A stretch of 59,478 bases of DNA from Caulobacteraceae bacterium (GTDB lineage: Bacteria; Pseudomonadota; Alphaproteobacteria; Caulobacterales; Caulobacteraceae). The DNA is taken from the NCBI GenBank assembly GCA_028290905.1, contig JAQGIW010000102.1, forward strand, positions 1 through 59,478, read 5' to 3'. This document shows positions 1 through 59,478 of this stretch, piece by piece. The notes under the pieces are model-generated. The model was not told the origin of the DNA. It made no database searches and was given only the letters and a program-made list of their open reading frames with translations. Each line of letters starts with the position of its first letter. Position 1 is the first letter of the stretch. A program made the translations under genes and the position numbers.

Positions 1-1812
1 CTCGGCGTATTCCGGCTTCTCCCACGTCGCGCCGTCGTTCTGGGCCTGCTGGAAGCCGGGGATGTCGGTGGAATAGCTCATCAGGCGGACGTCGAAGACG
101 CCGTCGTGATCCACCAGGCAGCGCCAGGGCTTGGCCCACTCGCCGGCGATCCAGGCGATCATGTAGCCGCCGTAGGAGCCGCCCAACGCGCAGGCGCGGT
201 CGCCGTCCAGATAGGGGTAACGGGCCAGGGCATAGGCCCACCCCTTCTGCAGGTCTTCGAGGGGCCGGTCGCCCCAATGGCCGATGATCGACTTGGCGAA
301 GGCCTCGCCGTAGCCGCTGGAGCCATGGAAATCGACCATCACCACCGCATAGCCCATCCCAGCCCACACCTGCGGGTTCCAGCGGTAGCTCCAGGCGTTG
401 CCGAACGTGCCGTGCGGCCCCCCGTGGATCAGGAAGGCGACCGGATACTTGCGTCCCGGCTGGAAGTCCGCCGGCTTGACCACATAGCCGTGCACCGTCT
501 CGCCGTTCCAGCCGGTGAAGCTGAAAGGCTCGGAAGGCGACATCGGGGTCGGGCCCAGGGCCTCTTCGTCAAGGTGGGTCAGCTGGCGCGGCGCGGCGCC
601 CTTCGCCAACTCGAAGAGCTCAGCAGGGCAATCGAGGGCGTCGCGGCCGTAAACCACCACGCCCTTCGCCACCGAGAACCCCGAGACATGGCCGTCGCCG
701 GTGAGCGGCCGCGCCGCACCGGTCGCGAGGTCCACCGCGTAGAGCCGGTCCTGGCCGGCGTCCTCGGCCGTCGCATAGAGCATTGCGCTTTCCGGCGACC
801 AGGCGATGTCGCCGAAGGAGCGGTCCAGCCCCGCCGCCAGCTCCCTCACCGCCCCGGTCGCCAGGTCGCGCACCATCAGCCGCGCGCGCGGCGCGGTGAA
901 GACCGATCCGGTCTGGGACAGATAGGCCAGCCGCAACCCGTCGGGGGAGACGGCCGGGTCGGCGTCGGAGCTGCTCCGCGACCAGGTGAACCGCGTCGGC
1001 GCTTCCCCTCCGTGAACGGAGACGCGGTAGAGGCTGTTGGGCTCGCCGTAGCCCTGGGCCGAGCCCGATGGCCGCGCGGAGAAGATCACCGCCTGGCTGT
1101 CGGCGGTGATGGCGAACGCCGAATCGTCGCCCTCCGGCCGCGAGACGATGTCGGCTTTGTACCCGGGGGTGAGGGCGGCCGCTTCGGTCGCCGGGGGGCC
1201 GTCGTCCAGCGGCACGGCGAACAGGCTGACGAATCGTCCGTCCAGATAGCTGTCCCAGAACCGGGGCGTGCCGCCGTCGTAGACCGTGCCGGTGGCCTTG
1301 GTCTTCGCCCTGGCGTCTTCCTTCGCCCTGGCGCAGGCGAGGCTCGTGCAGCCGGGATCGACGGTGATCGCGACGACCAGGGTCCGGCCGTCCCGAGCCA
1401 CGCGGAAGAGGCTCACGTCCAGCGGCAGGGCGGTCACCGGCCTGGCCTCGGCCTTACCCGCCGCCGCGCGCCACACCTGGCTCGACCCCGACCGCGACGA
1501 CAGGAAGTAGAGCCAGAGGCCGTCCCCCGACCAGCGTGGTGAGGTGGGCGTGGGCTCGTGGTCGCGGATCAGCCGCGGGGGACTGGCGGGGGCGGACCGA
1601 TCCAGCACCCACAGGGCGTTCCAGCCCCGGTTTCCCTCCCAGTCGGTGGAGCGAACGTTGTAGGCGACCAGCCGGCCATCGGGAGACACCCGGGGATCCG
1701 ACACCCGGTCGAGGGTCGCCAGGTCGTGGGCCGTGAACGGCCGCGCCTGCGCGACCCCGCCCGCCAGCGCCGTGCATGCGAGAAGAGTAACGCAGGCAAT
1801 CAATTTGAACAT
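1..1812 (-). CDS. S9 family (prolyl oligopeptidase-type) serine peptidase, C-terminus cut by window edge
   Basis: Exported serine peptidase of the prolyl oligopeptidase family (S9), expected to cleave peptides in the periplasm. 604 residues are visible and the frame is still open at base 1. The ATG at 1812 is followed by a signal peptide (about residues 1-23, ending AGGVAQA). Residues about 30-400 carry propeller-type repeats such as SPDGRLVAY and SPDGLRLAY. The alpha/beta-hydrolase domain follows, with the nucleophile elbow GGSYGGYM (Ser546, codon at 175-177) and an upstream oxyanion-type segment LIHGGPHGT. The catalytic Asp and His should lie beyond the left edge. It stands alone, divergent from a TIR remnant. 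The family is secure; the exact specificity (dipeptidyl peptidase versus acylaminoacyl peptidase) cannot be decided. Confidence 0.92.
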   Translation of the reverse strand, partial: MFKLIACVTLLACTALAGGVAQARPFTAHDLATLDRVSDPRVSPDGRLVAYNVRSTDWEGNRGWNALWVLDRSAPASPPRLIRDHEPTPTSPRWSGDGLWLYFLSSRSGSSQVWRAAAGKAEARPVTALPLDVSLFRVARDGRTLVVAITVDPGCTSLACARAKEDARAKTKATGTVYDGGTPRFWDSYLDGRFVSLFAVPLDDGPPATEAAALTPGYKADIVSRPEGDDSAFAITADSQAVIFSARPSGSAQGYGEPNSLYRVSVHGGEAPTRFTWSRSSSDADPAVSPDGLRLAYLSQTGSVFTAPRARLMVRDLATGAVRELAAGLDRSFGDIAWSPESAMLYATAEDAGQDRLYAVDLATGAARPLTGDGHVSGFSVAKGVVVYGRDALDCPAELFELAKGAAPRQLTHLDEEALGPTPMSPSEPFSFTGWNGETVHGYVVKPADFQPGRKYPVAFLIHGGPHGTFGNAWSYRWNPQVWAGMGYAVVMVDFHGSSGYGEAFAKSIIGHWGDRPLEDLQKGWAYALARYPYLDGDRACALGGSYGGYMIAWIAGEWAKPWRCLVDHDGVFDVRLMSYSTDIPGFQQAQNDGATWEKPEYAE

Positions 1813-1916
1813 ACTCGGCCTCCACTCAACCCCGCGAGCGTAGACCACGCGGCTGGGACCGGAAACAAGATCGCCGGCGCTTTGTGGCCGGCCCGCACCG
1901 CGGTATTGCACACGGC

Positions 1917-2051
1917 ATGGCCGATGTTTTCATCTCGTGCAAACGCGAGGATCGCGCGAGGGTGAAGCCGCTGGTCGATGTGCTTGCCGCCGAAGGCGTC
2001 TCGGTGTGGTGGGACGTGGGGCTCGAGTTCGTGCAGGACGAGGCCAGCTGA
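1917..2051 (+). pseudogene. Truncated TIR-domain protein remnant (44 aa)
   Basis: Short open frame beginning MADVFISCKREDRARVK and containing AAEGVSVWWDVGL, then stopping at TGA 2049-2051. This is the start of a bacterial TIR domain: beta-strand A with VFIS, the K/R-E-D box, and the WWD that follows helix A in this family. A complete TIR domain needs about 130 residues and the catalytic Glu of NADase-type TIRs lies further on, so nothing functional should remain. No good Shine-Dalgarno precedes it. The break is followed within 10 bases by a half copy of the dispersed repeat (2061-2094), which may mark the deletion point. The family assignment rests on the N-terminal signature only. Confidence 0.6.
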
Positions 2052-2060
2052 AGGTCCGCG

Positions 2061-2094
2061 GGGTCTCGCCTCTCGCGGGGATGAGCGGATTATT
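2061..2094 (+). repeat. Half copy of dispersed palindromic intergenic repeat
   Basis: The segment ending in gcggggatgagcggatt matches the right end of the full repeat copies at 13016-13146 and 22490-22620. Only the right arm is present, directly after the truncated TIR remnant and before the stop of bdhA. Confidence 0.6.
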
Positions 2095-2875
2095 CCGCGG
2101 TCCAGCCGCCGTCGATGGAGAGGTTGGCGCCGGTGATCTGCTTGGCGGCGTCCGAGCACAGGAAGACCACGAAGGCCGCCACCTCCTCGGGGGTCACGAA
2201 CTGCTTGGTCGGCTGGGCCTCGAGCAGGACGTCGTTGATCACCTGCTCGCGGGTGAGGCCCCGGGCCTTCATGGTGTCGGGGATCTGGGCTTCCACCAGC
2301 GGGGTCCAGACGTAGCCCGGGCTGATGCAGTTGACCGTCACCCCGTGAGTGGCGGTTTCCAGGGCCACGGTCTTGGTCAGCCCCGCGATGCCGTGCTTGG
2401 CGGTCACATAGGCGGACTTGAACGGCGAGGCGACCTTGGAGTGGGCCGAGGCGGTGGAGATGATCCGCCCCCAGCCCCGCGCCTTCATGCCGGGCACGGC
2501 GGCGCGCATGGCGTGGAAGGCGGCCGACATGTTGATGGCGATGATCTGGTCCCACTTCTCCACCGGGAACTCTTCCACCGGGGCGACGAACTGGATGCCG
2601 GCGTTGTTGACCAGGATGTCCACCGAGCCGAAGGCCTTATCCGCCTCGGCGATCATGCCGGCGATCTGATCGGGCTTGGTCATGTCGGCGGGGGAATAGC
2701 GGGCCTTGACGCCGAACTCGGTCTCGATGGCCGCGCGCTCCTTCTCGATGTCCTCGGCCTTGCCGAATCCGTTGATCGTCACGTTCGCGCCCTCCTTGGC
2801 CAGGGCGCGGGCGATGGCGAGGCCGATGCCGCTGGTGGATCCGGTGACGACCGCGTTTCTGGAAGCGAGGGTCAT
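2090..2875 (-). CDS. bdhA: 3-hydroxybutyrate dehydrogenase
   Basis: NAD-dependent short-chain dehydrogenase interconverting D-3-hydroxybutyrate and acetoacetate (PHB/ketone-body metabolism, cytosol). 261 residues, a usual length. Cofactor motif TGSTSGIG (11-18), NNAG (90-93), catalytic Ser143, Tyr156 and Lys160 in SAYVTAKHG, and the BdhA-typical tail LSIDGGWTAE. The start at 2875 is chosen because AAAGGA lies 6 bases upstream; an upstream in-frame extension to 2980 has no family support. It is the last gene of a three-gene operon with acetoacetate decarboxylase (31-base gap) and a patatin. Close paralogues act on other hydroxyacids, but the neighbouring acetoacetate enzyme supports this call. 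Confidence 0.93.
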   Translation of the reverse strand: MTLASRNAVVTGSTSGIGLAIARALAKEGANVTINGFGKAEDIEKERAAIETEFGVKARYSPADMTKPDQIAGMIAEADKAFGSVDILVNNAGIQFVAPVEEFPVEKWDQIIAINMSAAFHAMRAAVPGMKARGWGRIISTASAHSKVASPFKSAYVTAKHGIAGLTKTVALETATHGVTVNCISPGYVWTPLVEAQIPDTMKARGLTREQVINDVLLEAQPTKQFVTPEEVAAFVVFLCSDAAKQITGANLSIDGGWTAE

Positions 2876-2906
2876 GGCTGTTCCTTTGTCCGGCGCGAGG
2901 GGAGGG

Positions 2907-3650
2907 TCAGGCGAGATAGTCGTGCAGCACCCGCCCATAAGGCAGGACGAAATCCACGACCTGGTGGCGGCCGCCCACAACCCGGCGAACCGGCAGGTCC
3001 GCCACCCGGCAATTGACGTGGGGGATCAGGTGCAGGCGCGCCGGCCCCTCCCAGGCGCCGTGAACATGGACGTCCTCGAGGTTGTAGCCGACCAGTTGCG
3101 CCACCTTGGGCGTGCCATCGACGTCTGGAATGAACTTCAGGTTCACGTTGAGTTTGGCGATTCCCGCGGCCACCTCATCCAGCCGGCCTGCCAGGCTGAC
3201 CGGCTTGAACGGCATGGTGCCCACGGCCACGCGCTCCTCGTCATAGTGCAGCGTCCCGGTCAGGGTGTCCTTGACGACCTTCAGGCGCGGCACGCCGTAC
3301 TTCTTCGGAAAGCCCCAGATCTCGCGGCCGGCGGTGATCGGCGGCTCGTCGTCGAGGTACATCTGGACGGAGAAGTTGCACGGCTCCCCCTGCCAGAGGG
3401 CGGCGACGCCGCTGCCGCTTTCCTCATAGTCGCCGAAGCCCGACGCGTCCGGCATCTTCATCCATTCGTAGTAGGCGAGATTGCCGGGCGCCGGTTCCAG
3501 CGGCTCCGGCAGGGCCGCCCGAAGGACTTCCGGCTCGGTCTCGTAGGTGACGATGAGATATTCCCGCCGAATGAACATATACGGCCCTGGCGTATAGCTG
3601 GGGCTGAACAGCGGCATCGACGAGGCGCCGAGAATCTCGTCGCGAGTCAT
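2907..3650 (-). CDS. adc: Acetoacetate decarboxylase
   Basis: Converts acetoacetate to acetone and CO2 through a Schiff base. 247 residues. The active-site segment GREIWGFPKKYG (108-119) is the family hallmark, with Lys116 aligned to the Schiff-base lysine of the clostridial enzyme and Lys117 as the pKa-perturbing neighbour. The start ATG at 3650 overlaps the stop of the upstream patatin gene (ATGA), with AAGGAGAG about 8 bases before it, so the two are translationally coupled. With bdhA downstream the operon handles 3-hydroxybutyrate and acetoacetate. Some proteins of this superfamily are not decarboxylases, but the lysine pair is intact. Confidence 0.92.
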   Translation of the reverse strand: MTRDEILGASSMPLFSPSYTPGPYMFIRREYLIVTYETEPEVLRAALPEPLEPAPGNLAYYEWMKMPDASGFGDYEESGSGVAALWQGEPCNFSVQMYLDDEPPITAGREIWGFPKKYGVPRLKVVKDTLTGTLHYDEERVAVGTMPFKPVSLAGRLDEVAAGIAKLNVNLKFIPDVDGTPKVAQLVGYNLEDVHVHGAWEGPARLHLIPHVNCRVADLPVRRVVGGRHQVVDFVLPYGRVLHDYLA

Positions 3651-4837
3651 TTGGCGCTCTCCTTGGCCCGGGTGCGGATCCTGGCGCTCGGCGCCCCAGG
3701 GGGCGGGCCGCACACGGCGACTTTAGTGTGATCGTCCTCGTCGAAGGTCTGGAAGCTGATGTCCGCGCCAGGGTTCAAGATCGCATGCCGCTTCTCCAGG
3801 CTACGGCTCACCGCCGCCAGACCCGAGGCCCAGTGCTCAAGCATGGTGGCGCGCGAGAACTCATAGTCCTTCGAATGGCTCTCGTAGGCCTTGCGCCGAT
3901 AGATCAGCTGGACGATCGTGATCGCATTCTCGGCGCTGAGTTCGGCCAGGGCGCGGGCGGTGTCGCCGGCGGCCAGGTCGGGCGGCAGGCTCTCGATCAG
4001 CTCGCGGATCAGACACTTCGCCTCGTGAATGCGCATCGCCTGGTCGGTGTTCAGGCGCGTGCGGCTGGAATAGCGGATATCCATCTCCCGCTCGGCCGCC
4101 TCGGCCAGGGTCTTGGGCATCGGGCCGCGGGCCGGGAACAGATCGACCTGAAAGATCAGCAGATCCCGGTCGTTCGGCTCATCGAGCACATATTCGAGCG
4201 GTGTGTTGGAGACCAGGCCGCCGTCCCAATAGAACTCCCCGTCGATCTCCACGGGCGGCAGGCCGGGGGGCAGGGCGCCGGATGCCATGATATGTTCCGG
4301 GCCGATCTTGTCGCGCCGATTGTCGAAATATGCGAAGTTTCCCGTGCGGATATTCACCGCGCCGACGCTGATCCGCGTCTCCCCGGCGTTGAGGCGGTCG
4401 AAATCGACCAGCCGCTCGAGGGTCGTCTTCAGGGACGAGGTGTCATAGTAGCTGAGCGCTGCGGGGGTGCCGGGCGGCTGCAGCTGCGGAGGCGGAAACC
4501 GCGGGGTGAAAAATCCGGAGACGCCGAACAGCAGCACCCCCGCAGCGTTCACTTGGCTCACCAGGCTCCGGGTCGATCCCCCGATCCCCCAGGTGGGAGC
4601 CTGCGGGCCGTCGGAGACCAGCCGCCAGAATTCCCTCAGTCGGTCGACCTGCTTCTCCGGCGGATTACCGGCGATCAGGGCCGCGTTGATCGCCCCGATG
4701 GAGATGCCCGCCACCCAGTGGGGCCGGGCGCCTTGCTCGGCCAAGCCCTCGTACACGCCGGCCTGGTAGGAACCCAAAGCCCCGCCGCCTTGCAGGACCA
4801 GCACTCGCCGGGCCTCGCCCGCGCCTAAACTCTCCAT
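3647..4837 (-). CDS. Patatin-like phospholipase with C-terminal DUF3734-type region
   Basis: Serine-Asp dyad lipid hydrolase, 396 residues. The oxyanion motif GGGALGSYQAG (17-27), nucleophile GISIG with Ser46, and the dyad Asp in DGGLVSNTP (about residue 209) are all present. The C-terminal third contains YRRKAYESHSKDYEFSR, typical of the DUF3734 extension found on proteobacterial patatins. ATG 4837 has AGAGGA 7 bases upstream. It is the first gene of the patatin-adc-bdhA operon and overlaps adc by 4 bases. The context suggests a role in mobilising lipid or polyhydroxybutyrate-related stores; that part is inference. Confidence 0.9.
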   Translation of the reverse strand: MESLGAGEARRVLVLQGGGALGSYQAGVYEGLAEQGARPHWVAGISIGAINAALIAGNPPEKQVDRLREFWRLVSDGPQAPTWGIGGSTRSLVSQVNAAGVLLFGVSGFFTPRFPPPQLQPPGTPAALSYYDTSSLKTTLERLVDFDRLNAGETRISVGAVNIRTGNFAYFDNRRDKIGPEHIMASGALPPGLPPVEIDGEFYWDGGLVSNTPLEYVLDEPNDRDLLIFQVDLFPARGPMPKTLAEAAEREMDIRYSSRTRLNTDQAMRIHEAKCLIRELIESLPPDLAAGDTARALAELSAENAITIVQLIYRRKAYESHSKDYEFSRATMLEHWASGLAAVSRSLEKRHAILNPGADISFQTFDEDDHTKVAVCGPPPGAPSARIRTRAKESAK

Positions 4838-4897
4838 GGGTAATCCTCTGCGCAGCCCATGCGCTGCACCGCACAGCTAGGTGTGCGGGTGCGAGAG

Positions 4898-6145
4898 TCA
4901 ACGCGCCTTCGCCTTTTCCTTCTCCAGGTCGGGCGTGTGGCCGCCGGTGGTGGCGGTCTGGGCGCGCAGGGTTTCCTGCAGGGCGGCGGCGGCGCGCTCA
5001 TTGCCCATGATCTTCTGCATCACCGCCGCGCCGGCGCGCTCGAAGGACTCGCGGTGCTCGATCACATACTGCCGCGAGGTGCGGTAGCCCTCGAGCAGGC
5101 CATTGACCTCCGGGATCACGTGACGGGCGACGAGGTCCCAGCTGCGCAAGGTGTTCTCACGGTTGGCCCAGTCGTGGGCGAAGCCGATCACCGTTCCGAA
5201 GCCGCCGCTGATCTCCTGCAGCCGACGGATGGCCGCCACCAGGTCGTCCGGCGTGCCGACCACCCCCACCGCGCCTTCGACGAACGCGGTCTGGTCGACG
5301 GCCTCGTCGGGAGAGCCGTAGGCCACGGCGCCGGGCCGCATCAGGGTGCCGACGTTGTACTCGTTGTGCCAGCGCATCAGGCCCTCGCCGGCCTGGGCCC
5401 GGGCCTCCTCGCGGGTCTCGGCGAGGTGCCAGACCATCACCACCCGCCAGTCCTTGCGGTCGACCCGCCGCCCGTGCTTGGCAGCCGACTCCTCGGCGAA
5501 GCTCCATTGGGTGGGTAGCGACATCAGGCCGGCGGTGGACATCGAGCCGATGGAGAGCACCCCGGCGCCATACTTGCCCGCCAGGGTCATGCCCGACGGG
5601 CTGATCTGCGAGGCCACCGCGAAGGGCAGGTCATCCTGCAGCGGAAACAGCTGCAGCCGCGCGTCGCGCAGGGTGAACCACTCGCTCTCGTGGGTGACGC
5701 GCTCGCCGGCGAACAGGCGCTTGATCACGCCGATCGCCTCGTCCTGGCGGTCGCGCTGCACCATCGGATCGATGCCCAGCACATAGGCGTCGGAGGGCAG
5801 CGCCCCTGGACCGGAGCCGAAGATCACCCGTCCCCGGGTCATGTGGTCGAGCTGCACGATGCGCTGGGCGACGTTGAAGGGATGGTGGTAGGGCAGGGAG
5901 ATCACCCCCGTCCCGAGCTTGATGTTGTGGGTGTGCTCGCCAGCGGCCGCCAGGAACATCTCCGGCGAGGCGATGACCTCCCAGCCGGTGGAGTGGTGCT
6001 CGCCGCACCAGAACTCGTCGAAGCCCAGTTCGTCCAGGCGCTTGGCGAGGGCGATGTCGCTGCGGAACTGCAGCATCGGATGTTCCCCGATGGGGTGGTG
6101 TGGGGCGAGAAAGGCGCCGAACTTCACGCGTGACATCTTATCCAA
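4898..6145 (-). CDS. LLM-class (luciferase-like) flavin-dependent oxidoreductase
   Basis: Bacterial-luciferase-like flavin oxidoreductase or monooxygenase, 415 residues, using reduced FMN or F420-type chemistry on an unknown substrate. The TIM-barrel signatures are clear: VKFGAFLAPHHP at the N-terminus, LDELGFDEFWCGEHH, LGTGVISLPYHHP, RVIFGSGPGA and VVGTPDD near the C-terminal third. The start shown is TTG 6145, which has GGAGG four bases upstream; ATG 6136 (MSRVKFG) is an alternative with a long 13-base spacing. Monocistronic, in the same direction as the patatin operon 60 bases downstream. Related proteins include alkane and limonene monooxygenase-like enzymes, but no specific substrate can be read. 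Confidence 0.88.
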   Translation of the reverse strand: MDKMSRVKFGAFLAPHHPIGEHPMLQFRSDIALAKRLDELGFDEFWCGEHHSTGWEVIASPEMFLAAAGEHTHNIKLGTGVISLPYHHPFNVAQRIVQLDHMTRGRVIFGSGPGALPSDAYVLGIDPMVQRDRQDEAIGVIKRLFAGERVTHESEWFTLRDARLQLFPLQDDLPFAVASQISPSGMTLAGKYGAGVLSIGSMSTAGLMSLPTQWSFAEESAAKHGRRVDRKDWRVVMVWHLAETREEARAQAGEGLMRWHNEYNVGTLMRPGAVAYGSPDEAVDQTAFVEGAVGVVGTPDDLVAAIRRLQEISGGFGTVIGFAHDWANRENTLRSWDLVARHVIPEVNGLLEGYRTSRQYVIEHRESFERAGAAVMQKIMGNERAAAALQETLRAQTATTGGHTPDLEKEKAKAR

Positions 6146-6292
6146 GGTTCCTCCAGCCGTTTGCCGGCCATAGATCAGTTGGCGGCGCGGCTCACAATGG
6201 GGTTTGTCGGCGGGCGGAGGGCTGGATCTCGAAGTCCAGACTATGGTCGCCGGGGCCGATGCGATAGCGTCGCGGGCGGCGAACGGGTGTCG

Positions 6293-6937
6293 TCAGGCGT
6301 GAACCGCGTCGCCGAGCCTTTGCAGGGCGGCGCTCGGCTGTCGTTCCCTGCGCCGTGCTAGCAAGCCCACGAGGCCAAAGCCAAGAACCATCATTGTCCA
6401 CGATGCAGGTTCGGGCACGGCGTCGAGATCCGAGTCTATATAGATGTGAAAAGTGCTCGGCAGCGCAGCATTGGGATCGGAGGCTATCAGGATCGCGTTC
6501 AAGAGCGGATTCAGGTCTGAGGGATGGGGCTCTGCGACGCAAGTCCGGGTCGCCTGGCCACCAGCGCAATTGCTGAAGGTCTGCCCCGTGCTGTCGGACG
6601 CGAAGAACACCACAATATTATTGTTATATCGGTCCACGTGGACGTAGTCGATCCCCATGCTGCTCCCCGGTTCGATAAGAGATACTTCTGCAAAACCGAG
6701 AAGTTGACCTGGTGGCGCCAGAGTGTGATCAGTATATTTCCACCCCTCCATCAAGCCGGTCCGAACGATTGAATAGTCGGCGGGTGTGTTAAAATGACTT
6801 ACGCTGCTGATCTCGGTGAGGTCGTTGAAGATAGGTGTTGTCGCCGAAGCGGAGCCAGCTAAGAGAGCGGTTCCGACCACGATAGCGGCAAAAAACCCGG
6901 ACCACCGATAGTCTGTCGACACCACGACTGCCTCCAT
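6293..6937 (-). CDS. PEP-CTERM sorting domain-containing exported protein
   Basis: Exported protein of 214 residues with an N-terminal signal peptide (MEAVVVSTDYRWSGFFAA then a hydrophobic core ending GSASA) and a C-terminal exosortase-type sorting signal: VPEPASWTMM, a hydrophobic stretch MVLGFGLVGLLA, and the RRRER tail. PEP-CTERM proteins are cut by exosortase and usually end up in extracellular polymer or biofilm matrix. The middle part (about residues 35-190) has no recognised domain and two cysteines (NCAGGQATRTC). ATG 6937 is preferred over 7030 because the signal peptide begins right after it. No exosortase gene is in the window. Confidence 0.85.
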   Translation of the reverse strand: MEAVVVSTDYRWSGFFAAIVVGTALLAGSASATTPIFNDLTEISSVSHFNTPADYSIVRTGLMEGWKYTDHTLAPPGQLLGFAEVSLIEPGSSMGIDYVHVDRYNNNIVVFFASDSTGQTFSNCAGGQATRTCVAEPHPSDLNPLLNAILIASDPNAALPSTFHIYIDSDLDAVPEPASWTMMVLGFGLVGLLARRRERQPSAALQRLGDAVHA

Positions 6938-7393
6938 GGGTGCGGCGATCACACCGATGATTTGAGCTGGCTCGCTTGAGTCTCCAAGGGGCGTCGGCAC
7001 CCTAGCCGTCAGCATACGCCGCCCCGTCAATCCCGCAAGTCATTTTGAGATCAGCAATACTGCCGCCGATGGTTTTGCGTCTTATCTCGAAATCGAGGGA
7101 ATAGTCGGTGTCCGGCCCTCAACTGCCGGCCCTAAGGCTGCGGGCGATCATGTCCTCGCGGGTGATTGCCTTGCTGTGCATAGTGGTGCTGTTGCCCTGG
7201 CGAGCTTGGGCTGCATCCAACTCCGGTTCGGGCCACCCGGAGCGCGGGCTTCCAGCCGCTCTTTATCGGGCTGGCCGCGCGTCCTGAAAGCAGGAAAAAG
7301 CGGACTGAAAGCCCGCGCTTCGAGTTCCGGGCAAATTGACAACCGGCCAGGGCAGGCAGACTCTCCGTCGGCGCCTTCGGCTGGAGGACGGTC
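6938..7393. other. 456-base intergenic region with structured repeat and no convincing gene
   Basis: Holds the divergent promoters of the PEP-CTERM gene and the TPR gene, plus an imperfect long stem-loop at 7241-7320 listed separately. A minus-strand stretch around 7085-7120 reads DYSLDFEIRR and resembles HSLDFEIQPS at about 6222-6262, just beyond the other end of the PEP-CTERM gene. Both could be 3' scraps of one lost gene family, but neither is part of a convincing ORF. Confidence 0.5.
7241..7320. repeat. Imperfect inverted repeat (long stem-loop)
   Basis: Left arm agcgcgggcttcca (7241-7254) pairs with tgaaagcccgcgct (7306-7319) at 13 of 14 positions, and the pairing continues inward through ccgct (7256-7260) and agcgg (7299-7303). 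A small nested hairpin tcctg-aaag-cagga lies inside (7282-7295). It is not followed by a T-run, so it is more like an extragenic palindrome than a terminator. Confidence 0.6.
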
Positions 7394-7942
7394 ATGAAGA
7401 TGTTGTTGATGGCGGCGGCGGCCCTGAGCTTGACGGCTGGCTCGGCCGACGGGGCGATTTCAGTTCTTGGCGGCGGGCAGGCGCAGGAATGTTTTCAGGC
7501 GGCCAAGGCCGACAAGTCGGACAACGCCTCGCTCGACATCTGCAATCTCGCCCTCGACACCGAAATGCTCAGCCTGCAGGATCGCGGGGGCACCTTGATC
7601 AATCGCGGCGTGATGCGGTTGCGCCGGGGCGAATATGAAGCCGCCCACGCCGACTTCAACGCGGGCATCGCCCTCATTCCCGAAGTGGGCGAGGGGTGGA
7701 TCAACCGCGGCGCCATGTTCATCGGCGAGCGGCGTTACAAGGAGGCCCTGGCCGACATCGACAAGGCCCTCAACCTTGGGCTGCACGAGCCCGCCAAGGC
7801 CTACTACAACCGCGCCATCGCCCATGAGGGTCTCGACGACGAGACCCAGGCCTACCTCGACTATCAGCAGGCCCTGGTCCTCAATCCGGGCTGGGAGCTG
7901 CCGCAGCACGAGCTGCTGCGCTTCACCGTCACGCGACGCTAG
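7394..7942 (+). CDS. Tetratricopeptide-repeat protein with signal peptide
   Basis: Small exported TPR protein, 182 residues. A signal peptide (MKMLLMAAAALSLTAGSADGA) is followed by a segment with two Cys (QECFQAA and LDICNLAL) and then about three TPR units: RGGTLINRGVMRLRRGEYEAA (split across residues 65-85), EGWINRGAMFIGERRYKEAL and AKAYYNRAIAHEGLDDET. TPRs make protein-protein contacts; no catalytic function is implied. ATG 7394 has GGAGG six bases upstream. Monocistronic; the stop codon sits inside the left arm of the palindrome at 7939-8015. Partner unknown. Confidence 0.85.
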   Translation: MKMLLMAAAALSLTAGSADGAISVLGGGQAQECFQAAKADKSDNASLDICNLALDTEMLSLQDRGGTLINRGVMRLRRGEYEAAHADFNAGIALIPEVGEGWINRGAMFIGERRYKEALADIDKALNLGLHEPAKAYYNRAIAHEGLDDETQAYLDYQQALVLNPGWELPQHELLRFTVTRR

Positions 7943-8015
7943 TGTGCTGGATTTGAAGTTCGCCGGTGTGTGGGGTGGGGCTGGGTGCGAACTTCAAATC
8001 CAAAAAGCCCACTAG
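7939..8015. repeat. Large perfect inverted repeat at the 3' end of the TPR gene
   Basis: A 16-base arm tggatttgaagttcgc (7948-7963) is repeated exactly in reverse complement at 7987-8002. Outer bases ctagtgtgc and gcccactag extend the pairing, with 4-5 extra A residues on the right side. The loop is 23 bases and G-rich. It lies between the converging TPR gene and dgoD. It could act as a bidirectional transcription stop or be a member of a dispersed palindromic element; only this copy was noticed in the window. Confidence 0.75.
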
Positions 8016-8037
8016 AGGGCGTTCCGAAGCCTGGACC

Positions 8038-9174
8038 CTACCACTCGGCGTAGGCGCCGTCGGCCTGGCGCCAGACCATGTTGCGCCAGCGGTGAGGGTT
8101 GGCGGCGGCGGCGCGAATGGCGGCCTCGTCGACCGACACCCCGAGCCCGGGCCCAGTCGGCACCGCCAGCATGCCGTCGGTGAGGGCGAAGACCTCCGGG
8201 TTGGTCACATAGGTCAGCAAGTCGGCGCCCTGGTTGTAGTGGATGCCGAGGGACATTTCCTGCAGCACGTGGTTCGGTGTGCAGGCCGCGATCTGCAGGC
8301 ACGCCGCCAGGGAGAGCGGCCCCAGCGGGCAGTGGGGGGCGACGGCGATGTCATAGGCCTCCGCCATCGCCGCGATGCGCCTGACCTCCGAGATGCCGCC
8401 GGCGTGGGAGAGGTCCGGCTGGATGATGTCGGCCAGTCCCTTCTCGAAGATCGGCTTGAAGTCCCAGCGCGAATAGAGCCGCTCGCCCAGCGCGATCGGG
8501 ATCGAGGTCTGGGCCTTGATGTCGGCGAGGCCCTCAAGGTTCTCGCTCAGCAGGGGCTCCTCGATGAACAGCGGACGCAGCGGTTCCAGCAGGCGGACGA
8601 GCTGCTTGGCCATCGGGCGATGAAGCCGGCCGTGGAAATCCAGGCCGGCCTCCAGCCCCTGGGCCTGGACGGCGGCGACACGCTCGAGCACGGCGTCGAG
8701 GGCCTTGGGGGAATCGAGGAAGCCCATCTCGGCCGTGGCGTTCATCTTGATGGCCTTGAAGCCCTGCGCCTTGCGTCCGGCCGCCGCCTCCGCCACCTCG
8801 TGCGGGCGATCGCCGCCGATCCAGGCGTAGGCGGCGATCCGGTCGCGCACCCGTCCGCCGAGCAGCTCCCACACCGGCACGCCCAGGGACTTGCCCTTGA
8901 GGTCCCAGAGGGCGTGGTCGAGACCGCTGATCGCCGACATCAGCACTGGGCCGCCGCGGTAGAAGCCGCCGCGATGGGCGACCTGCCAGATGTCTTCGAT
9001 TCGCCGCGCGTCCGCCCCCAGGAACCGGTCGCGCAGGGCCTCGAAAGCCCCGACCACCGCCTCGGCGTGCCCTTCCAGGCTGGCCTCGCCCCAGCCGTCG
9101 AACCCTCCGGCCTCCACGCGCACGAACACCCAGCGGGGCGGGACGAGGAATGTCTCGATGCGATCGATGTTCAC
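8038..9174 (-). CDS. dgoD: D-galactonate dehydratase
   Basis: Enolase-superfamily dehydratase turning D-galactonate into 2-dehydro-3-deoxygalactonate (De Ley-Doudoroff pathway, cytosol). 378 residues, against 382 in E. coli, which it follows closely: PPRWVFVRVE, GFYRGGPVLMSAISG, GLDFHGR, FIEEPLL, LGERLYSRWDF, QPDLSHAGG, APHCPLGP and HYNQGADLL. Metal ligands Asp179, Glu205 and Glu231 and catalytic His181 and His281 are present. The start is GTG 9174 with GAGGAG six bases upstream, matching the E. coli N-terminus. No other dgo genes are adjacent, so regulation and transport must be elsewhere. Confidence 0.92.
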   Translation of the reverse strand: MNIDRIETFLVPPRWVFVRVEAGGFDGWGEASLEGHAEAVVGAFEALRDRFLGADARRIEDIWQVAHRGGFYRGGPVLMSAISGLDHALWDLKGKSLGVPVWELLGGRVRDRIAAYAWIGGDRPHEVAEAAAGRKAQGFKAIKMNATAEMGFLDSPKALDAVLERVAAVQAQGLEAGLDFHGRLHRPMAKQLVRLLEPLRPLFIEEPLLSENLEGLADIKAQTSIPIALGERLYSRWDFKPIFEKGLADIIQPDLSHAGGISEVRRIAAMAEAYDIAVAPHCPLGPLSLAACLQIAACTPNHVLQEMSLGIHYNQGADLLTYVTNPEVFALTDGMLAVPTGPGLGVSVDEAAIRAAAANPHRWRNMVWRQADGAYAEW

Positions 9175-9317
9175 GGGCGGCTCCTCAATCGTTGGCCTTG
9201 ACGCTCATCAGTGAGTTTCGCCCCGCCTCGTTCATAAGGGTGTCTCTTCCATAAGGGTTGCGCCCGCCTCCGGGAACGGGCGAGGGTGGGTAGGGTCACT
9301 AGCCGAGGGTCTCGGTC

Positions 9318-9953
9318 ATGAACGGTCAGCATCTGGTCTATTTCGCCGACCCCATGTGTTCCTGGTGCTGGGGCTTCTCCGCGGTGATCGAGGCCATCGA
9401 TGAGGTGTGGGGCGACACCCTGCCGATCCGGCTGGTGATGGGCGGCCTTCGCCCCGGGACCACCGAGCCGATGACCGAGGCGGCCAAGACCGAGCTGCGC
9501 GGGCACTGGCGTCAGGTGACGGAGGCTTCCGGGCGACCGTTCGGACCCAGCGGCCTGGACGCCCCGGGCTTCGTCTACGACACCGATCCCGCCGCGCGGG
9601 CGGTGGTGCTCCTGCGGCGGGAGGATCCGGCCCAGGCGGTCCCGTTTCTCCACGCCGTTCAGGAGGCCTTCTACGCCGGCGGTCTCGACGTCACCGATCC
9701 GGCGGTGCTGGGAAGCCTGGCCGCCGGGTTCGGCCGCGAGCCGGACGCCTTCGTGGCCGAACTCGGGTCCGAGGCCCTCGAGCAGGAGACCTGGCGGGAC
9801 TACGCCATTTCCCAGAACGCGGGGGTCCGCGGCTTCCCCACCCTGATCGTGGGGCCGCAGGCCGACGGGACCTATGTGGCGATCAGTCGGGGGTTCCAGC
9901 CGTCGGCGGTGGTCCTCCCCGCCATCGCCGCGCGCCTCGCCGCCGCGGCCTAG
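9318..9953 (+). CDS. DsbA-family thioredoxin-fold protein
   Basis: Thioredoxin-fold protein of the DsbA/FrnE group, 211 residues, without a signal peptide, so probably cytosolic. Active-site motif CSWC (Cys14-Cys17, in DPMCSWCWGF) and the cis-proline loop RGFPTLIVG near residue 175. The sequence fits the cytosolic CSWCW branch of DsbA-like proteins found in proteobacteria. It is the first gene of a tight pair: its TAG (9951-9953) is followed two bases later by the GTG start of a GH84-type gene. The substrate is unknown; oxidoreductase or isomerase activity is plausible. Confidence 0.88.
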   Translation: MNGQHLVYFADPMCSWCWGFSAVIEAIDEVWGDTLPIRLVMGGLRPGTTEPMTEAAKTELRGHWRQVTEASGRPFGPSGLDAPGFVYDTDPAARAVVLLRREDPAQAVPFLHAVQEAFYAGGLDVTDPAVLGSLAAGFGREPDAFVAELGSEALEQETWRDYAISQNAGVRGFPTLIVGPQADGTYVAISRGFQPSAVVLPAIAARLAAAA

Positions 9954-9955
9954 GG

Positions 9956-11032
9956 GTGGCCGCGGCGACCGACCTCAGCCTGGGCGTGATCGAAGGCTAC
10001 TACGGCCGGCCCTGGTCCTGGGAGGCGCGGGCGGACACGGCGGCGTTCCTGGCCCATCACGGCTACGGGTTCTTCATCTATGCGCCCAAGGCCGACGCCT
10101 ACCTGCGCCGGCGTTGGCGGGAAGCTCACCCGCCGGAGCAGGCCGAGTCCCTGCGCGCTTTCGCCGCCCATTGCGCCGCTCTGGGGGTGGAGTTCGGGGT
10201 CGGCCTCAGCCCGTTCGAGCTGTATCGCGACTTCGATGCCCAGGCCAGGGCGGCCCTCGCCGGCAAACTCGCCCAGCTCGACGACCTGGGGACGCGCCAA
10301 CTGGCCATCCTGTTCGACGACATGCGCGGCGACCTGCCCGGGCTGGCCCGGAGCCAGGCCGAGATCCTGCACTGGATCGGGGCGCGCACCCGGGCGACGA
10401 CCCTGATCGTCTGCCCCACCTACTATAGCGATGATCCCGCCCTCGACCGCTTCTTCGGCGCGCGCCCCGAACGCTATCTCGAGGATCTCGGCCAGGCCCT
10501 TGATCCCGCCATCCAGGTGTTCTGGACCGGCCCGGAGGTCTGCTCCCGCGAGCTGCGGCCGGGCCATCTGGCGCGGGTGGCCGACCAGCTGCGCCGCAAG
10601 CCTCTGCTTTGGGACAACTATCCCGTCAATGACGGCCCGCGCATGTCGCCCTTCCTGCACCTGCGGGCGTTCACCGGCCGGTCGTCCGCCAGCGCCGCCC
10701 ATGTGGCAGGCCACGCCATCAACCCGGCGCTGCAACCGGTCCTCAGCCGAATCCCGGCCCTCACCCTGCCGGAGACCTATGCGCTGGGCGAGGCCTATGA
10801 CTATCGCGCGGCGTTCGACCAGGCGGCGGCGCAAGTCCTGGGACCGGAGCTGGCCGCCCTGGTGGGCCGGTGGCTGGCGACATTCCAGGACGTTGGGTTG
10901 GATCGCCTGGGCGAAGACGTGGGGCGCGCGCGGGCCCGTTTCGCCGCCCTCGACCATCCCGGGGCCCGAGAAATCGTCGCCTGGCTGGATGGCGCATGGC
11001 GCGTGACGGTCGAGGACATGGAAGGCGCCTGA
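9956..11032 (+). CDS. GH84-type beta-N-acetylglucosaminidase (O-GlcNAcase-like)
   Basis: Glycoside hydrolase family 84 catalytic domain, 358 residues, no signal peptide. The N-terminus GVIEGYYGRPWSWE and the catalytic aspartate pair in AILFDDMRGD (Asp121-Asp122) match the substrate-assisted O-GlcNAcase/hyaluronidase-type active site. Further family motifs are YAPKADAYLRRRW, FWTGPEV and LWDNYPVNDG. The GTG at 9956 is the only start that keeps the family N-terminus and lies two bases after the DsbA-like stop, so the two genes are probably translationally coupled. The lack of an export signal suggests an intracellular GlcNAc-modified substrate; in bacteria the physiological substrate is generally not established. 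Confidence 0.88.
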   Translation: MAAATDLSLGVIEGYYGRPWSWEARADTAAFLAHHGYGFFIYAPKADAYLRRRWREAHPPEQAESLRAFAAHCAALGVEFGVGLSPFELYRDFDAQARAALAGKLAQLDDLGTRQLAILFDDMRGDLPGLARSQAEILHWIGARTRATTLIVCPTYYSDDPALDRFFGARPERYLEDLGQALDPAIQVFWTGPEVCSRELRPGHLARVADQLRRKPLLWDNYPVNDGPRMSPFLHLRAFTGRSSASAAHVAGHAINPALQPVLSRIPALTLPETYALGEAYDYRAAFDQAAAQVLGPELAALVGRWLATFQDVGLDRLGEDVGRARARFAALDHPGAREIVAWLDGAWRVTVEDMEGA

Positions 11033-11049
11033 CCCGTCGGCGGATCAGA

Positions 11050-11517
11050 TCACCTGGAGAAAAATCGCCGCAGCCGCAGCGTTATTTTCTGTACCTCGTC
11101 GCCCACGAGGAAGGCGGCGTCCCTGAACCGGGGACCCCGGACATGAACCGGCGCGTCGTTGGAAAATCCGACGCCCTCGCGGGGAACCCCGAGGATGTTC
11201 TGGTGGATCACGCCCTGGTCGGTCTCGTCATGGAAGGCCTGGGCGGCATAGACCCCCGGGGGCACCTCGGCGATCCGGACAACGGTGGCGCCGACCTGGG
11301 CCGGCGCAGCCCCCTGATAGGGACAGGCCTGGGTGAGGAAAGTGTTCTGGGTGCACAGCTCCACCCGCACGTGACCGCGCGCGTCGGTCACGTTTGTGAC
11401 CGCCACCTCGACCATGGCCGCCCGCGCCGGGGCCGGGGGGACGAGCAGGGCCAACGCCACGGTGGCGGTTAAAGTGGCGCCCGAAATCAGGCGCCCCACC
11501 GATGCGTGGTGGGCCAT
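11050..11517 (-). CDS. DUF2141 domain-containing exported protein
   Basis: Secreted or periplasmic protein of 155 residues in the DUF2141 family. It has a signal peptide (residues 1-33, ending APARAA), then the family pattern: DARGHVRVELCTQNTF, VPPGVYAAQAFHDET and the terminal beta-strand region FRDAAFLVGDEVQKITLRL. Two cysteines (LCTQ and QACP) could pair. ATG 11517 has AAGGA at a good distance; the longer frame to 11610 has no family support. Converges on the GH84 gene with only 17 bases between stops. Function unknown. Confidence 0.85.
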   Translation of the reverse strand: MAHHASVGRLISGATLTATVALALLVPPAPARAAMVEVAVTNVTDARGHVRVELCTQNTFLTQACPYQGAAPAQVGATVVRIAEVPPGVYAAQAFHDETDQGVIHQNILGVPREGVGFSNDAPVHVRGPRFRDAAFLVGDEVQKITLRLRRFFSR

Positions 11518-11717
11518 CAAAGAGTTCCTTTCGAGCGCGCCCCGCGCCGTGGGAGGAGATTCGTTCTCACGGATCAGCCAGATAGTGCCTGTGTCACGAC
11601 GTTGAAACACCCTTGAGGAAAAAGCCGTTCCAGCGCGGATTCCCCCGCGGCGCGTCGTGCTCTAAGGACCGCGCGCGGTCGGCCGCGCTTTGCGGCGGTC
11701 CTGGAGGGATGATCGAC

Positions 11718-12983
11718 ATGGCCACGACCCCGCGACGCGCGCTGCTGGCCATGGGACTGGCGGCGGCTGTGGCCCTGCCTCTGGCGCTTGCGACCGCGGC
11801 CGCCGCCGCGACCGTCGCCTGGGTCCAGATGACCGGCAGTGCGGCCGAGGTCCGCCTCGTCACCGCGGCGGCGGCTTGCCCGGCGATCCGCGTGGACGGC
11901 GCCCCGCGACCGACGCTCCAGCGGGCCGGACCCGGTGAGGCCTTTCCCAACCGGGTCTGCGTCGCCGGCCTTCGTCCCGGTGATCGACGGATCCTGGTCG
12001 ACGGCCTGGCGCTCCGCGCGCCCCGGCCCCGGCCCGAGCGGCTGGTGATCCTGGGCGATTCCGGATGCCGCCTGAAGGGCGGCTTCGTCCAGAACTGCCG
12101 CGACCCGGGCGGCTGGCCTTTCGCCCGCATCGCCGCCCTGGCCGCGGCGCGCAGGCCCGATCTCGTGATCCACGTGGGCGACTACTACTATCGCGAGACA
12201 CCATGCCCGGCCGGAAACGCCGGCTGCGCCGGCAGCCCCTATGGGGACCGATGGGCGACCTGGAAAGCCGAGCTCTTTGATCCCGCCGCCCCCCTGCTGG
12301 CCGCCGCGCCCTGGGTGTTCGCGCGGGGCAATCACGAGGACTGCAAGCGGGGGGCGGGCGGGTGGTTCCGGCAGCTCGACGCCGCGCCGGCCGTGAAGAC
12401 CTGTCCGGCGGAAGGCGACACCTTCGCCGTCGATCTCGGCGGACCAACCCTGTTCGTGGTCGACAGCAACGATACCGACGACTTGCTAGCGCCGTCCGAC
12501 AAGGTCGCCCGCTTCGCGGCCCGGCTCACGTTCGTGAAGCCTGGCCCGGGCGGAGCCTGGATCATCACCCATCGGCCGGTCTGGAACTCCTCCCGGCTCG
12601 GCGACCTTGTGGCCGACGGCCTGGTGAACGCCACCGAGCGCGCGGCCGTGAGGGACCGCGATCTTACCGGCGTGGGGCTGATCCTCTCCGGCCATGTGCA
12701 CAACTTCACCAGCGTCAGCTTCGGGGCGGACCGTCCGCCGCAACTGGTGGTGGGCACCGGCGGCGACACCCTCGACCTCGGCGACGCCCCTCCGCCCGCC
12801 GCGGGGACGGCCCGGGTGGATGGCCTGCCGGCGGAGATCTTCACCATGGGCCGCTTCGGCTATTTCGTGTTCGACCGGCGCGGTGAGGATTGGGTCGGCC
12901 ACTTCTACGACACCCGCGACCGCACCGCCGCCGTCTGCCTCCTCCACCGCCGCGCCCTCGCCTGCCACGCCCCGAAAAGCTGA
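11718..12983 (+). CDS. Exported calcineurin-like metallophosphoesterase
   Basis: Metal-dependent phosphoesterase, 421 residues, with an N-terminal export signal (TPRRALLAMGLAAAVALP, then a hydrophobic run ending AAAAA). The five calcineurin-like blocks are present: LGDSGCR, HVGDYYYR, ARGNHEDC, ITHRPVWN and SGHVHNF, which supply the Asp, His and Asn ligands of a dinuclear centre. A purple-acid-phosphatase-like periplasmic role is likely but the substrate is unknown. ATG 11718 is chosen because GGAGG lies 10 bases upstream and the signal peptide starts there; ATG 11709 abuts the GGAGG and is less suitable. Confidence 0.88.
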   Translation: MATTPRRALLAMGLAAAVALPLALATAAAAATVAWVQMTGSAAEVRLVTAAAACPAIRVDGAPRPTLQRAGPGEAFPNRVCVAGLRPGDRRILVDGLALRAPRPRPERLVILGDSGCRLKGGFVQNCRDPGGWPFARIAALAAARRPDLVIHVGDYYYRETPCPAGNAGCAGSPYGDRWATWKAELFDPAAPLLAAAPWVFARGNHEDCKRGAGGWFRQLDAAPAVKTCPAEGDTFAVDLGGPTLFVVDSNDTDDLLAPSDKVARFAARLTFVKPGPGGAWIITHRPVWNSSRLGDLVADGLVNATERAAVRDRDLTGVGLILSGHVHNFTSVSFGADRPPQLVVGTGGDTLDLGDAPPPAAGTARVDGLPAEIFTMGRFGYFVFDRRGEDWVGHFYDTRDRTAAVCLLHRRALACHAPKS

Positions 12984-13015
12984 AGGGATCGGGAGAGCCT
13001 GACGGCGTTCCAACC

Positions 13016-13146
13016 CCGCTCATCCCCGCGGAAAGCGGGACCCAGCGGTTTCCAGCTTGGCGTCCGCCTGCCCGTGAGGAGTTCCGCCGCGCGCGTATCC
13101 CGGGACAGGACTGGGCCCCCGCTTGCGCGGGGATGAGCGGATTTTG
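13016..13146. repeat. Dispersed palindromic intergenic repeat, copy A
   Basis: Begins ccgctcatccccgcgg, continues aaagcgggacccagcg, and ends gcgcggggatgagcggattt, so the two ends are inverted repeats of each other. The whole segment lines up with 22490-22620, including the internal gcgcgtat and gttccgc stretches. It lies between the metallophosphatase stop and the end of the decayed BNR gene. Confidence 0.8.
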
Positions 13147-13154
13147 GTCAAGCT

Positions 13155-16100
13155 TCAGGGCAGGTCCTCACCGCCCTCGGGCAGGGTGATGGTCAGCTGG
13201 TCCTCCGGCGGGATCGTCACCGGTGGTAGGCCGGCGCGGGCGAGGCGTTGAGCGCCGGCAGCTCGCGGTCGCGCAGCGCCGTCCACGCGGTCCACCGCGC
13301 GTCCAGGTCGGCCCTCGCGTTGGCGCGGGCGGCGCGCTGGGGCTCGGTGGGGGCGAGGTCGGCCCCCTCGATGTCACGCTCGAGGTCGGCCAGGATCTTG
13401 GCGTCGTCCTGGAAGCCCCGTGCGGCGCCCGGCCGCTCGGTCTGGGTGACGAACGCCGCCCCGCGGGCCAGCAGGACGGGGTCGCCGCCGGCCGCCCTCA
13501 GGCGGGCGTGAGCCTCCGCCACGCCGTCGTGGGCGGCCTCCATCTCGCCGTAGCCCTCCGGGCCAGGGCAAGGTCGGCGGCGATCGCCTGCGAGAACTCC
13601 AGCGACGCCGCCAGGTCCGCCGGGCCGACCCGTGACCGGGGATCCTGGACCAGCCGCAGAGGCGCGCGGCTACGGACGCCGTCCACGCTGAGCACCGCGG
13701 TATAGTCGCCGGGCAGGGCCAGGGGTCCCTGGGGGCTGGCGGGCGTGTCGGCGCCGGCGGCGGTGGAGATCGAATAGTCGAAGGCGATCGCCGGTGGGCG
13801 TGACCAGCGCAGGTTCCACACCGTCCGGTGTAGGCCGGCGGAGGTCGCCAGCGGCGGCGTCGGTCGCAGCCAGTCCGGCGCGAAATAGACCTCGGCCCGG
13901 CGCCTGGCCGGGGGCTCGCTGGTGAGCCGCTGGACCAGCGCGCCCGAGGCGTCGACGATGTCCAGGGTGATCGGTCCCTTGGCCGGCGACGGCAGCCAGT
14001 AGTCGATGACCGCCCCGGCGGAAGGATTGCGGCCGCCGGGCTCCTCCGGCGAGATCGGCGTGTCGCGGTTGACGTTGGCGCGGACGCGGACAGCCGGCGA
14101 CGGCTCGAAGAGGTGTGGGCCGGGCCAGGCCGCGCCGGGCGTCGCCTGGCGCAGCAGGGCGAGGTCGTCCAGGACCCAGATCGCCCGGCCCTGGGTGGCG
14201 GCGACGAGATCGTCGCCGTGCACGAGCAGGTCGCGGACCCAGGCGGTGGGTAGGTTCCCCTGCAGCGCTCGCCAGTGGCCGCCGTCGTCCCACGAGACGT
14301 AGGCTCCGATGTCCGTTCCGGCGAAGATCAGGCCGGGGCGCGCCGTGTCGGCGCGGACCACCGAGACGAAGTGGCCCGGCGGCAGGTCGCCGGCGGCGTC
14401 CTTCCAGGTCGCGCCATAGTCGTGGGTGACGTAGGCGTGCGGCTGGCGGTCCGACTGGCGCTGGTCGTCCACGGCGATGTAGGCGACCCCGTCGGCCAGG
14501 GCCGGGACGTCGATGGCGGCGATCTTGGCCCACTCGGGGATCCCGCGCGGCGTGACGTTGGTCCAGTGGGCGCCGCCGTCGCGGGTCAGCTGCACCAGGC
14601 CGTCGTCGGTCCCGACCCACAGCTCGCCGGCGTGACGAGGCGAGGGCGTCAGGCTCCAGATGCCGCCGTAGCCACAGGCCCTGGCGTCGGCCACTGCCAC
14701 GTCGCCGTCGCAGCGCCGCGCGGTCGGCGTCTTCCCGGTGAGGTCCGGGCTGATCACCGACCAGTGGGCGCCGCGATCGGTGGAGGCGAACACCACCTCG
14801 CCGCCCATGTAGAGCGTCACCGGCCCGGTCCGCGAGACGGCGAAGGGCGTCACCCAGACGAAGTGGTGCTCGGTGGAGGTCTGGCGCTTGCCATAGTTGG
14901 GGAACGGAAAGGGCGTGACGTTGGCCGACTGGCCGGTCCGGGCGTCATAGCGGCTGAGCCGTCCGCCCAGGCCGGAGGCGTAGACGACGTCCGGGTCGTC
15001 GGGGTCAGGGATGTCGTAGTCGCGCTCGTCGCCGCCGACCGGCGACCAGTCGCGCCAGCCGATGGCGCCGTAGCCGGAGCGACTGGCGATCGCGACGGTG
15101 CCGCTGTCCTGCTGGCCGGAGTAGATGCGGTAGGGAAAGCGCTCGTCGGCGGCCAAGTGGTAGAATTGGCCCGTCGGCTGGTTGTACCAGCTGGACCAGG
15201 TGCGGCCGGCGTCGACGCTGACCTGCGCGCCCTGGTCGCTGGCCACCGCCCTGTGGTCGGGGTGGCGCGGGTCGATCCAGACGAAGTGGTAGTCGTCGCC
15301 GCCCGGCGCGCCCTTGACGATCTGGCAGGCCCGGCCGCCGTCCGAACGGCGGCGGATCGACTGTCCGACGAGCCACACCACGTCCGGGTCGGTGGGATCG
15401 ACGGTCACGCGGCTGGCGTAATAGCCGGTGAAGGCCCTCTCGGTGTTGGCCAGCACCCAGGAGGCGCCGCCGTCGTCGGAGCGTTAGAGGCCGCCGGCCT
15501 CCTTGGACGAGACCACGGCGTAGAGCCTGAGCCCCGCCGCGGTCCGCGCAGCCGCCAGGCTGATGCGGCCCAGCGGTCCGGCGGGCCAGCCCTTGCCCGC
15601 CAGCCGCGTCCAGGTGAGCCCGCCGTCCGCCGATTTCCAGATTGCGCTGCCCGGACCGGCGACCTCGGTGAAGTAGCTCTGCCAGGGATATTGCCGCGCC
15701 TGCCAGGCGGCGGCGAAGATCAGGTTCGGGTCGCGCGGATCGGCGGCGAGATCGGCCGCGCCGGTGTCGGCGTCGATCTTCAGGGCGTGGGTCCAGGTCC
15801 GGCCACCGTCCGCCGAACGGAAGACGCCGCGCTCGGCGTTCGGGCCGAAGAAGTCGCCGACCGCCGCCACGAGGACCAGGCTCGGGTCGGCGGGGCTGAC
15901 CCAGATGCGGCCGATGTGGGCGGTCTTCTCCAGGCCGAGGCTCTTCCAGGTCTTCCCGCCGTCGGTGCTCTTGAAGACCCCCTCGCCGGCGGCGACGTCG
16001 TAGCGCGGCTCGGGCTGGCCGGAGCCGATATAGAGAGTGTCCGGGGCGCTGGGCGCGATCGCCAGCGCGCCGATCGGCGCCGTGGGGCCTTTGTCGAACA

Positions 16101-16344
16101 GTGGGCTCCAGGTGCGGCCCGCGTCGTCGGTGCGCCACACGCCCCCGCCCGCCGCGCCGAACACGAAGCTGTCCGGCCGCCCCGGCACGCCCTCGATCAT
16201 CTCCACCCAGCCGCCGCGGAAGGGGCCCAGCAGCCGCCAGTCCAGATCGGGCGCGAAGGCCGGGGCCGAAGGGGTCGCGCACGCGACACCGGTCAGCATG
16301 GCCAGGCTGAGCGCCAGCCACGGCGCTAGGCGGCGAAAAGACAT
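13155..16344 (-). pseudogene. Broken BNR-repeat / sortilin (VPS10)-like exported glycosyl-hydrolase-type gene
   Basis: Remains of a large exported beta-propeller protein of about 1060 codons, of the BNR-repeat 'glycosyl hydrolase'/VPS10-sortilin type. It starts at ATG 16344 with a signal peptide ([19 protein letters not shown]). Many Asp-box repeats follow: GGVWRTDDAGRTW, GVFKSTDGGKTW, GVFRSADGGRTW, AIWKSADGGLTW. An in-frame TAA (15484-15486) then breaks GGL-stop-RSDDGGASW, where a Tyr codon is expected. The same frame continues intact to about 13560, where one missing base is needed to pass from ADLALAR into GYGEMEAAHDGVAEAH. A further one-base shift near 13245 is needed to reach the C-terminal LPPVTIPPEDQLTITL and the stop at 13155-13157. 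Three lesions argue for a pseudogene; sequencing error is the alternative. Confidence 0.8.
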
Positions 16345-16443
16345 GGAGAACCCCGACGGCGACAGACGGCCGCTTGTGCGGCGCGACATTCCGCGGCGCA
16401 AGGCGCGCGAGCTTTCCTCGGAATCGCCGGGTATACTCGGCCC

Positions 16444-18285
16444 ATGACCATCCGCCGCCTGCCGCCGGAGCTTATCAACCGCATCGCCGCGGGCGAGGTG
16501 GTCGAGCGCCCGGCGAGCGTCGTCAAGGAGCTGATGGAGAACGCCCTGGATGCCGGGGCAATGCGGATCGAGGTCCAGGCCGACGGCGGCGGGCTGTCGC
16601 GAATCCTGGTCGCCGACGACGGGGCGGGGCTTCCCCGCGACGAGCTGCCGCTGGCCATCGAACGCCACGCCACCTCCAAGCTGACCGCCGGCCCCGACGG
16701 CGGCTACGACCTGCTGCGCATCGCCACCCTGGGCTTCCGCGGCGAGGCCCTGCCGTCGATCGGCTCGGTGGCCCGCCTCGCCATCGCCTCACGGGCCCGG
16801 GGTCAGGAGGCCGCCTACGCGGTCGTCGTCAACGCCGGCGCGGTCAGTGACGTCGCCCCGTCGGCTTTCGACCAGCCCCATGGAGCCCGCGTCGAGGTGC
16901 GAGACCTCTTCCACGCCACCCCGGCGCGGCTGAAGTTCATGAAGTCGGCCCGCGCCGAGGCGATGGCGATCGCCGAGGCGGTCAAGCGCCAGGCCATGGC
17001 CGACGAGGGCGTGGCCTTCACCCTCGACCTCGACGGCCGCCGCGCCCTGCGCCTCGCCGCGGAAGCGGCCGGCCCCGAAGGGCGCCTGGCGCGGCTCGCC
17101 GCCGTGCTCGGCCGGGAGTTCGCCGACAACGCCCTCTCCATCGATCAGGATCGCGAGGGGGTGCGGCTCACCGGCTACGCCGGCCTGCCGACCTACAACC
17201 GTGGCAGCGCCGCCCACCAGTACCTGTTCGTCAACGGCCGGGCGGTCCGCGACCGCCTGCTGCACAGCGCCCTGCGCGCCGCCTACGCCGACTTCCTCGC
17301 CCGCGACCGTCACCCGGCGGCGGCGCTCTACCTGACCCTCGACCCCACCCTGGTGGACGTCAACGTCCATCCCGCCAAGGCCGAGGTGCGCTTCCGCGAT
17401 CCCGCCCTGGTCCGCGGCCTGATCATCGGCGCCCTGCGCCACGCCCTGGCTGCCGTCGGCCACCGCGCCTCGACCACGGTCGCCACCGCCGCCCTGGGCG
17501 GGTTCCGGCCCGAGCCGGGCGCCGCCGGGTTCTCGGCCTGGACGGCCGGCGGCTGGCCGGCGGCCTCCAGCGGCCGGCTGCCAGGGCTCGGCGGCGTCTC
17601 GGCGCGGTCGGAGGGGCTGGCCTCCGTGGCCCTCGCTCCTGCATCCGGATACTTCGGCCGCCCCGCCCCGGCCGCCGCCCTGCGCGTCGAGGAGGAGGAG
17701 CCCGACTACCCGCTCGGGGCCGCGCGGGCTCAGGTGCACGGGACCTACATCGTCGCCCAGACCCGCGATGGGGTGGTCATCGTCGACCAGCATGCCGCCC
17801 ACGAGCGGCTGGTCTATGAGCGGATGAAGGCCCAGATGGCGCAGGGCGGCGTCGCCCGCCAGACCCTGCTGCTGCCCGAGGTGGTGGAGCTCGATCCCGC
17901 CGAGGCCGAGCGCGTCTGCGCCCGCGCCGAGGAACTGGCCGACCTGGGCCTCGCGGTGGAGCCATTCGGCCCGGGCGCGGTGCTGGTGCGCGAGACCCCG
18001 GCCCTGCTGGGCGAGACGGACGTGGCCGCCCTCGTGCGCGACATCGCCGACGACCTGGCCGAGAACGGCGCCCCGCTGACCCTCGGCGAGCGGCTGGCCG
18101 AGGTCTGCTCCACCATGGCCTGCCACGGCTCGGTCCGCGCCGGCCGCCTGCTCACCGCCCCGGAGATGAACGCCCTGCTGCGCGAGATGGAGGCCACCCC
18201 GCACTCCGGCCAGTGCAACCACGGCCGCCCCACCTACGTCGAGCTCAAGCTGGCCGATATCGAGCGCTTGTTCGGCCGCCGCTGA
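16444..18285 (+). CDS. mutL: DNA mismatch repair endonuclease MutL
   Basis: Mismatch repair protein that links MutS recognition to strand incision, 613 residues. GHKL ATPase motifs at the N-terminus: [25 protein letters not shown] and [14 protein letters not shown] low-complexity linker (about 330-400) leads to the C-terminal dimerisation/endonuclease domain with [12 protein letters not shown] (about 447-458, matching DQHAxxExxxxE), ACHGSVRAG and [10 protein letters not shown]. The intact metal-binding motifs mean this is the endonuclease-active type used by bacteria without MutH. ATG 16444 gives the conserved [18 protein letters not shown] start. Divergent from the BNR pseudogene by 99 bases. 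Confidence 0.97.
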
Positions 18286-18317
18286 GTCTTGCCTCACGGC
18301 CAGATCTTGATGACGTT

Positions 18318-18911
18318 TCACGGAAACGTCTGATCAAGCTCTACACTTTGAACATAATCGAACCGCAGAAACCACACCCGCGCCGCGCCCCACGTCCGGC
18401 CGTCCAGGACCTCGAAGCCCGCCACCGCGGGCGCCGTCTCCCCTGTGCCCTGCTCGACGACAGCCAACGCCCCCGACGACAACCAGCCGCCCGTGGCGAG
18501 GCCGGCGAGGCCGGGTTCCGCGAATCCCTTGCCGTACGGCGGATCCAGAAACGCCAGGTCGAACGCGGAGTCCGCGCCGCGGGGCGGCAGCCGTGTCACA
18601 TCCCAGCGGCGCACGGCGGCGCGGTCCTCCAGGCGGAGGGTCGCGAGGTTGGCGGCGATGGCGGCGGTGGCGGCCGGGTCGGTGTCGGCGAACAGGCAGA
18701 AGGCGCCCCCGCGCGACAACGCCTCAAGCCCCAAGGCCCCCGATCCGGCGAACAGGTCGACCACGCGCAGGTTTGCCACACCCACGCTCCAGGGGGCGTG
18801 TTCGAGCACATTGTACAGGGCCTGGCGGGCGCGGTCGGCGGTGGGGCGGGTGGAGTGTCCCTTCGGCGCCACAAGGGAGCGTCCTCGATGTGCGCCCGCC
18901 ACGATTCGCAT
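18318..18911 (-). CDS. rsmD: 16S rRNA (guanine-966-N2)-methyltransferase
   Basis: SAM-dependent methyltransferase modifying G966 of 16S rRNA, 197 residues. N-terminal MRIVAGAHRGRSLVAP, RPTADRARQALYNVL, SAM-binding DLFAGSGALGLEALSRG and the catalytic DPPYGKG are all diagnostic. ATG 18911 has AAGGAG seven bases upstream; the longer frame to 19130 is ruled out because it would overlap the divergent CPBP gene. Convergent with mutL (32 bases). In many relatives rsmD follows rluB; here a CPBP protease gene on the other strand sits between them. Confidence 0.94.
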   Translation of the reverse strand: MRIVAGAHRGRSLVAPKGHSTRPTADRARQALYNVLEHAPWSVGVANLRVVDLFAGSGALGLEALSRGGAFCLFADTDPAATAAIAANLATLRLEDRAAVRRWDVTRLPPRGADSAFDLAFLDPPYGKGFAEPGLAGLATGGWLSSGALAVVEQGTGETAPAVAGFEVLDGRTWGAARVWFLRFDYVQSVELDQTFP

Positions 18912-18975
18912 GAATTCTCCTTTGGATTTCGCGGCGGCTGACAGAAGATTAAGTCTGGAGGGAAGTGGAGTCTTT

Positions 18976-19974
18976 ATGAGTGTGCCGGGCGTTTGGGCTG
19001 GGTTGGCGGAGTCCGCATTCCTCGCCGGTATCGATGATCGCGAGCGTGACGGGGCGCGCCTGGCGACGACCGTGGCGGGCGGCGTGGTCCTGGGCCTGGT
19101 GGCCGCCACCTGCGGCATGCTGCTGGTCATGGTGGCCTATGCGATCCTGATCGGGGAGGGAACGCGGGGCGCCGCCGCCCTGGCCGAAGTCGCACGCGCC
19201 GTCGCCGATCCCCAGGCCGTGGCCCCGGGCCTCAGCGTCCTGAGGCTTGTCCTCGCCACGGCGGTGGACGGGGTCTTCCTTGTTGTCTTCGTGGCGTTCG
19301 CGGCGGTGATGATGCGCCGGCCGCTGCACACCTATGTGACCGCCGCGCCCCGCGTGCGCTGGCGGCTGCTGGGCGTGGCCATGGCCCTGTCGGCCGCGGC
19401 CATGGCCCCGATCGTCCTCGCCGAGCACCTGCTGGTCGCCGGCGGCGCCGAGCCGCCCGTGATGGGGGTCTCGGCCCTCGCCGGCGACCGCGTGGCCTAC
19501 GCCCTCTCCGCCCTGTTGCTGCTGCCGGCGGCGGCGGCCGAGGAGCTGTTCTTCCGCGGCTGGCTGCTGCGCCAGACCGGCGCCTTCCTGCGCCGCCCGG
19601 CGATGCTGATCGGTGTCACCTCCCTCACCTTTTCGGCCATGCACCTCGACTTCAACCCGGACGCCTTCCTGACCCGGGCGCTGATGGGCGCGGGCCTCGC
19701 CTACATGACCCTGCGCCTGGGCGGCATCGAGTTCGCCGCCGGCGTGCACGCCGTCAACAACATGCTGATCGTCCTCTTCCTACAGCCACTCAGCCTCCAG
19801 CAGACCGAAGAAACTGGCCTCTCAGCCTTTTCCCTGGTCGAGGACCTCGCCCTCATCGGCGGCTACGTCCTGATCACCGAACTGGTGGCGCGGTTCGAGC
19901 CCCTGCGGCGGCTCGCGGGCGTGAGGATAGAGGAGGTGAGCCGACCGCAGGACTTCTCGGCGCACTTCAGCTAG
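18976..19974 (+). CDS. CPBP family intramembrane glutamic endopeptidase
   Basis: Integral membrane protease-like protein (CAAX prenyl protease 2/ABI family), 332 residues with about seven hydrophobic segments. Motif 1 is AEELFFRG, motif 2 TFSAMHLDFN (FxxxH) and motif 3 GVHAVNN (HxxxN), which together form the putative active site. ATG 18976 follows gtggag; the much longer upstream frame is antisense to rsmD. Its last 8 bases overlap the convergent end of rluB. Members process membrane proteins or bacteriocin-like peptides; the substrate is unknown here. Confidence 0.9.
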   Translation: MSVPGVWAGLAESAFLAGIDDRERDGARLATTVAGGVVLGLVAATCGMLLVMVAYAILIGEGTRGAAALAEVARAVADPQAVAPGLSVLRLVLATAVDGVFLVVFVAFAAVMMRRPLHTYVTAAPRVRWRLLGVAMALSAAAMAPIVLAEHLLVAGGAEPPVMGVSALAGDRVAYALSALLLLPAAAAEELFFRGWLLRQTGAFLRRPAMLIGVTSLTFSAMHLDFNPDAFLTRALMGAGLAYMTLRLGGIEFAAGVHAVNNMLIVLFLQPLSLQQTEETGLSAFSLVEDLALIGGYVLITELVARFEPLRRLAGVRIEEVSRPQDFSAHFS

Positions 19975-20938
19975 GCGGTCCGGATTTGCGGCTGGTCTTG
20001 CGTCCACGTGGCGGCTTCGCGGCGCCGCCTCCCACCAGCTTCTTCTTCGGCCGCGCCCAGCCGGGCTTGTAGCTGATCGGCGGGGGCGGGAGTTCGCCGG
20101 CGGCGCGGGCCGCCTTGGCGGACGCCGCGCGGCGGCTGGCCGTGCCCGCCGCCCTGAAGAGGGGGCGGTCGCCGGTGGGCATGTTCTGGGGCGACACCAA
20201 CCCGGCGAGTTGTTCGCGGATCACCCGGGGGCCGACCTCCTCCACCGCGCCGATTTCCAGGGTTCCGAGCGCGAACGGGCCATAGGCCAGACGGATCAGG
20301 CGGTTGACGGTGAGGCCGAGGGCTTCCAGCACGCGGCGAACCTCGCGGTTCTTGCCCTCGGCGAGCGTGAGGGTGAGCCAGAGATTGGCGCCCGTCGGCC
20401 CTTCCTTGGCCTTGTCGAGCCTGGCGTCGATGGGGCCGTAGCGGACGCCCTCCACCGTGATGCCGTCCTTCAGCGTATCCAGCCGCCCCTGCTCGATCCG
20501 GCCATAGGCGCGGGCGCGATAGCGCCTCTGCCAGCCGCCGGACGGCAGCTCCAGGGCGCGGGCGAGTTCGCCGTCGTTGGTGAGCAGCAGCAGGCCCTCG
20601 GAGTTGAGGTCCAGGCGGCCGATCGAAATCAGGCGCGGCAGGCCCGGCGGCAGGGCGGCGAACACCGTTGGCCGGCCCCGCGGGTCGTCGTGGCTGGTCA
20701 CCAGGCCGGAGGGCTTGTGGTAGCGGAAGAGACGCGTGGGCTCGGCCGCGGCCACCGGCTTGCCTTCCACGGTGAGGATGTCGCCCGGTCCGACGTTGAC
20801 GGCCGGCGTCGTCAGCGGGGCTCCGTTCAGCGCCACCTTGCCCTCGGCGATCAGGCGCTCGACTTCGCGGCGGGAGGCGACGCCGGCTCGCGCCAGGGTC
20901 TTGGCCACGCGTTCTCCGGACGAGGGCGCCCCCGCCAT
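19967..20938 (-). CDS. rluB: 23S rRNA pseudouridine synthase, RsuA/RluB family
   Basis: Pseudouridine synthase of the RsuA/RluB/RluE/RluF family, 323 residues. An S4 RNA-binding domain (about 8-65: RVAKTLARAGVASRREVERL, with VERLIAEGKVALNG) precedes the catalytic domain, where SIGRLDLNSEGLLLLTNDGE carries the catalytic Asp. KNREVRRVLEALGL and LIRLAYGPF complete the family pattern. A basic, Pro/Lys-rich C-terminal tail (about 270-323) is common in alphaproteobacterial RluB. ATG 20938 starts the S4 domain; upstream codons to 21400 are antisense to tadA. RluB is preferred over RsuA from the tail and overall pattern. Confidence 0.88.
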   Translation of the reverse strand: MAGAPSSGERVAKTLARAGVASRREVERLIAEGKVALNGAPLTTPAVNVGPGDILTVEGKPVAAAEPTRLFRYHKPSGLVTSHDDPRGRPTVFAALPPGLPRLISIGRLDLNSEGLLLLTNDGELARALELPSGGWQRRYRARAYGRIEQGRLDTLKDGITVEGVRYGPIDARLDKAKEGPTGANLWLTLTLAEGKNREVRRVLEALGLTVNRLIRLAYGPFALGTLEIGAVEEVGPRVIREQLAGLVSPQNMPTGDRPLFRAAGTASRRAASAKAARAAGELPPPPISYKPGWARPKKKLVGGGAAKPPRGRKTSRKSGPPS

Positions 20939-21022
20939 GGCGGCGGCGGCCGGCAGTCGGGCGGGTGCGGGGGCCGGGGAAGCGGCTTGACCTGGGGGCT
21001 TCCGCTCTCTTGGGTGCTTGCG

Positions 21023-21499
21023 ATGGCCGACCATGACCTTGCCACCATGCGCATCGCCCTCGCCGAGGCGCAAGCGGCGGCCGACCGCGGCGAGGTTCCG
21101 GTGGGGGCGGCCGTCCTCGACCCCGTCTCGGGCGCGGTGATCGCCCGCGCCGCCAACGGCCCCATCGGCGCCCACGACCCCAGCGCCCATGCCGAGATCC
21201 TGGCCCTGCGCGCGGCGGGCGCGGCGCTCGGCTCCTATCGCCTGACCGGCCTTACGCTCTTCGTCACCCTGGAACCCTGCGCCATGTGCGCCGGCGCCAT
21301 CAGCCACGCCCGCATCGGGCGGCTGGTCTATGGCGCGGAAGACCCCAAGGGCGGAGCCGTCATCCACGGCCCGCGGTTCTTCGAGCAACCCACCTGCCAC
21401 TGGCGCCCCGAGATCCTCGGTGGGTTGCTGGCCGAGGAAAGCGGGGCGCTCCTGCGGGCCTTCTTCCGGGCTCGCCGGGGCGGAGGAGTCTTACCCTGA
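21023..21499 (+). CDS. tadA: tRNA adenosine(34) deaminase
   Basis: Zinc deaminase making inosine at the wobble position of tRNA-Arg(ACG), 158 residues. Zinc ligands and catalytic Glu: HAEI (His56, Glu58) and PCAMCAGA (Cys86, Cys89). Other TadA signatures are GEVPVGAAV near the N-terminus and ARIGRLVYGAEDPKGGA. ATG 21023 begins the conserved domain; the upstream frame is antisense to rluB. Divergent from rluB, a common arrangement in alphaproteobacteria. Confidence 0.94.
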   Translation: MADHDLATMRIALAEAQAAADRGEVPVGAAVLDPVSGAVIARAANGPIGAHDPSAHAEILALRAAGAALGSYRLTGLTLFVTLEPCAMCAGAISHARIGRLVYGAEDPKGGAVIHGPRFFEQPTCHWRPEILGGLLAEESGALLRAFFRARRGGGVLP

Positions 21500-21589
21500 A
21501 CGCCGGCCCTTGCCGCCAGCGGCGCAGGGTTTGATGATGTTCCCAAGGACGCCCGATTTCAGGCGCGTACACAGACGGAGGATCGCGGG

Positions 21590-22456
21590 ATGGGCCTATT
21601 GGACGGGAAGGTCGCCATCGTCACCGGGGCGGGCAATGGGCTGGGCGAAGCGCATGCCAAGCTGATCGCCAAAGAGGGCGCGGCGGTGGTGGTCAACGAC
21701 CTCGGCGGCGCGCGCGACGGGACCGGCGCCGATCCTTCGGTCGCCCAGAAGGTGGTGGACGCCATCAGGGCGGCCGGCGGCCGGGCTGCGGCCAACACCG
21801 ACGACGTCTCCACCTTGGCCGGCGGCGAAAACATCCTGAAGACCGCCCTCGACAACTTCGGCCGCGTCGACATCCTGGTCAGCAACGCCGGCATCCTGCG
21901 CGATAAGACCTTCGCCAACATGTCCGAGGCCGATTGGGACGCGGTGGTCAAGGTCCACCTGAAGGGCGCCTACTACGTCACCCTGCCGGTCTGGCGGTGG
22001 ATGAAGGACAATGCGGTCAAGGGCGTCATCGTCCAGACCTCCTCGACCTCGGGCCTGTTCGGCAACTTCGGCCAGGCCAACTACGCGGCGGCCAAGGCTG
22101 GCCTCTACGGCTTCATGCGGGTGCTCGCCATCGAGGGGCGCAAGTACGGCATCCGCGTCTGGGGCTTGGCGCCGGGCGCCTATACCCGCATGACCAGCGA
22201 CCTTCCTGGCCTGCGCGACCGCGAGCCCCATCCGCTGTCCCTGCCCGACGCAATCGCGCCGGGCGTGCTCTACATGGTCAGCGATCTTTCCGGCGACCGG
22301 ACGGGGATCGTGCTCGGCGTCTCGCAGCGCGGCGTGCACGAGATTCGCATGATGAGCGCGAAGGGCTTCACCCCGAAGGGGCCGTGGACGGCCCAGGACG
22401 TGGCCGATCATGCGGACGAGGTGTTCTTCCAGGGCGAGCCCGCCACCGCGATGTAG
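21590..22456 (+). CDS. SDR family oxidoreductase, (R)-hydroxyacyl-CoA dehydrogenase-like
   Basis: Short-chain dehydrogenase of 288 residues resembling the dehydrogenase domain of peroxisomal multifunctional enzyme type 2. GAGNGLG (13-19) binds the cofactor, NDLGGARDGTG is the loop typical of the MFE-2 group, SNAG and LRDKTFANM follow, and YAAAKAGL supplies Tyr and Lys. The C-terminal extension after residue 200 is longer than in classical SDRs. ATG 21590 has GGAGG nine bases upstream. It precedes an acyl-CoA dehydrogenase by 264 bases, which include a palindromic repeat, so a beta-oxidation-type role is plausible. Confidence 0.85.
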   Translation: MGLLDGKVAIVTGAGNGLGEAHAKLIAKEGAAVVVNDLGGARDGTGADPSVAQKVVDAIRAAGGRAAANTDDVSTLAGGENILKTALDNFGRVDILVSNAGILRDKTFANMSEADWDAVVKVHLKGAYYVTLPVWRWMKDNAVKGVIVQTSSTSGLFGNFGQANYAAAKAGLYGFMRVLAIEGRKYGIRVWGLAPGAYTRMTSDLPGLRDREPHPLSLPDAIAPGVLYMVSDLSGDRTGIVLGVSQRGVHEIRMMSAKGFTPKGPWTAQDVADHADEVFFQGEPATAM

Positions 22457-22489
22457 GCGGGGCGCTCCCGGGTGGCTGGGTCTTTACCA

Positions 22490-22620
22490 CCGCTTATCCC
22501 CGCGAAAAGCGGGGACCCAGCGCTTTCCAGCCTGGCCATTCTCTCTCCGCACCGTTCCGCGGACGCGCGTATTCCTGGACACCACGGGGTCGCCATTGTT
22601 CGCGGGGAGTAGCGGAATTT
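22490..22620. repeat. Dispersed palindromic intergenic repeat, copy B
   Basis: Starts ccgcttatccccgcg, continues aaaagcggggacccagcg and ends gcggggagtagcggaattt. It aligns along its length with copy A at 13016-13146 with scattered substitutions, and its two ends are inverted copies of each other. It sits between the SDR stop and the acyl-CoA dehydrogenase start. Confidence 0.8.
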
Positions 22621-22720
22621 GGTTCCCGGGTCGGGACTGGTGGACAGCCCTTACCTTGCGTCCGGGTCCAACCCGTGCGACACCGTTCAAACGCTTGTTT
22701 GAAACCAAAGGGAGCTCGCC

Positions 22721-24019
<1,299 letters not shown>

Positions 24020-24112
24020 GAGCCGCCAAGGGCCACCCCTTCGAGGCCCTTCCCTTTCCAGGGGAGGGGCCCCGGCAGATTAATGCAGACTAACCCAGGG
24101 CTGGCTTTTGCC

Positions 24113-24140
24113 TTGACGACGAGGCGCCCCGGGCCTATCT
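24113..24140 (+). promoter_or_regulatory. Probable groESL promoter
   Basis: ttgacg (24113-24118) and cctatct (24134-24140) are spaced 15-16 bases apart just upstream of the CIRCE element and about 90 bases before groES. The hexamers could serve the housekeeping factor or, with the preceding c, a heat-shock sigma factor. Confidence 0.5.
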
Positions 24141-24145
24141 CCCCG

Positions 24146-24172
24146 TTGGCACTCGTGGGTGGTGGCTGCTAA
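24146..24172 (+). promoter_or_regulatory. CIRCE element (HrcA operator)
   Basis: ttggcactc - nine bases - ggctgctaa matches the CIRCE consensus TTAGCACTC-N9-GAGTGCTAA at 8 of 9 and 7 of 9 positions. It lies between the promoter-like hexamers and groES, the usual place for HrcA-mediated repression of groESL. The degenerate right arm may weaken binding. Confidence 0.8.
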
Positions 24173-24230
24173 CGGCCGCCCCCGAGGGACCACAGGTTTT
24201 AACCCAGTCAGATCTACGGAGAAAACATCC

Positions 24231-26236
<2,006 letters not shown>

Positions 26237-26267
26237 GTCCACGACCCAAGGTCACCATCCACTACAG

Positions 26268-26303
26268 AAAGGGCGGAGCCGCGAGGCTCCGCCCTTTTTC
26301 TTT
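26268..26303 (+). terminator. Rho-independent terminator of groESL
   Basis: A perfect 13-base stem aaagggcggagcc (26268-26280) and ggctccgcccttt (26285-26297) with a gcga loop is followed by tt-c-tttt. It lies 32 bases after the groEL stop. Confidence 0.92.
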
Positions 26304-26314
26304 TCCGGACGATC

Positions 26315-26593
26315 TCAGCGGCGGCCCCGCCGGGCCTCTCGCCGGGCTCTCGCGCGGCCGGTGTGGTGGGAGAGCTGGCCGACCTGATGGATCAGCAGGG
26401 CCAGGTTCATCACGATGAGGACGATCACGCCCAGCAGCTTCGGCCCCAGGGCGGCGTGGTGGGGAAGCTCGACCAGCCGCCGGATGATCTCGACCGTCAG
26501 GCCGATACCGAGAAGAACGTGGTAGGGGCGCCCGAGACGGGCCTGCAGCCATTGGTCGAGGCGGTGGGCCGCCAGGGCGATGGAATGGATCAT
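26315..26593 (-). CDS. Small two-helix membrane protein, hypothetical
   Basis: 92 residues with two hydrophobic segments (HVLLGIGLTVEIIRRLVEL around 25-43 and LLGVIVLIVMNLALLIHQV around 53-71) and a strongly basic C-terminal tail (RARARREARRGRR). ATG 26593 has AAGGGGG five bases upstream, which supports it as a real gene. It lies 17 bases downstream of the crotonase-family gene in the same direction and could be co-transcribed with it. No family recognised; not a groESL component as it is on the opposite strand. Confidence 0.6.
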   Translation of the reverse strand: MIHSIALAAHRLDQWLQARLGRPYHVLLGIGLTVEIIRRLVELPHHAALGPKLLGVIVLIVMNLALLIHQVGQLSHHTGRARARREARRGRR

Positions 26594-26610
26594 GGCGCCC
26601 CCTTGCGGGC

Positions 26611-27438
26611 TTAACGCCCCGCGAACACCGGCTGGCGCTTCTCAACGAAGGCCTTGGCCGCCTCGCGGTGGTCGGCGGTCTGGCCGCAGTGGACGTGGTG
26701 GGTGGCCTCGATGTCGAGGCAGTCGTCGACCTCGCCGGCGATGGCGCGGTTGAGGTTCTCCTTCATGTAGCGGTAGGCCACCGTCGGACCGCGGGCCAGT
26801 TCGAGCGCAACCTCGCGGGTCTTATCCGCCAACTTCTCGGGCGGACACACCCAGTTGGCGAGGCCCAGGCGCAGGGCGTCTTCGGCGCTCACACGCGGGG
26901 ACAGGTAGTAGAGCTCACGCGCCTTGGCCGAGCCGACCAGCTGGGTCAGGAAAAAGGTCCCCCCGTAGTCGCCGGAAAATCCGACTTTGGCGAAGGCGGT
27001 GGTCATGATCGCGTCGCCGGCCATGATCCGGAGGTCGCAGGCCAGCGCCAGGCTGAGGCCCGCTCCGGCCGCCGCGCCGGGGAGGGAGGCAATGGTCGGT
27101 TTAGGCATCTTGTAAAGCTTGCCGGCGGTGGCCCGTTGATTGACCCTCTGGCGATGGATCGCGCCGTCTATGGTGTTGTCCCCCACCGTGCCGTCGCCCC
27201 GGGCGGCCATGCCCTTGACGTCGCCGCCGGCGCAGAAGCCGCGGCCGGCGCCGGTCAGCACCACGCACTTGACGCGCGGATCGAGCTCGGCGGCGGCCAG
27301 CTGCTGGGCCAGGGCCGCGGTCATCGCCCCGCTCATGGCGTTGCGCGCCTCGGGCCGGTTGAGGGTCAGGGTCAGCACCCCCTCGTCGAGGCTGGCCAGC
27401 AGGTCATTGGTTCCGGTGTCGATAGCGGTAGCGCTCAT
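26611..27438 (-). CDS. Enoyl-CoA hydratase/isomerase family protein
   Basis: Crotonase-fold CoA enzyme, 275 residues. NRPEARNAMS, LTGAGRGFCAGGDVKGM (first oxyanion-hole strand) and PGAAAGAGLSLALACDLRI (second oxyanion-hole helix) are typical. Where classical hydratases have a catalytic Glu before the GGT motif, this protein reads VGFSGDYGGTFFL, so the chemistry may be isomerisation, hydrolysis or another crotonase reaction rather than plain hydration. ATG 27438 with GGAAAG upstream. In the same direction as the PhyH-like gene upstream (31-base gap), suggesting an operon with it and the small membrane protein. Confidence 0.88.
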   Translation of the reverse strand: MSATAIDTGTNDLLASLDEGVLTLTLNRPEARNAMSGAMTAALAQQLAAAELDPRVKCVVLTGAGRGFCAGGDVKGMAARGDGTVGDNTIDGAIHRQRVNQRATAGKLYKMPKPTIASLPGAAAGAGLSLALACDLRIMAGDAIMTTAFAKVGFSGDYGGTFFLTQLVGSAKARELYYLSPRVSAEDALRLGLANWVCPPEKLADKTREVALELARGPTVAYRYMKENLNRAIAGEVDDCLDIEATHHVHCGQTADHREAAKAFVEKRQPVFAGR

Positions 27439-27469
27439 GGGTGTCTTTCCGGGCTGGAGGTGATGTGAG

Positions 27470-28420
27470 CTAGTCGTAGAGCCCGCGCGGCGCCTGGGCC
27501 ATCAGGGCGTAGTCAGGTCCCTCCTCGCGCCAGCCGTAGGGCTGCTTGGCCCCAAGGAGCACCGCGAAGCGCGGCTCGTTGGCGTGGCGGTCGAGAACGG
27601 CCTGGCGGGCGGGATCGACGTGGCGCTCCTGGGTCTGAATCGGCTGGCGGCAGAAGTAGGCGGACAGGTTCATGCGCACGCCGTTCAGCTCGCGCCGGTA
27701 GCCGCCATGCCAGGTATTGCCGTGCCAGATCACCGCGTCGCCGGGGCTGATCTCCATGCCTACCGCCCCCGGCGGATCCTTCCACTGCACCGCGTCGAGG
27801 GCGCCCGGAACGCGCGCCTTGGCGGCCAACTCTGCGGCGCTGAGACCATGGGCCGTGAAGTTCTCGTGGAGCGTGGGCTGGCGGCGCAGGCGGTGGCTGC
27901 CGGGGATCATCGCCAGGGCGCCAGCCTCGCGGCTGTATGGGGTGAGGGCGTAGTTGACGTTGGCCACCATGGAGACCTCGGTGAAAGGCGCCGGCATGCC
28001 GTTGGAATTGTCGGAATGCAGCATCAGCGGCGCGCCGCCCGGACCCCGGAAGTGGCACCCCATGCTGGAGAGCAGGCAGCTCTCGCCCAGCAGGTACGTC
28101 ACCAGCGCCAGGGGCGCCGGCTCCGTCAGGATCTCCTCGAACACCGGATCGTCGTAGAGCAGGTAGGGGATGTACTGCATGCCGTTGAAGTCGGCGGCGG
28201 TGGCCGTAGCCGGATCGATTGGCCGCCCCGTCTTGCGCTCCACCCGGCGCAGGATCGCCGCCTTGGCCCGGGCTATCCGGTCCTCCGGGAGGACGCCGGG
28301 CAGGACCGTGAAGCCCTGGGTCTCCAGTTCGATCAGCCGCTCCTTCAGACCCAGGGCGTGGACCTGGTCGAGTACCCGGCTCAGGGCATGGTCGCGCGCG
28401 CGGGTCAGGGTCTGGGTCAC
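27470..28420 (-). CDS. Phytanoyl-CoA dioxygenase family protein
   Basis: Fe(II)/2-oxoglutarate-type dioxygenase of the PhyH family, 316 residues. The iron facial triad is readable: HSDNSN (His135, Asp137) and a distal His in WHGNTWHGGYRR. The 2-oxoglutarate-binding Arg is likely in the NGVRMNLSAYF segment. GTG 28420 is the best start, with AGGA upstream. It is the first gene of a probable operon with a crotonase. It may hydroxylate an acyl-CoA or a small metabolite; the substrate is unknown. Confidence 0.86.
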   Translation of the reverse strand: MTQTLTRARDHALSRVLDQVHALGLKERLIELETQGFTVLPGVLPEDRIARAKAAILRRVERKTGRPIDPATATAADFNGMQYIPYLLYDDPVFEEILTEPAPLALVTYLLGESCLLSSMGCHFRGPGGAPLMLHSDNSNGMPAPFTEVSMVANVNYALTPYSREAGALAMIPGSHRLRRQPTLHENFTAHGLSAAELAAKARVPGALDAVQWKDPPGAVGMEISPGDAVIWHGNTWHGGYRRELNGVRMNLSAYFCRQPIQTQERHVDPARQAVLDRHANEPRFAVLLGAKQPYGWREEGPDYALMAQAPRGLYD

Positions 28421-28601
28421 GTCTTCGCTTCCTCGCGCCTCGATCTCTTCGGCTCAAAAGCTAACGGTGGCGCGCGGGTCCGTCGAGTGCGCGTTTCCCG
28501 CTTCTCGGACTCTCGCTGGAAAACGACCGCCCACTGACTATTATCGGCATCCATACCACGCTGTCCTGCGTTTGAGCTTCCACGAAAAAGCGGAGCTCTC
28601 G

Positions 28602-29219
28602 ATGCGAGACGCCACCCTTCTGCCCGTGCCCATGGACGAGATCCGGCCGACGCAGATCACCCTGGGCTTCCGCGAGATCGCCCAGAAGCGCGAGCAATGG
28701 CGCAAGCACATGGGGAAGGACCGCAAGGCCTTCCTGAGCCGCCACACCGTCCCCACCGTCCTCGGCCCCAAGAAGCGGCACTATCTGATCGACGGCCACC
28801 ATCTCACCCGGGCGATCGCGGACGAGGGCACGGACGAGATGATGGTCAATGTCGTGGCCGACCTCAGCGCCCTATCGCGGGAGTCCTTCTGGGTCTTTCT
28901 CGACAACCGCAGCTGGTGCCACCCCTACGACGAGGACGGCGCGCGGCGCGGGTTCAAGGCCATTCCCAGGAAGCTCGAGGACCTCCGCGACGATCCCTAC
29001 CGGAGCCTGGCGGCCGCCCTGCGGCGCGCCGGCGGCTTCGCCAAGGACCCTACCGCCTTCGCGGAGTTCCTGTGGGCCGACTTCCTGCGCAAGAGGATCG
29101 ACAAGAAGGCCGTGGAGGCGGACTTCGCGGACGCCATCGTCCAGGCCCTGGACCTGGCCCGCGGCCGGGACGCCGGCTACCTGCCCGGCTGGTGCGGCCC
29201 CGATCCGATCGAGCCATGA
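28602..29219 (+). CDS. ParB-like (ParBc_2-type) domain protein
   Basis: 205-residue protein with the putative ParB-like nuclease fold: PVPMDEIRPTQITLGFREI, then KREQWRKHM, VPTVLGPKKRHYLIDGHH and LTRAIADEG. These match the ParBc_2 family, distinct from chromosome-partitioning ParB because the helix-turn-helix DNA-binding part is missing. ATG 28602 has GGAG seven bases upstream. Its TGA overlaps the ATG of the following DUF6328-type membrane gene (ATGA), indicating translational coupling. Biochemical role unknown. Confidence 0.82.
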   Translation: MRDATLLPVPMDEIRPTQITLGFREIAQKREQWRKHMGKDRKAFLSRHTVPTVLGPKKRHYLIDGHHLTRAIADEGTDEMMVNVVADLSALSRESFWVFLDNRSWCHPYDEDGARRGFKAIPRKLEDLRDDPYRSLAAALRRAGGFAKDPTAFAEFLWADFLRKRIDKKAVEADFADAIVQALDLARGRDAGYLPGWCGPDPIEP

Positions 29220-30196
29220 CCAGCGTCAAGGACCGGGTGACACAAGGGCTGGGGGAGATCAGGACCGTCATCCTCGGCGTGCAGATCCTGCTGGGATTCC
29301 AGTATGAGGCGGTGTTCCAGCCCGGGTTCGCGCGGTCGACCCACCTGGCGCGCCTGCTCGAGGCGGCGGCCCTGGGCCTGCTGATCCTGAGCGTGATCGC
29401 CCTGATTACCGCCATCGCCTTCCATCGCCTGGGCGAGAGCGGAGCCATGACCGCGCGCCAGGAGGACCTGAACGAGGCGGTCGTCGCCCTCGCCCTCGCC
29501 CCGTTCGCCGTTGCGCTCGGGCTCGACGTCTTCGTGGCGCTGGAGAGGGGGCTTGGGCCGGTCTTCGCCGCCTTCGCCGGAACCCTGCTTGCCGCCCTGG
29601 CATTGGTCTTCTGGTACGGCGGCGCGGTGCTCCGCACCAAGGATCGCGAGACGTCTGACCGGAAGGACGAACCCGTGTCCCTGAAGGATCGCATCGGGAC
29701 GCTGCTCACCGAATCGCGCATCGTCCTGCCGGGAGCGCAGGCCCTGCTGGGCTTCCAGTTCGCCGCCTATCTCACCGACGGCTATGAGCGGGCGCCGCTC
29801 GACGCCAGGATCGCCCACACCGCGGGCCTCGTCTTCCTGATCGTGGCGATGATCCTGCTGATGGCCCCGGCGGCCTTCCACCGCCTGGCGGAGCGCGGCG
29901 AGGACACGCCGCGGGTGGAGCGGGTCTGCGCGGGGCTGGTGCTTTCCGCCATGGCGACCTTGGGCCTGGCGATCAGCGCCGACCTGTTCGTGGTCTGCCG
30001 CCTCGTCGGCGCCCCGCGACCCGCGGCGCTCGCGTCGGCGGCGTGCGCGATCGCGGCCTCGGGAGCGGCATGGTACATCTTCCCACTCTCCGCCCGGGCG
30101 CGCCGGCCGGCCGCCGAACATTCCCCTGACGGAGCCGGTGAGAGTGTCAATCGGGCGGCCCCCGCCGGCGCGGGACCGAGAACAAAGACTTCATGA
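29216..30196 (+). CDS. Membrane protein with two fused DUF6328-type units
   Basis: 326-residue integral membrane protein built from two similar halves. Each begins with a basic amphipathic stretch and an LGFQ signature: IRTVILGVQILLGFQYEAVF in the first half and ESRIVLPGAQALLGFQF in the second. Each continues with three or four transmembrane segments and a FHRLxE motif (IAFHRLGESG, AAFHRLAERG). DUF6328 proteins normally carry one unit, so this is an internal duplication. Translationally coupled to the ParB-like gene by an ATGA overlap. No enzymatic motif seen. Confidence 0.75.
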   Translation: MTSVKDRVTQGLGEIRTVILGVQILLGFQYEAVFQPGFARSTHLARLLEAAALGLLILSVIALITAIAFHRLGESGAMTARQEDLNEAVVALALAPFAVALGLDVFVALERGLGPVFAAFAGTLLAALALVFWYGGAVLRTKDRETSDRKDEPVSLKDRIGTLLTESRIVLPGAQALLGFQFAAYLTDGYERAPLDARIAHTAGLVFLIVAMILLMAPAAFHRLAERGEDTPRVERVCAGLVLSAMATLGLAISADLFVVCRLVGAPRPAALASAACAIAASGAAWYIFPLSARARRPAAEHSPDGAGESVNRAAPAGAGPRTKTS

Positions 30197-30222
30197 GGCG
30201 CGACGCGCGCCTGGGCGATCTT

Positions 30223-31175
30223 TCAGGCTGCAAGGACCCCGCGCCTGCGCGCGCGCACGACCGCGCCCAAGCCGGCCAGACCGACCAGCATCATCGCCCA
30301 CGCGGCCGGTTCGGGAACCATGCCATATCCCGTGCAGGCCGGGCATTGGCCGGCGATCTGGGGCGAGATGATATCGGGCGAGCAGGCAGGGGCCGTGGGG
30401 TCGCATGCATTCCCTGGAACGGCGGGGTCGGGAATGACGGGTGTCGGAATGTTCAACAGGAAGTCACCATTGGCCCACCCGATGTCGAAATAAGTGGCCG
30501 AGGACGGTGGATCGACGAATGCGCCGTTGATCGGTCCGAATATGCTGTTGAGATCGAATCGGGTCACGCGGTTTGAACCGAATATTTGATTTACAACAAG
30601 ATTATACCAGATCGAGTCGTATCCGCCGACAGTATTCCATGTTGAGAACCCCCAATACTGATAATTGGGCGAGACCAGCCCGCGGGCTCCTGGAAAAAGT
30701 GGGGTGTATGGCGTGACCTTGGCGGTCCCCAGATAGGGGTTGTTCGCGCCCCCCCAGCCTCCGGGCAGCCTCTTGCGAGCCTGCGCCGGCGGGACGTTCG
30801 TCAGGGGAGGCGATGCGCCAAACGGGACCCTGTTCGGACCTGCGGCGGGGAAGCCGGCCCCAGGCCGAAGAAGTTATCAGAGTTGTAGGTCGGCCCGCCG
30901 AAAGCGGGAGGCACCCCCGTACCGCCTCCAAAGTCGGCGATCGGCACGACGCCCCTGTTCCAGACCTCGTAGATATAGTCATAGGTCGGCGCGCCGGCGG
31001 TCCCTGGAATGGTATCGTAGAGGATGCCGCTGGCGACGAGGGCGCTTTCCCCGGCGGCCGGACCGACGAGGCCGGTGTAGCTCCAGCCCGAAAACCGGAT
31101 CGCAGCGTGTGCGGTCGAAGCGACTGTCGCGAGCACCCCTGCCGCAGCCAGGACGACAAGGCGTTGGAGTTTCAT
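30223..31175 (-). pseudogene. PEP-CTERM exported protein gene with a one-base frameshift
   Basis: ATG 31175 (GGAG six bases upstream) encodes a signal peptide MKLQRLVVLAAAGVLATVAS, then WSYTGLVGPAAGES and PTYNSDNFFGLG. The frame then derails after GPASP and stops about 55 bases later. Inserting one base in the cccc run at 30858-30861 restores GLGAGFPAAGPNRVP and an uninterrupted frame through YWGFSTWNTVGGYDS and VVNQIFGSNRVTRFDL, ending in the sorting signal VPEPAAWAMMLVGLAGLGAV and the tail RARRRGVLAA. The restored product would be about 317 residues. Homopolymer slippage, phase variation or sequencing error could explain it. Confidence 0.8.
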
Positions 31176-31421
31176 GCCAAGCTCCATCCGTGGCGGAGCA
31201 CATCAGAGCGGCGGCTCCGTCTGAGCAGCAAAGGGCGTTCCGCTCGTGCGCTCACGTCCAAGGCTTGGGGGAAGTCGCGCCCTAGGTTGCGGGAACGCAA
31301 CTTCAACGCAATTTAGGACAACTTAGGACATTCTTCGACGCGAGTCAATGAAAGATAGTGTTCATTCCGAATTCGGTAGTCGTCGGCTTGGTGACGCTCT
31401 CGATGTCGACGCGTTGGCGGA
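31176..31421. promoter_or_regulatory. Upstream region of the PEP-CTERM gene and island junction
   Basis: No gene is visible. It contains a perfect palindrome gttgcg-ggaa-cgcaac (31286-31301) and a direct repeat ttaggaca (31313-31320 and 31323-31330), both suitable as operator sites for the PEP-CTERM gene reading to the left. The compositional change to the accessory island begins just beyond. Confidence 0.4.
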
Positions 31422-31670
31422 TCAAGCCTCGACCGTGTCGGGCGTCCAGGGGCTTCCATGCTCCCCGATCCTGAACCACCGTTGGGTGCGCCCAACGCGG
31501 TATTTCACGCCGTAGACGCGCCGGCCCTCCGGGGCCTTGGTCGAGGGCGGGTAGATCCGAAGGCAGAACCCCATCAGCCGCTGGGCGCCATAGCCGCTCA
31601 TCTCGCGCAGAAAGTCCGCGTCCGGGCTCTTCTCCATCAGCGCCCGCAGGTTCATCATGTCGTTGGTCAT
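31422..31670 (-). pseudogene. Chimeric remnant: IS256-type transposase N-terminus fused to integrase fragment
   Basis: 82-residue frame made of two unrelated mobile-element pieces. Residues 1-33 (MTNDMMNLRALMEKSPDADF, LREMSGYGAQRLM) are the N-terminus of an IS256-family transposase. From residue 34, GFCLRIYPPSTKAPEGRRVY and VKYRVGRTQRWFRIGEHG resemble the arm-binding (DUF4102-type) domain of a tyrosine integrase. The join falls near 31571. Neither catalytic domain is present. It marks a deletion or recombination between an insertion sequence and an integrase gene at the edge of the accessory region. Confidence 0.75.
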
Positions 31671-32094
31671 CTTCGGTCCTTGGTTCAGGTTGCGTCTGCA
31701 AACCCGACCCTACCGAAGATCGTTGATGACCACCGCTACGCCGCTCGCTCGCTATAGCGCCATGGGGAGAGGCGCGCTTCCCGAGCGGCTCCGCTACCAT
31801 CCAGCTACATCACCACCGGGGACACGATCGGAGCGGGGGCGCTCAGGAGTTTTCTGGGCGGCCGGGGACCGCCCCTTCGTGGGCTTGCAACATAGTAATT
31901 GGCCACTCATGGGGAACGGCCGCTATGCGGCGTCGGGGCGATCTCTCTAAAACCTCCGTTTTCGAGAAAGGTAGTTTGGACGGCTTCACCGGTGGAGCGG
32001 TTCAAAACCGGTCGGTTTTGAGCCTGCCGAGGACGCGCGTTCGGTCTCCGCAGCGGGTGGGTGACTCGGCTCAGGCATTTTGTCGATAGAGCCT
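31671..32094. mobile_element. Leftover IS256-type leader and unassigned mobile-element sequence
   Basis: The bases directly upstream of the transposase remnant (to about 31740, with cttaccgaagatcgttgatg-type sequence) fit the leader of an IS256-family element. The rest is non-coding and includes a strong palindrome tcaaaaccg-gt-cggttttga at 32002-32021. No intact terminal inverted repeats or target duplication could be defined. Confidence 0.4.
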
Positions 32095-32232
32095 AAGCTC
32101 GAAATGCGCATTCTGTGGGAAGAGCTGCTGCCGCACCTGGCTTCGGTCGAGCTCGCGGGCGAGCCGAAGTGGGCCCAGTCGAGCTTCGTCAGCGGGCCGA
32201 AACGTCTGCCGATCCGCTTTAGGACGCAGTAG
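32095..32232 (+). pseudogene. Cytochrome P450 3' fragment
   Basis: The frame reads KLEMRILWEELLPH, LAGEPKWAQ and SFVSGPKRLPIRF before TAG (32230-32232). It lines up residue for residue with the last 43 or so residues of the intact P450 at 41414-42733 (RILFEELLPR, GEPKWAQ, FVSGPKRLPIRF). Upstream homology stops abruptly at 32095, so the haem-binding part is gone. A second, closely related P450 gene was therefore once present here on the opposite strand orientation. Confidence 0.8.
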
Positions 32233-32244
32233 GGAGGGACAACC

Positions 32245-33060
32245 TCAGCGGTCCTGGGGCGCTTGCAGCAGGCGCCGGCGAAGTTCCTCGATGATGTCCG
32301 GGGAGAGCCCCAGTCCTGCCATGGCGAAGTCCTCGATGGATCCGTACCGCGCTTCGATCCCATCGATGGCTGACATCAGATAGGCCGCATCCGCCGCGAG
32401 CAGCATTTCGCGGCCCTCCGGACCGAGCGTCGCCAGCCACTCCGCCGTACCCCCGACCGCCATGGCGCTTTCCAGATCCACCTTCGACTTGTCGAGGTGG
32501 ATATTGGTCTGCTCATAGTCCCAGACGACCCACTCGCGCGTAACGCCGATCAGTTCGAGCAGGAGCGCGATGGCGAGCCCCGTTCGGTCCTTTCCCGCCG
32601 TGCAATGGATCAGGATCGGCGCCGCGCCATCCGCGATGGCGCGGTAGACATCGCCGAATTGCTTCGCGTGGGCCTCCGCGATGAACGTGTACAATCGGAT
32701 CACCTCGCCGCGGAGCGCCGCGCGGTCCAGGTCGCGCCGCGGGGGGCGTTCCCCGGCTCGCCGCGAGACGTCGTTGGCGTCGCTGGGCCAGGAGAGTATC
32801 AGGAGGCCATCGGACACATCGGCTGCGGTCGGCATGACGTTCCGCTCGTGCTCCGTCCGTAGATCGGCGATCGTACGGATTCCGAGCGCCCTGATGGTTC
32901 GGCAGTCGGTCGCCGACAGCCTATGCAACCCGGCCGAGCGCCATAGCATCGCGCGGCGGAGCTTCGCCCCCGATCGGGCGGGGTAGCCGCCGACTTCGCG
33001 AAAGTTGTGGCCACCCTCCAACGCCACTACGCGAGGGGGCGAGACATTTGGATTGGACAT
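32245..33060 (-). CDS. Tyrosine-protein phosphatase (PTP-like, C-x5-R)
   Basis: 271-residue cytosolic phosphatase. P-loop HCTAGKDRTG (152-161) has the catalytic Cys and Arg, the N-terminal block GGHNFREVGGYPARSG is typical of the bacterial tyrosine/lipid phosphatase family, and IADLRTEHER precedes the P-loop. ATG 33060 has AGGAG seven bases upstream. Members dephosphorylate phosphotyrosine or phosphoinositides. It is downstream of, and in the same direction as, two AsnC/Lrp genes, 62 bases from the nearer one. Confidence 0.9.
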   Translation of the reverse strand: MSNPNVSPPRVVALEGGHNFREVGGYPARSGAKLRRAMLWRSAGLHRLSATDCRTIRALGIRTIADLRTEHERNVMPTAADVSDGLLILSWPSDANDVSRRAGERPPRRDLDRAALRGEVIRLYTFIAEAHAKQFGDVYRAIADGAAPILIHCTAGKDRTGLAIALLLELIGVTREWVVWDYEQTNIHLDKSKVDLESAMAVGGTAEWLATLGPEGREMLLAADAAYLMSAIDGIEARYGSIEDFAMAGLGLSPDIIEELRRRLLQAPQDR

Positions 33061-33122
33061 CGCTTACTCCTAAGCTCGGCTAAGACACGCGGGGTCGGCG
33101 ATTGCCGTCGGGGCGCCCGGCT

Positions 33123-33575
33123 TCAGGGAATATGGATCAGATCGAAACGGTGCTTGGCGTAACCGACCGGCTCGCGGACATCCAATTGCAGTACGCCTTC
33201 CATCACCGCGATCTCCGCATCCACGACCCGCACCAGCTCGTCGCGCGACGTGGCGCTGATGAAGGCGACGATGTCGAAGCGTCCCACGGTCAATCCGACA
33301 AACGAGCAGGAGGGGAAGTCGGCGATTTTCGCCGCGATGGCCCTGGCGTGACGCGGCCGCGCCTTGATCCGCACATAGGCGGCGGCGGTCTGGCCGAGGG
33401 CCGTCGCGTCGGTCACCAGACCCAGGCGCATCGCCTTAGCGGCTTCCAGTTTCTTCAGCCGTTGCCGGATCGTCCCCTCGGAGACGCCCAGAACCCTCGC
33501 GACCTCGCGGTTGCTGCTGCGGCCGTTCTTCTGCAGCTCCTTGACGATCGCGAGATCGACATCGTCGACTAGCAT
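33123..33575 (-). CDS. AsnC/Lrp-family transcriptional regulator A
   Basis: 150-residue Lrp/AsnC regulator. N-terminal winged helix (DDVDLAIVKELQKNGRSSNR, EVARVLGVSEGTIRQRLKKL) and C-terminal RAM effector domain (FVGLTVGRFDIVAFISA). ATG 33575 with AAGGGGG upstream. Only 13 bases separate it from a second AsnC/Lrp gene upstream, so the two are co-transcribed. Effector unknown; amino acids or small carboxylates are usual. Confidence 0.92.
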   Translation of the reverse strand: MLVDDVDLAIVKELQKNGRSSNREVARVLGVSEGTIRQRLKKLEAAKAMRLGLVTDATALGQTAAAYVRIKARPRHARAIAAKIADFPSCSFVGLTVGRFDIVAFISATSRDELVRVVDAEIAVMEGVLQLDVREPVGYAKHRFDLIHIP

Positions 33576-33588
33576 TCGTGGTCCCCCT

Positions 33589-34116
33589 TCATCCGGGCAG
33601 CGACGTCGGATGCAGCTGGGCGCTGCCGGTCCGCCACTTGGCGATGTCGATGATCAGGTTGGTCTCGACCTGTTCGACGCCGGGGATCATGGCGATGTGG
33701 TTGACGATGAGGTCGTGAAGATCCGCGGAGTCGGCGGCCTGCACCTGCACGATGATCGGCGGATCGCCCAGCATCATCGTGACGCTGCCGACCCGATCGA
33801 TCCTGGACAGGGCTTCGGCAACCTCGTTGATCTTGCGATCGGCCACCATCACGTCGATCAGAGCCAGGATATTGTAGCCGGCGGCCCTGAATTCCAGCTG
33901 CGCCACCACCCTCAAGATCCCTTTCGCCTCCATGGCCCTTATGCGGGACGCGACCGCGACTTCGGTCATGGAGAGTTTCAGCCCCAGGGCCTTGCTCGTG
34001 GCGCGCGGCTCCATCCGGAGTTCCTCCAGGATCCGCTCGTCGATGGCGTCAGGCCGGGCAGTGGAATTCGTGGCCACCGATCTCATCCCCTCATTCCGGC
34101 CGACTCGCGCGCTCAT
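33589..34116 (-). CDS. AsnC/Lrp-family transcriptional regulator B
   Basis: Up to 175 residues. Winged-helix region DAIDERILEELRMEPRATSK with MTEVAVASRIRAMEAKGIL, then the RAM domain (YNILALIDVMVADRKINEV and VQVQAADSADLHDLI). The start is uncertain: ATG 34116 has no clear Shine-Dalgarno, while ATG 34086 and a GTG near 34077 are closer to GAGGGG. It pairs with regulator A immediately downstream; the two may form hetero-oligomers or control the adjacent catabolic genes, which is inference. Confidence 0.88.
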   Translation of the reverse strand: MSARVGRNEGMRSVATNSTARPDAIDERILEELRMEPRATSKALGLKLSMTEVAVASRIRAMEAKGILRVVAQLEFRAAGYNILALIDVMVADRKINEVAEALSRIDRVGSVTMMLGDPPIIVQVQAADSADLHDLIVNHIAMIPGVEQVETNLIIDIAKWRTGSAQLHPTSLPG

Positions 34117-34192
34117 GGCGCCGCGCGGATACGCTTACCAGCGCCAGACCCCATCACGCCAGAACTCCAAGGGCCAGACGCGCCCGGAGAGT

Positions 34193-35332
34193 TCAGCGCG
34201 CGTCCGCCTCCGCGCGGGCCGCCGCCCACGCCTTTTTCCGATCGTCCGCGTTGAGCGCCCACAGCGCCTCGGCCGTGGCGTCGTCCACATACCGACCGTT
34301 CATCAGCATGATCGTCGAGACCTTCACCAGATTGAACAACTTGAAATAGGCCCAGTGCTCTACCGGCGCGCCGGCTTCGGCTTCGTAGCGTGCGACGATC
34401 TCGGCTTCGCTCGGCAGACCGTCGACGGCGACGCCCTCTGGAACATGCATCGGGATCAGCATCGCGACGAGGGCCAGATCGGCTTCGTTATGCCCAAGGT
34501 AGGAGAGCTCCCAGTCGAGGGCGGCGACGAGCTTCCCGTCGTGGTACATGAGGTTGGCGATCTGACCGTCGCCGTGACACAGCGTCGGGGGGCGGGCATC
34601 GGGCTGGTTCTCGATCATCCAGCGGTTCAGCTCGATCAGATACTTCCGTTGCGGGTCGCCCGACGCGGTGACCAGAACCGCTTCTCTCAGCCACCAGTTC
34701 AGTTCGCGCTCGATCGCCGTGCGGCCCTCGCCCCGCCGGACCAGATGGGGGACCGCGTCCGGGCTCAGCGCCGCCCTGCGCAATCGCCCGTGAAAGCCCG
34801 CCGCCTGCAGCAGCATCGCCTTTCGCTCGGCGGGGCCGACTTCCGCCAGCAAGCCGGTGGAGTGCATCATCCGGTTCGCCGGCGCCCGGCCCTCCAGCCG
34901 CTCCATCACCAGGAACGGGAAGCCGATCGCCTCTCCGGTCGCGTCGTACCAACGCGCTATCGGCGCCGGGACCCCGTGCGCTCGCAGCGCCTTCAGCGTG
35001 AAGAACTCGTCGTCGAAACGCTTCTGCTTGAGCAGTTGCTCGCCCGGCGCATATCGCAGGACGAAGGGACGGGTCCTGCGCTCCACCTCCATGTCGAACA
35101 GCGCGATCCCGTTGCTGCCGCCGGCGTCCTCGATGTAGTGGAGGTCCCCCAGCCGTAAGGGCGCCGCCAGGCCGGGTTGCGACTCCAGAAAAAGTTTCAG
35201 GCGAGCCTTGTCGACGCGGGGCCGGCTCGGAGCCGAGGCGGCGATTTCGCTGGCGACGTTGGCGGCGCTCAGTTGAACCGGCGCCGGGCCCGGATCAGGC
35301 GGCCGTGAAATGGCGGATGCCGACCCACTCAT
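34193..35332 (-). CDS. APH-like phosphotransferase (kinase) 1
   Basis: Aminoglycoside-phosphotransferase-fold kinase, 379 residues, of the group related to the kinase part of ACAD10/11 and to LvaA. YIEDAGGSNGIALFD with LRYAP forms the ATP lobe, HGDGQIAN (253-260) is the catalytic loop and LDWELSYLG (272-280) supplies the metal-binding Asp. ATG 35332 overlaps the stop of the amidohydrolase upstream (ATGA), so the two are translationally coupled; the longer frame to 35437 runs into that gene. Closely similar to APH 2 (37255-38349). Likely phosphorylates a hydroxylated acyl-CoA or acid rather than an antibiotic. Confidence 0.87.
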   Translation of the reverse strand: MSGSASAISRPPDPGPAPVQLSAANVASEIAASAPSRPRVDKARLKLFLESQPGLAAPLRLGDLHYIEDAGGSNGIALFDMEVERRTRPFVLRYAPGEQLLKQKRFDDEFFTLKALRAHGVPAPIARWYDATGEAIGFPFLVMERLEGRAPANRMMHSTGLLAEVGPAERKAMLLQAAGFHGRLRRAALSPDAVPHLVRRGEGRTAIERELNWWLREAVLVTASGDPQRKYLIELNRWMIENQPDARPPTLCHGDGQIANLMYHDGKLVAALDWELSYLGHNEADLALVAMLIPMHVPEGVAVDGLPSEAEIVARYEAEAGAPVEHWAYFKLFNLVKVSTIMLMNGRYVDDATAEALWALNADDRKKAWAAARAEADAR

Positions 35333-37065
35333 TCGGCGGCCATCTGGAGATGCGGACGAAGGTTCAGGAGCCGGCCCGGCGTGGCGCCGCTGCATACATT
35401 GTCCTGGAAGGTGACCTCGCCATTCACGAGGATCCATCGTATGCCCTGGGCGCGGGCGACCCTGCGCCAGTCTCCCCGTGGCAGATCGTTCGCCGTCTCG
35501 TAGGCATCCGTCGCCACGCCAAGCCGGGCAAAATCATAGACCATGATGTCGGCGGCATTGCCTTCGGCGATCACGCCCCGGTCGGTCCAGCCCAGCGCCT
35601 GCGCGGGGACAGCGCTCAGCTTGTGATGCATGTGCTCCAGGCTGATCCTGTTCTCCTCCCTGACCAGCCAGGAAATTAGGTCGGCGCCATATTGACCGCC
35701 GCTCCAGAACTTCACGTGGGCGCCGCCGTCCGAGGTTCCCGGAAGCACCCGGGGATGGGCGTTGAGCTCGACGGCGTGGTCGAGGTTCGGAATATCCCGC
35801 GGGGGACAGACCTCGCAGGCGAGGCGCGTCTCCACGCACAGGTCCAGGAACGCGTCGGTCGCGGGCTGGCCCTCGGTCCGGCCGATCTCCTCGAATGTCT
35901 TGCCGACGTAGGGGGCGAATCGGGCCGAGCCCGCGGCGTCGACAAGCTTCATCGCCGGCACCTTGGCGTAGTGCGGCGCTTGTTCGACCTCCACCGCCAG
36001 GCGCGCGCGATAGTCCGGATCGAGAGCCTTGGCGATGCGAGCGTCGATGGTGTCGCCATCGCCTGGGTGTTGGAACTCATTGAAGATCGGCACGGCCTGC
36101 CAGCCATCGAAGTCCTTCACCACGAAGGCCATCGGCATGAACCGGAAGCACAGCGCCTGGGAGTAGATATTGAGACCGCGGGCGGCGGTGTCGTCGAGCC
36201 AGCGCAGGATGCCGCGGTGCTGTTCGGGATGTCCCTCGGCGACCATGATCACGGTGTGCAGGACCGGGCGGCCAGATATCTTCGCCAACTTCTCGACAAA
36301 GGCGCGATTGCCGACGTTCTTCGGTCCCGTCTCGACCAGCGCCTGAATCACCCCTTGTCGGCGTTCGGCGAGCACGCGCGCGAGGTTCACGGCCTCGTCC
36401 TCATGCATGCTGTCGGTGATCATCGGACTGCCATCCACGTCCTTGTGGCTATTGGTGTCCTGCAGGTACGAGAAGCCGAAGCCCAGCGCTCCGGCATCCA
36501 TCGCCTCGTGCAGCAGGCGGCGCATCTCGGCGCGCTCGCTTTCGGTGGCGGGGCGTGTCTTCGCCGCCTCGTAGCCCATGACCCAGATCATCAGCGAGTT
36601 GAGCGGCAGGAAGGCGCCGAGGTTGACGCCCTTCTTGATCTTCCTGATCGAGGCGATCCACTCCGGAAACGATTCCCAGTCCCAGGGCAGGGCCGCGCGC
36701 ATCGCGTCCAGCGGCACCTGTTCGGTGTTTTCCATCATCAGCATGTATCGCTCGCGGTCGGCCTTGTGGCACGGCGAGAAGCCGAAGCCGCAGTTGCCGA
36801 CCACCACGCTGGTGACGCCGTGCCAGCCCGAATTTGTGCAGTACGGATCCCAGTAGACCTGGGCGTCGTAGTGCGTGTGGGGGTCGATCACGCCCGGCGC
36901 CACCACGAGGCCGGTGGCGTCGATCTCCTCGGTCGCCTTCATTCCGGAGAGGTCCCCGACGCGAACGATGCGCCCGTCGGCGACGCCGACGTCGGCCACG
37001 CGACGGGGTCGGCCCGTTCCGTCCACCAGGGTTCCACCGCGGATGATCGTGTCGAGCTGGGTCAT
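35329..37065 (-). CDS. N-acyl-D-amino-acid deacylase family amidohydrolase 1
   Basis: Amidohydrolase-superfamily enzyme, 578 residues. The metal site is intact: PHTHYDAQ (HxH), VGNCGFGF (bridging Cys of the D-aminoacylase subfamily), LHTVIM and the catalytic Asp in GTSDGGAH. The C-terminal small domain ends in LVNGEVTFQDN and GATPGRLL. Annotation pipelines call these D-aminoacylases, but the family also hydrolyses other cyclic amides and esters. In this context it could open a lactone or lactam. ATG 37065; no strong Shine-Dalgarno. Coupled to APH 1 by a 4-base overlap. By eye about four residues in five match amidohydrolase 2. Confidence 0.87.
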   Translation of the reverse strand: MTQLDTIIRGGTLVDGTGRPRRVADVGVADGRIVRVGDLSGMKATEEIDATGLVVAPGVIDPHTHYDAQVYWDPYCTNSGWHGVTSVVVGNCGFGFSPCHKADRERYMLMMENTEQVPLDAMRAALPWDWESFPEWIASIRKIKKGVNLGAFLPLNSLMIWVMGYEAAKTRPATESERAEMRRLLHEAMDAGALGFGFSYLQDTNSHKDVDGSPMITDSMHEDEAVNLARVLAERRQGVIQALVETGPKNVGNRAFVEKLAKISGRPVLHTVIMVAEGHPEQHRGILRWLDDTAARGLNIYSQALCFRFMPMAFVVKDFDGWQAVPIFNEFQHPGDGDTIDARIAKALDPDYRARLAVEVEQAPHYAKVPAMKLVDAAGSARFAPYVGKTFEEIGRTEGQPATDAFLDLCVETRLACEVCPPRDIPNLDHAVELNAHPRVLPGTSDGGAHVKFWSGGQYGADLISWLVREENRISLEHMHHKLSAVPAQALGWTDRGVIAEGNAADIMVYDFARLGVATDAYETANDLPRGDWRRVARAQGIRWILVNGEVTFQDNVCSGATPGRLLNLRPHLQMAAE

Positions 37066-37254
37066 TGGGGTCTCTCTGGGACGACGAGAATGTCCTCGCC
37101 AAATCCATAGCGCATTTACCGCCCGAAGTCGACATCAGGGCCCATTGATCGTAGAAAAAAAATGCGCTTCATACGCATATATCGTCTCCTGGGCGCTCGG
37201 CGGCGGGAGCATCCGATCCGGGTCGGAATATCCCGGGACCGCTCACAGAGAGGC

Positions 37255-38349
37255 TCAGGTTGTTGCTTGGGCTTTCGCCTTGGCGTTCCCCCACGCAATT
37301 TTCCTGTCCCCTTCGTTCAGCTTCCACATTCGGTCGGCCATCTCCGCTTTCATATTCCGGCTCGACATCAGCATGATCGTAGAAACCTTAACCAGATTGA
37401 ACAGCTTGAAGTATTCCCAATGCTCCACCGGCGCGCCGGCCTCGGCTTCGTAGCGATCGATCAGTTCGGACTCTGTCGGCAACCCCTCGATGTGCTCTCC
37501 CGGCGGCACGTGAGATTTGACCAGCATCACCACCAAAGCAAGGTCAGCCTCGTTGTGACCGAGGTAGGAGAGTTCCCAGTCGAGGGCGGCGAGGAAACGG
37601 CCGTTCTGGAACATCAGATTCGCGATCTGCGCGTCTCCGTGCACGAGCGTCGGAGGTCGCATCCTCGGCTGGTTATCCACCATCCAGCGGTTCAGATCAG
37701 TGAGATACCGTCGCCGGGGATCTCCGGGCTCCCTGACGAGGATGGCTTCCTGAAGCCACCAAGATAGCTCGCGCTCAATGGCGGTCGCTCCCGCCCCGCG
37801 GTCCACCAGGTGCGGCACGTCCTCAGGTCCGATAGCGGCTTTCCGGAGTCTCCCGTGAAAGCCGGCGGCTTCCAACAACATCTCTTTTCGTTCGGCGGGT
37901 GTCACCTCCGCCAGGAGGCCGGCCGAGTACATCATTCGGTTCGACGGAGCGCGTCCGTCTAGTCGATCCATCACGAGAAACGGGTAGCCTATCGCGCCTC
38001 CAGTGGGTTCGCACCAGCGCGGGGTAGGCGCGGGGATTCCGTGGCGCCGTACTGCCGATAGCGTGAAGAATTCCTGGTCGAAGCGCTTTTGCTTGAGGAG
38101 TTGCTCGCCAGGGGCATAGCGCAGGACAAGCCGTTTCAGCCGGCCGCGAGAGGCCACGTCGAAAAGCGCTATGCCATTGCTGCCGCCCGCGTCTTCTATG
38201 TATTGGAGCTCGCCCACCTCTATTGGCCCGGCGCAGTCCATTTTTGACTGCAAGAAGGCCCCCAGCGATTCACGCGCGATTCGCGGTCGGGGCGCCCTGA
38301 CGGCCGCGATTTGCGCCATCGCCTCCTCACGCGTGGTTTCAGCGCCCAT
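37255..38349 (-). CDS. APH-like phosphotransferase (kinase) 2
   Basis: 364-residue APH-fold kinase, paralogue of APH 1. YIEDAGGSNGIALFD, LRYAPGEQLLKQKRFD, catalytic VHGDAQIANLM and ALDWELSYLGHNEADL are shared almost word for word. ATG 38349 is chosen for the AGAGGA five to six bases upstream; the frame extends to 38415 without support. It follows amidohydrolase 2 by 106 bases rather than overlapping it, so the coupling seen in cassette 1 has been lost or never formed. Confidence 0.87.
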   Translation of the reverse strand: MGAETTREEAMAQIAAVRAPRPRIARESLGAFLQSKMDCAGPIEVGELQYIEDAGGSNGIALFDVASRGRLKRLVLRYAPGEQLLKQKRFDQEFFTLSAVRRHGIPAPTPRWCEPTGGAIGYPFLVMDRLDGRAPSNRMMYSAGLLAEVTPAERKEMLLEAAGFHGRLRKAAIGPEDVPHLVDRGAGATAIERELSWWLQEAILVREPGDPRRRYLTDLNRWMVDNQPRMRPPTLVHGDAQIANLMFQNGRFLAALDWELSYLGHNEADLALVVMLVKSHVPPGEHIEGLPTESELIDRYEAEAGAPVEHWEYFKLFNLVKVSTIMLMSSRNMKAEMADRMWKLNEGDRKIAWGNAKAKAQATT

Positions 38350-38455
38350 GCGGTTCCTCTCTAGGAGACTCGTGGATAGTAGCGCGCGGAGCTCTGCGGC
38401 CCCTCGTCTCCGCAACTCACTATGGAATTTGCTTTAGCTTGGCCGCACCCTGCTT

Positions 38456-40189
38456 CTACTCGGCCGCCGCCAACTCCCGCTCACGGACCGGGCCAAGCAG
38501 GCGGCCGGGCGTGGCGCCGGTGCAAATGTTGTCGTGGAAGGTGACTTCACCATTGACCAGGATCCAGTGGACGCCCTTGGCCCGCGCCACCCGCCGCCAA
38601 TCGCCTTCCGGGAGGTCCCGAACGGTTTCATAGGCGGTCGTCGCCACGCCCAACTCCTGAAGATCGTAGATCATGATGTCCGCGGCGTTTCCGACCTTGA
38701 TGACGCCGCGATCTTTCCAACCCAAGGCTTCCGCCGGCACTGCACTCAGCTTATGGTGCATGTGTTCGAGCGTTATCTTTTTTTCATCTCGGACAAGCCA
38801 AGTGATGAGGTCGGTCCCATACTGTCCTCCGCTCCAGAACTTGACGTGAGCGCCGCCGTCGGAAGTTCCCGGCAGGACGCGCGGATGGGCGTTGATCTCG
38901 GTGACATAGTCGACGTTGGGGACATCGCGGTCCGGCCAGACCTCGCAAGACAGGCGCGTCTCCGCACACAGATCCATGAACGCGTCGGTCGCCGGCTGAC
39001 CCAGGGCTCTGCCGATCTCCTCGAAGCTCTTGCCGACGAAGGGCGCTAAGCGGGCGGATCCGGCGGCGTCGACCAACAGCAGTTTGTCGACGTAGCGCGA
39101 TCCGTCTCCATCGGGCCGTCCGAGACGCGCCCTGTAGTCGGGGTCTAGGGCCTTGGCGACGCGGGCGTCGATCGTATCGCCGTCGCCTGGGTGCTGGAAT
39201 TCGTTGAAGATGGGCACGGCCTGCCAGCCGTCGAAGTCCTTCACCACGAACGCCATCGGCATGAAGCGGAAGCAGAGCGCCTGAGAGTAGATCTGGAGTC
39301 CTCGGGCTGCGGTCTCATCGAGCCACTTCAGGATAGCCCGGTGCTGACCTGGCTGCTTGTCGTTCGCCATGATGACGGTGTGGAGCACCGGCCGACCCGA
39401 GATTTCGGCGAGCTTTTCCACCAGCTTCCGGTTCTTGATGTTTTTCGGACTCGTCTCGACAAGAGCCTGAATGACCCCTTCGCCGCGTTCGGCCAGCACT
39501 CGGGCCAAGTTGATGGCTTCTTCTTCATGCATGGCGTCCGTGATCATCGGGCTGCCGTCCACGTCCTTGTGGGAATTGGTTTCCTGAAGATAGGAAAAGC
39601 CAAATCCGAGCGCCCCACAGTCCATCGCCTCGTGAAGAAGCCGACGCATCTCGGCGCGCTCGTCCACGGTAGCCGGGCGAGTTTTGGCCGCCTCGTAGCC
39701 CATCACCCACATCATTAGGGAATTCATCGGCAGAAACGCGCCGAGGTTGATCCCCTTCTTGATCGAGCGAACGGAGGCGATCCATTCGGGATAGGATTCC
39801 CAGTCCCAGGGTAGAGCCGTGCGCATCGCGCCGAGCGGCACCTGCTCGGTGTTTTCCATCATCAGCATGTAACGCTCGCGGTCCGACTTGCGGCACGGCG
39901 AAAAGCCAAACCCACAGTTGCCGACGACCACGCCGGTCACCCCATGCCAACCCGAGTTGGTGCAATAGGGGTCCCAGTAGATCTGGGCGTCGTAGTGAGT
40001 GTGAGGGTTGATGACACCGGGTGCGACGACAAGCCCCCTGGCGTCGATCTCCTGTCGAGACCTCTCCCCGCTCAGATCACCCACACACGCCACCCGTCCG
40101 TTTGTCACACCGACGTCGGTGACCCGCGGCGCGCCACCCGTGCCGTCGACAACCGTTCCTCTCCGGATGATGATGTCGAAATCAGCCAT
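38456..40189 (-). CDS. N-acyl-D-amino-acid deacylase family amidohydrolase 2
   Basis: 577-residue paralogue of amidohydrolase 1, with the same metal-site motifs: NPHTHYDAQ, VGNCGFGFSP, LHTVIM and GTSDGGAHVKF. The main difference is a divergent patch around residues 358-372 (GRPDGDGSRYVDKLLL against VEVEQAPHYAKVPAMKL). ATG 40189 has GGAGG five bases upstream, which decides against the in-frame start at 40201. With APH 2 it forms the second tandem cassette. It is divergent from CrtC/AttH-like protein 1 across a palindrome-rich 183-base region. Confidence 0.87.
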   Translation of the reverse strand: MADFDIIIRRGTVVDGTGGAPRVTDVGVTNGRVACVGDLSGERSRQEIDARGLVVAPGVINPHTHYDAQIYWDPYCTNSGWHGVTGVVVGNCGFGFSPCRKSDRERYMLMMENTEQVPLGAMRTALPWDWESYPEWIASVRSIKKGINLGAFLPMNSLMMWVMGYEAAKTRPATVDERAEMRRLLHEAMDCGALGFGFSYLQETNSHKDVDGSPMITDAMHEEEAINLARVLAERGEGVIQALVETSPKNIKNRKLVEKLAEISGRPVLHTVIMANDKQPGQHRAILKWLDETAARGLQIYSQALCFRFMPMAFVVKDFDGWQAVPIFNEFQHPGDGDTIDARVAKALDPDYRARLGRPDGDGSRYVDKLLLVDAAGSARLAPFVGKSFEEIGRALGQPATDAFMDLCAETRLSCEVWPDRDVPNVDYVTEINAHPRVLPGTSDGGAHVKFWSGGQYGTDLITWLVRDEKKITLEHMHHKLSAVPAEALGWKDRGVIKVGNAADIMIYDLQELGVATTAYETVRDLPEGDWRRVARAKGVHWILVNGEVTFHDNICTGATPGRLLGPVRERELAAAE

Positions 40190-40267
40190 GGCGTCCTCCA
40201 TTCTTTAACCGTCGCGGGGCCGTCGACACGGCGCGGTGTTCCTGCGCGCCCCAAGCGCCACCCCTAT

Positions 40268-40322
40268 CGCAATCTTCTATCAATGTCGAATCGTTGCCAA
40301 AGATTGCGCATCATAATATGAT
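40268..40322. promoter_or_regulatory. Palindromes in the divergent promoter of amidohydrolase 2 and CrtC/AttH-like 1
   Basis: A perfect 9-base inverted repeat cgcaatctt (40268-40276) and aagattgcg (40300-40308) is followed at once by atcat-aat-atgat (40310-40322). Both are good candidates for operator sites of a shared regulator. The octamer agattgcg recurs before CrtC/AttH-like 2 at 43030-43037. Confidence 0.45.
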
Positions 40323-40372
40323 GTTGGTTCCGCAAAAAGTTGCGTCCAATGGTCGACGTTGGGGAGGCGCTC

Positions 40373-41395
40373 GTGAAGAGATACGATGAAAGCTGGGATC
40401 GCCCGCATCGGCCCGGGCCGCAGGATCTCTGGCAGGAGAGCGATTGGCTCACCTTCTACGATCCAATCTCGAGGGTCGGGGGCATCTATCGCATAGGCCA
40501 AGAGCCGAACCGCCGGAAGGGCCAACCGAACCTCTTTGTCTTCGCGCTCGGAGGCCAGCGCTACCTGATGCGTGACCTGGGCGGGCGAGGAGCCGATTGC
40601 GACCTGACGGATGAGGATCGCTGGCAGACCGGCTACCGCGCCGCTGGAAACCGGGTCGATGCCTTAGGTAGTGGCCGGGTGCGATTTCGATGGGACTATC
40701 CCGAAACCGAGGCTGACCTCGAGTTTGGCGATAGTCACTACGAGCCCAGAGATTGGTCCATGACGAACAAGGGGGATGAGATCATCGCCACCCTCAACGC
40801 CGATGGCCACCTGGAATGCGCGGGCCGACTGAGAGGCCGCGTGCGGATCGGCCAATCCGACTATACCGTCGACTGCTTCGCGCACCGAGATCGTTCATGG
40901 GGCTACCGCGAACATTACATGGTCAAGATGAAACGTGCCTTCGGCGCCTGGGGCACCACAGGACCTGATTTCAGCTTCGCCATGATGCGCCTGGAATTGA
41001 AGTCCGGTGAGATACTCACCACCGGATTCGTCAATCGCAACGGCCGTGGTGACGATATCGCAAACGCCCGACTGATCACAACTTTGGACGCCGATTTTCT
41101 CTCGCCGATCGCCGGCGCCGTGCTGCTTACGCTTGAGAATGGCGAAGCTATACGAATAGAGTGCGACATAGCCCAAGCGCACGGGGGTTTTGCGCCCGGT
41201 ACGTCATTCAATTCCGTCGGGACGTTTTCCCACGGCGGCAAAGTGGGATTCTGCGATTACTCCGCCACCGCAAACCCCGGCGGAGGCGATCAGATTGCCT
41301 CTCAGACGGACGCCACCCTTGTCGCCCTGGAGGCCGGCCTTTCACGCAGTGCGGAGCCTTCCTGGACACTGGCCAAGGGCAACGCGACTGGATGA
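40373..41395 (+). CDS. CrtC/AttH-like (DUF7064-type) protein 1
   Basis: 340-residue protein of an uncharacterised family. Shared blocks are SWDRPHRPG, WQESDWLTFYD, GGIYRIGQEPN, LNADGHLECAGRLRGRVRI and the signature AHRDRSWGYREH. The H-x-D-x-x-WG element and beta-rich pattern recall the CrtC/AttH lipocalin-like fold (carotenoid 1,2-hydratase and relatives); I place it in DUF7064/DUF7065 from memory of that motif. The GTG at 40373 is preferred over ATG 40340 because GGGGAGG lies five to six bases upstream and the start then matches the paralogues. No export signal. Role in the island unknown, perhaps hydration or binding of a hydrophobic intermediate. Confidence 0.75.
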   Translation: MKRYDESWDRPHRPGPQDLWQESDWLTFYDPISRVGGIYRIGQEPNRRKGQPNLFVFALGGQRYLMRDLGGRGADCDLTDEDRWQTGYRAAGNRVDALGSGRVRFRWDYPETEADLEFGDSHYEPRDWSMTNKGDEIIATLNADGHLECAGRLRGRVRIGQSDYTVDCFAHRDRSWGYREHYMVKMKRAFGAWGTTGPDFSFAMMRLELKSGEILTTGFVNRNGRGDDIANARLITTLDADFLSPIAGAVLLTLENGEAIRIECDIAQAHGGFAPGTSFNSVGTFSHGGKVGFCDYSATANPGGGDQIASQTDATLVALEAGLSRSAEPSWTLAKGNATG

Positions 41396-41413
41396 TCCGG
41401 AACGTTGGTCCAG

Positions 41414-42733
41414 TCAGGCGACCGTGAACCGGATCGGCAGCCGCTTGGGGCCGCTTACGAAGTTGGTCTGAGCCCACTTGGGCTCGCCATCCAGTGCGAG
41501 ACTCTTGATCCGGGGAAGCAGCTCCTCGAACAGGATACGTGTCTCGAACCGCGCCAGATGCATGCCAAGGCACAGATGCGCGCCGTAGCCGAACGAGACA
41601 TGCTTGTTGGGATTTCGATCCACTCTGAACTCGAAGGGATCCTCGAACACGTCTTCGTCTCTGTTTCCAGACATGTAAGACATCAACAGCCAATCCCCGG
41701 CTTTGATCTGGCGTCCGCGAAGTTCGTAGTCTTCCACGGCAGTACGCATGAAATGCTTCACCGGCGTAACCCAGCGAATAGCCTCCTCGATCAAGGAAGG
41801 AATCAAGCCAAGGTTCGCGTGAGTCTTGGCCAACTGGTCTGGCCGTTCGGCGAGGGCCCATATCGCGCCGGCGGTGGACCCGGATGTCGTGTCGTGTCCC
41901 GCCGTGGCCAAAATCTGATAGTAGGCGTTCGCGTCCGCCAGCTCGATCAGTTTCCCGTCGATCGTCGCATTGGCGATCACACTGGCAACATCATCACGGG
42001 GGTTCGCTCGCCGATCCAGAGTGAGCTGCGTAAAGTAGACATTGAAGTCTTCTATCACCGAGCGGATCACCGCGGCGGCAGCCACGGGGTCGTCCATCGC
42101 CTTCGCCGACCGGCTGAGATCGGGGTCGCGAGCGCCAAACAACTGCTGTGTCAACCTGAGCAGCCGCGGCTCGTCCTCTGGCGGAAGCCCAAGAATCTCC
42201 ATGATGACCTGAATAGGATAGTGTAGCGCCACGTCAGCGTGAAAATCGCAACGGCCGCCACGTGTGAGCATGCGTTCAACATGCGCGCGGGCAATCGTTC
42301 GCACCCGTTCTTCCAACTTCTTGATGTTCGGCGGCATGAACCATGTTTGTGTCAGAGCGCGGTATTTGCGATGATCTTCCCCGTCCAGAGCCACGAGAGA
42401 CTTGCCCGCGCCAGAGGGAGCGGTATTGCCGAGGCGCTCAAGGGCGTCCTGCGTCACAGCGGGGCTCAGTATCAACGGCCGGGCGCCGTTCAGGAAGAGT
42501 GAATCCTGGCGCTCGACCTCGAGGATATCGGCTTGCTTGCTTACCACCCAATAGGGCCGGAAATCCTTTGTGTAGACCTTGCCGACAGGCCGATTTGCGC
42601 GCAGCCACGTGAAGGCGGCATGCACCTCCCGGGGATTGCCGTAGTTCGCGGCATAGCTGATCATATTGCCCACGTCCTCGGGGACGGAATCCGCATCCAG
42701 AGAAGGCGGCGCTTCTGGGTCGATGGCGGACAT
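41414..42733 (-). CDS. Cytochrome P450
   Basis: Soluble bacterial P450 monooxygenase, 439 residues. I-helix AGHDTTS (278-284), K-helix EEAIR (316-320), and haem loop FGYGAHLCLG (381-390) with axial Cys388. It resembles class I P450s acting on terpenoids, steroids or fatty acids and needs a ferredoxin and reductase that are not in the window. ATG 42733 has GGGAGG about eight bases upstream, ahead of the longer frame to 42811. Converges on CrtC/AttH-like 1 (18 bases) and diverges from CrtC/AttH-like 2. Its 3' end has a near-duplicate fragment at 32095-32232. Confidence 0.93.
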   Translation of the reverse strand: MSAIDPEAPPSLDADSVPEDVGNMISYAANYGNPREVHAAFTWLRANRPVGKVYTKDFRPYWVVSKQADILEVERQDSLFLNGARPLILSPAVTQDALERLGNTAPSGAGKSLVALDGEDHRKYRALTQTWFMPPNIKKLEERVRTIARAHVERMLTRGGRCDFHADVALHYPIQVIMEILGLPPEDEPRLLRLTQQLFGARDPDLSRSAKAMDDPVAAAAVIRSVIEDFNVYFTQLTLDRRANPRDDVASVIANATIDGKLIELADANAYYQILATAGHDTTSGSTAGAIWALAERPDQLAKTHANLGLIPSLIEEAIRWVTPVKHFMRTAVEDYELRGRQIKAGDWLLMSYMSGNRDEDVFEDPFEFRVDRNPNKHVSFGYGAHLCLGMHLARFETRILFEELLPRIKSLALDGEPKWAQTNFVSGPKRLPIRFTVA

Positions 42734-43107
42734 ATGGAGACCTCCCAGTGACCCTGGACGCCGTCGAGGTGGCGGTCGCCCGGCCATGGTATGCGTATCG
42801 TAGTCGATCAATCAAGTCGCCTTATCGCGATCATCCCCAGGATTTTGGCCGGGTAGCGTAGTGACGGTGAGGAATGCCTACGCTCGCCGATCCCGCCGCC
42901 AGGCTGGCCTCAGCGCCTGCGATCGCGCGCTCGACGCGGCGACCGGCATGGCCAGGCGGCGGCGCAATGGAGCCGTTCCCTTCACGAGAATTTCGAAAAA
43001 ACTGGTTGATCGCGCGATATTGCGCACTTAGATTGCGGGGATAATTCGCGTTATGGACGGGCCGCGCCTTCAAGGCCGCGTCACCTAGGCAATCCCAGGG
43101 GAGCTGT
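42734..43107. promoter_or_regulatory. 374-base divergent intergenic region between P450 and CrtC/AttH-like 2
   Basis: No gene seen. It includes the perfect palindrome atcgcgcgat (43009-43018) and agattgcg (43030-43037) followed by a -10-like gataat (43040-43045). The latter arrangement parallels the region before CrtC/AttH-like 1, suggesting common control. Confidence 0.4.
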
Positions 43108-44097
43108 ATGAACTACGACCGTAGCTGGGACTGCCCCCACGACCCCAGTTCCGAGCCGGCGTGGCAAGAAAGTGATTGCTACTGGTTCTATGACAATGCC
43201 CTGGGTGTGGGCGGCTTTCACCGCATTGGGCAAACACCAAACACGGGAATGGGACAGGTCGACCTATTTGTCTTCGCCCGCGGCGGCGAGCGGTACCTTT
43301 TGGACCCCGCTACCAAAACCCGCCCGATCGACAAAGGCGACCGGTGGGCGACTGGCCACAGGGTAGACGGCCACGTCGCCGAGTCGCTCGGGGACAAGGT
43401 CCTGAAGTTTGCCTGGAAGGAACCAGGTTGCACCGGCGATCTGGAATTCTACGAGAGCTTTTACGCGCCCCGCAATTGGTCAAAGGACGGCCACTCCGAC
43501 GCGATCATGAGTGACATCAATCCGGATGGTCACCTGGAGTGTTCGGGCCGAATTAGGGGCAAGATTCGCATCGGTGCCCTGATGTACGACATCGACGCCC
43601 TGGCTCACAGGGATCGTTCCTGGGGAGTGCGCGGAAAGAGCGGTGACATTTCCCTCCATCGTTATCGCATGTTCTCGGGCGCCGTGGGACCGGAGCTCAG
43701 CTTTGCCAGCTTCGGCCTCGATTCCCTGCAAATTGGCTTCAAGAGCGCCGGCTTCGTGGTGAGAGACGGTGTCGATGAGGACGTGGTCGACCTGCGTTGC
43801 ATCACGACGTTTGACTACGATGGCATCTCCCCCATCGGGGCCACGGCGGTGCTTACGCTGGTCGGCGGCGAAAAGCTCAAGCTTTCGGTCAGCCCGGTTC
43901 AAGGACGTTTGGGCGTCGGTCCCGGGGTGGGTGTGTCGGATACGATCTGCACGTTCGAATACGCAGGCAAGACAGGTTTTGTCGACCTTGAGCTTTGCAG
44001 CAACCCCGGTCGCGGGACCTACGTACCAAAGCCCTACGACGTATCACTCCTCGCAACTACGTCGGGCCTATCGAAGGTCAATACATACGAGATTTGA
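43108..44097 (+). CDS. CrtC/AttH-like (DUF7064-type) protein 2
   Basis: 329-residue paralogue of protein 1. Blocks SWDCPHDP, WQESDCYWFYD, VGGFHRIGQTPN, NPDGHLECSGRIRGKIRIG and AHRDRSWGVRGK are conserved, and the C-terminal half has TAVLTLVGGEKL, DTICTFEYAGKTGFVDLEL and NPGRGTY. ATG 43108 follows ggggagct. First gene of a tandem pair with paralogue 3 (55-base gap). No signal peptide or known catalytic residues beyond the H-x-D motif. Function unknown. Confidence 0.75.
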   Translation: MNYDRSWDCPHDPSSEPAWQESDCYWFYDNALGVGGFHRIGQTPNTGMGQVDLFVFARGGERYLLDPATKTRPIDKGDRWATGHRVDGHVAESLGDKVLKFAWKEPGCTGDLEFYESFYAPRNWSKDGHSDAIMSDINPDGHLECSGRIRGKIRIGALMYDIDALAHRDRSWGVRGKSGDISLHRYRMFSGAVGPELSFASFGLDSLQIGFKSAGFVVRDGVDEDVVDLRCITTFDYDGISPIGATAVLTLVGGEKLKLSVSPVQGRLGVGPGVGVSDTICTFEYAGKTGFVDLELCSNPGRGTYVPKPYDVSLLATTSGLSKVNTYEI

Positions 44098-44152
44098 CGG
44101 ACGCGACAGGGTTCTCGATGGAACCTAGGTCAAACTAAAGCGGAGATGCCAT

Positions 44153-45126
44153 ATGGCCGGCGGTTCCTCGGCGATGGAAGCTTATGATGTTTCGTGGGAT
44201 CGCCCTCACCGGGCGGATGGCAACGAGCGCTGGCAGGAGAGCGACTGCTACTGGTTCTATGACGCGACGGCCGGTGTCGGTGGTTTTCACCGGATTGGCC
44301 AGCAGCCGAACCGGATGAAGGGACAGGTGTCATTGTTCGTTTTCGCGTTGGACGGGGACCGATACGTCTCGAACAGCGAACTCGACTATGAGCCAGGAGA
44401 GCGGTGGGCCGTCGGTCAGAGAGTGGGTAGCCACACAGCTGTCTCGCTGAAGGACAAGGAAATGCGGTTCACGTGGGATGAGCCGGAGTCGAGTGCAGAT
44501 CTTCACTGGTACGAGAGTTTCCACGAGCCGCGTAACTGGCCTCTCCACGCGCGCTTCTTCATGTCCCACGTCAACTCGGACGGCCATCTCGAATGCGGCG
44601 GTCGTCTGAGGGGAATGGTCCGCATCGGAGCGAGGACCTACCAGATCGACGCCCTCGCCCACCGTGATCGTTCCTGGGGCTACCGGGGCAACGAGACATC
44701 GAACCATCGCTATCGGATGTTCTCCGGGACCGTAGGCCCGGAGTTCAGCGTCGCGAGCTATTCGCTGGATCTCGTGGACGGGGGCCGAAGCTGTGCCGGT
44801 CACGTCATCCGCAACGGCGTGGAAAACGATGTCGTGGACCTGCGATGCCTTACCACGTTCGACGCCGACGGCTTCAGCCCGCTGGGCGCGCCGCGATTCT
44901 CACGCTTGATACTGGAGAGGCCGTCAGGGTCGCCTGCAGGGGCATTCAGGGTCGGGGAGGCATGTTTTCAGACACCATCTGCGAAATTACCGTCGACGGC
45001 AAAACCGGCTTCGTGGACCTGGAGCTGGCCAACAATCCGGGGCGTGGAACTCACATGCCGAGACCCGACGAACTGACGCTGCTTGCAAGCCCGGGCCTGT
45101 CAAAATGCGTGGACTATTCGTACTGA
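44153..45126 (+). pseudogene. CrtC/AttH-like (DUF7064-type) protein 3, frameshifted
   Basis: ATG 44153 (GGAG eight bases upstream) opens MAGGSSAMEAYDVSWDRPHR, then WQESDCYWFYD, VGGFHRIGQQPN, DGHLECGGRLRGMVRIG and AHRDRSWGYRGN. After GFSPLGA the frame is lost. One missing base at 44888-44890 restores AAILTLDTGEAVRV, DTICEITVDGKTGFVDLEL, NNPGRGTHMP and the end SPGLSKCVDYSY at 45126, matching paralogue 2 throughout. The uncorrected frame runs on as unrelated residues to 45076. Either a recent pseudogene or an assembly error in a gcgcgcc tract. Confidence 0.85.
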
Positions 45127-45347
45127 CCGTGCCCGTGACACGGGCGTAGTCGTGCCCAAGTTCCGACCGGTCACCCATCCCGCGACTGACCTGTCGGCGA
45201 TGCTCGCCAATGCCTTTCACGCGAACCCCACGCAACTAACTCTGCCCTGAGCGGGCCATCCCATAATGCGTGTCAGGATGATGATTCTCCTACGTATCAT
45301 TTGACAATTCTCCCTGCCAATGACAAGGAGTGCGTCAGAATAGACAT

Positions 45348-45362
45348 GACGCCCTAAGGGCG
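45348..45362. other. Short hairpin in the TonB-receptor leader
   Basis: acgccc-taa-gggcgt is a perfect 6-base stem 27 bases before the receptor start codon. It could influence translation or be incidental. Confidence 0.3.
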
Positions 45363-45388
45363 TGCGATGAGAGCGGGTAGGGAGGCAA

Positions 45389-47578
45389 ATGACAGAATTC
45401 GTCCGGGTTCGCGCATTTCTAGTGGTTGGGGCGTCCGCGTTGGCGCTCAGCCATGCGACGTCGTCATGGGCGGCGGCGTCAGACGCCGGGTCGAGCGCTG
45501 CAACCTCCGTAGGCGAGATCGTGGTGACCGCCCAGAAGCGCGCCGAGAACATCCAGGATGTTCCCATTGCGATCAGCGCCCTGAGTGGCGCCATCATCGA
45601 GCAGCGCGGGGTGCGAAGCGTCGACGACCTGCAAAACGAGATACCGGGGTTCAAGTTCGGGGAATTCGCCGGCGCCGGAAACCTGAGCATTCGCGGCGTC
45701 GGCACGGCGTTCGTCTCGGGGGCGGGGCAGAGTTCGGTCGCGATGTACGTCGACGGCGTCTACCTCTCGCAACCGAAGTCGTTCGGCATGGTGCAGTCGG
45801 ACCTCGCGGATATAGAGGTTCTACGGGGGCCCCAGGGAACGCTCTACGGGCGCAACTCCACGGGCGGCGTGGTGGCCTTCACCACCGCCAGGCCGACATC
45901 GACCCTCTCTGGCGGGGCCTCGGTCGAGGGGGGCGCCTACAGCGAAGTGAAGGGCAGCGCCTATATCAGCGGCCCCCTCGGCGACAGGTTTCGCGGGCGG
46001 CTGTATCTCGAGGGGGAGCATCACGACGGATACGTGCTCAACGATTTCACCGGCCAACGCCTGATGGATCTGACCGGATTCGGCGGCCGCCTTTCCCTGG
46101 ACGCGGATTGGAGCAGCGCCTGGACCACCGAACTGCGCGTGAGCACCCGTCACGAGGACGGGGCCAACGTCGTCCTGGACGGGTTCGATCCGCGCTTCGC
46201 GATCGTGCCGGCGCCGTACAACGATTTCGACCCCTATCGGGTGAATTCTCCCGTCCACTACGCCGGGCTGAAAACCGATACGCTTGCCTCGCTGAAGAAC
46301 GACATCAGGCTGGGCGGCGACGTGGATCTGGTGTCCATCACCGGCTTCAACCATTTTGGCGCGCACCAGCTGTACGACACCCTCGGCGACACGCTGATCC
46401 CCTTTCCGCTGGGCTCGATGACCCACGCGGACACCTTCACCCAGGAACTGGATCTGAAGGGATCGACGAAGGTGCTCAAGTGGATCGCCGGCTTCTATTT
46501 CTTTGACGACGTCCAGAACAACCACAGCTCGAGCGATGAAACGTCGGTGGCGGGCGCGGGTTACCACATTGCGATCGGCTCGCCGGCCACCAGCGTCCTG
46601 CAGCTCACCAATCAACATTCTCGGGAGCAGAGCGAGTCGGTCTTCGGCGACGTCACCTATGAAGTCGTGCGGGGCACGCGTCTCTTCGCCGGGGCCCGGG
46701 TCACCTTGGATCGGCTCAGCCAAGGTCTGTCCTCCTTGACCAGCGTGTTCGGAACCATCGTGCCGGGCGGTTGCACGGCCGCCAGCAATCCGCAAAGCGT
46801 TTCCTCGACGGCGGTCACCGGGCGCGTAGGCGCACAGCAGGACTTTACCAAACATTCGATGGGGTATGTTCAATACTCGCGGGGATACAAATCTCCCGGG
46901 TTCTCACAATCGACCTGCAACGATCCCTACAAGGCGGAGACCGTCGATGCGGTCGAAGCCGGCTACAAGAGCCGGTGGTTCGACGGGAAGCTGACGCTGG
47001 ACGCGGCGGCGTTCTACTACGACTACGGCAACTTCCAGCTCGAACAGGCCACTCTTACGGGCATCCCGGTGATCAACGCCCCAAAGAGCCACGTCTATGG
47101 CCTGGAGCTCTCCGCCGTCTACAGGCCCATCGAGGTTTTGCGGTTCGACGCCAGCCTGGAGTTCCTGAACGCACGATACGACCAGTTCATCAGCCAGGAC
47201 CCCAACATGGGTGTGCCCGTAGGTACGAACCTGCACGGAGTTCAGCTCGACAATGCCCCCGACGTGTCGGCCAATCTCGGCGCCGAGTTCGACCAGGCGC
47301 TGGGCTCCATCGGCAGCCTCACGTGGAGAGCCGAAGCATCGCTTACGGAGTCCTATCACCTTCGGGAATTCAACGTACCGTGGGCGATCCAGCCTGGTTA
47401 CGAGTTGTACAACTTCTACGTCACCTATCATGCGCCGAGCGGCCACTGGCAGCTGCGCGGCTTTGTGAAGAACGCGACCAACGTCACGCGGCTCGCGGGC
47501 GTCCTCGGGTTCGGCGGCGCCCTGGGCGTCTTTCAACCTCCGCGGACGTACGGGGCGGAAGCCTCGGTGAAGTTCTGA
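45389..47578 (+). CDS. TonB-dependent outer-membrane receptor
   Basis: 729-residue outer-membrane beta-barrel receptor powered by TonB. Signal peptide (about 1-28, ending SSWA), TonB box region VGEIVVTAQKRAENIQDVP (about 41-59), plug domain (SVDDLQNEIPGFKF, LSIRGVGTAF, DIEVLRGPQGTLYGRNSTGG) and a C-terminal barrel ending PPRTYGAEASVKF with the terminal Phe needed for barrel assembly. ATG 45389 has GGGAGG upstream. Caulobacterales use such receptors for organic nutrients as well as iron; its place in a catabolic island suggests uptake of the pathway's substrate. An APH kinase follows in the same direction. Confidence 0.94.
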   Translation: MTEFVRVRAFLVVGASALALSHATSSWAAASDAGSSAATSVGEIVVTAQKRAENIQDVPIAISALSGAIIEQRGVRSVDDLQNEIPGFKFGEFAGAGNLSIRGVGTAFVSGAGQSSVAMYVDGVYLSQPKSFGMVQSDLADIEVLRGPQGTLYGRNSTGGVVAFTTARPTSTLSGGASVEGGAYSEVKGSAYISGPLGDRFRGRLYLEGEHHDGYVLNDFTGQRLMDLTGFGGRLSLDADWSSAWTTELRVSTRHEDGANVVLDGFDPRFAIVPAPYNDFDPYRVNSPVHYAGLKTDTLASLKNDIRLGGDVDLVSITGFNHFGAHQLYDTLGDTLIPFPLGSMTHADTFTQELDLKGSTKVLKWIAGFYFFDDVQNNHSSSDETSVAGAGYHIAIGSPATSVLQLTNQHSREQSESVFGDVTYEVVRGTRLFAGARVTLDRLSQGLSSLTSVFGTIVPGGCTAASNPQSVSSTAVTGRVGAQQDFTKHSMGYVQYSRGYKSPGFSQSTCNDPYKAETVDAVEAGYKSRWFDGKLTLDAAAFYYDYGNFQLEQATLTGIPVINAPKSHVYGLELSAVYRPIEVLRFDASLEFLNARYDQFISQDPNMGVPVGTNLHGVQLDNAPDVSANLGAEFDQALGSIGSLTWRAEASLTESYHLREFNVPWAIQPGYELYNFYVTYHAPSGHWQLRGFVKNATNVTRLAGVLGFGGALGVFQPPRTYGAEASVKF

Positions 47579-47584
47579 CGAGAG

Positions 47585-47609
47585 CGAGCGCCAGGCGTGG
47601 GGGCGCTCG
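47585..47609 (+). other. GC-rich hairpin after the receptor gene
   Basis: cgagcgcc (47585-47592) and ggcgctcg (47602-47609) form a perfect 8-base stem 7 bases after the receptor stop. There is no T-run, so it may slow or attenuate read-through into the kinase gene rather than stop it. Confidence 0.4.
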
Positions 47610-47677
47610 CGAAACGCTCTCCAATCAAGCCTGTTCGAGGACCGCCTCGTGGTCCACGCTCTTTGAAAGCCCCGCGC

Positions 47678-47758
47678 GCCACAAGGGTCACGTCCGCCGC
47701 GCTCGACGAGTTCGAAATGCCCCGCACCTTTGGCGCCGAGGCAAGCTTCAGGATCTGA
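47678..47758 (+). pseudogene. Remnant of a second TonB-dependent receptor 3' end
   Basis: In the frame that stops at TGA 47756-47758 the bases read RATRVTSAALDEFEMPRTFG then AEASFRI. This copies the closing strand pattern of the intact receptor just upstream (PPRTYGAEASVKF). Homology fades upstream of about 47678. It suggests a former tandem receptor gene deleted down to its last 25-30 codons. It ends two bases before the start of APH 3. Confidence 0.5.
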
Positions 47759-47760
47759 CG

Positions 47761-48864
47761 ATGACGATCTCCCCGCAGGATCTGGGCCGGCGAATTATCG
47801 AGATCAACCGAGCCGTGCGTCTCGGCTCGACGACGGCGGAGGAGTGGGCTCAGCGAATCACTCGGCTCATGCAGGCCCAGCCGGAGATTTCCGAGCCGAT
47901 CTCCGTGCGCAACGTCAGGCCGCTGCAGGGGGGAGCGGGCAGTTCCAGCGGCACCTTGTTCTTCGAGGCCAGTTACCGGTCCGCGGGAGAGGACGTGCAC
48001 GGGCAGTACGTCCTGCGGTTCACGCCCGCCGAGCTCCTGTTCCACGCCTATGACCTGGATGGACAAGTCCGGATCCAGAGAGCGCTGGCGGAAGCCGACG
48101 TCCCGGTTCCCGCCCAGTGCTGGGAGGATACCAAGGGTCTCCGGCTGGGCGTCCCGGGCTATGTCATGGCGCGCGCCCGCGGAGAGGCGGCCCCCGCCGC
48201 CTGGTTCGCGGAGGGTGTGTTCGCCGAGGCGTCCCCCGCCAAACGGCGTCGATTGATCACCGCCTACCTCTCCACGCTGGCGAAGATACACGCGGTCGAT
48301 TGGCGGCGCGCAGGGCTCAGCTTCCTTCTCGACCGCGCGGACGGGGACGGGCTGATCGAACGGGAAGTCAATTGGTACTGGGACGGCCTGAAGCACGCTG
48401 AAGAGGCCGAGGCCATGGAACGGTTTGGCGCGGTGCGCCGGTGGCTGGTTGCGAACCAGCCCCGGATCCCGACGCCGGTGCTCTGTCACGGCGACACGAA
48501 TTTCACCAACAACCTGTTCGACGGCGACAGCGTCAGCGCCGTGCTGGACTGGGAGATGGCCTTCATCGGCGCCCCGGAGGCGGATCTGGCCTATGCCCTC
48601 CACGCGATGGAATCCCTCGGTGACAGCCGCCTCGAGGGGATACCCAGTCCGGAGGAGATGGTCGAAGAGTATCAAGGGCTGTCAGGACGCACCGTCCACG
48701 ACCTGGGTTACTATCGTCTCTTCGCCTTGTTCAGAGTCGCGCTGATCCTGACCATGGGAAAGCGGGCGTTTCCACCAGACTTCCAGGTCCCCTTTTCAGG
48801 CTACATCGAACGCACGGCGGCCCGGATGTATGAACAAGCAAAGGCCTTGAACGCCGATGTGTAG
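47761..48864 (+). CDS. APH-like phosphotransferase (kinase) 3
   Basis: 367-residue APH-fold kinase. VRPLQGGAGSSSGTLFFEA with QYVLRFTP forms the nucleotide lobe, LCHGDTNFTNNLF (241-253) is the catalytic loop, and VLDWEMAFIGAPEADL carries the metal Asp. It shares little beyond motifs with APH 1 and 2 but is clearly paralogous to APH 4 (48879-49982/50006), with which it converges. ATG 47761 begins the alignment with APH 4. It probably belongs to the same transcript as the TonB receptor. A substrate such as a hydroxyacyl-CoA is inferred from context. Confidence 0.85.
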   Translation: MTISPQDLGRRIIEINRAVRLGSTTAEEWAQRITRLMQAQPEISEPISVRNVRPLQGGAGSSSGTLFFEASYRSAGEDVHGQYVLRFTPAELLFHAYDLDGQVRIQRALAEADVPVPAQCWEDTKGLRLGVPGYVMARARGEAAPAAWFAEGVFAEASPAKRRRLITAYLSTLAKIHAVDWRRAGLSFLLDRADGDGLIEREVNWYWDGLKHAEEAEAMERFGAVRRWLVANQPRIPTPVLCHGDTNFTNNLFDGDSVSAVLDWEMAFIGAPEADLAYALHAMESLGDSRLEGIPSPEEMVEEYQGLSGRTVHDLGYYRLFALFRVALILTMGKRAFPPDFQVPFSGYIERTAARMYEQAKALNADV

Positions 48865-48878
48865 GGCGGTTCCGACGC

Positions 48879-50006
48879 TCAGCACGCGACGCCCAGCCGC
48901 CGCGCCCGCTCCATGCACAGAGCGACGGAACGCTTCAGGGCCGGGAGAAATTGCTCGAGGACCTCGGGCGGAAAGTGCTTCATAGCCAGGATGCTGATGA
49001 TGGCGCTTCGGAAGGCCGTGAAGAGTTCGAAGTACGGCAGGTGGCGAAGCGTTCTGCCGCTCGCACGCTCGTATTCCGCATAGATCTCGTCATAGGACAA
49101 GGCGCCCTCCGGGCACGGGATGTCGCCCTGGAGGATCTGGTCGCCTACTCTCAGAAACGAGAGATCGCATTCCGGAGCGCCGAGAAACGCCATTTCCCAA
49201 TCCACCACGGCGGTCAGCTCGCCGTCGTCGAACAGATAGTTTCCGAGGTTTGCGTCGCCGTGGCACAGCACGACCTCCGCATCCGTCGGCTCGTTGGCGA
49301 CTATCCAGTCGCGGATCGGCGCCAGTTCGGTCGCGTACGAACCCACGGCGGCCCAGGTCAGGGAATCCCAGTACCAATTTGCCTCCCGCTCGATGGGCCG
49401 GGAACCCGCGGCGCGATCCTGGAGCCATTCCAGCCCCAAGGCACGCCAGTCCAACGCGTGGATACGGGCGAGAGCCTCGACGTACCCCATCATCATTCGC
49501 CGGCGAACCTTGGGGGTGGCCTCCATCAACAGGCCCGACGCCTTCCAGGTCATCGGGGTGCTCGTGCCGGCCACCTGACCCATCACGTAGCCGGGTACAG
49601 TCAGGAACTCGCCCTTTTCGTCGAGCCAGAACTGCGGCGGCACGGGAACGTCTGTCCCGGCCAGCGAGCGCTGAAGGGTGAACTGACCACGCACGTCGTA
49701 GCGGTGAAAAAGGCCGGCGGCCGGAAGAAACCGCAGCACGAGCGGCCGCTCTTGCGTCTCCCCGTCCAGCGTGTAGCGCGCATCGAATAGCATGGTGCCG
49801 TTGGAACCGCCGGCGGCCGCCTCGACGGGTCGAACGTTCCACGCCTCGACGGTTCCGGTCACCCCCGGTTGTGATCGAATGAGGTCGCGAAGGCGATGCG
49901 CCCATTCATCGGACGTGGTTCCGGCGAAGCGGGCCTGACGTTGATAGGCAACAATCCCCGTGCCGAGGGCCTCAGCATCCATTTCTTGACTATCCTGACG
50001 TTCCAC
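48879..50006 (-). CDS. APH-like phosphotransferase (kinase) 4
   Basis: Up to 375 residues, paralogue of APH 3: VRPVEAAAGGSNGTMLFDA, LVLRFLPAAGLFHRYDV, LCHGDANLGNYLF and VVDWEMAFLGAPECDL. GTG 50006 follows GAGGCGG closely and lies 9 bases after the upstream gene; ATG 49982 (MDAEALG) is the alternative and agrees better with the N-terminus of APH 3. Encoded directly downstream of CrtC/AttH-like 4 and most likely co-transcribed with it, which ties the kinase and DUF7064-type families together. Confidence 0.85.
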   Translation of the reverse strand: MERQDSQEMDAEALGTGIVAYQRQARFAGTTSDEWAHRLRDLIRSQPGVTGTVEAWNVRPVEAAAGGSNGTMLFDARYTLDGETQERPLVLRFLPAAGLFHRYDVRGQFTLQRSLAGTDVPVPPQFWLDEKGEFLTVPGYVMGQVAGTSTPMTWKASGLLMEATPKVRRRMMMGYVEALARIHALDWRALGLEWLQDRAAGSRPIEREANWYWDSLTWAAVGSYATELAPIRDWIVANEPTDAEVVLCHGDANLGNYLFDDGELTAVVDWEMAFLGAPECDLSFLRVGDQILQGDIPCPEGALSYDEIYAEYERASGRTLRHLPYFELFTAFRSAIISILAMKHFPPEVLEQFLPALKRSVALCMERARRLGVAC

Positions 50007-50015
50007 GCCGCCGCC

Positions 50016-51047
50016 TCACCGAATCCAGGAGGCGTCGAAGGCCCGTTTGCTCAGCCCGCTCTCATGGTTGGCCAGGAACAGATTCGAAACCTCCTGCTCG
50101 CCGCGGTGGGGGTTGTCGATCATGTTGAAGTCGCAAACGCCCGACTGTCCGTTCCACCTCGGGATGGACAGCACCTCGATCCCGGCCGGCGAAGACCCAG
50201 GGCCGCCATTGTCGAGGTGAGTGGAGGTGACCACGCCGTCCACGGCGTCGACGTTGATCCGCAGGGTCTGTCCGTTTTCGAGCCGGACCGCAGACCAGCC
50301 GCCGACGACCGAATAACCGTCCCCCAGGGTGCTGCTCACCGTGTGCATATCCCGGATGGCTTCCCGCTTGCCCCCGAGCATCACCCATCCGAACTTGTGA
50401 AAATCGCCGGCGTTGTCATGCATGCTTACCAGCGAATAGGAGAGGTTTGGCCCGACGGTGCCGGCATGCCAGCGCGCGGACCGGAAGACGGCATGCGGAC
50501 GCGGCCCGAAACCGTGGTCGCGGTAGCCGAGCCCGTTCTCGATATCGAACACCCGGTCGCCGATGCGCACTCTTCCTTCGACACGGCCGGCGCTTTCGGG
50601 GTGGCCTGACGAACCCATTGTGTCCTGGTCCGCGCCGCTGACCGTGCCCAGTTCCTTCCCATGCATCGGGCCGCCGATGAACGACCAGTCCTGAGACGGG
50701 AACCAGTCGTAGATCCGCAGATCGGCTTCCGCGTCGACATCGTTTCCCTCGAATCGCGCATATTCCATGTTCGGGATGGAGTATTTCATCGATCCGGAAC
50801 TGGCGCTGGTCTCGGTGCGATCGCCGGGCTCGAGCTTGCGGTCGAGAAGATGCCGCCGGAAGCGCGTGCCGTCGGGAAGCGCCATCCCCCAGTGCGTCTG
50901 GGTGGTGCCCTGGTTGACGTACGATCCGGTTCTGAGAAAGCCGACGGCTCCGGACAGCGGGTCCCGGAATATCAGCACCCACGACTCCTGCCACTCCGGG
51001 TGATCGCTCGGCCGATGCGGAAGATCGATTTCGGAATAGAGCGACAA
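50016..51047 (-). CDS. CrtC/AttH-like (DUF7064-type) protein 4
   Basis: 343-residue member of the same family as proteins 1-3, but the most divergent: EIDLPHRPSDHPEWQESWVL, GAVGFLRTGSYVNQG, AGRVEGRVRIG and GYRDHGFGPR, where the usual AHRDRSWG motif becomes RDHGFG. The TTG at 51047 is chosen as start because a perfect AGGAGG lies five bases before it; the GTG six bases upstream overlaps that Shine-Dalgarno. First gene of a probable two-gene operon with APH 4. Function unknown. Confidence 0.72.
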   Translation of the reverse strand: MSLYSEIDLPHRPSDHPEWQESWVLIFRDPLSGAVGFLRTGSYVNQGTTQTHWGMALPDGTRFRRHLLDRKLEPGDRTETSASSGSMKYSIPNMEYARFEGNDVDAEADLRIYDWFPSQDWSFIGGPMHGKELGTVSGADQDTMGSSGHPESAGRVEGRVRIGDRVFDIENGLGYRDHGFGPRPHAVFRSARWHAGTVGPNLSYSLVSMHDNAGDFHKFGWVMLGGKREAIRDMHTVSSTLGDGYSVVGGWSAVRLENGQTLRINVDAVDGVVTSTHLDNGGPGSSPAGIEVLSIPRWNGQSGVCDFNMIDNPHRGEQEVSNLFLANHESGLSKRAFDASWIR

Positions 51048-51226
51048 ATTCACCTCCTGCCTCCCCGGCGCCGATCAGGCTATCGATCACCGTCGTATGC
51101 TTGCGCACGGTATACAGGTATCGATATCGCGAACAAGCTGTCCCATCGGGGATAGTGCGAATTGAGCGCAGAAAAATTTGGCCCATGCTACGCGAATATC
51201 GCCGCAAGGCCTCGAGCGAGGGGATC

Positions 51227-52417
51227 ATGAGAACCATGTCGACGGATGCGCTTATGCTTCCGTTCTTCGACGGGAGACACCCCGCCGTTCTCGCCGAGGC
51301 GAGCCGTTGGCTCGAGCAGGAGCCCCATATCGATGAGCTCGACGTCGAGGACTACGCGGGGCGAAGCCGCGCGTTCGTCCACAGCCTCGGTCGCGCCGGC
51401 CTTATCCGGCACATGATTCCCGAACCCGCAGATGAGGCGGCGAATGTCGACGTGCGTTCGATCTGCCTGGTGCGAGAGGCGTTGTGCTATCGCTCCGCGC
51501 TGGCGGACTCGGCCTATGTCATGCAGGGGATCGGCGCGGCCGCGATCTGGCGGCATGGCGACGAGGCTCTGCAGCGCCGGTATCTCCCGGCGTTACGGGA
51601 CGGGACCGTGATCCCCGCCTTCGCATTGTCCGAGCCCGGCGGTGGATCGGACGTCTCCGCCACTCAGACGACCGCGGTCCGCGACGGCGCGGATTTCGTG
51701 ATCGATGGCGTCAAGACGTGGACGTCGAACGCCGGGATCGCCGACGTCTACCTCGTCTTCGCGCGGACGGGAGAGCGACCGGGCGCCCACGGCCTCTCGG
51801 CTTTTCTGGTCGAGGCGGACAATCGGGGGCTCGAGGTGCTCGACCGGATCGTGGTGAGCGCGCCTCACCCCATGGCGAGCGTGCGGTTCACCGGGTGCCG
51901 CGTCCCGGAATCGGCGCGGGTGGGGGAGCCTGGCGAGGGCTTCCGACTGGCGATGTCCACGCTGGACATCTACCGCGCCACGGTGGGGGCCGCCGCCATC
52001 GGCCTGGCGAGAAGGGCCTTCGACGAGACCCTCGCGCGGATTGCCACGCGCCGGCTGTTCGGGCGCCTGATGGCGGAGATGGAGACGATCCAGATGAGGG
52101 TCGCCGACATGCACGTGGATCTGGAGACCGCGATGCTCACCGTCTATCGCGCCGCCTGGGCGCGCGACCAAGACGCCGGTAGGCGGGTCGCGGCAGAAGC
52201 CTCCTTGGCGAAACTCTACGCCACCGAGGCCGCGCACCGCGTTATCGATTCAGCCGTTCAGCTGTTCGGCGGTCAGGGCGTGACCCGGGGCTGCATCGTT
52301 GAACACCTGTTCCGCGACATTCGGGCGTTTCGGATCTATGAGGGCGCCTCGCAAGTCCAGAAGCTGATCCTGGGGCGTCACGTCGTGAGACCGTTTCTCG
52401 AGGCGAGCGCGTCGTAG
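51227..52417 (+). CDS. Acyl-CoA dehydrogenase (island copy)
   Basis: 396-residue FAD-dependent acyl-CoA dehydrogenase. FALSEPGGGSDVSATQTTA binds flavin and substrate, WTSNAGIADVYLVFARTG is the beta-domain strand, RRLFGRLMAEMETIQMRVAD and AVQLFGGQGVTRGC are C-terminal signatures, and the catalytic Glu is in IYEGASQVQK. It is the canonical Glu form, unlike the ACAD10/11-like protein at 22721. ATG 51227 has GAGGGG upstream; ATG 51236 and 51185 are alternatives. Divergent from CrtC/AttH-like 4 and convergent with a zinc alcohol dehydrogenase. Likely oxidises or eliminates from the acyl-CoA intermediate of the island pathway. Confidence 0.9.
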   Translation: MRTMSTDALMLPFFDGRHPAVLAEASRWLEQEPHIDELDVEDYAGRSRAFVHSLGRAGLIRHMIPEPADEAANVDVRSICLVREALCYRSALADSAYVMQGIGAAAIWRHGDEALQRRYLPALRDGTVIPAFALSEPGGGSDVSATQTTAVRDGADFVIDGVKTWTSNAGIADVYLVFARTGERPGAHGLSAFLVEADNRGLEVLDRIVVSAPHPMASVRFTGCRVPESARVGEPGEGFRLAMSTLDIYRATVGAAAIGLARRAFDETLARIATRRLFGRLMAEMETIQMRVADMHVDLETAMLTVYRAAWARDQDAGRRVAAEASLAKLYATEAAHRVIDSAVQLFGGQGVTRGCIVEHLFRDIRAFRIYEGASQVQKLILGRHVVRPFLEASAS

Positions 52418-52420
52418 GCC

Positions 52421-53506
52421 TCAGGCGTCGAAGACGATGACCGATCTGGCCAGTTCGCCCGTCTTCATCTCCTCGAAAGCCTCGTTGACCTGCTCCAGCT
52501 TGATGCGACGCGAGATCAGCTCATCCAGCTTCAGCTTGCCGGTCATGTAGAAGTCCACCAGGCGGGGCATGTCGACCGGAAAGCGGTTGGAGCCCATCGC
52601 CGAGCCCTGGATCCGCTTCTCGCCCAGAAAGTCGGCGCCATGCAGTTCGATTTTGACCCCGACCGGGATCATGCCGATGATGTTGGCGACGCCGCCGCGG
52701 GCCAGCATGGCGAAGGCCTGTTCGGCGGTCACCTTGAGGCCGATCGCCTCGAAGCTGTGATGGACGCCGCCCTTGGTCATCTCCTTGACCTGGGCGACCG
52801 GGTCGCCGTCGCTGGCGTCGACCACGTCGGTGGCTCCGAAATGCCTGGCCAGGTTCAGCTTTGATCCCACGCGATCGATCGCGATGATCCGCCCGGCGCC
52901 GGCGATCGCCGCGCCGTTGACCGCCGCCAGGCCCACGCCGCCGCAGCCGATCACAGCCACCGTCTCGCCGGGCCGCACGTGGGAGGTATGGATGACCGCC
53001 CCGACGCCGGTGATCACGCCGCAGCCGATCAAGGCGGCGCGGTCCAGCGGGATGTCTTTGCGGATCGCCACGCAGGCGTGCTCATGGACCAGCATCTGCT
53101 CGGCGAAGGACGAAAGATTCACGAACTGCGCCACGGGAGCGCCGCCCTGGCTCAAGCGCGGTTCGTCCTCGCCGCCACGCCTGGTCTCAGGCGAGGTGCA
53201 AAGGCTCATGTGGCCGGTGAGGCAGTATTCGCAGTGGCCGCAGAAGGCCGAGAGGCAGGTGATCACATGATCGCCAGGCTTGACCGAGCGCACTTCGGAG
53301 CCGACCTGCTCGACGACGCCCGCACTCTCGTGGCCGAGCACCGCGGGCAGGCGGTAGGGATAGGATCCTTCAACGAAGTGGAGGTCGGAGTGGCAGACGC
53401 CGGCGGCCGCCGTGCGGATCAGCACTTCATGCGGACCAGGCTTGGCGATCTGGACGTCCTCGATCTGCAGTGGCGTTCGGACTTCACGCAGTACGGCGGC
53501 CTTCAT
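52421..53506 (-). CDS. Zinc-dependent alcohol dehydrogenase
   Basis: Medium-chain NAD(P)-dependent alcohol dehydrogenase, 361 residues. GVCHSDLHF and GHESAGVVEQVG hold catalytic zinc ligands, CGHCEYCLTGHMSLC is the structural zinc loop, and VIGCGGVGLAAVNGAAIAGA is the Rossmann motif. It resembles the class III/S-(hydroxymethyl)-type or aryl-alcohol dehydrogenase branch. ATG 53506 has AGAGGA upstream. Encoded 89 bases downstream of, and in the same direction as, Baeyer-Villiger monooxygenase 1... the stop of which lies at 53596; a ketone made by this enzyme would be a natural monooxygenase substrate. Confidence 0.92.
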   Translation of the reverse strand: MKAAVLREVRTPLQIEDVQIAKPGPHEVLIRTAAAGVCHSDLHFVEGSYPYRLPAVLGHESAGVVEQVGSEVRSVKPGDHVITCLSAFCGHCEYCLTGHMSLCTSPETRRGGEDEPRLSQGGAPVAQFVNLSSFAEQMLVHEHACVAIRKDIPLDRAALIGCGVITGVGAVIHTSHVRPGETVAVIGCGGVGLAAVNGAAIAGAGRIIAIDRVGSKLNLARHFGATDVVDASDGDPVAQVKEMTKGGVHHSFEAIGLKVTAEQAFAMLARGGVANIIGMIPVGVKIELHGADFLGEKRIQGSAMGSNRFPVDMPRLVDFYMTGKLKLDELISRRIKLEQVNEAFEEMKTGELARSVIVFDA

Positions 53507-53595
53507 ACGGGGATCCTCTGGTTGACGGACGGCAGCCTAGGCCCACGGCCGTTCGCTAGCAAACGGCGCCTGAACCCGGGGGGCGGTCGATCGAG

Positions 53596-55458
53596 CTAGG
53601 GGGCGAGTTCCAGACCCTCTAGATCGCCCTTGGCGCGCCACTCGGCCAGGAGCGCGTTGAAGGCGTTAACCCCCGGGGCGTAGGCGTCGCTGATAATCGT
53701 GCTGACCACTTCGCCGAACTTGCCTTCGCTGTTGTAGTAGCCCGGCGTACAGGCCTCGAGGAAAGCGGTGTTGGTGGCCGAAAGACTGCGGATCTCAGCT
53801 ACCCAGGCCGCCTCGGCCTCGGCCGTAGGTTGCACACTGTTCGCGCCACGATCCTTGGCCTCCCGGATGATATAGGCGATGTGGCGAGCCTGGTCGTCGA
53901 ACATCGCAGTCATGTTCACCGAGAGGCCGTTCTGACCGATGCCGACGAAGAACCAGTTGGGAAAGCCGCGGCTGCTGTGGCCGTGAAACGTTCTCATGCC
54001 CTGGGCCCAGTGATCGAACAGCGATTGGCCATCGTGGCCACGGATCTCGAAGTCGACCCTTCGCCGGAAGCTGGTGCCGATCTCGAACCCGGTGGCGTAG
54101 ATGATGCAGTCAACCTCGTATTCAACGCCGTTGGCGACCACGCCGTTCTTCGTTATCCTCTGGACCCCATGGGTTTCGCTGGCGTCGATCAGTTTCACAT
54201 TGTGCCGGTTGAAGGCTTCCAGGTAATCGTCGTTGAATGTCGGTCGCTTGCAGAACTGCCGGTACCAGGGTTTCAGCGCCTCGGCGGTCTGTTCGTCCTT
54301 GACGGTGTTGTCGACCCGCGCGCGGATCTGGTTCATTTTCTGGAAGTCGGCGATCTCGGCCAATTCGGTGGCGTTCTCGGGCGCATCCTTGTTGCGATCG
54401 CCCAGAGGGACCATGGTTTGGAGATTGCGGAAAATGTCCGTCCAGGCGTCATTGACGAGGTCCTCCTTGAAGGGTCGGCCGATGACGATGTCACTGAAGT
54501 TTTCCCGGCGTTCCCTCTGCCAGCCGGGTTTCAGGGTCTTCACCCACTCCGGATCGGTCGGCTTGTTGCCACGCAAGTCTACGGAGGAAGGGGTGCGCTG
54601 GAAGACGTAGAGCTGCTTCGCGGCCGCCCCGAGGTGGGGTACGCACTGGATGGCGGTGGCTCCGGTCCCGATGACCGCCACGCGCTTGTCGGCGAGCTTG
54701 TGAAGGTTGCCGCTATGGTCACCGCCTGTGTATACGTAGTCCCACCGGCTCGTATGGAAGGTGTGGCCCTCGAAGTCCTCGATCCCGGGGATGTCCGCCA
54801 GCTTGGGCCGGCTCGCGGGTCCCGTCGCCGTTATTACGAACCGCGCTTTGATATCATCGCCGAGGTTGGTGTTGATATGCCAGCGCTTGATGTCTTCGTC
54901 CCAGCGCAGCTCCTTCACGCGCGTCTGGAACAGCGCGATATCGTAGAGGCTGTATTCCTTGCCGATTCGCCGTGAGTGCTCGAAAATCTCGGGCGCGTAG
55001 GAGTATTTTTCTTTGGGAATGTAGTTCAGTTCTTCGAGGAGGGGCAAGTAACAGTAGGATTCGATGTCGCACTGGGCGCCTGGATAGCGATTCCAGTACC
55101 AGGTGCCACCAAAGTCGGCGCCCGCTTCGATGATGCGGATGTTGGTCAGTCCCACCTCGCGCAGCCGCGCGGCCGCCAACATGCCGCTGAAGCCACCGCC
55201 GATAACGGCGACGTCGATCTCGTCGGTCAGTGACTCTCGGGTGAAGTCTGGCGGGGCATAGGGATCATCGTCGGCGTAATGGGCGAACTTGCCCTCCAGG
55301 ACGAGGTACTGGTTTTCGCCATCTGCCCGAAGCCGCTTGTCCCGCTCACGCCGGTACTTCTCCCGCAGGGCGTCAGGATCGAAACCGAGACTGTTGTGGC
55401 CTCTTCCGTGGGGCCCCTCTGCGTGGGGACTAGCCGTCTTGAACGCGTCGTCAGGCAT
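53596..55458 (-). CDS. Baeyer-Villiger monooxygenase 1
   Basis: Flavin monooxygenase converting ketones to esters or lactones, 620 residues. An N-terminal extension of about 80 residues precedes the FAD fold VIGGGFSGMLAA, then GGTWYWNRYPGAQCD. The type I Baeyer-Villiger fingerprint FEGHTFHTSRW (229-239) has the required His235, and VIGTGATAIQ binds NADPH. The length and extension fit the cyclopentadecanone/steroid monooxygenase-like branch. ATG 55458 follows GGAGGAAG. A TTGA-N7-TCAA palindrome lies 121 bases upstream. It shares direction and short spacing with the alcohol dehydrogenase. Confidence 0.92.
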   Translation of the reverse strand: MPDDAFKTASPHAEGPHGRGHNSLGFDPDALREKYRRERDKRLRADGENQYLVLEGKFAHYADDDPYAPPDFTRESLTDEIDVAVIGGGFSGMLAAARLREVGLTNIRIIEAGADFGGTWYWNRYPGAQCDIESYCYLPLLEELNYIPKEKYSYAPEIFEHSRRIGKEYSLYDIALFQTRVKELRWDEDIKRWHINTNLGDDIKARFVITATGPASRPKLADIPGIEDFEGHTFHTSRWDYVYTGGDHSGNLHKLADKRVAVIGTGATAIQCVPHLGAAAKQLYVFQRTPSSVDLRGNKPTDPEWVKTLKPGWQRERRENFSDIVIGRPFKEDLVNDAWTDIFRNLQTMVPLGDRNKDAPENATELAEIADFQKMNQIRARVDNTVKDEQTAEALKPWYRQFCKRPTFNDDYLEAFNRHNVKLIDASETHGVQRITKNGVVANGVEYEVDCIIYATGFEIGTSFRRRVDFEIRGHDGQSLFDHWAQGMRTFHGHSSRGFPNWFFVGIGQNGLSVNMTAMFDDQARHIAYIIREAKDRGANSVQPTAEAEAAWVAEIRSLSATNTAFLEACTPGYYNSEGKFGEVVSTIISDAYAPGVNAFNALLAEWRAKGDLEGLELAP

Positions 55459-55578
55459 CTGCTTCCTCCGTCAAAACCGAATCGGCCGTCCGAGCCGCCG
55501 TACTCTGGTTCAATCGATAGTCATCGGCAGGTGACGCCGGTCCGCGGTCACCGCCAATGATCGGTTGACTGCAGTAGA

Positions 55579-55593
55579 TTGAGTTTAACTCAA
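55579..55593. promoter_or_regulatory. TTGA-N7-TCAA palindrome, site 1
   Basis: TTGAGTTTAACTCAA, a perfect palindrome with 7-base arms around one central base, upstream of Baeyer-Villiger monooxygenase 1. The same TTGA-N7-TCAA pattern occurs at 57522 and 58442. Confidence 0.55.
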
Positions 55594-55713
55594 ATTGGTC
55601 GGGAGATCCACCTCCTGGGGTCTCAACGATCTAGCAACGGCAATGTCCGGCGGACATCCACACCGGGCCGCACTCGCTCTCGCCAGGTGGCGCCAGTGTG
55701 AACGCGTAGTGTC

Positions 55714-57489
55714 CTATTCGGCCGCGTGCGCGAACGTCTGGGCGCCGAGGCTCCGGTTTCTGAGCAGGCGACCGGGGGTTGCGCCCGTGCATTCACCGTC
55801 TTCGAAGGTGATCTCGCCATTCACCAACGTCCAGCGGTAGCCCTCCGATCGCTGGACGCACCGCCATTCGTTGGCCGGCAGGTCGTGGGCGATCTCGAAC
55901 TCCCATTCCGGCGTGCGCTTCAGCCTGGCCAGGTCGTAGACGACGATATCCGCCGGGGCGCCTTCGCGCAGGAACCCACGGTCGAGGAAACCGGCCGCCT
56001 GGGCGGGCAGGTAGCTCAGGTGGTAATGCGCTTCTTCCAAGGACATCTTGCCGGTGTCACGAACCAGCCAGGTCAGGAGGTCCGTCGTATAGGACCCGCC
56101 GGTGAAGAACTTGGTGTGGGCGCCGCCATCCGAGACGCCGGCCATGACGTAGGGATCGTTCATCAGGGCTCCCACCTTGTCGGGATCTCCGCTCGTCGGC
56201 AGGCCGCTACGGAAGTCGACCTTCAGATTGCCCGCGACCGCGATATCCAGCATCGCGTCGGTTGGATGCTTGCCATGCTCCTTGGCGATGTCGCCGATCA
56301 GGCGGCCGACATATTTGTCGAGTTCAGGGGCATCCGGTGGCACGCGCACGACGGTCAGGCTCTCCGGCATCGTGCTTTGGCCGATTGCGAGGAGCTTGGA
56401 GTGTTCGGCCTTCATTTGCTCGCGCACCGCCGGGTCGGCCAGCTTGCGCATCTTCTCCTCGATCGTGCCTTGGGTGGCGGCGTTCCAGGCCGGGCTGGAA
56501 TCGTAGAGGTTCCAGTGCTCGAGGGAGAAGTTGAACCAGGTGCGGACGTTGGCGCCCTGGGCGTAGATGCGCAGGCCCTTCTCGTTGCACGCGTGCACCC
56601 ACTCCATTTCCTTGATGTGGAACTCCGGCTGATCGTCGATGACGGCCACCGCATTGTGCAGCACCGGTCGCTGCGCCGTCGCGGCCAGACGCTCCAGGAA
56701 GAGGCGGTCGCGACTCTTCACCTCGCCCTGGTCGTGGATCGGATCGCCGCCCTGGGCCTGGGTGATCTGGATGAAGCCTTCGTCGCGATCCCTCAGGACC
56801 TCGGCGAGGGCCAGAACGTCCTCGTCCGCCATGCAGTCGGTGGGCATTGGCGTGCCGTCGACGTCCGCCTGCAGCGAGTTGGCGCCCAGTCTCTGGATCG
56901 AGAAGCCGCAGGCGCCGGCGTCCATGGCTTCGTCGAGCAGCCGCTGCATTTCCCGGCGCTCGGCCGGGGTGGCGGGCCGCGACTTGGCCGCCTCGAGACC
57001 CATGACATAGACCATCAGCGGCGAGACCGGCACATAGCTGACCACGTTGACGCCCTTCGGCAGGCTATCCAGCGTGTCCAGCCACTCCGGCAGCGTCTCC
57101 CACTTCCAGGGCATGCCCTCCTTCATCGACGCATAGGGGATCTGCTCGGTGCGCGTCATCATCATCAGCGCGCGCTCGCGATCCGCCGGCTTCACGGGCG
57201 CGAAGCCGAAGCCGCAGTTGCCGAGCACGACTGAGGTCACGCCGTGCCAGCCCGAGATCGTGCAGTAGGGGTCCCAGTGGATCTGCGCGTCATAGTGGGT
57301 GTGCAGGTCGACGAAGCCGGGCGCGACGATGCAGCCGTCGGCGTCGAGAACACGCTCCGCCGTGGCCGTCGAGGCGATCCGGCCGAGCTTGACCACCCTG
57401 CCGTTCCGGATTCCCACGTCGGCGCGGTAGCGCGGCAGGCGGGTGCCATCCACGACCGTTCCATTGCGGATGATAAGGTCATAGTCCAT
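55714..57489 (-). CDS. N-acyl-D-amino-acid deacylase family amidohydrolase 3
   Basis: 591-residue amidohydrolase, a more distant paralogue of amidohydrolases 1 and 2. DLHTHYDAQIHWDPYC, LGNCGFGFAP, LHNAVAV and GVSDGGAHTKF preserve the metal site. It has an insertion in the second half (KLADPAVREQMKAEHSKL) missing from the others. ATG 57489 has GAGGAA upstream. It has no APH kinase next to it; its neighbours are two Baeyer-Villiger monooxygenases and an SDR, so a lactonase or esterase role is plausible. A TTGA-N7-TCAA palindrome lies 33 bases before the start. Confidence 0.86.
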   Translation of the reverse strand: MDYDLIIRNGTVVDGTRLPRYRADVGIRNGRVVKLGRIASTATAERVLDADGCIVAPGFVDLHTHYDAQIHWDPYCTISGWHGVTSVVLGNCGFGFAPVKPADRERALMMMTRTEQIPYASMKEGMPWKWETLPEWLDTLDSLPKGVNVVSYVPVSPLMVYVMGLEAAKSRPATPAERREMQRLLDEAMDAGACGFSIQRLGANSLQADVDGTPMPTDCMADEDVLALAEVLRDRDEGFIQITQAQGGDPIHDQGEVKSRDRLFLERLAATAQRPVLHNAVAVIDDQPEFHIKEMEWVHACNEKGLRIYAQGANVRTWFNFSLEHWNLYDSSPAWNAATQGTIEEKMRKLADPAVREQMKAEHSKLLAIGQSTMPESLTVVRVPPDAPELDKYVGRLIGDIAKEHGKHPTDAMLDIAVAGNLKVDFRSGLPTSGDPDKVGALMNDPYVMAGVSDGGAHTKFFTGGSYTTDLLTWLVRDTGKMSLEEAHYHLSYLPAQAAGFLDRGFLREGAPADIVVYDLARLKRTPEWEFEIAHDLPANEWRCVQRSEGYRWTLVNGEITFEDGECTGATPGRLLRNRSLGAQTFAHAAE

Positions 57490-57521
57490 CGCGGTTTCCT
57501 CAGCTTGTCGGCCCGCATTCT

Positions 57522-57536
57522 TTGAGCGGCTCTCAA
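57522..57536. promoter_or_regulatory. TTGA-N7-TCAA palindrome, site 2
   Basis: TTGAGCGGCTCTCAA; the outer halves TTGAG and CTCAA are identical to those of site 1. It lies 33 bases upstream of amidohydrolase 3, a position suited to a repressor. Confidence 0.55.
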
Positions 57537-57611
57537 ATCCTGAGCGTCGAAAATCGGAAAGTCAATGTCGAAGGTTGGTCCGCGCTCCGGATTCGAGGCG
57601 AAGCCGCAAGG

Positions 57612-58419
57612 TCAAAGGGCAGTGGCGAAAGCCGCCCCGATGCGATCCGCCCGCGTCCGCACAAACTTCTCCGCTTCCTTGTGCGTGTGGATATAGAGTT
57701 GGTTCCGGCGGATGGCGTCGACGACGAGGTCCGCGACCGCCTCCGCCGATAATACCCGGCCTTCGATGTCGACGCGCTCCTCCGTGGGTGCTCGTGCCGG
57801 CGCCGCCAAGGTCTTGGGGGCGATGGAGGTGACAGTTGGCGATATTGGTGGCCACCCGCATGGGGCAAAGCACGGACACGCCGATTCCAGCTTTCGCCAC
57901 GTCCTTGCGCAGGGATTCGGCGAGGGCCACGACGGCGGCCTTGGTTACGTTGTAGGCCCCCAGGTCCCGGTTGGACACGAGACCCGCGAAGCTCGACGTA
58001 AACAGTACATGGCCGGCAGCCCCGTGGGCGATCATCCGCGGCACGAAGCTTTCGACGCCGTGGATGGGCCCCCACAGGTTGACGTTGACCGACCACATCC
58101 AGTCTTCGTGGGTCATGTCCTGCGTGGCGCCGAACACGGCGACACCGGCATTGTTCATGACGATGTGGACCGCGCCAAACCGCTCCCAGGCGCGGTCGGC
58201 CAGTCTCTCGACCTCGTCTCTCTTGCTCACGTCGGTGGCGAGGCCTTCGGTCTCGATGCCCGCCGCCTGCAGGCGGCGCACCGCCTCATCGAGTTGAGTT
58301 GCGTCGATATCGGCCAGCATGAGCCTCGCGCCTTCGCGACCCAGCGCCTGTGCGACGGCGAAGCCGATGCCGCTCGTCCCGCCCGTAACCACGGCGACCT
58401 TGTCACGCAGATCCTGCAT
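57612..58419 (-). pseudogene. SDR family oxidoreductase with a C-terminal frameshift
   Basis: ATG 58419 (GGGAGGGG upstream) encodes a classical SDR: VVTGGTSGIGFAVAQ, NNAGVAVFGATQDM, TSSFAG and YNVTKAAVVALAESLR, through VLCPMRVATNIAN. The frame then turns into an Arg/Gly-rich string. Removing one base (57834) restores VTSIAPKTLAAPARAPTEER, VLSAEAVADLVVDAIRRNQ, LYIHTHKEAEKFVRTRADRI and a stop at 57612, the normal SDR ending. Unrepaired, the frame runs on to 57562. The catalytic core is intact, so a protein with an aberrant tail could still be made; pseudogene or sequencing error are the other options. Confidence 0.82.
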
Positions 58420-58441
58420 CGTCGCCCCTCCCGGGCCAGTC

Positions 58442-58456
58442 TTGACGGTTATTCAA
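58442..58456. promoter_or_regulatory. TTGA-N7-TCAA palindrome, site 3
   Basis: TTGACGGTTATTCAA, 22 bases before the SDR start, in the divergent region shared with Baeyer-Villiger monooxygenase 2. A weaker TTGA-N7-GCAA version is at 58519-58533. Confidence 0.5.
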
Positions 58457-58496
58457 GTCTCTTTGGCGCTTCGCGACAATTGAAAAAAACTGGGCG

Positions 58497-58516
58497 TTGA
58501 CCGGGCGGTTGGTCAG
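58497..58516. promoter_or_regulatory. Second palindrome in the SDR / monooxygenase 2 divergent promoter
   Basis: ttgacc-gggcggt-tggtcag has TGACC and GGTCA arms around an 8-base centre, a size typical of TetR-family operators. It lies about 80 bases before the start of monooxygenase 2. Confidence 0.35.
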
Positions 58517-58594
58517 ATTTGAGTGTTGCGCAAGACCGCGGCGGGGACGTATGAGGGCGGCGACGAGCGCATAGCGGATAGGCGAGGAGTCGGA

Positions 58595-59478
58595 ATGAAC
58601 ACCCCGCGAACGAACGACCTGGACGTGCTGGTGGTCGGCGCGGGGTTCGCAGGGCTCTATATGCTGCACCGCCTGCGCCAGGCGGGATTTACGGCCGGGG
58701 CGGCGGAGACCGGTAGCGATGTCGGCGGCACCTGGTACTGGAACCGGTACCCCGGCGCCCGCTGTGACGTGGAAAGCTTCGACTATTCCTACTCGTTCGA
58801 TCCTCAGATCGAGCAGGATTGGACCTGGACGGAGCGCTACGCCGCCCAGCCGGAAATCCTGGCCTATCTGCGATTCGTGGCCGATCGACTGGATCTTCGC
58901 AGAGACATTGCGTTCAACACCCGGATCGTATCGGCGCGCTACAACGAAATCGGCAGACGCTGGACCGCGACCGCGGAAGACGGCGCGGTCTGGTCGTGCC
59001 GGCGCCTGATTCTGGCGACCGGCCCACTGTCGGCGGCCAAGCCGCCCGACATCGCCGGCATCGATGATTTCCAGGGGCTCAAACTGCAGACGTCGTCCTG
59101 GCCCGAGGCGGGGGGCGATCTTTCCGGCAAACGCGTCGGGGTGATCGGCACCGGGTCCTCGGGCGTCCAATGCATCCCCATCATCGCCGAGCAGGCCGCC
59201 CATCTCCATGTCCTGCAGCGAACCCCTGCCTTCAGCCTGCCGGCCTTCAACGGGCCGTTGGCCGAGCCGTTCATCGCCGACATGAAGCGGAACTACAGGG
59301 CCCATCGCAACAAGACCCGCCGGACACGCCAGGGCGTGATCTTTCGATCGACGGGCAAGAGGGCGTTCGACGTCGAGGAGCAGGAGCGCCGCGAGGTCTA
59401 CGAGACCTATTGGCGGGGTGGCGGCTTCCATTTCGCATCGTCATTCACCGATTTGCTCCTGGACCACGGCGCAAATGA
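58595..59478 (+). CDS. Baeyer-Villiger-type flavin monooxygenase 2, cut by window edge
   Basis: First 294 residues of a flavin-containing monooxygenase without the long N-terminal extension of monooxygenase 1. VVGAGFAGLYMLHRL binds FAD, GGTWYWNRYPGARCDVES is the family block and VIGTGSSGVQ the NADPH fold. The Baeyer-Villiger fingerprint reads FQGLKLQTSSW: Gln165 (codon CAG 59087-59089) stands where His is expected. ATG 58595 follows GAGGAG. It is divergent from the SDR gene. The His change may alter or abolish Baeyer-Villiger activity; the rest runs beyond the right edge. Confidence 0.88.
   Translation, partial: MNTPRTNDLDVLVVGAGFAGLYMLHRLRQAGFTAGAAETGSDVGGTWYWNRYPGARCDVESFDYSYSFDPQIEQDWTWTERYAAQPEILAYLRFVADRLDLRRDIAFNTRIVSARYNEIGRRWTATAEDGAVWSCRRLILATGPLSAAKPPDIAGIDDFQGLKLQTSSWPEAGGDLSGKRVGVIGTGSSGVQCIPIIAEQAAHLHVLQRTPAFSLPAFNGPLAEPFIADMKRNYRAHRNKTRRTRQGVIFRSTGKRAFDVEEQERREVYETYWRGGGFHFASSFTDLLLDHGAN

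What the first reader, a model, noticed from the sequence alone, without database searches (positions are those of the whole stretch)
34193..59478. Candidate undescribed catabolic island joining Baeyer-Villiger oxidation to APH-kinase / acyl-CoA dehydrogenase chemistry
About 25 kb holds four APH-fold kinases, three D-aminoacylase-like amidohydrolases, four DUF7064-type proteins, a P450, an acyl-CoA dehydrogenase, an alcohol dehydrogenase, two Baeyer-Villiger-type monooxygenases, an SDR and a TonB receptor. Established knowledge: LvaA of Pseudomonas putida levulinate catabolism is an APH-fold hydroxyacyl-CoA kinase, and mammalian ACAD10/ACAD11 fuse such a kinase to an acyl-CoA dehydrogenase that removes the phosphate. 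Inference: ketone to lactone (monooxygenase), opening by an amidohydrolase, CoA activation, kinase phosphorylation, then elimination by the dehydrogenase. The sequence does not show the substrate.
Basis: partly seen in the sequence, partly recalled or inferred. Interest (0 to 1): 0.75.

Follow-up and report, generated by a model that had tools for sequence, protein, structure and literature searches.

The report
Kinase and phosphate-lyase gene pairs
A stretch of DNA from a Caulobacter-like bacterium carries several gene sets in which a kinase sits beside a protein of so far unknown function that resembles a recently solved enzyme stripping phosphate from steroids, so together they probably spend ATP to remove alcohol groups from tough greasy molecules, and the same pairing turns up in several distant bacterial groups.

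Summary
The gene list is right: four APH-fold kinases, three D-aminoacylase-like amidohydrolases, four DUF7065/DUF7064 proteins (one frame-broken), a P450, TonB receptor, ACAD, ADH, SDR and two Baeyer-Villiger monooxygenases (the second cut by the contig end). The phosphorylate-then-eliminate idea is right in kind but was hung on the wrong enzyme: the window ACAD lacks the catalytic Asp and HCMR motif of ACAD10/11 and LvaC. The better eliminase is DUF7064. A dufB model has 25-phosphosteroid lyase (25-PSL, PDB 2026) as best fold match, and a DUF7064 profile matches only 25-PSL in PDB sequences (E 1.7e-15). The best fold match of kinD is 25-hydroxysteroid kinase. In 78 named loci, 56 of 106 DUF7064 genes have an APH kinase within 600 bp on the same strand (random placement 5.3). 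Some loci have a dikinase-type partner instead; one protein fuses kinase, sterol-carrier domain and DUF7064. Much of the kinase/DUF7064/amidohydrolase/TonB/P450 core recurs in Caulobacter, Hyphomonas and others; the BVMO block was not found beside it there. Most likely: aerobic ATP-driven dehydration modules for a polycyclic (steroid- or terpenoid-like) substrate, which is not known.

The parts
34193..35332 (-). kinA, APH-fold kinase, start overlaps the stop of ahA by 4 bp
   Evidence: Pfam APH 93.9 bits; HGDGQIAN and ALDWE motifs; ATG start
35329..37065 (-). ahA, D-aminoacylase-like amidohydrolase
   Evidence: Amidohydro_3 84.7 bits; DPHTH, GNCG, SDGGAH; 79% to ahB
37255..38415 (-). kinB, APH-fold kinase, 66% to kinA; best PDB sequence match Rv3168 (3ats)
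38456..40201 (-). ahB, D-aminoacylase-like amidohydrolase
40340..41395 (+). dufA, DUF7065+DUF7064 protein, 25-PSL-like lyase candidate
   Evidence: Pfam 74.3 and 49.8 bits; HRDRSWGYR
41414..42811 (-). cytochrome P450; 59% homologue in the Hyphomonas chukchiensis cluster
43108..44097 (+). dufB, DUF7065+DUF7064, modelled; best fold match 25-phosphosteroid lyase
44153..45126 (+). dufC, DUF7065+DUF7064, reading frame changes near 44.85-44.9 kb (end read from the second frame)
45389..47578 (+). TonB-dependent receptor; 44% homologue in the closest relative L042
47761..48864 (+). kinC, APH-fold kinase (first ATG in the region; my scripts used 8 residues more); 58% homologues in Hyphomonas chukchiensis and HGW-Alphaproteobacteria-18
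48879..50006 (-). kinD, APH-fold kinase, modelled; best fold match 25-hydroxysteroid kinase
50016..51053 (-). dufD, DUF7065+DUF7064, 9 bp upstream of kinD on the same strand; 78-79% homologues in Hyphomonas chukchiensis and HGW-Alphaproteobacteria-18
51227..52417 (+). ordinary acyl-CoA dehydrogenase (Glu base, no HCMR motif)
52421..53506 (-). zinc alcohol dehydrogenase
53596..55458 (-). bvmo1, type I Baeyer-Villiger monooxygenase of the PtlE/polycyclic-ketone group
   Evidence: FEGHTFHTSRWD fingerprint
55714..57489 (-). ahC, D-aminoacylase-like amidohydrolase
57562..58419 (-). SDR, last ~80 residues not matched by the family models
58595..59478 (+). bvmo2, N-terminal part only, cut by the contig end; fingerprint His replaced by Gln

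Best explanation
The core of the island (34.2-51.1 kb) encodes ATP-dependent dehydration pairs. A 25-HSK-like APH-fold kinase phosphorylates an alcohol (probably tertiary or otherwise hard to eliminate) on a large hydrophobic substrate. A DUF7065/DUF7064 protein, homologous to 25-phosphosteroid lyase, then expels the phosphate to leave an alkene, using the conserved Asp of the RD-x-SWG-x-R motif. Around this, a TonB receptor imports the substrate, a P450 oxidises it, and D-aminoacylase-like amidohydrolases open an ester, lactone or amide. In this genome a second block (ADH, BVMO, SDR, ordinary ACAD, third amidohydrolase) probably oxidises ring alcohols to ketones, makes lactones and feeds acyl-CoA chemistry. 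Shown here: gene identities, fold and sequence kinship, pairing, and recurrence in relatives. Inferred: the reaction in this organism, the order of steps and a steroid/terpenoid-like substrate.
For: dufB model (pLDDT 93.7): best Foldseek hits are 25-PSL 9fzn/9g4c/9g2i, E 7.5e-12, prob 1.00, TM 0.65. A profile of 59 DUF7064 proteins against all PDB sequences up to E 10 hits only 25-PSL (two distinct sequences), E 1.7e-15; the sequence of the product-bound entry 9g4c carries Asn where 9fzn has the motif Asp. That Asp is D in 58 of 59 rows (E in one) and the preceding Arg in 59 of 59. kinD model (pLDDT 93.5): best hit 25-HSK with bound substrate 9fsg, E 1.6e-19, TM 0.72, 27% identity. All four kinases keep HGDxxxxN and DWE. 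Pairing: 56 of 106 DUF7064 genes in 78 loci have an APH kinase within 600 bp on the same strand, against 5.3 +- 2.2 (max 15 of 2000) by random placement. Some loci without APH have a PPDK/PEP-utilising protein nearby (8 loci PEP-only within 3 kb, one of them weak). L071 keeps a dufD homologue (57%), TonB receptor and amidohydrolase but has PPDK_N plus a PEP-utilising protein in place of the kinase. L096 fuses APH-SCP2-DUF7065-DUF7064. Related clusters in Caulobacter, Hyphomonas, Sphingopyxis and others. Two-step kinase/lyase dehydration is established biochemistry for 25-OH-steroids (PMC8449060, passages).
Against: No activity is shown. Identity to 25-PSL is ~16% and to 25-HSK ~27%; fold neighbours of DUF7064 also include AttH (E 1.0e-10, close behind), pericyclases and kievitone hydratase. 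kinB is nearer to Rv3168, 3dxp and ACAD11 than to 25-HSK by sequence. H142, invariant in 59 of 59 DUF7064 rows, is not His in the aligned 25-PSL. 15 of 78 loci have neither kinase type within 3 kb. Of six further 20-kb stretches fetched around DUF7064 matches in genomes of the same order, only one (L038) held an APH kinase by my profile. In Sterolibacterium no lyase candidate lay near 25-HSK (PMC8449060). KshA-type steroid hydroxylase occurs in only 4 of 14 cluster genomes and never near the cluster, against a classical steroid-ring pathway for the core cluster.
Confidence: 0.7

Rival explanations
1. One reading: LvaA-like hydroxyacyl-CoA kinases with the acyl-CoA dehydrogenase removing phosphate, downstream of BVMO and amidohydrolase lactone opening.
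For: The chemistry exists (PMC12440821, passages). A true ACAD11-type ACAD lies in the cluster of the closest relative L042, and HCMR-bearing ACADs lie in L053 and L072.
Against: The window ACAD has Glu and no HCMR and does not show ACAD11 among the 60 PDB matches listed of 95. kinB and kinD are far from ACAD11 (against 57). BVMO was not found beside the cluster in relatives except one at ~32 kb.
Confidence: 0.08
2. DUF7064 proteins are hydratases, isomerases or pericyclase-like enzymes that act without phosphate, and the kinases serve another step such as detoxification or export tagging.
For: Fold neighbours AttH, CghA, Fsa2, Phm7 and kievitone hydratase; some loci have DUF7064 with no kinase near.
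Against: The profile search finds only 25-PSL in the PDB. Two unrelated phosphotransferase types pair with DUF7064, and there is a kinase fusion.
Confidence: 0.15
3. The kinases are drug-resistance (aminoglycoside/macrolide) phosphotransferases gathered in an island by chance.
For: Pfam APH family name; Rv3168 was called a putative aminoglycoside resistance enzyme (reference title seen in PMC3691515).
Against: NCBIfam resistance models score only ~18-30 bits for kinA, kinC and kinD against cutoffs of 205 to 680 (kinB not scanned). The best fold match of kinD is a steroid kinase, and the genes lie beside DUF7064 in catabolic-looking clusters.
Confidence: 0.03

Closest known systems
25-hydroxysteroid kinase (25-HSK) of Sterolibacterium denitrificans, PDB 9fsg/9ft5
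   Same: Best fold match of kinD and its best sequence match in the PDB (97.8 bits); APH-fold catalytic Asp/Asn/Asp kept
   Different: About 27% identity; here next to the lyase-like gene, several paralogues, context with a P450; substrate unknown
25-phosphosteroid lyase (25-PSL), PDB 9fzn/9g2i/9g4c
   Same: Best fold match of dufB, only PDB sequence match of the DUF7064 profile, shared N-terminal His (H11 of dufB) and RDRSWGVR motif
   Different: About 16% identity; invariant His142 of DUF7064 not His in 25-PSL; four copies here
Rv3168-Rv3169 operon of Mycobacterium tuberculosis
   Same: An APH kinase gene in one operon with an Rv3169-family gene (PMC5340868 passages); Rv3168 is the next fold match of kinD after the 25-HSK entries; dufA, dufB and dufC score weakly on the Rv3169 model
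   Different: Scores 23-28 bits, far below that family's cutoff of 150, and dufD does not match it; function of that operon not established in what I read
LvaA/LvaC and ACAD10/ACAD11
   Same: Phosphorylate a hydroxyl, then eliminate phosphate; APH-fold kinase
   Different: Acyl-CoA substrate; eliminase is an atypical ACAD with Asp and HCMR motif, absent in the window ACAD
PtlE/PntE and PockeMO-type Baeyer-Villiger monooxygenases (the name PockeMO for 5mq6 is recalled)
   Same: bvmo1 732 bits to the PtlE model, 431 bits to 5mq6, fingerprint kept
   Different: Below the equivalog cutoff of 1100; at least 10 such genes in this genome; not found beside the core in most relatives

Membership tests
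25-PSL-like phosphate lyases (DUF7065/DUF7064) | Fold of 25-PSL | tested here: met
   dufB only: Foldseek E 7.5e-12, prob 1.00, TM 0.65
25-PSL-like phosphate lyases (DUF7065/DUF7064) | Sequence kinship to 25-PSL | tested here: met
   Profile of 59 sequences, E 1.7e-15, no other protein in the PDB up to E 10
25-PSL-like phosphate lyases (DUF7065/DUF7064) | RD-x-SWG-x-R motif with the Asp that is Asn in 9g4c | tested here: met
   D in 58 of 59, R168 in 59 of 59; dufA-D all carry [HY]RD[RH][SG][WF]GxR. That it is catalytic is inferred
25-PSL-like phosphate lyases (DUF7065/DUF7064) | Phosphate elimination from a phospho-alcohol | not testable with these tools
   Needs enzyme assay
25-HSK-like kinases | APH fold nearest to 25-HSK | tested here: met
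   kinD only: 9fsg first, E 1.6e-19; 97.8 bits by sequence
25-HSK-like kinases | 25-HSK is the nearest solved relative also of the other kinases | tested here: not met
   kinB: Rv3168 69.8 bits, 3dxp 55.1, ACAD11 52.8, 25-HSK 51; kinA and kinC not searched
25-HSK-like kinases | Acts on tertiary C25 steroid alcohols | not testable with these tools
   Needs enzyme assay
LvaC/ACAD10/ACAD11 phosphate-eliminating dehydrogenases | Catalytic Asp instead of Glu | tested here: not met
   IYEGASQ in the window ACAD, IADGPDEV in control L042
LvaC/ACAD10/ACAD11 phosphate-eliminating dehydrogenases | HCMR motif | tested here: not met
   Window reads YRATVG at that place; L042, L053 and L072 have HCMR
LvaA/ACAD11-type kinases | Close kinship to the ACAD11 kinase domain | tested here: not met
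   kinB, kinD 34-53 bits against 258-262 bits for the own-genome C193 kinase
Type I Baeyer-Villiger monooxygenases | FxGxxxHxxxW(P/D) fingerprint (recalled) | tested here: met
   bvmo1 FEGHTFHTSRWD; not met in bvmo2, which has Gln for His
D-aminoacylase-like amidohydrolases | Amidohydrolase metal motifs (recalled) and family score | tested here: inconclusive
   HxH, GNCG and SDGGAH in ahA and ahC; ahB lacks the DxHTH string searched but has NPHTH; best model NF006560 85-88 bits of a 340 cutoff

The most novel reading that the evidence does not exclude
DUF7065/DUF7064 is a widespread superfamily of phosphate-expelling lyases. Together with an interchangeable phosphotransferase, either an APH-fold kinase or an unrelated PPDK/rifampin-phosphotransferase-like dikinase, it forms a general ATP-driven dehydration system for stubborn alcohols in aerobic and anaerobic bacteria and some archaea, sometimes fused into one protein with a sterol-carrier domain, and it includes the mycobacterial Rv3168-Rv3169 operon.
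Probability: 0.55. Interest if true: 0.82.

Novelty: new variant of a known kind. Interest (0 to 1): 0.68.

Why it matters
The eliminating enzyme of sterol side-chain dehydration was unknown in 2021 and still 'putative' in 2024 in the passages read; PDB entries of 2026 name it 25-PSL. If DUF7064 is its superfamily, a domain of unknown function gets a testable reaction, and many genes annotated as antibiotic or unnamed phosphotransferases become candidate catabolic kinases. A kinase plus lyase would be a common aerobic trick for removing hydroxyls from steroid- or terpenoid-like molecules. The swap of an APH kinase for a dikinase next to the same kind of lyase is an unusual case of unrelated enzymes filling one slot.

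Tried and rejected
Rejected: ACAD-catalysed phosphate elimination by the window enzyme (active-site test failed, with L042 as positive control). Rejected: BVMO as part of the conserved core (a BVMO1-type gene at E <= 1e-100 is in 31 of 120 genomes of the order, so it is common anyway). Tried without result: an exact scan for the 25-HSK gene start (21 bases of the primer printed in PMC8449060) in genome contigs gave 0 matches, so whether the Sterolibacterium genome carries DUF7064 was not tested directly; the 25-PSL structures answered the question instead. Classical steroid-ring link: the only KshA_C match of the own genome lies on contig C309 beside a kinase-DUF7064 pair, but KshA is missing from 10 of 14 cluster genomes and not near dufB in the other 4, so a steroid substrate is left as a possibility only. 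Papers on PEP-utilising partners or on DUF7064: none found. Not done: trees of the kinases, superposition on the 25-PSL phosphate site (no coordinates at hand), a fold model of dufA, dufC or dufD, a PDB search of kinA or kinC.

Limits of the counts: the 78 loci come from one degenerate pattern scan (139 stretches matched, 85 confirmed, 80 kept, 78 distinct) and include near-identical Sphingopyxis loci, so they are not independent. Many loci are cut by contig ends. The kinase and DUF counts use my own HMMER profiles with bit cutoffs (kinase 40, DUF 60). Of the 8 'PEP-only' loci, L097 is a weak match (50 bits, opposite strand). The partner tree was a quick search with several long branches; 9 changes of partner type is a parsimony count over labelled rows (49 APH, 9 PEP, 2 both counted as PEP; 5 without partner left out), and the three window rows were labelled APH by hand. 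In one search only 10 of 38 first-look candidates of the own genome were scored, so its 10 BVMO1-type matches are a lower bound. kinC was used in scripts and in alignment A4 with 8 residues before its first ATG.

Full report
What is there. The window is the whole of contig C306 (59,478 bases) of a 5.23 Mb, 317-contig genome. Named relatives place it near Caulobacter: the best match to dufB is a Caulobacter MAG (63%), and another family of the same order includes Hyphomonas chukchiensis (its contig and G105 C30 both have 240,120 bases). The core 34,193-51,100 has 62.9% G+C against 68.8% for 1-34,192, which fits acquired DNA. kinA/kinB (66%) and ahA/ahB (79%) are a duplicated amidohydrolase-kinase pair, kinC/kinD are 45% alike, dufA/B/C 42-59%. 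kinA's start overlaps ahA's stop by 4 bases, and dufD and kinD are 9 bases apart on one strand (coordinates).

ACAD10/11 and LvaC eliminate phosphate with a catalytic Asp and an HCMR motif (PMC12440821, passages). The window ACAD has the usual Glu (IYEGASQ) and no HCMR. Twelve ACADs from other loci were aligned as controls: three have HCMR, of which L042 and L053 also show the Asp, while L072 is cut before it. The L042 enzyme scores 464 bits to ACAD11; the window enzyme's best PDB match is 5jsc (372 bits) and ACAD11 is not among the 60 shown of 95. The kinases tested are also of another branch: kinB and kinD score 34-53 bits to ACAD11, whereas a kinase on C193 of the same genome scores 258-262.

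DUF7064 is the better eliminase. While looking for its partners I noted, before any fold result, that an unidentified phosphate lyase was missing from anaerobic cholesterol degradation and that DUF7064 could be it (PMC8449060 and PMC11061730, passages; note). The dufB model (59 sequences, pLDDT 93.7) then returned 25-phosphosteroid lyase as the best solved fold (9fzn, E 7.5e-12; 9g4c with phosphate and desmost-1,4-diene-3-one; 9g2i with phosphate). Next come AttH (E 1.0e-10), fungal pericyclases and kievitone hydratase. A profile of the same 59 proteins against 177,635 distinct PDB sequences matched only 25-PSL up to E 10 (E 1.7e-15). dufB and 25-PSL share RDRSWGVR, and the 9g4c sequence has Asn for Asp there, which suggests that the depositors disabled a catalytic Asp (inference). 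In the 59 rows R168, H142, G151 and G173 are invariant, D169 is D in 58, W19 W in 56, E21 E in 55, H11 and R175 each in 54. H142 is not His in the aligned 25-PSL, so the active sites are not identical.

The kinases match the other half of that reaction. The kinD model (43 sequences, pLDDT 93.5) has 25-hydroxysteroid kinase with bound substrate as first hit (9fsg, E 1.6e-19, TM 0.72), then Rv3168 (E 1.1e-16) and 3dxp (E 3.2e-15). By sequence kinD again has 25-HSK first (97.8 bits), but kinB has Rv3168 first and 25-HSK fourth. kinA and kinC were not searched against the PDB.

The pairing is conserved, but not universal. In the own genome all five contigs with DUF7064 also hold an APH kinase: on C306, C309, C87 and C218 within about 1.2 kb of a DUF7064 match, on C31 about 4.7 kb away. 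In 78 named loci from one genome-wide scan, 106 DUF7064 genes were found. 56 have an APH kinase within 600 bp on the same strand; random placement within the same loci gives 5.3 +- 2.2, maximum 15 in 2000 trials. By locus, 55 of 78 have an APH kinase within 3 kb, 8 only a PEP-utilising enzyme (L097 weakly) and 15 neither. The APH-paired loci span Alpha-, Beta- and Gammaproteobacteria, Myxococcota, Actinomycetota and Chloroflexota. Against this, DUF7064 is found in only 10 of 120 genomes of the window's order, and of six single 20-kb stretches fetched from such genomes (L036-L041) only L038 holds an APH kinase by my profile, so other DUF7064 branches stand alone. In M. tuberculosis the APH kinase Rv3168 is in one operon with Rv3169 (PMC5340868, passages); dufA, dufB and dufC match the Rv3169 family model weakly (23-28 bits, cutoff 150) and dufD does not.

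An unrelated kinase can take the slot. On a M. avium plasmid three PEP-utilising proteins each lie beside a DUF7064 gene. L092 and L099 (the latter an archaeon) have PPDK_N plus PEP-utilising domains in one protein next to a DUF7064 gene. L071 has a dufD homologue (57%), a TonB receptor (39%) and an amidohydrolase (49%) like the window, but PPDK_N (200 bits) and a PEP-utilising open frame of 1185 residues where the kinase should be. On a quick tree of 65 DUF7064 proteins the partner type changes 9 times. L096 encodes APH, SCP2 (sterol transfer) and DUF7065-DUF7064 in one frame. Two unrelated phosphotransferases beside one partner, and a fusion, are what one expects if DUF7064 works on the phosphorylated product.

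What travels together. Of the 19 closest loci (L042-L060 of 78), all 19 show kinase hits, 10 a dufD homologue of 62-78%, 9 an amidohydrolase of the ahA type within the flanks held (two more, L045 and L055, outside them), 15 a TonB receptor hit, and none a BVMO. In Hyphomonas chukchiensis (G105) and HGW-Alphaproteobacteria-18 (G080) the set kinC (58%), kinD (57-58%), ahB (47-48%), P450 (59%), dufD (78-79%), kinB (43-45%) and dufB (58-59%) lies within about 22 kb. BVMO1 matches exist in 13 of 14 such genomes, 9 of them with at least 49% identity, but on the same contig as dufB only in G124, about 32 kb away. They are common anyway: 31 of 120 genomes of the order at E <= 1e-100, and at least 10 in the own genome. 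Inside this genome, however, C87 repeats the combination of amidohydrolases (44-45%), TonB receptor, kinase, DUF7064 and a 71% BVMO, so the BVMO block is probably a local addition to the same pathway.

Substrate. Unknown. Hints towards a large hydrophobic, perhaps steroid- or terpenoid-like molecule: the 25-HSK/25-PSL kinship, the SCP2 fusion, the PtlE-type BVMO, TonB uptake, and the fact that the only KshA-type oxygenase match of the genome (181 bits to 3-ketosteroid 9alpha-hydroxylase) lies on the 11 kb contig C309 beside a kinase-DUF7064 pair. Against a classical steroid pathway: KshA is in only 4 of 14 cluster genomes, never near dufB (on the same contig only in G130, some 400 kb away).

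Novelty. The two-enzyme reaction is known for 25-OH-steroids, and the structures were released in January 2026. I found no paper that names DUF7064/7065, or that describes the kinase-DUF7064 pairing or the dikinase replacement, in the held open-access library (listings and passages only). A primary paper behind the 25-PSL entries was not found there and may already cover part of this. I therefore file it as a new variant of a known kind.

Noticed in passing
L096:8153-10846 (Dehalococcoidia MAG): One frame encodes an APH kinase, an SCP2 sterol-transfer domain and DUF7065-DUF7064; the first ~120 residues are probably not part of the protein.
   Followed up: yes
L003 (Mycobacterium avium plasmid pP7a), 1-18000: Three PEP-utilising proteins, each beside a DUF7064 gene, with two APH/ecdysteroid-kinase genes; no PPDK_N protein was found in the stretch by my profile.
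   Followed up: partly
L087, L089, L095, L099, L101 (archaeal MAGs, mostly Asgard): DUF7064 homologues in archaeal MAGs; L099 beside a full dikinase, L089 and L095 with a split dikinase about 5 kb away.
   Followed up: partly
G000 contig C309 (L032:251-1489): Only KshA-type oxygenase match of the genome, on the same 11 kb contig as a kinase-DUF7064 pair, a beta-keto acid cleavage enzyme and an ACAD.
   Followed up: yes
window 33123-34116: Two tandem Lrp/AsnC-type regulators directly left of the island, possible local regulators.
   Followed up: no
window 58595-59478: bvmo2 has Gln where the type I BVMO fingerprint has His.
   Followed up: no
L030:489-2309 (Hyphomonas chukchiensis): A TraD/TrwB-like conjugative coupling protein beside the homologous cluster, hinting at a mobile element.
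   Followed up: no
L042:12858-14135; L053:7224-8381: ACADs with the HCMR motif and catalytic Asp of ACAD10/11 inside kinase-DUF7064 clusters of relatives, so both kinds of phosphate elimination may coexist there.
   Followed up: partly
G000 whole genome: At least ten BVMO1-type matches and 14 ahA-type amidohydrolase matches in one genome, a striking expansion.
   Followed up: partly
L036, L037, L040, L041: DUF7064 genes in genomes of the same order with no APH kinase in 20 kb; another branch of the family whose role may differ.
   Followed up: no
window 28697-30196: A 499-residue protein with two DUF6328 stretches.
   Followed up: no
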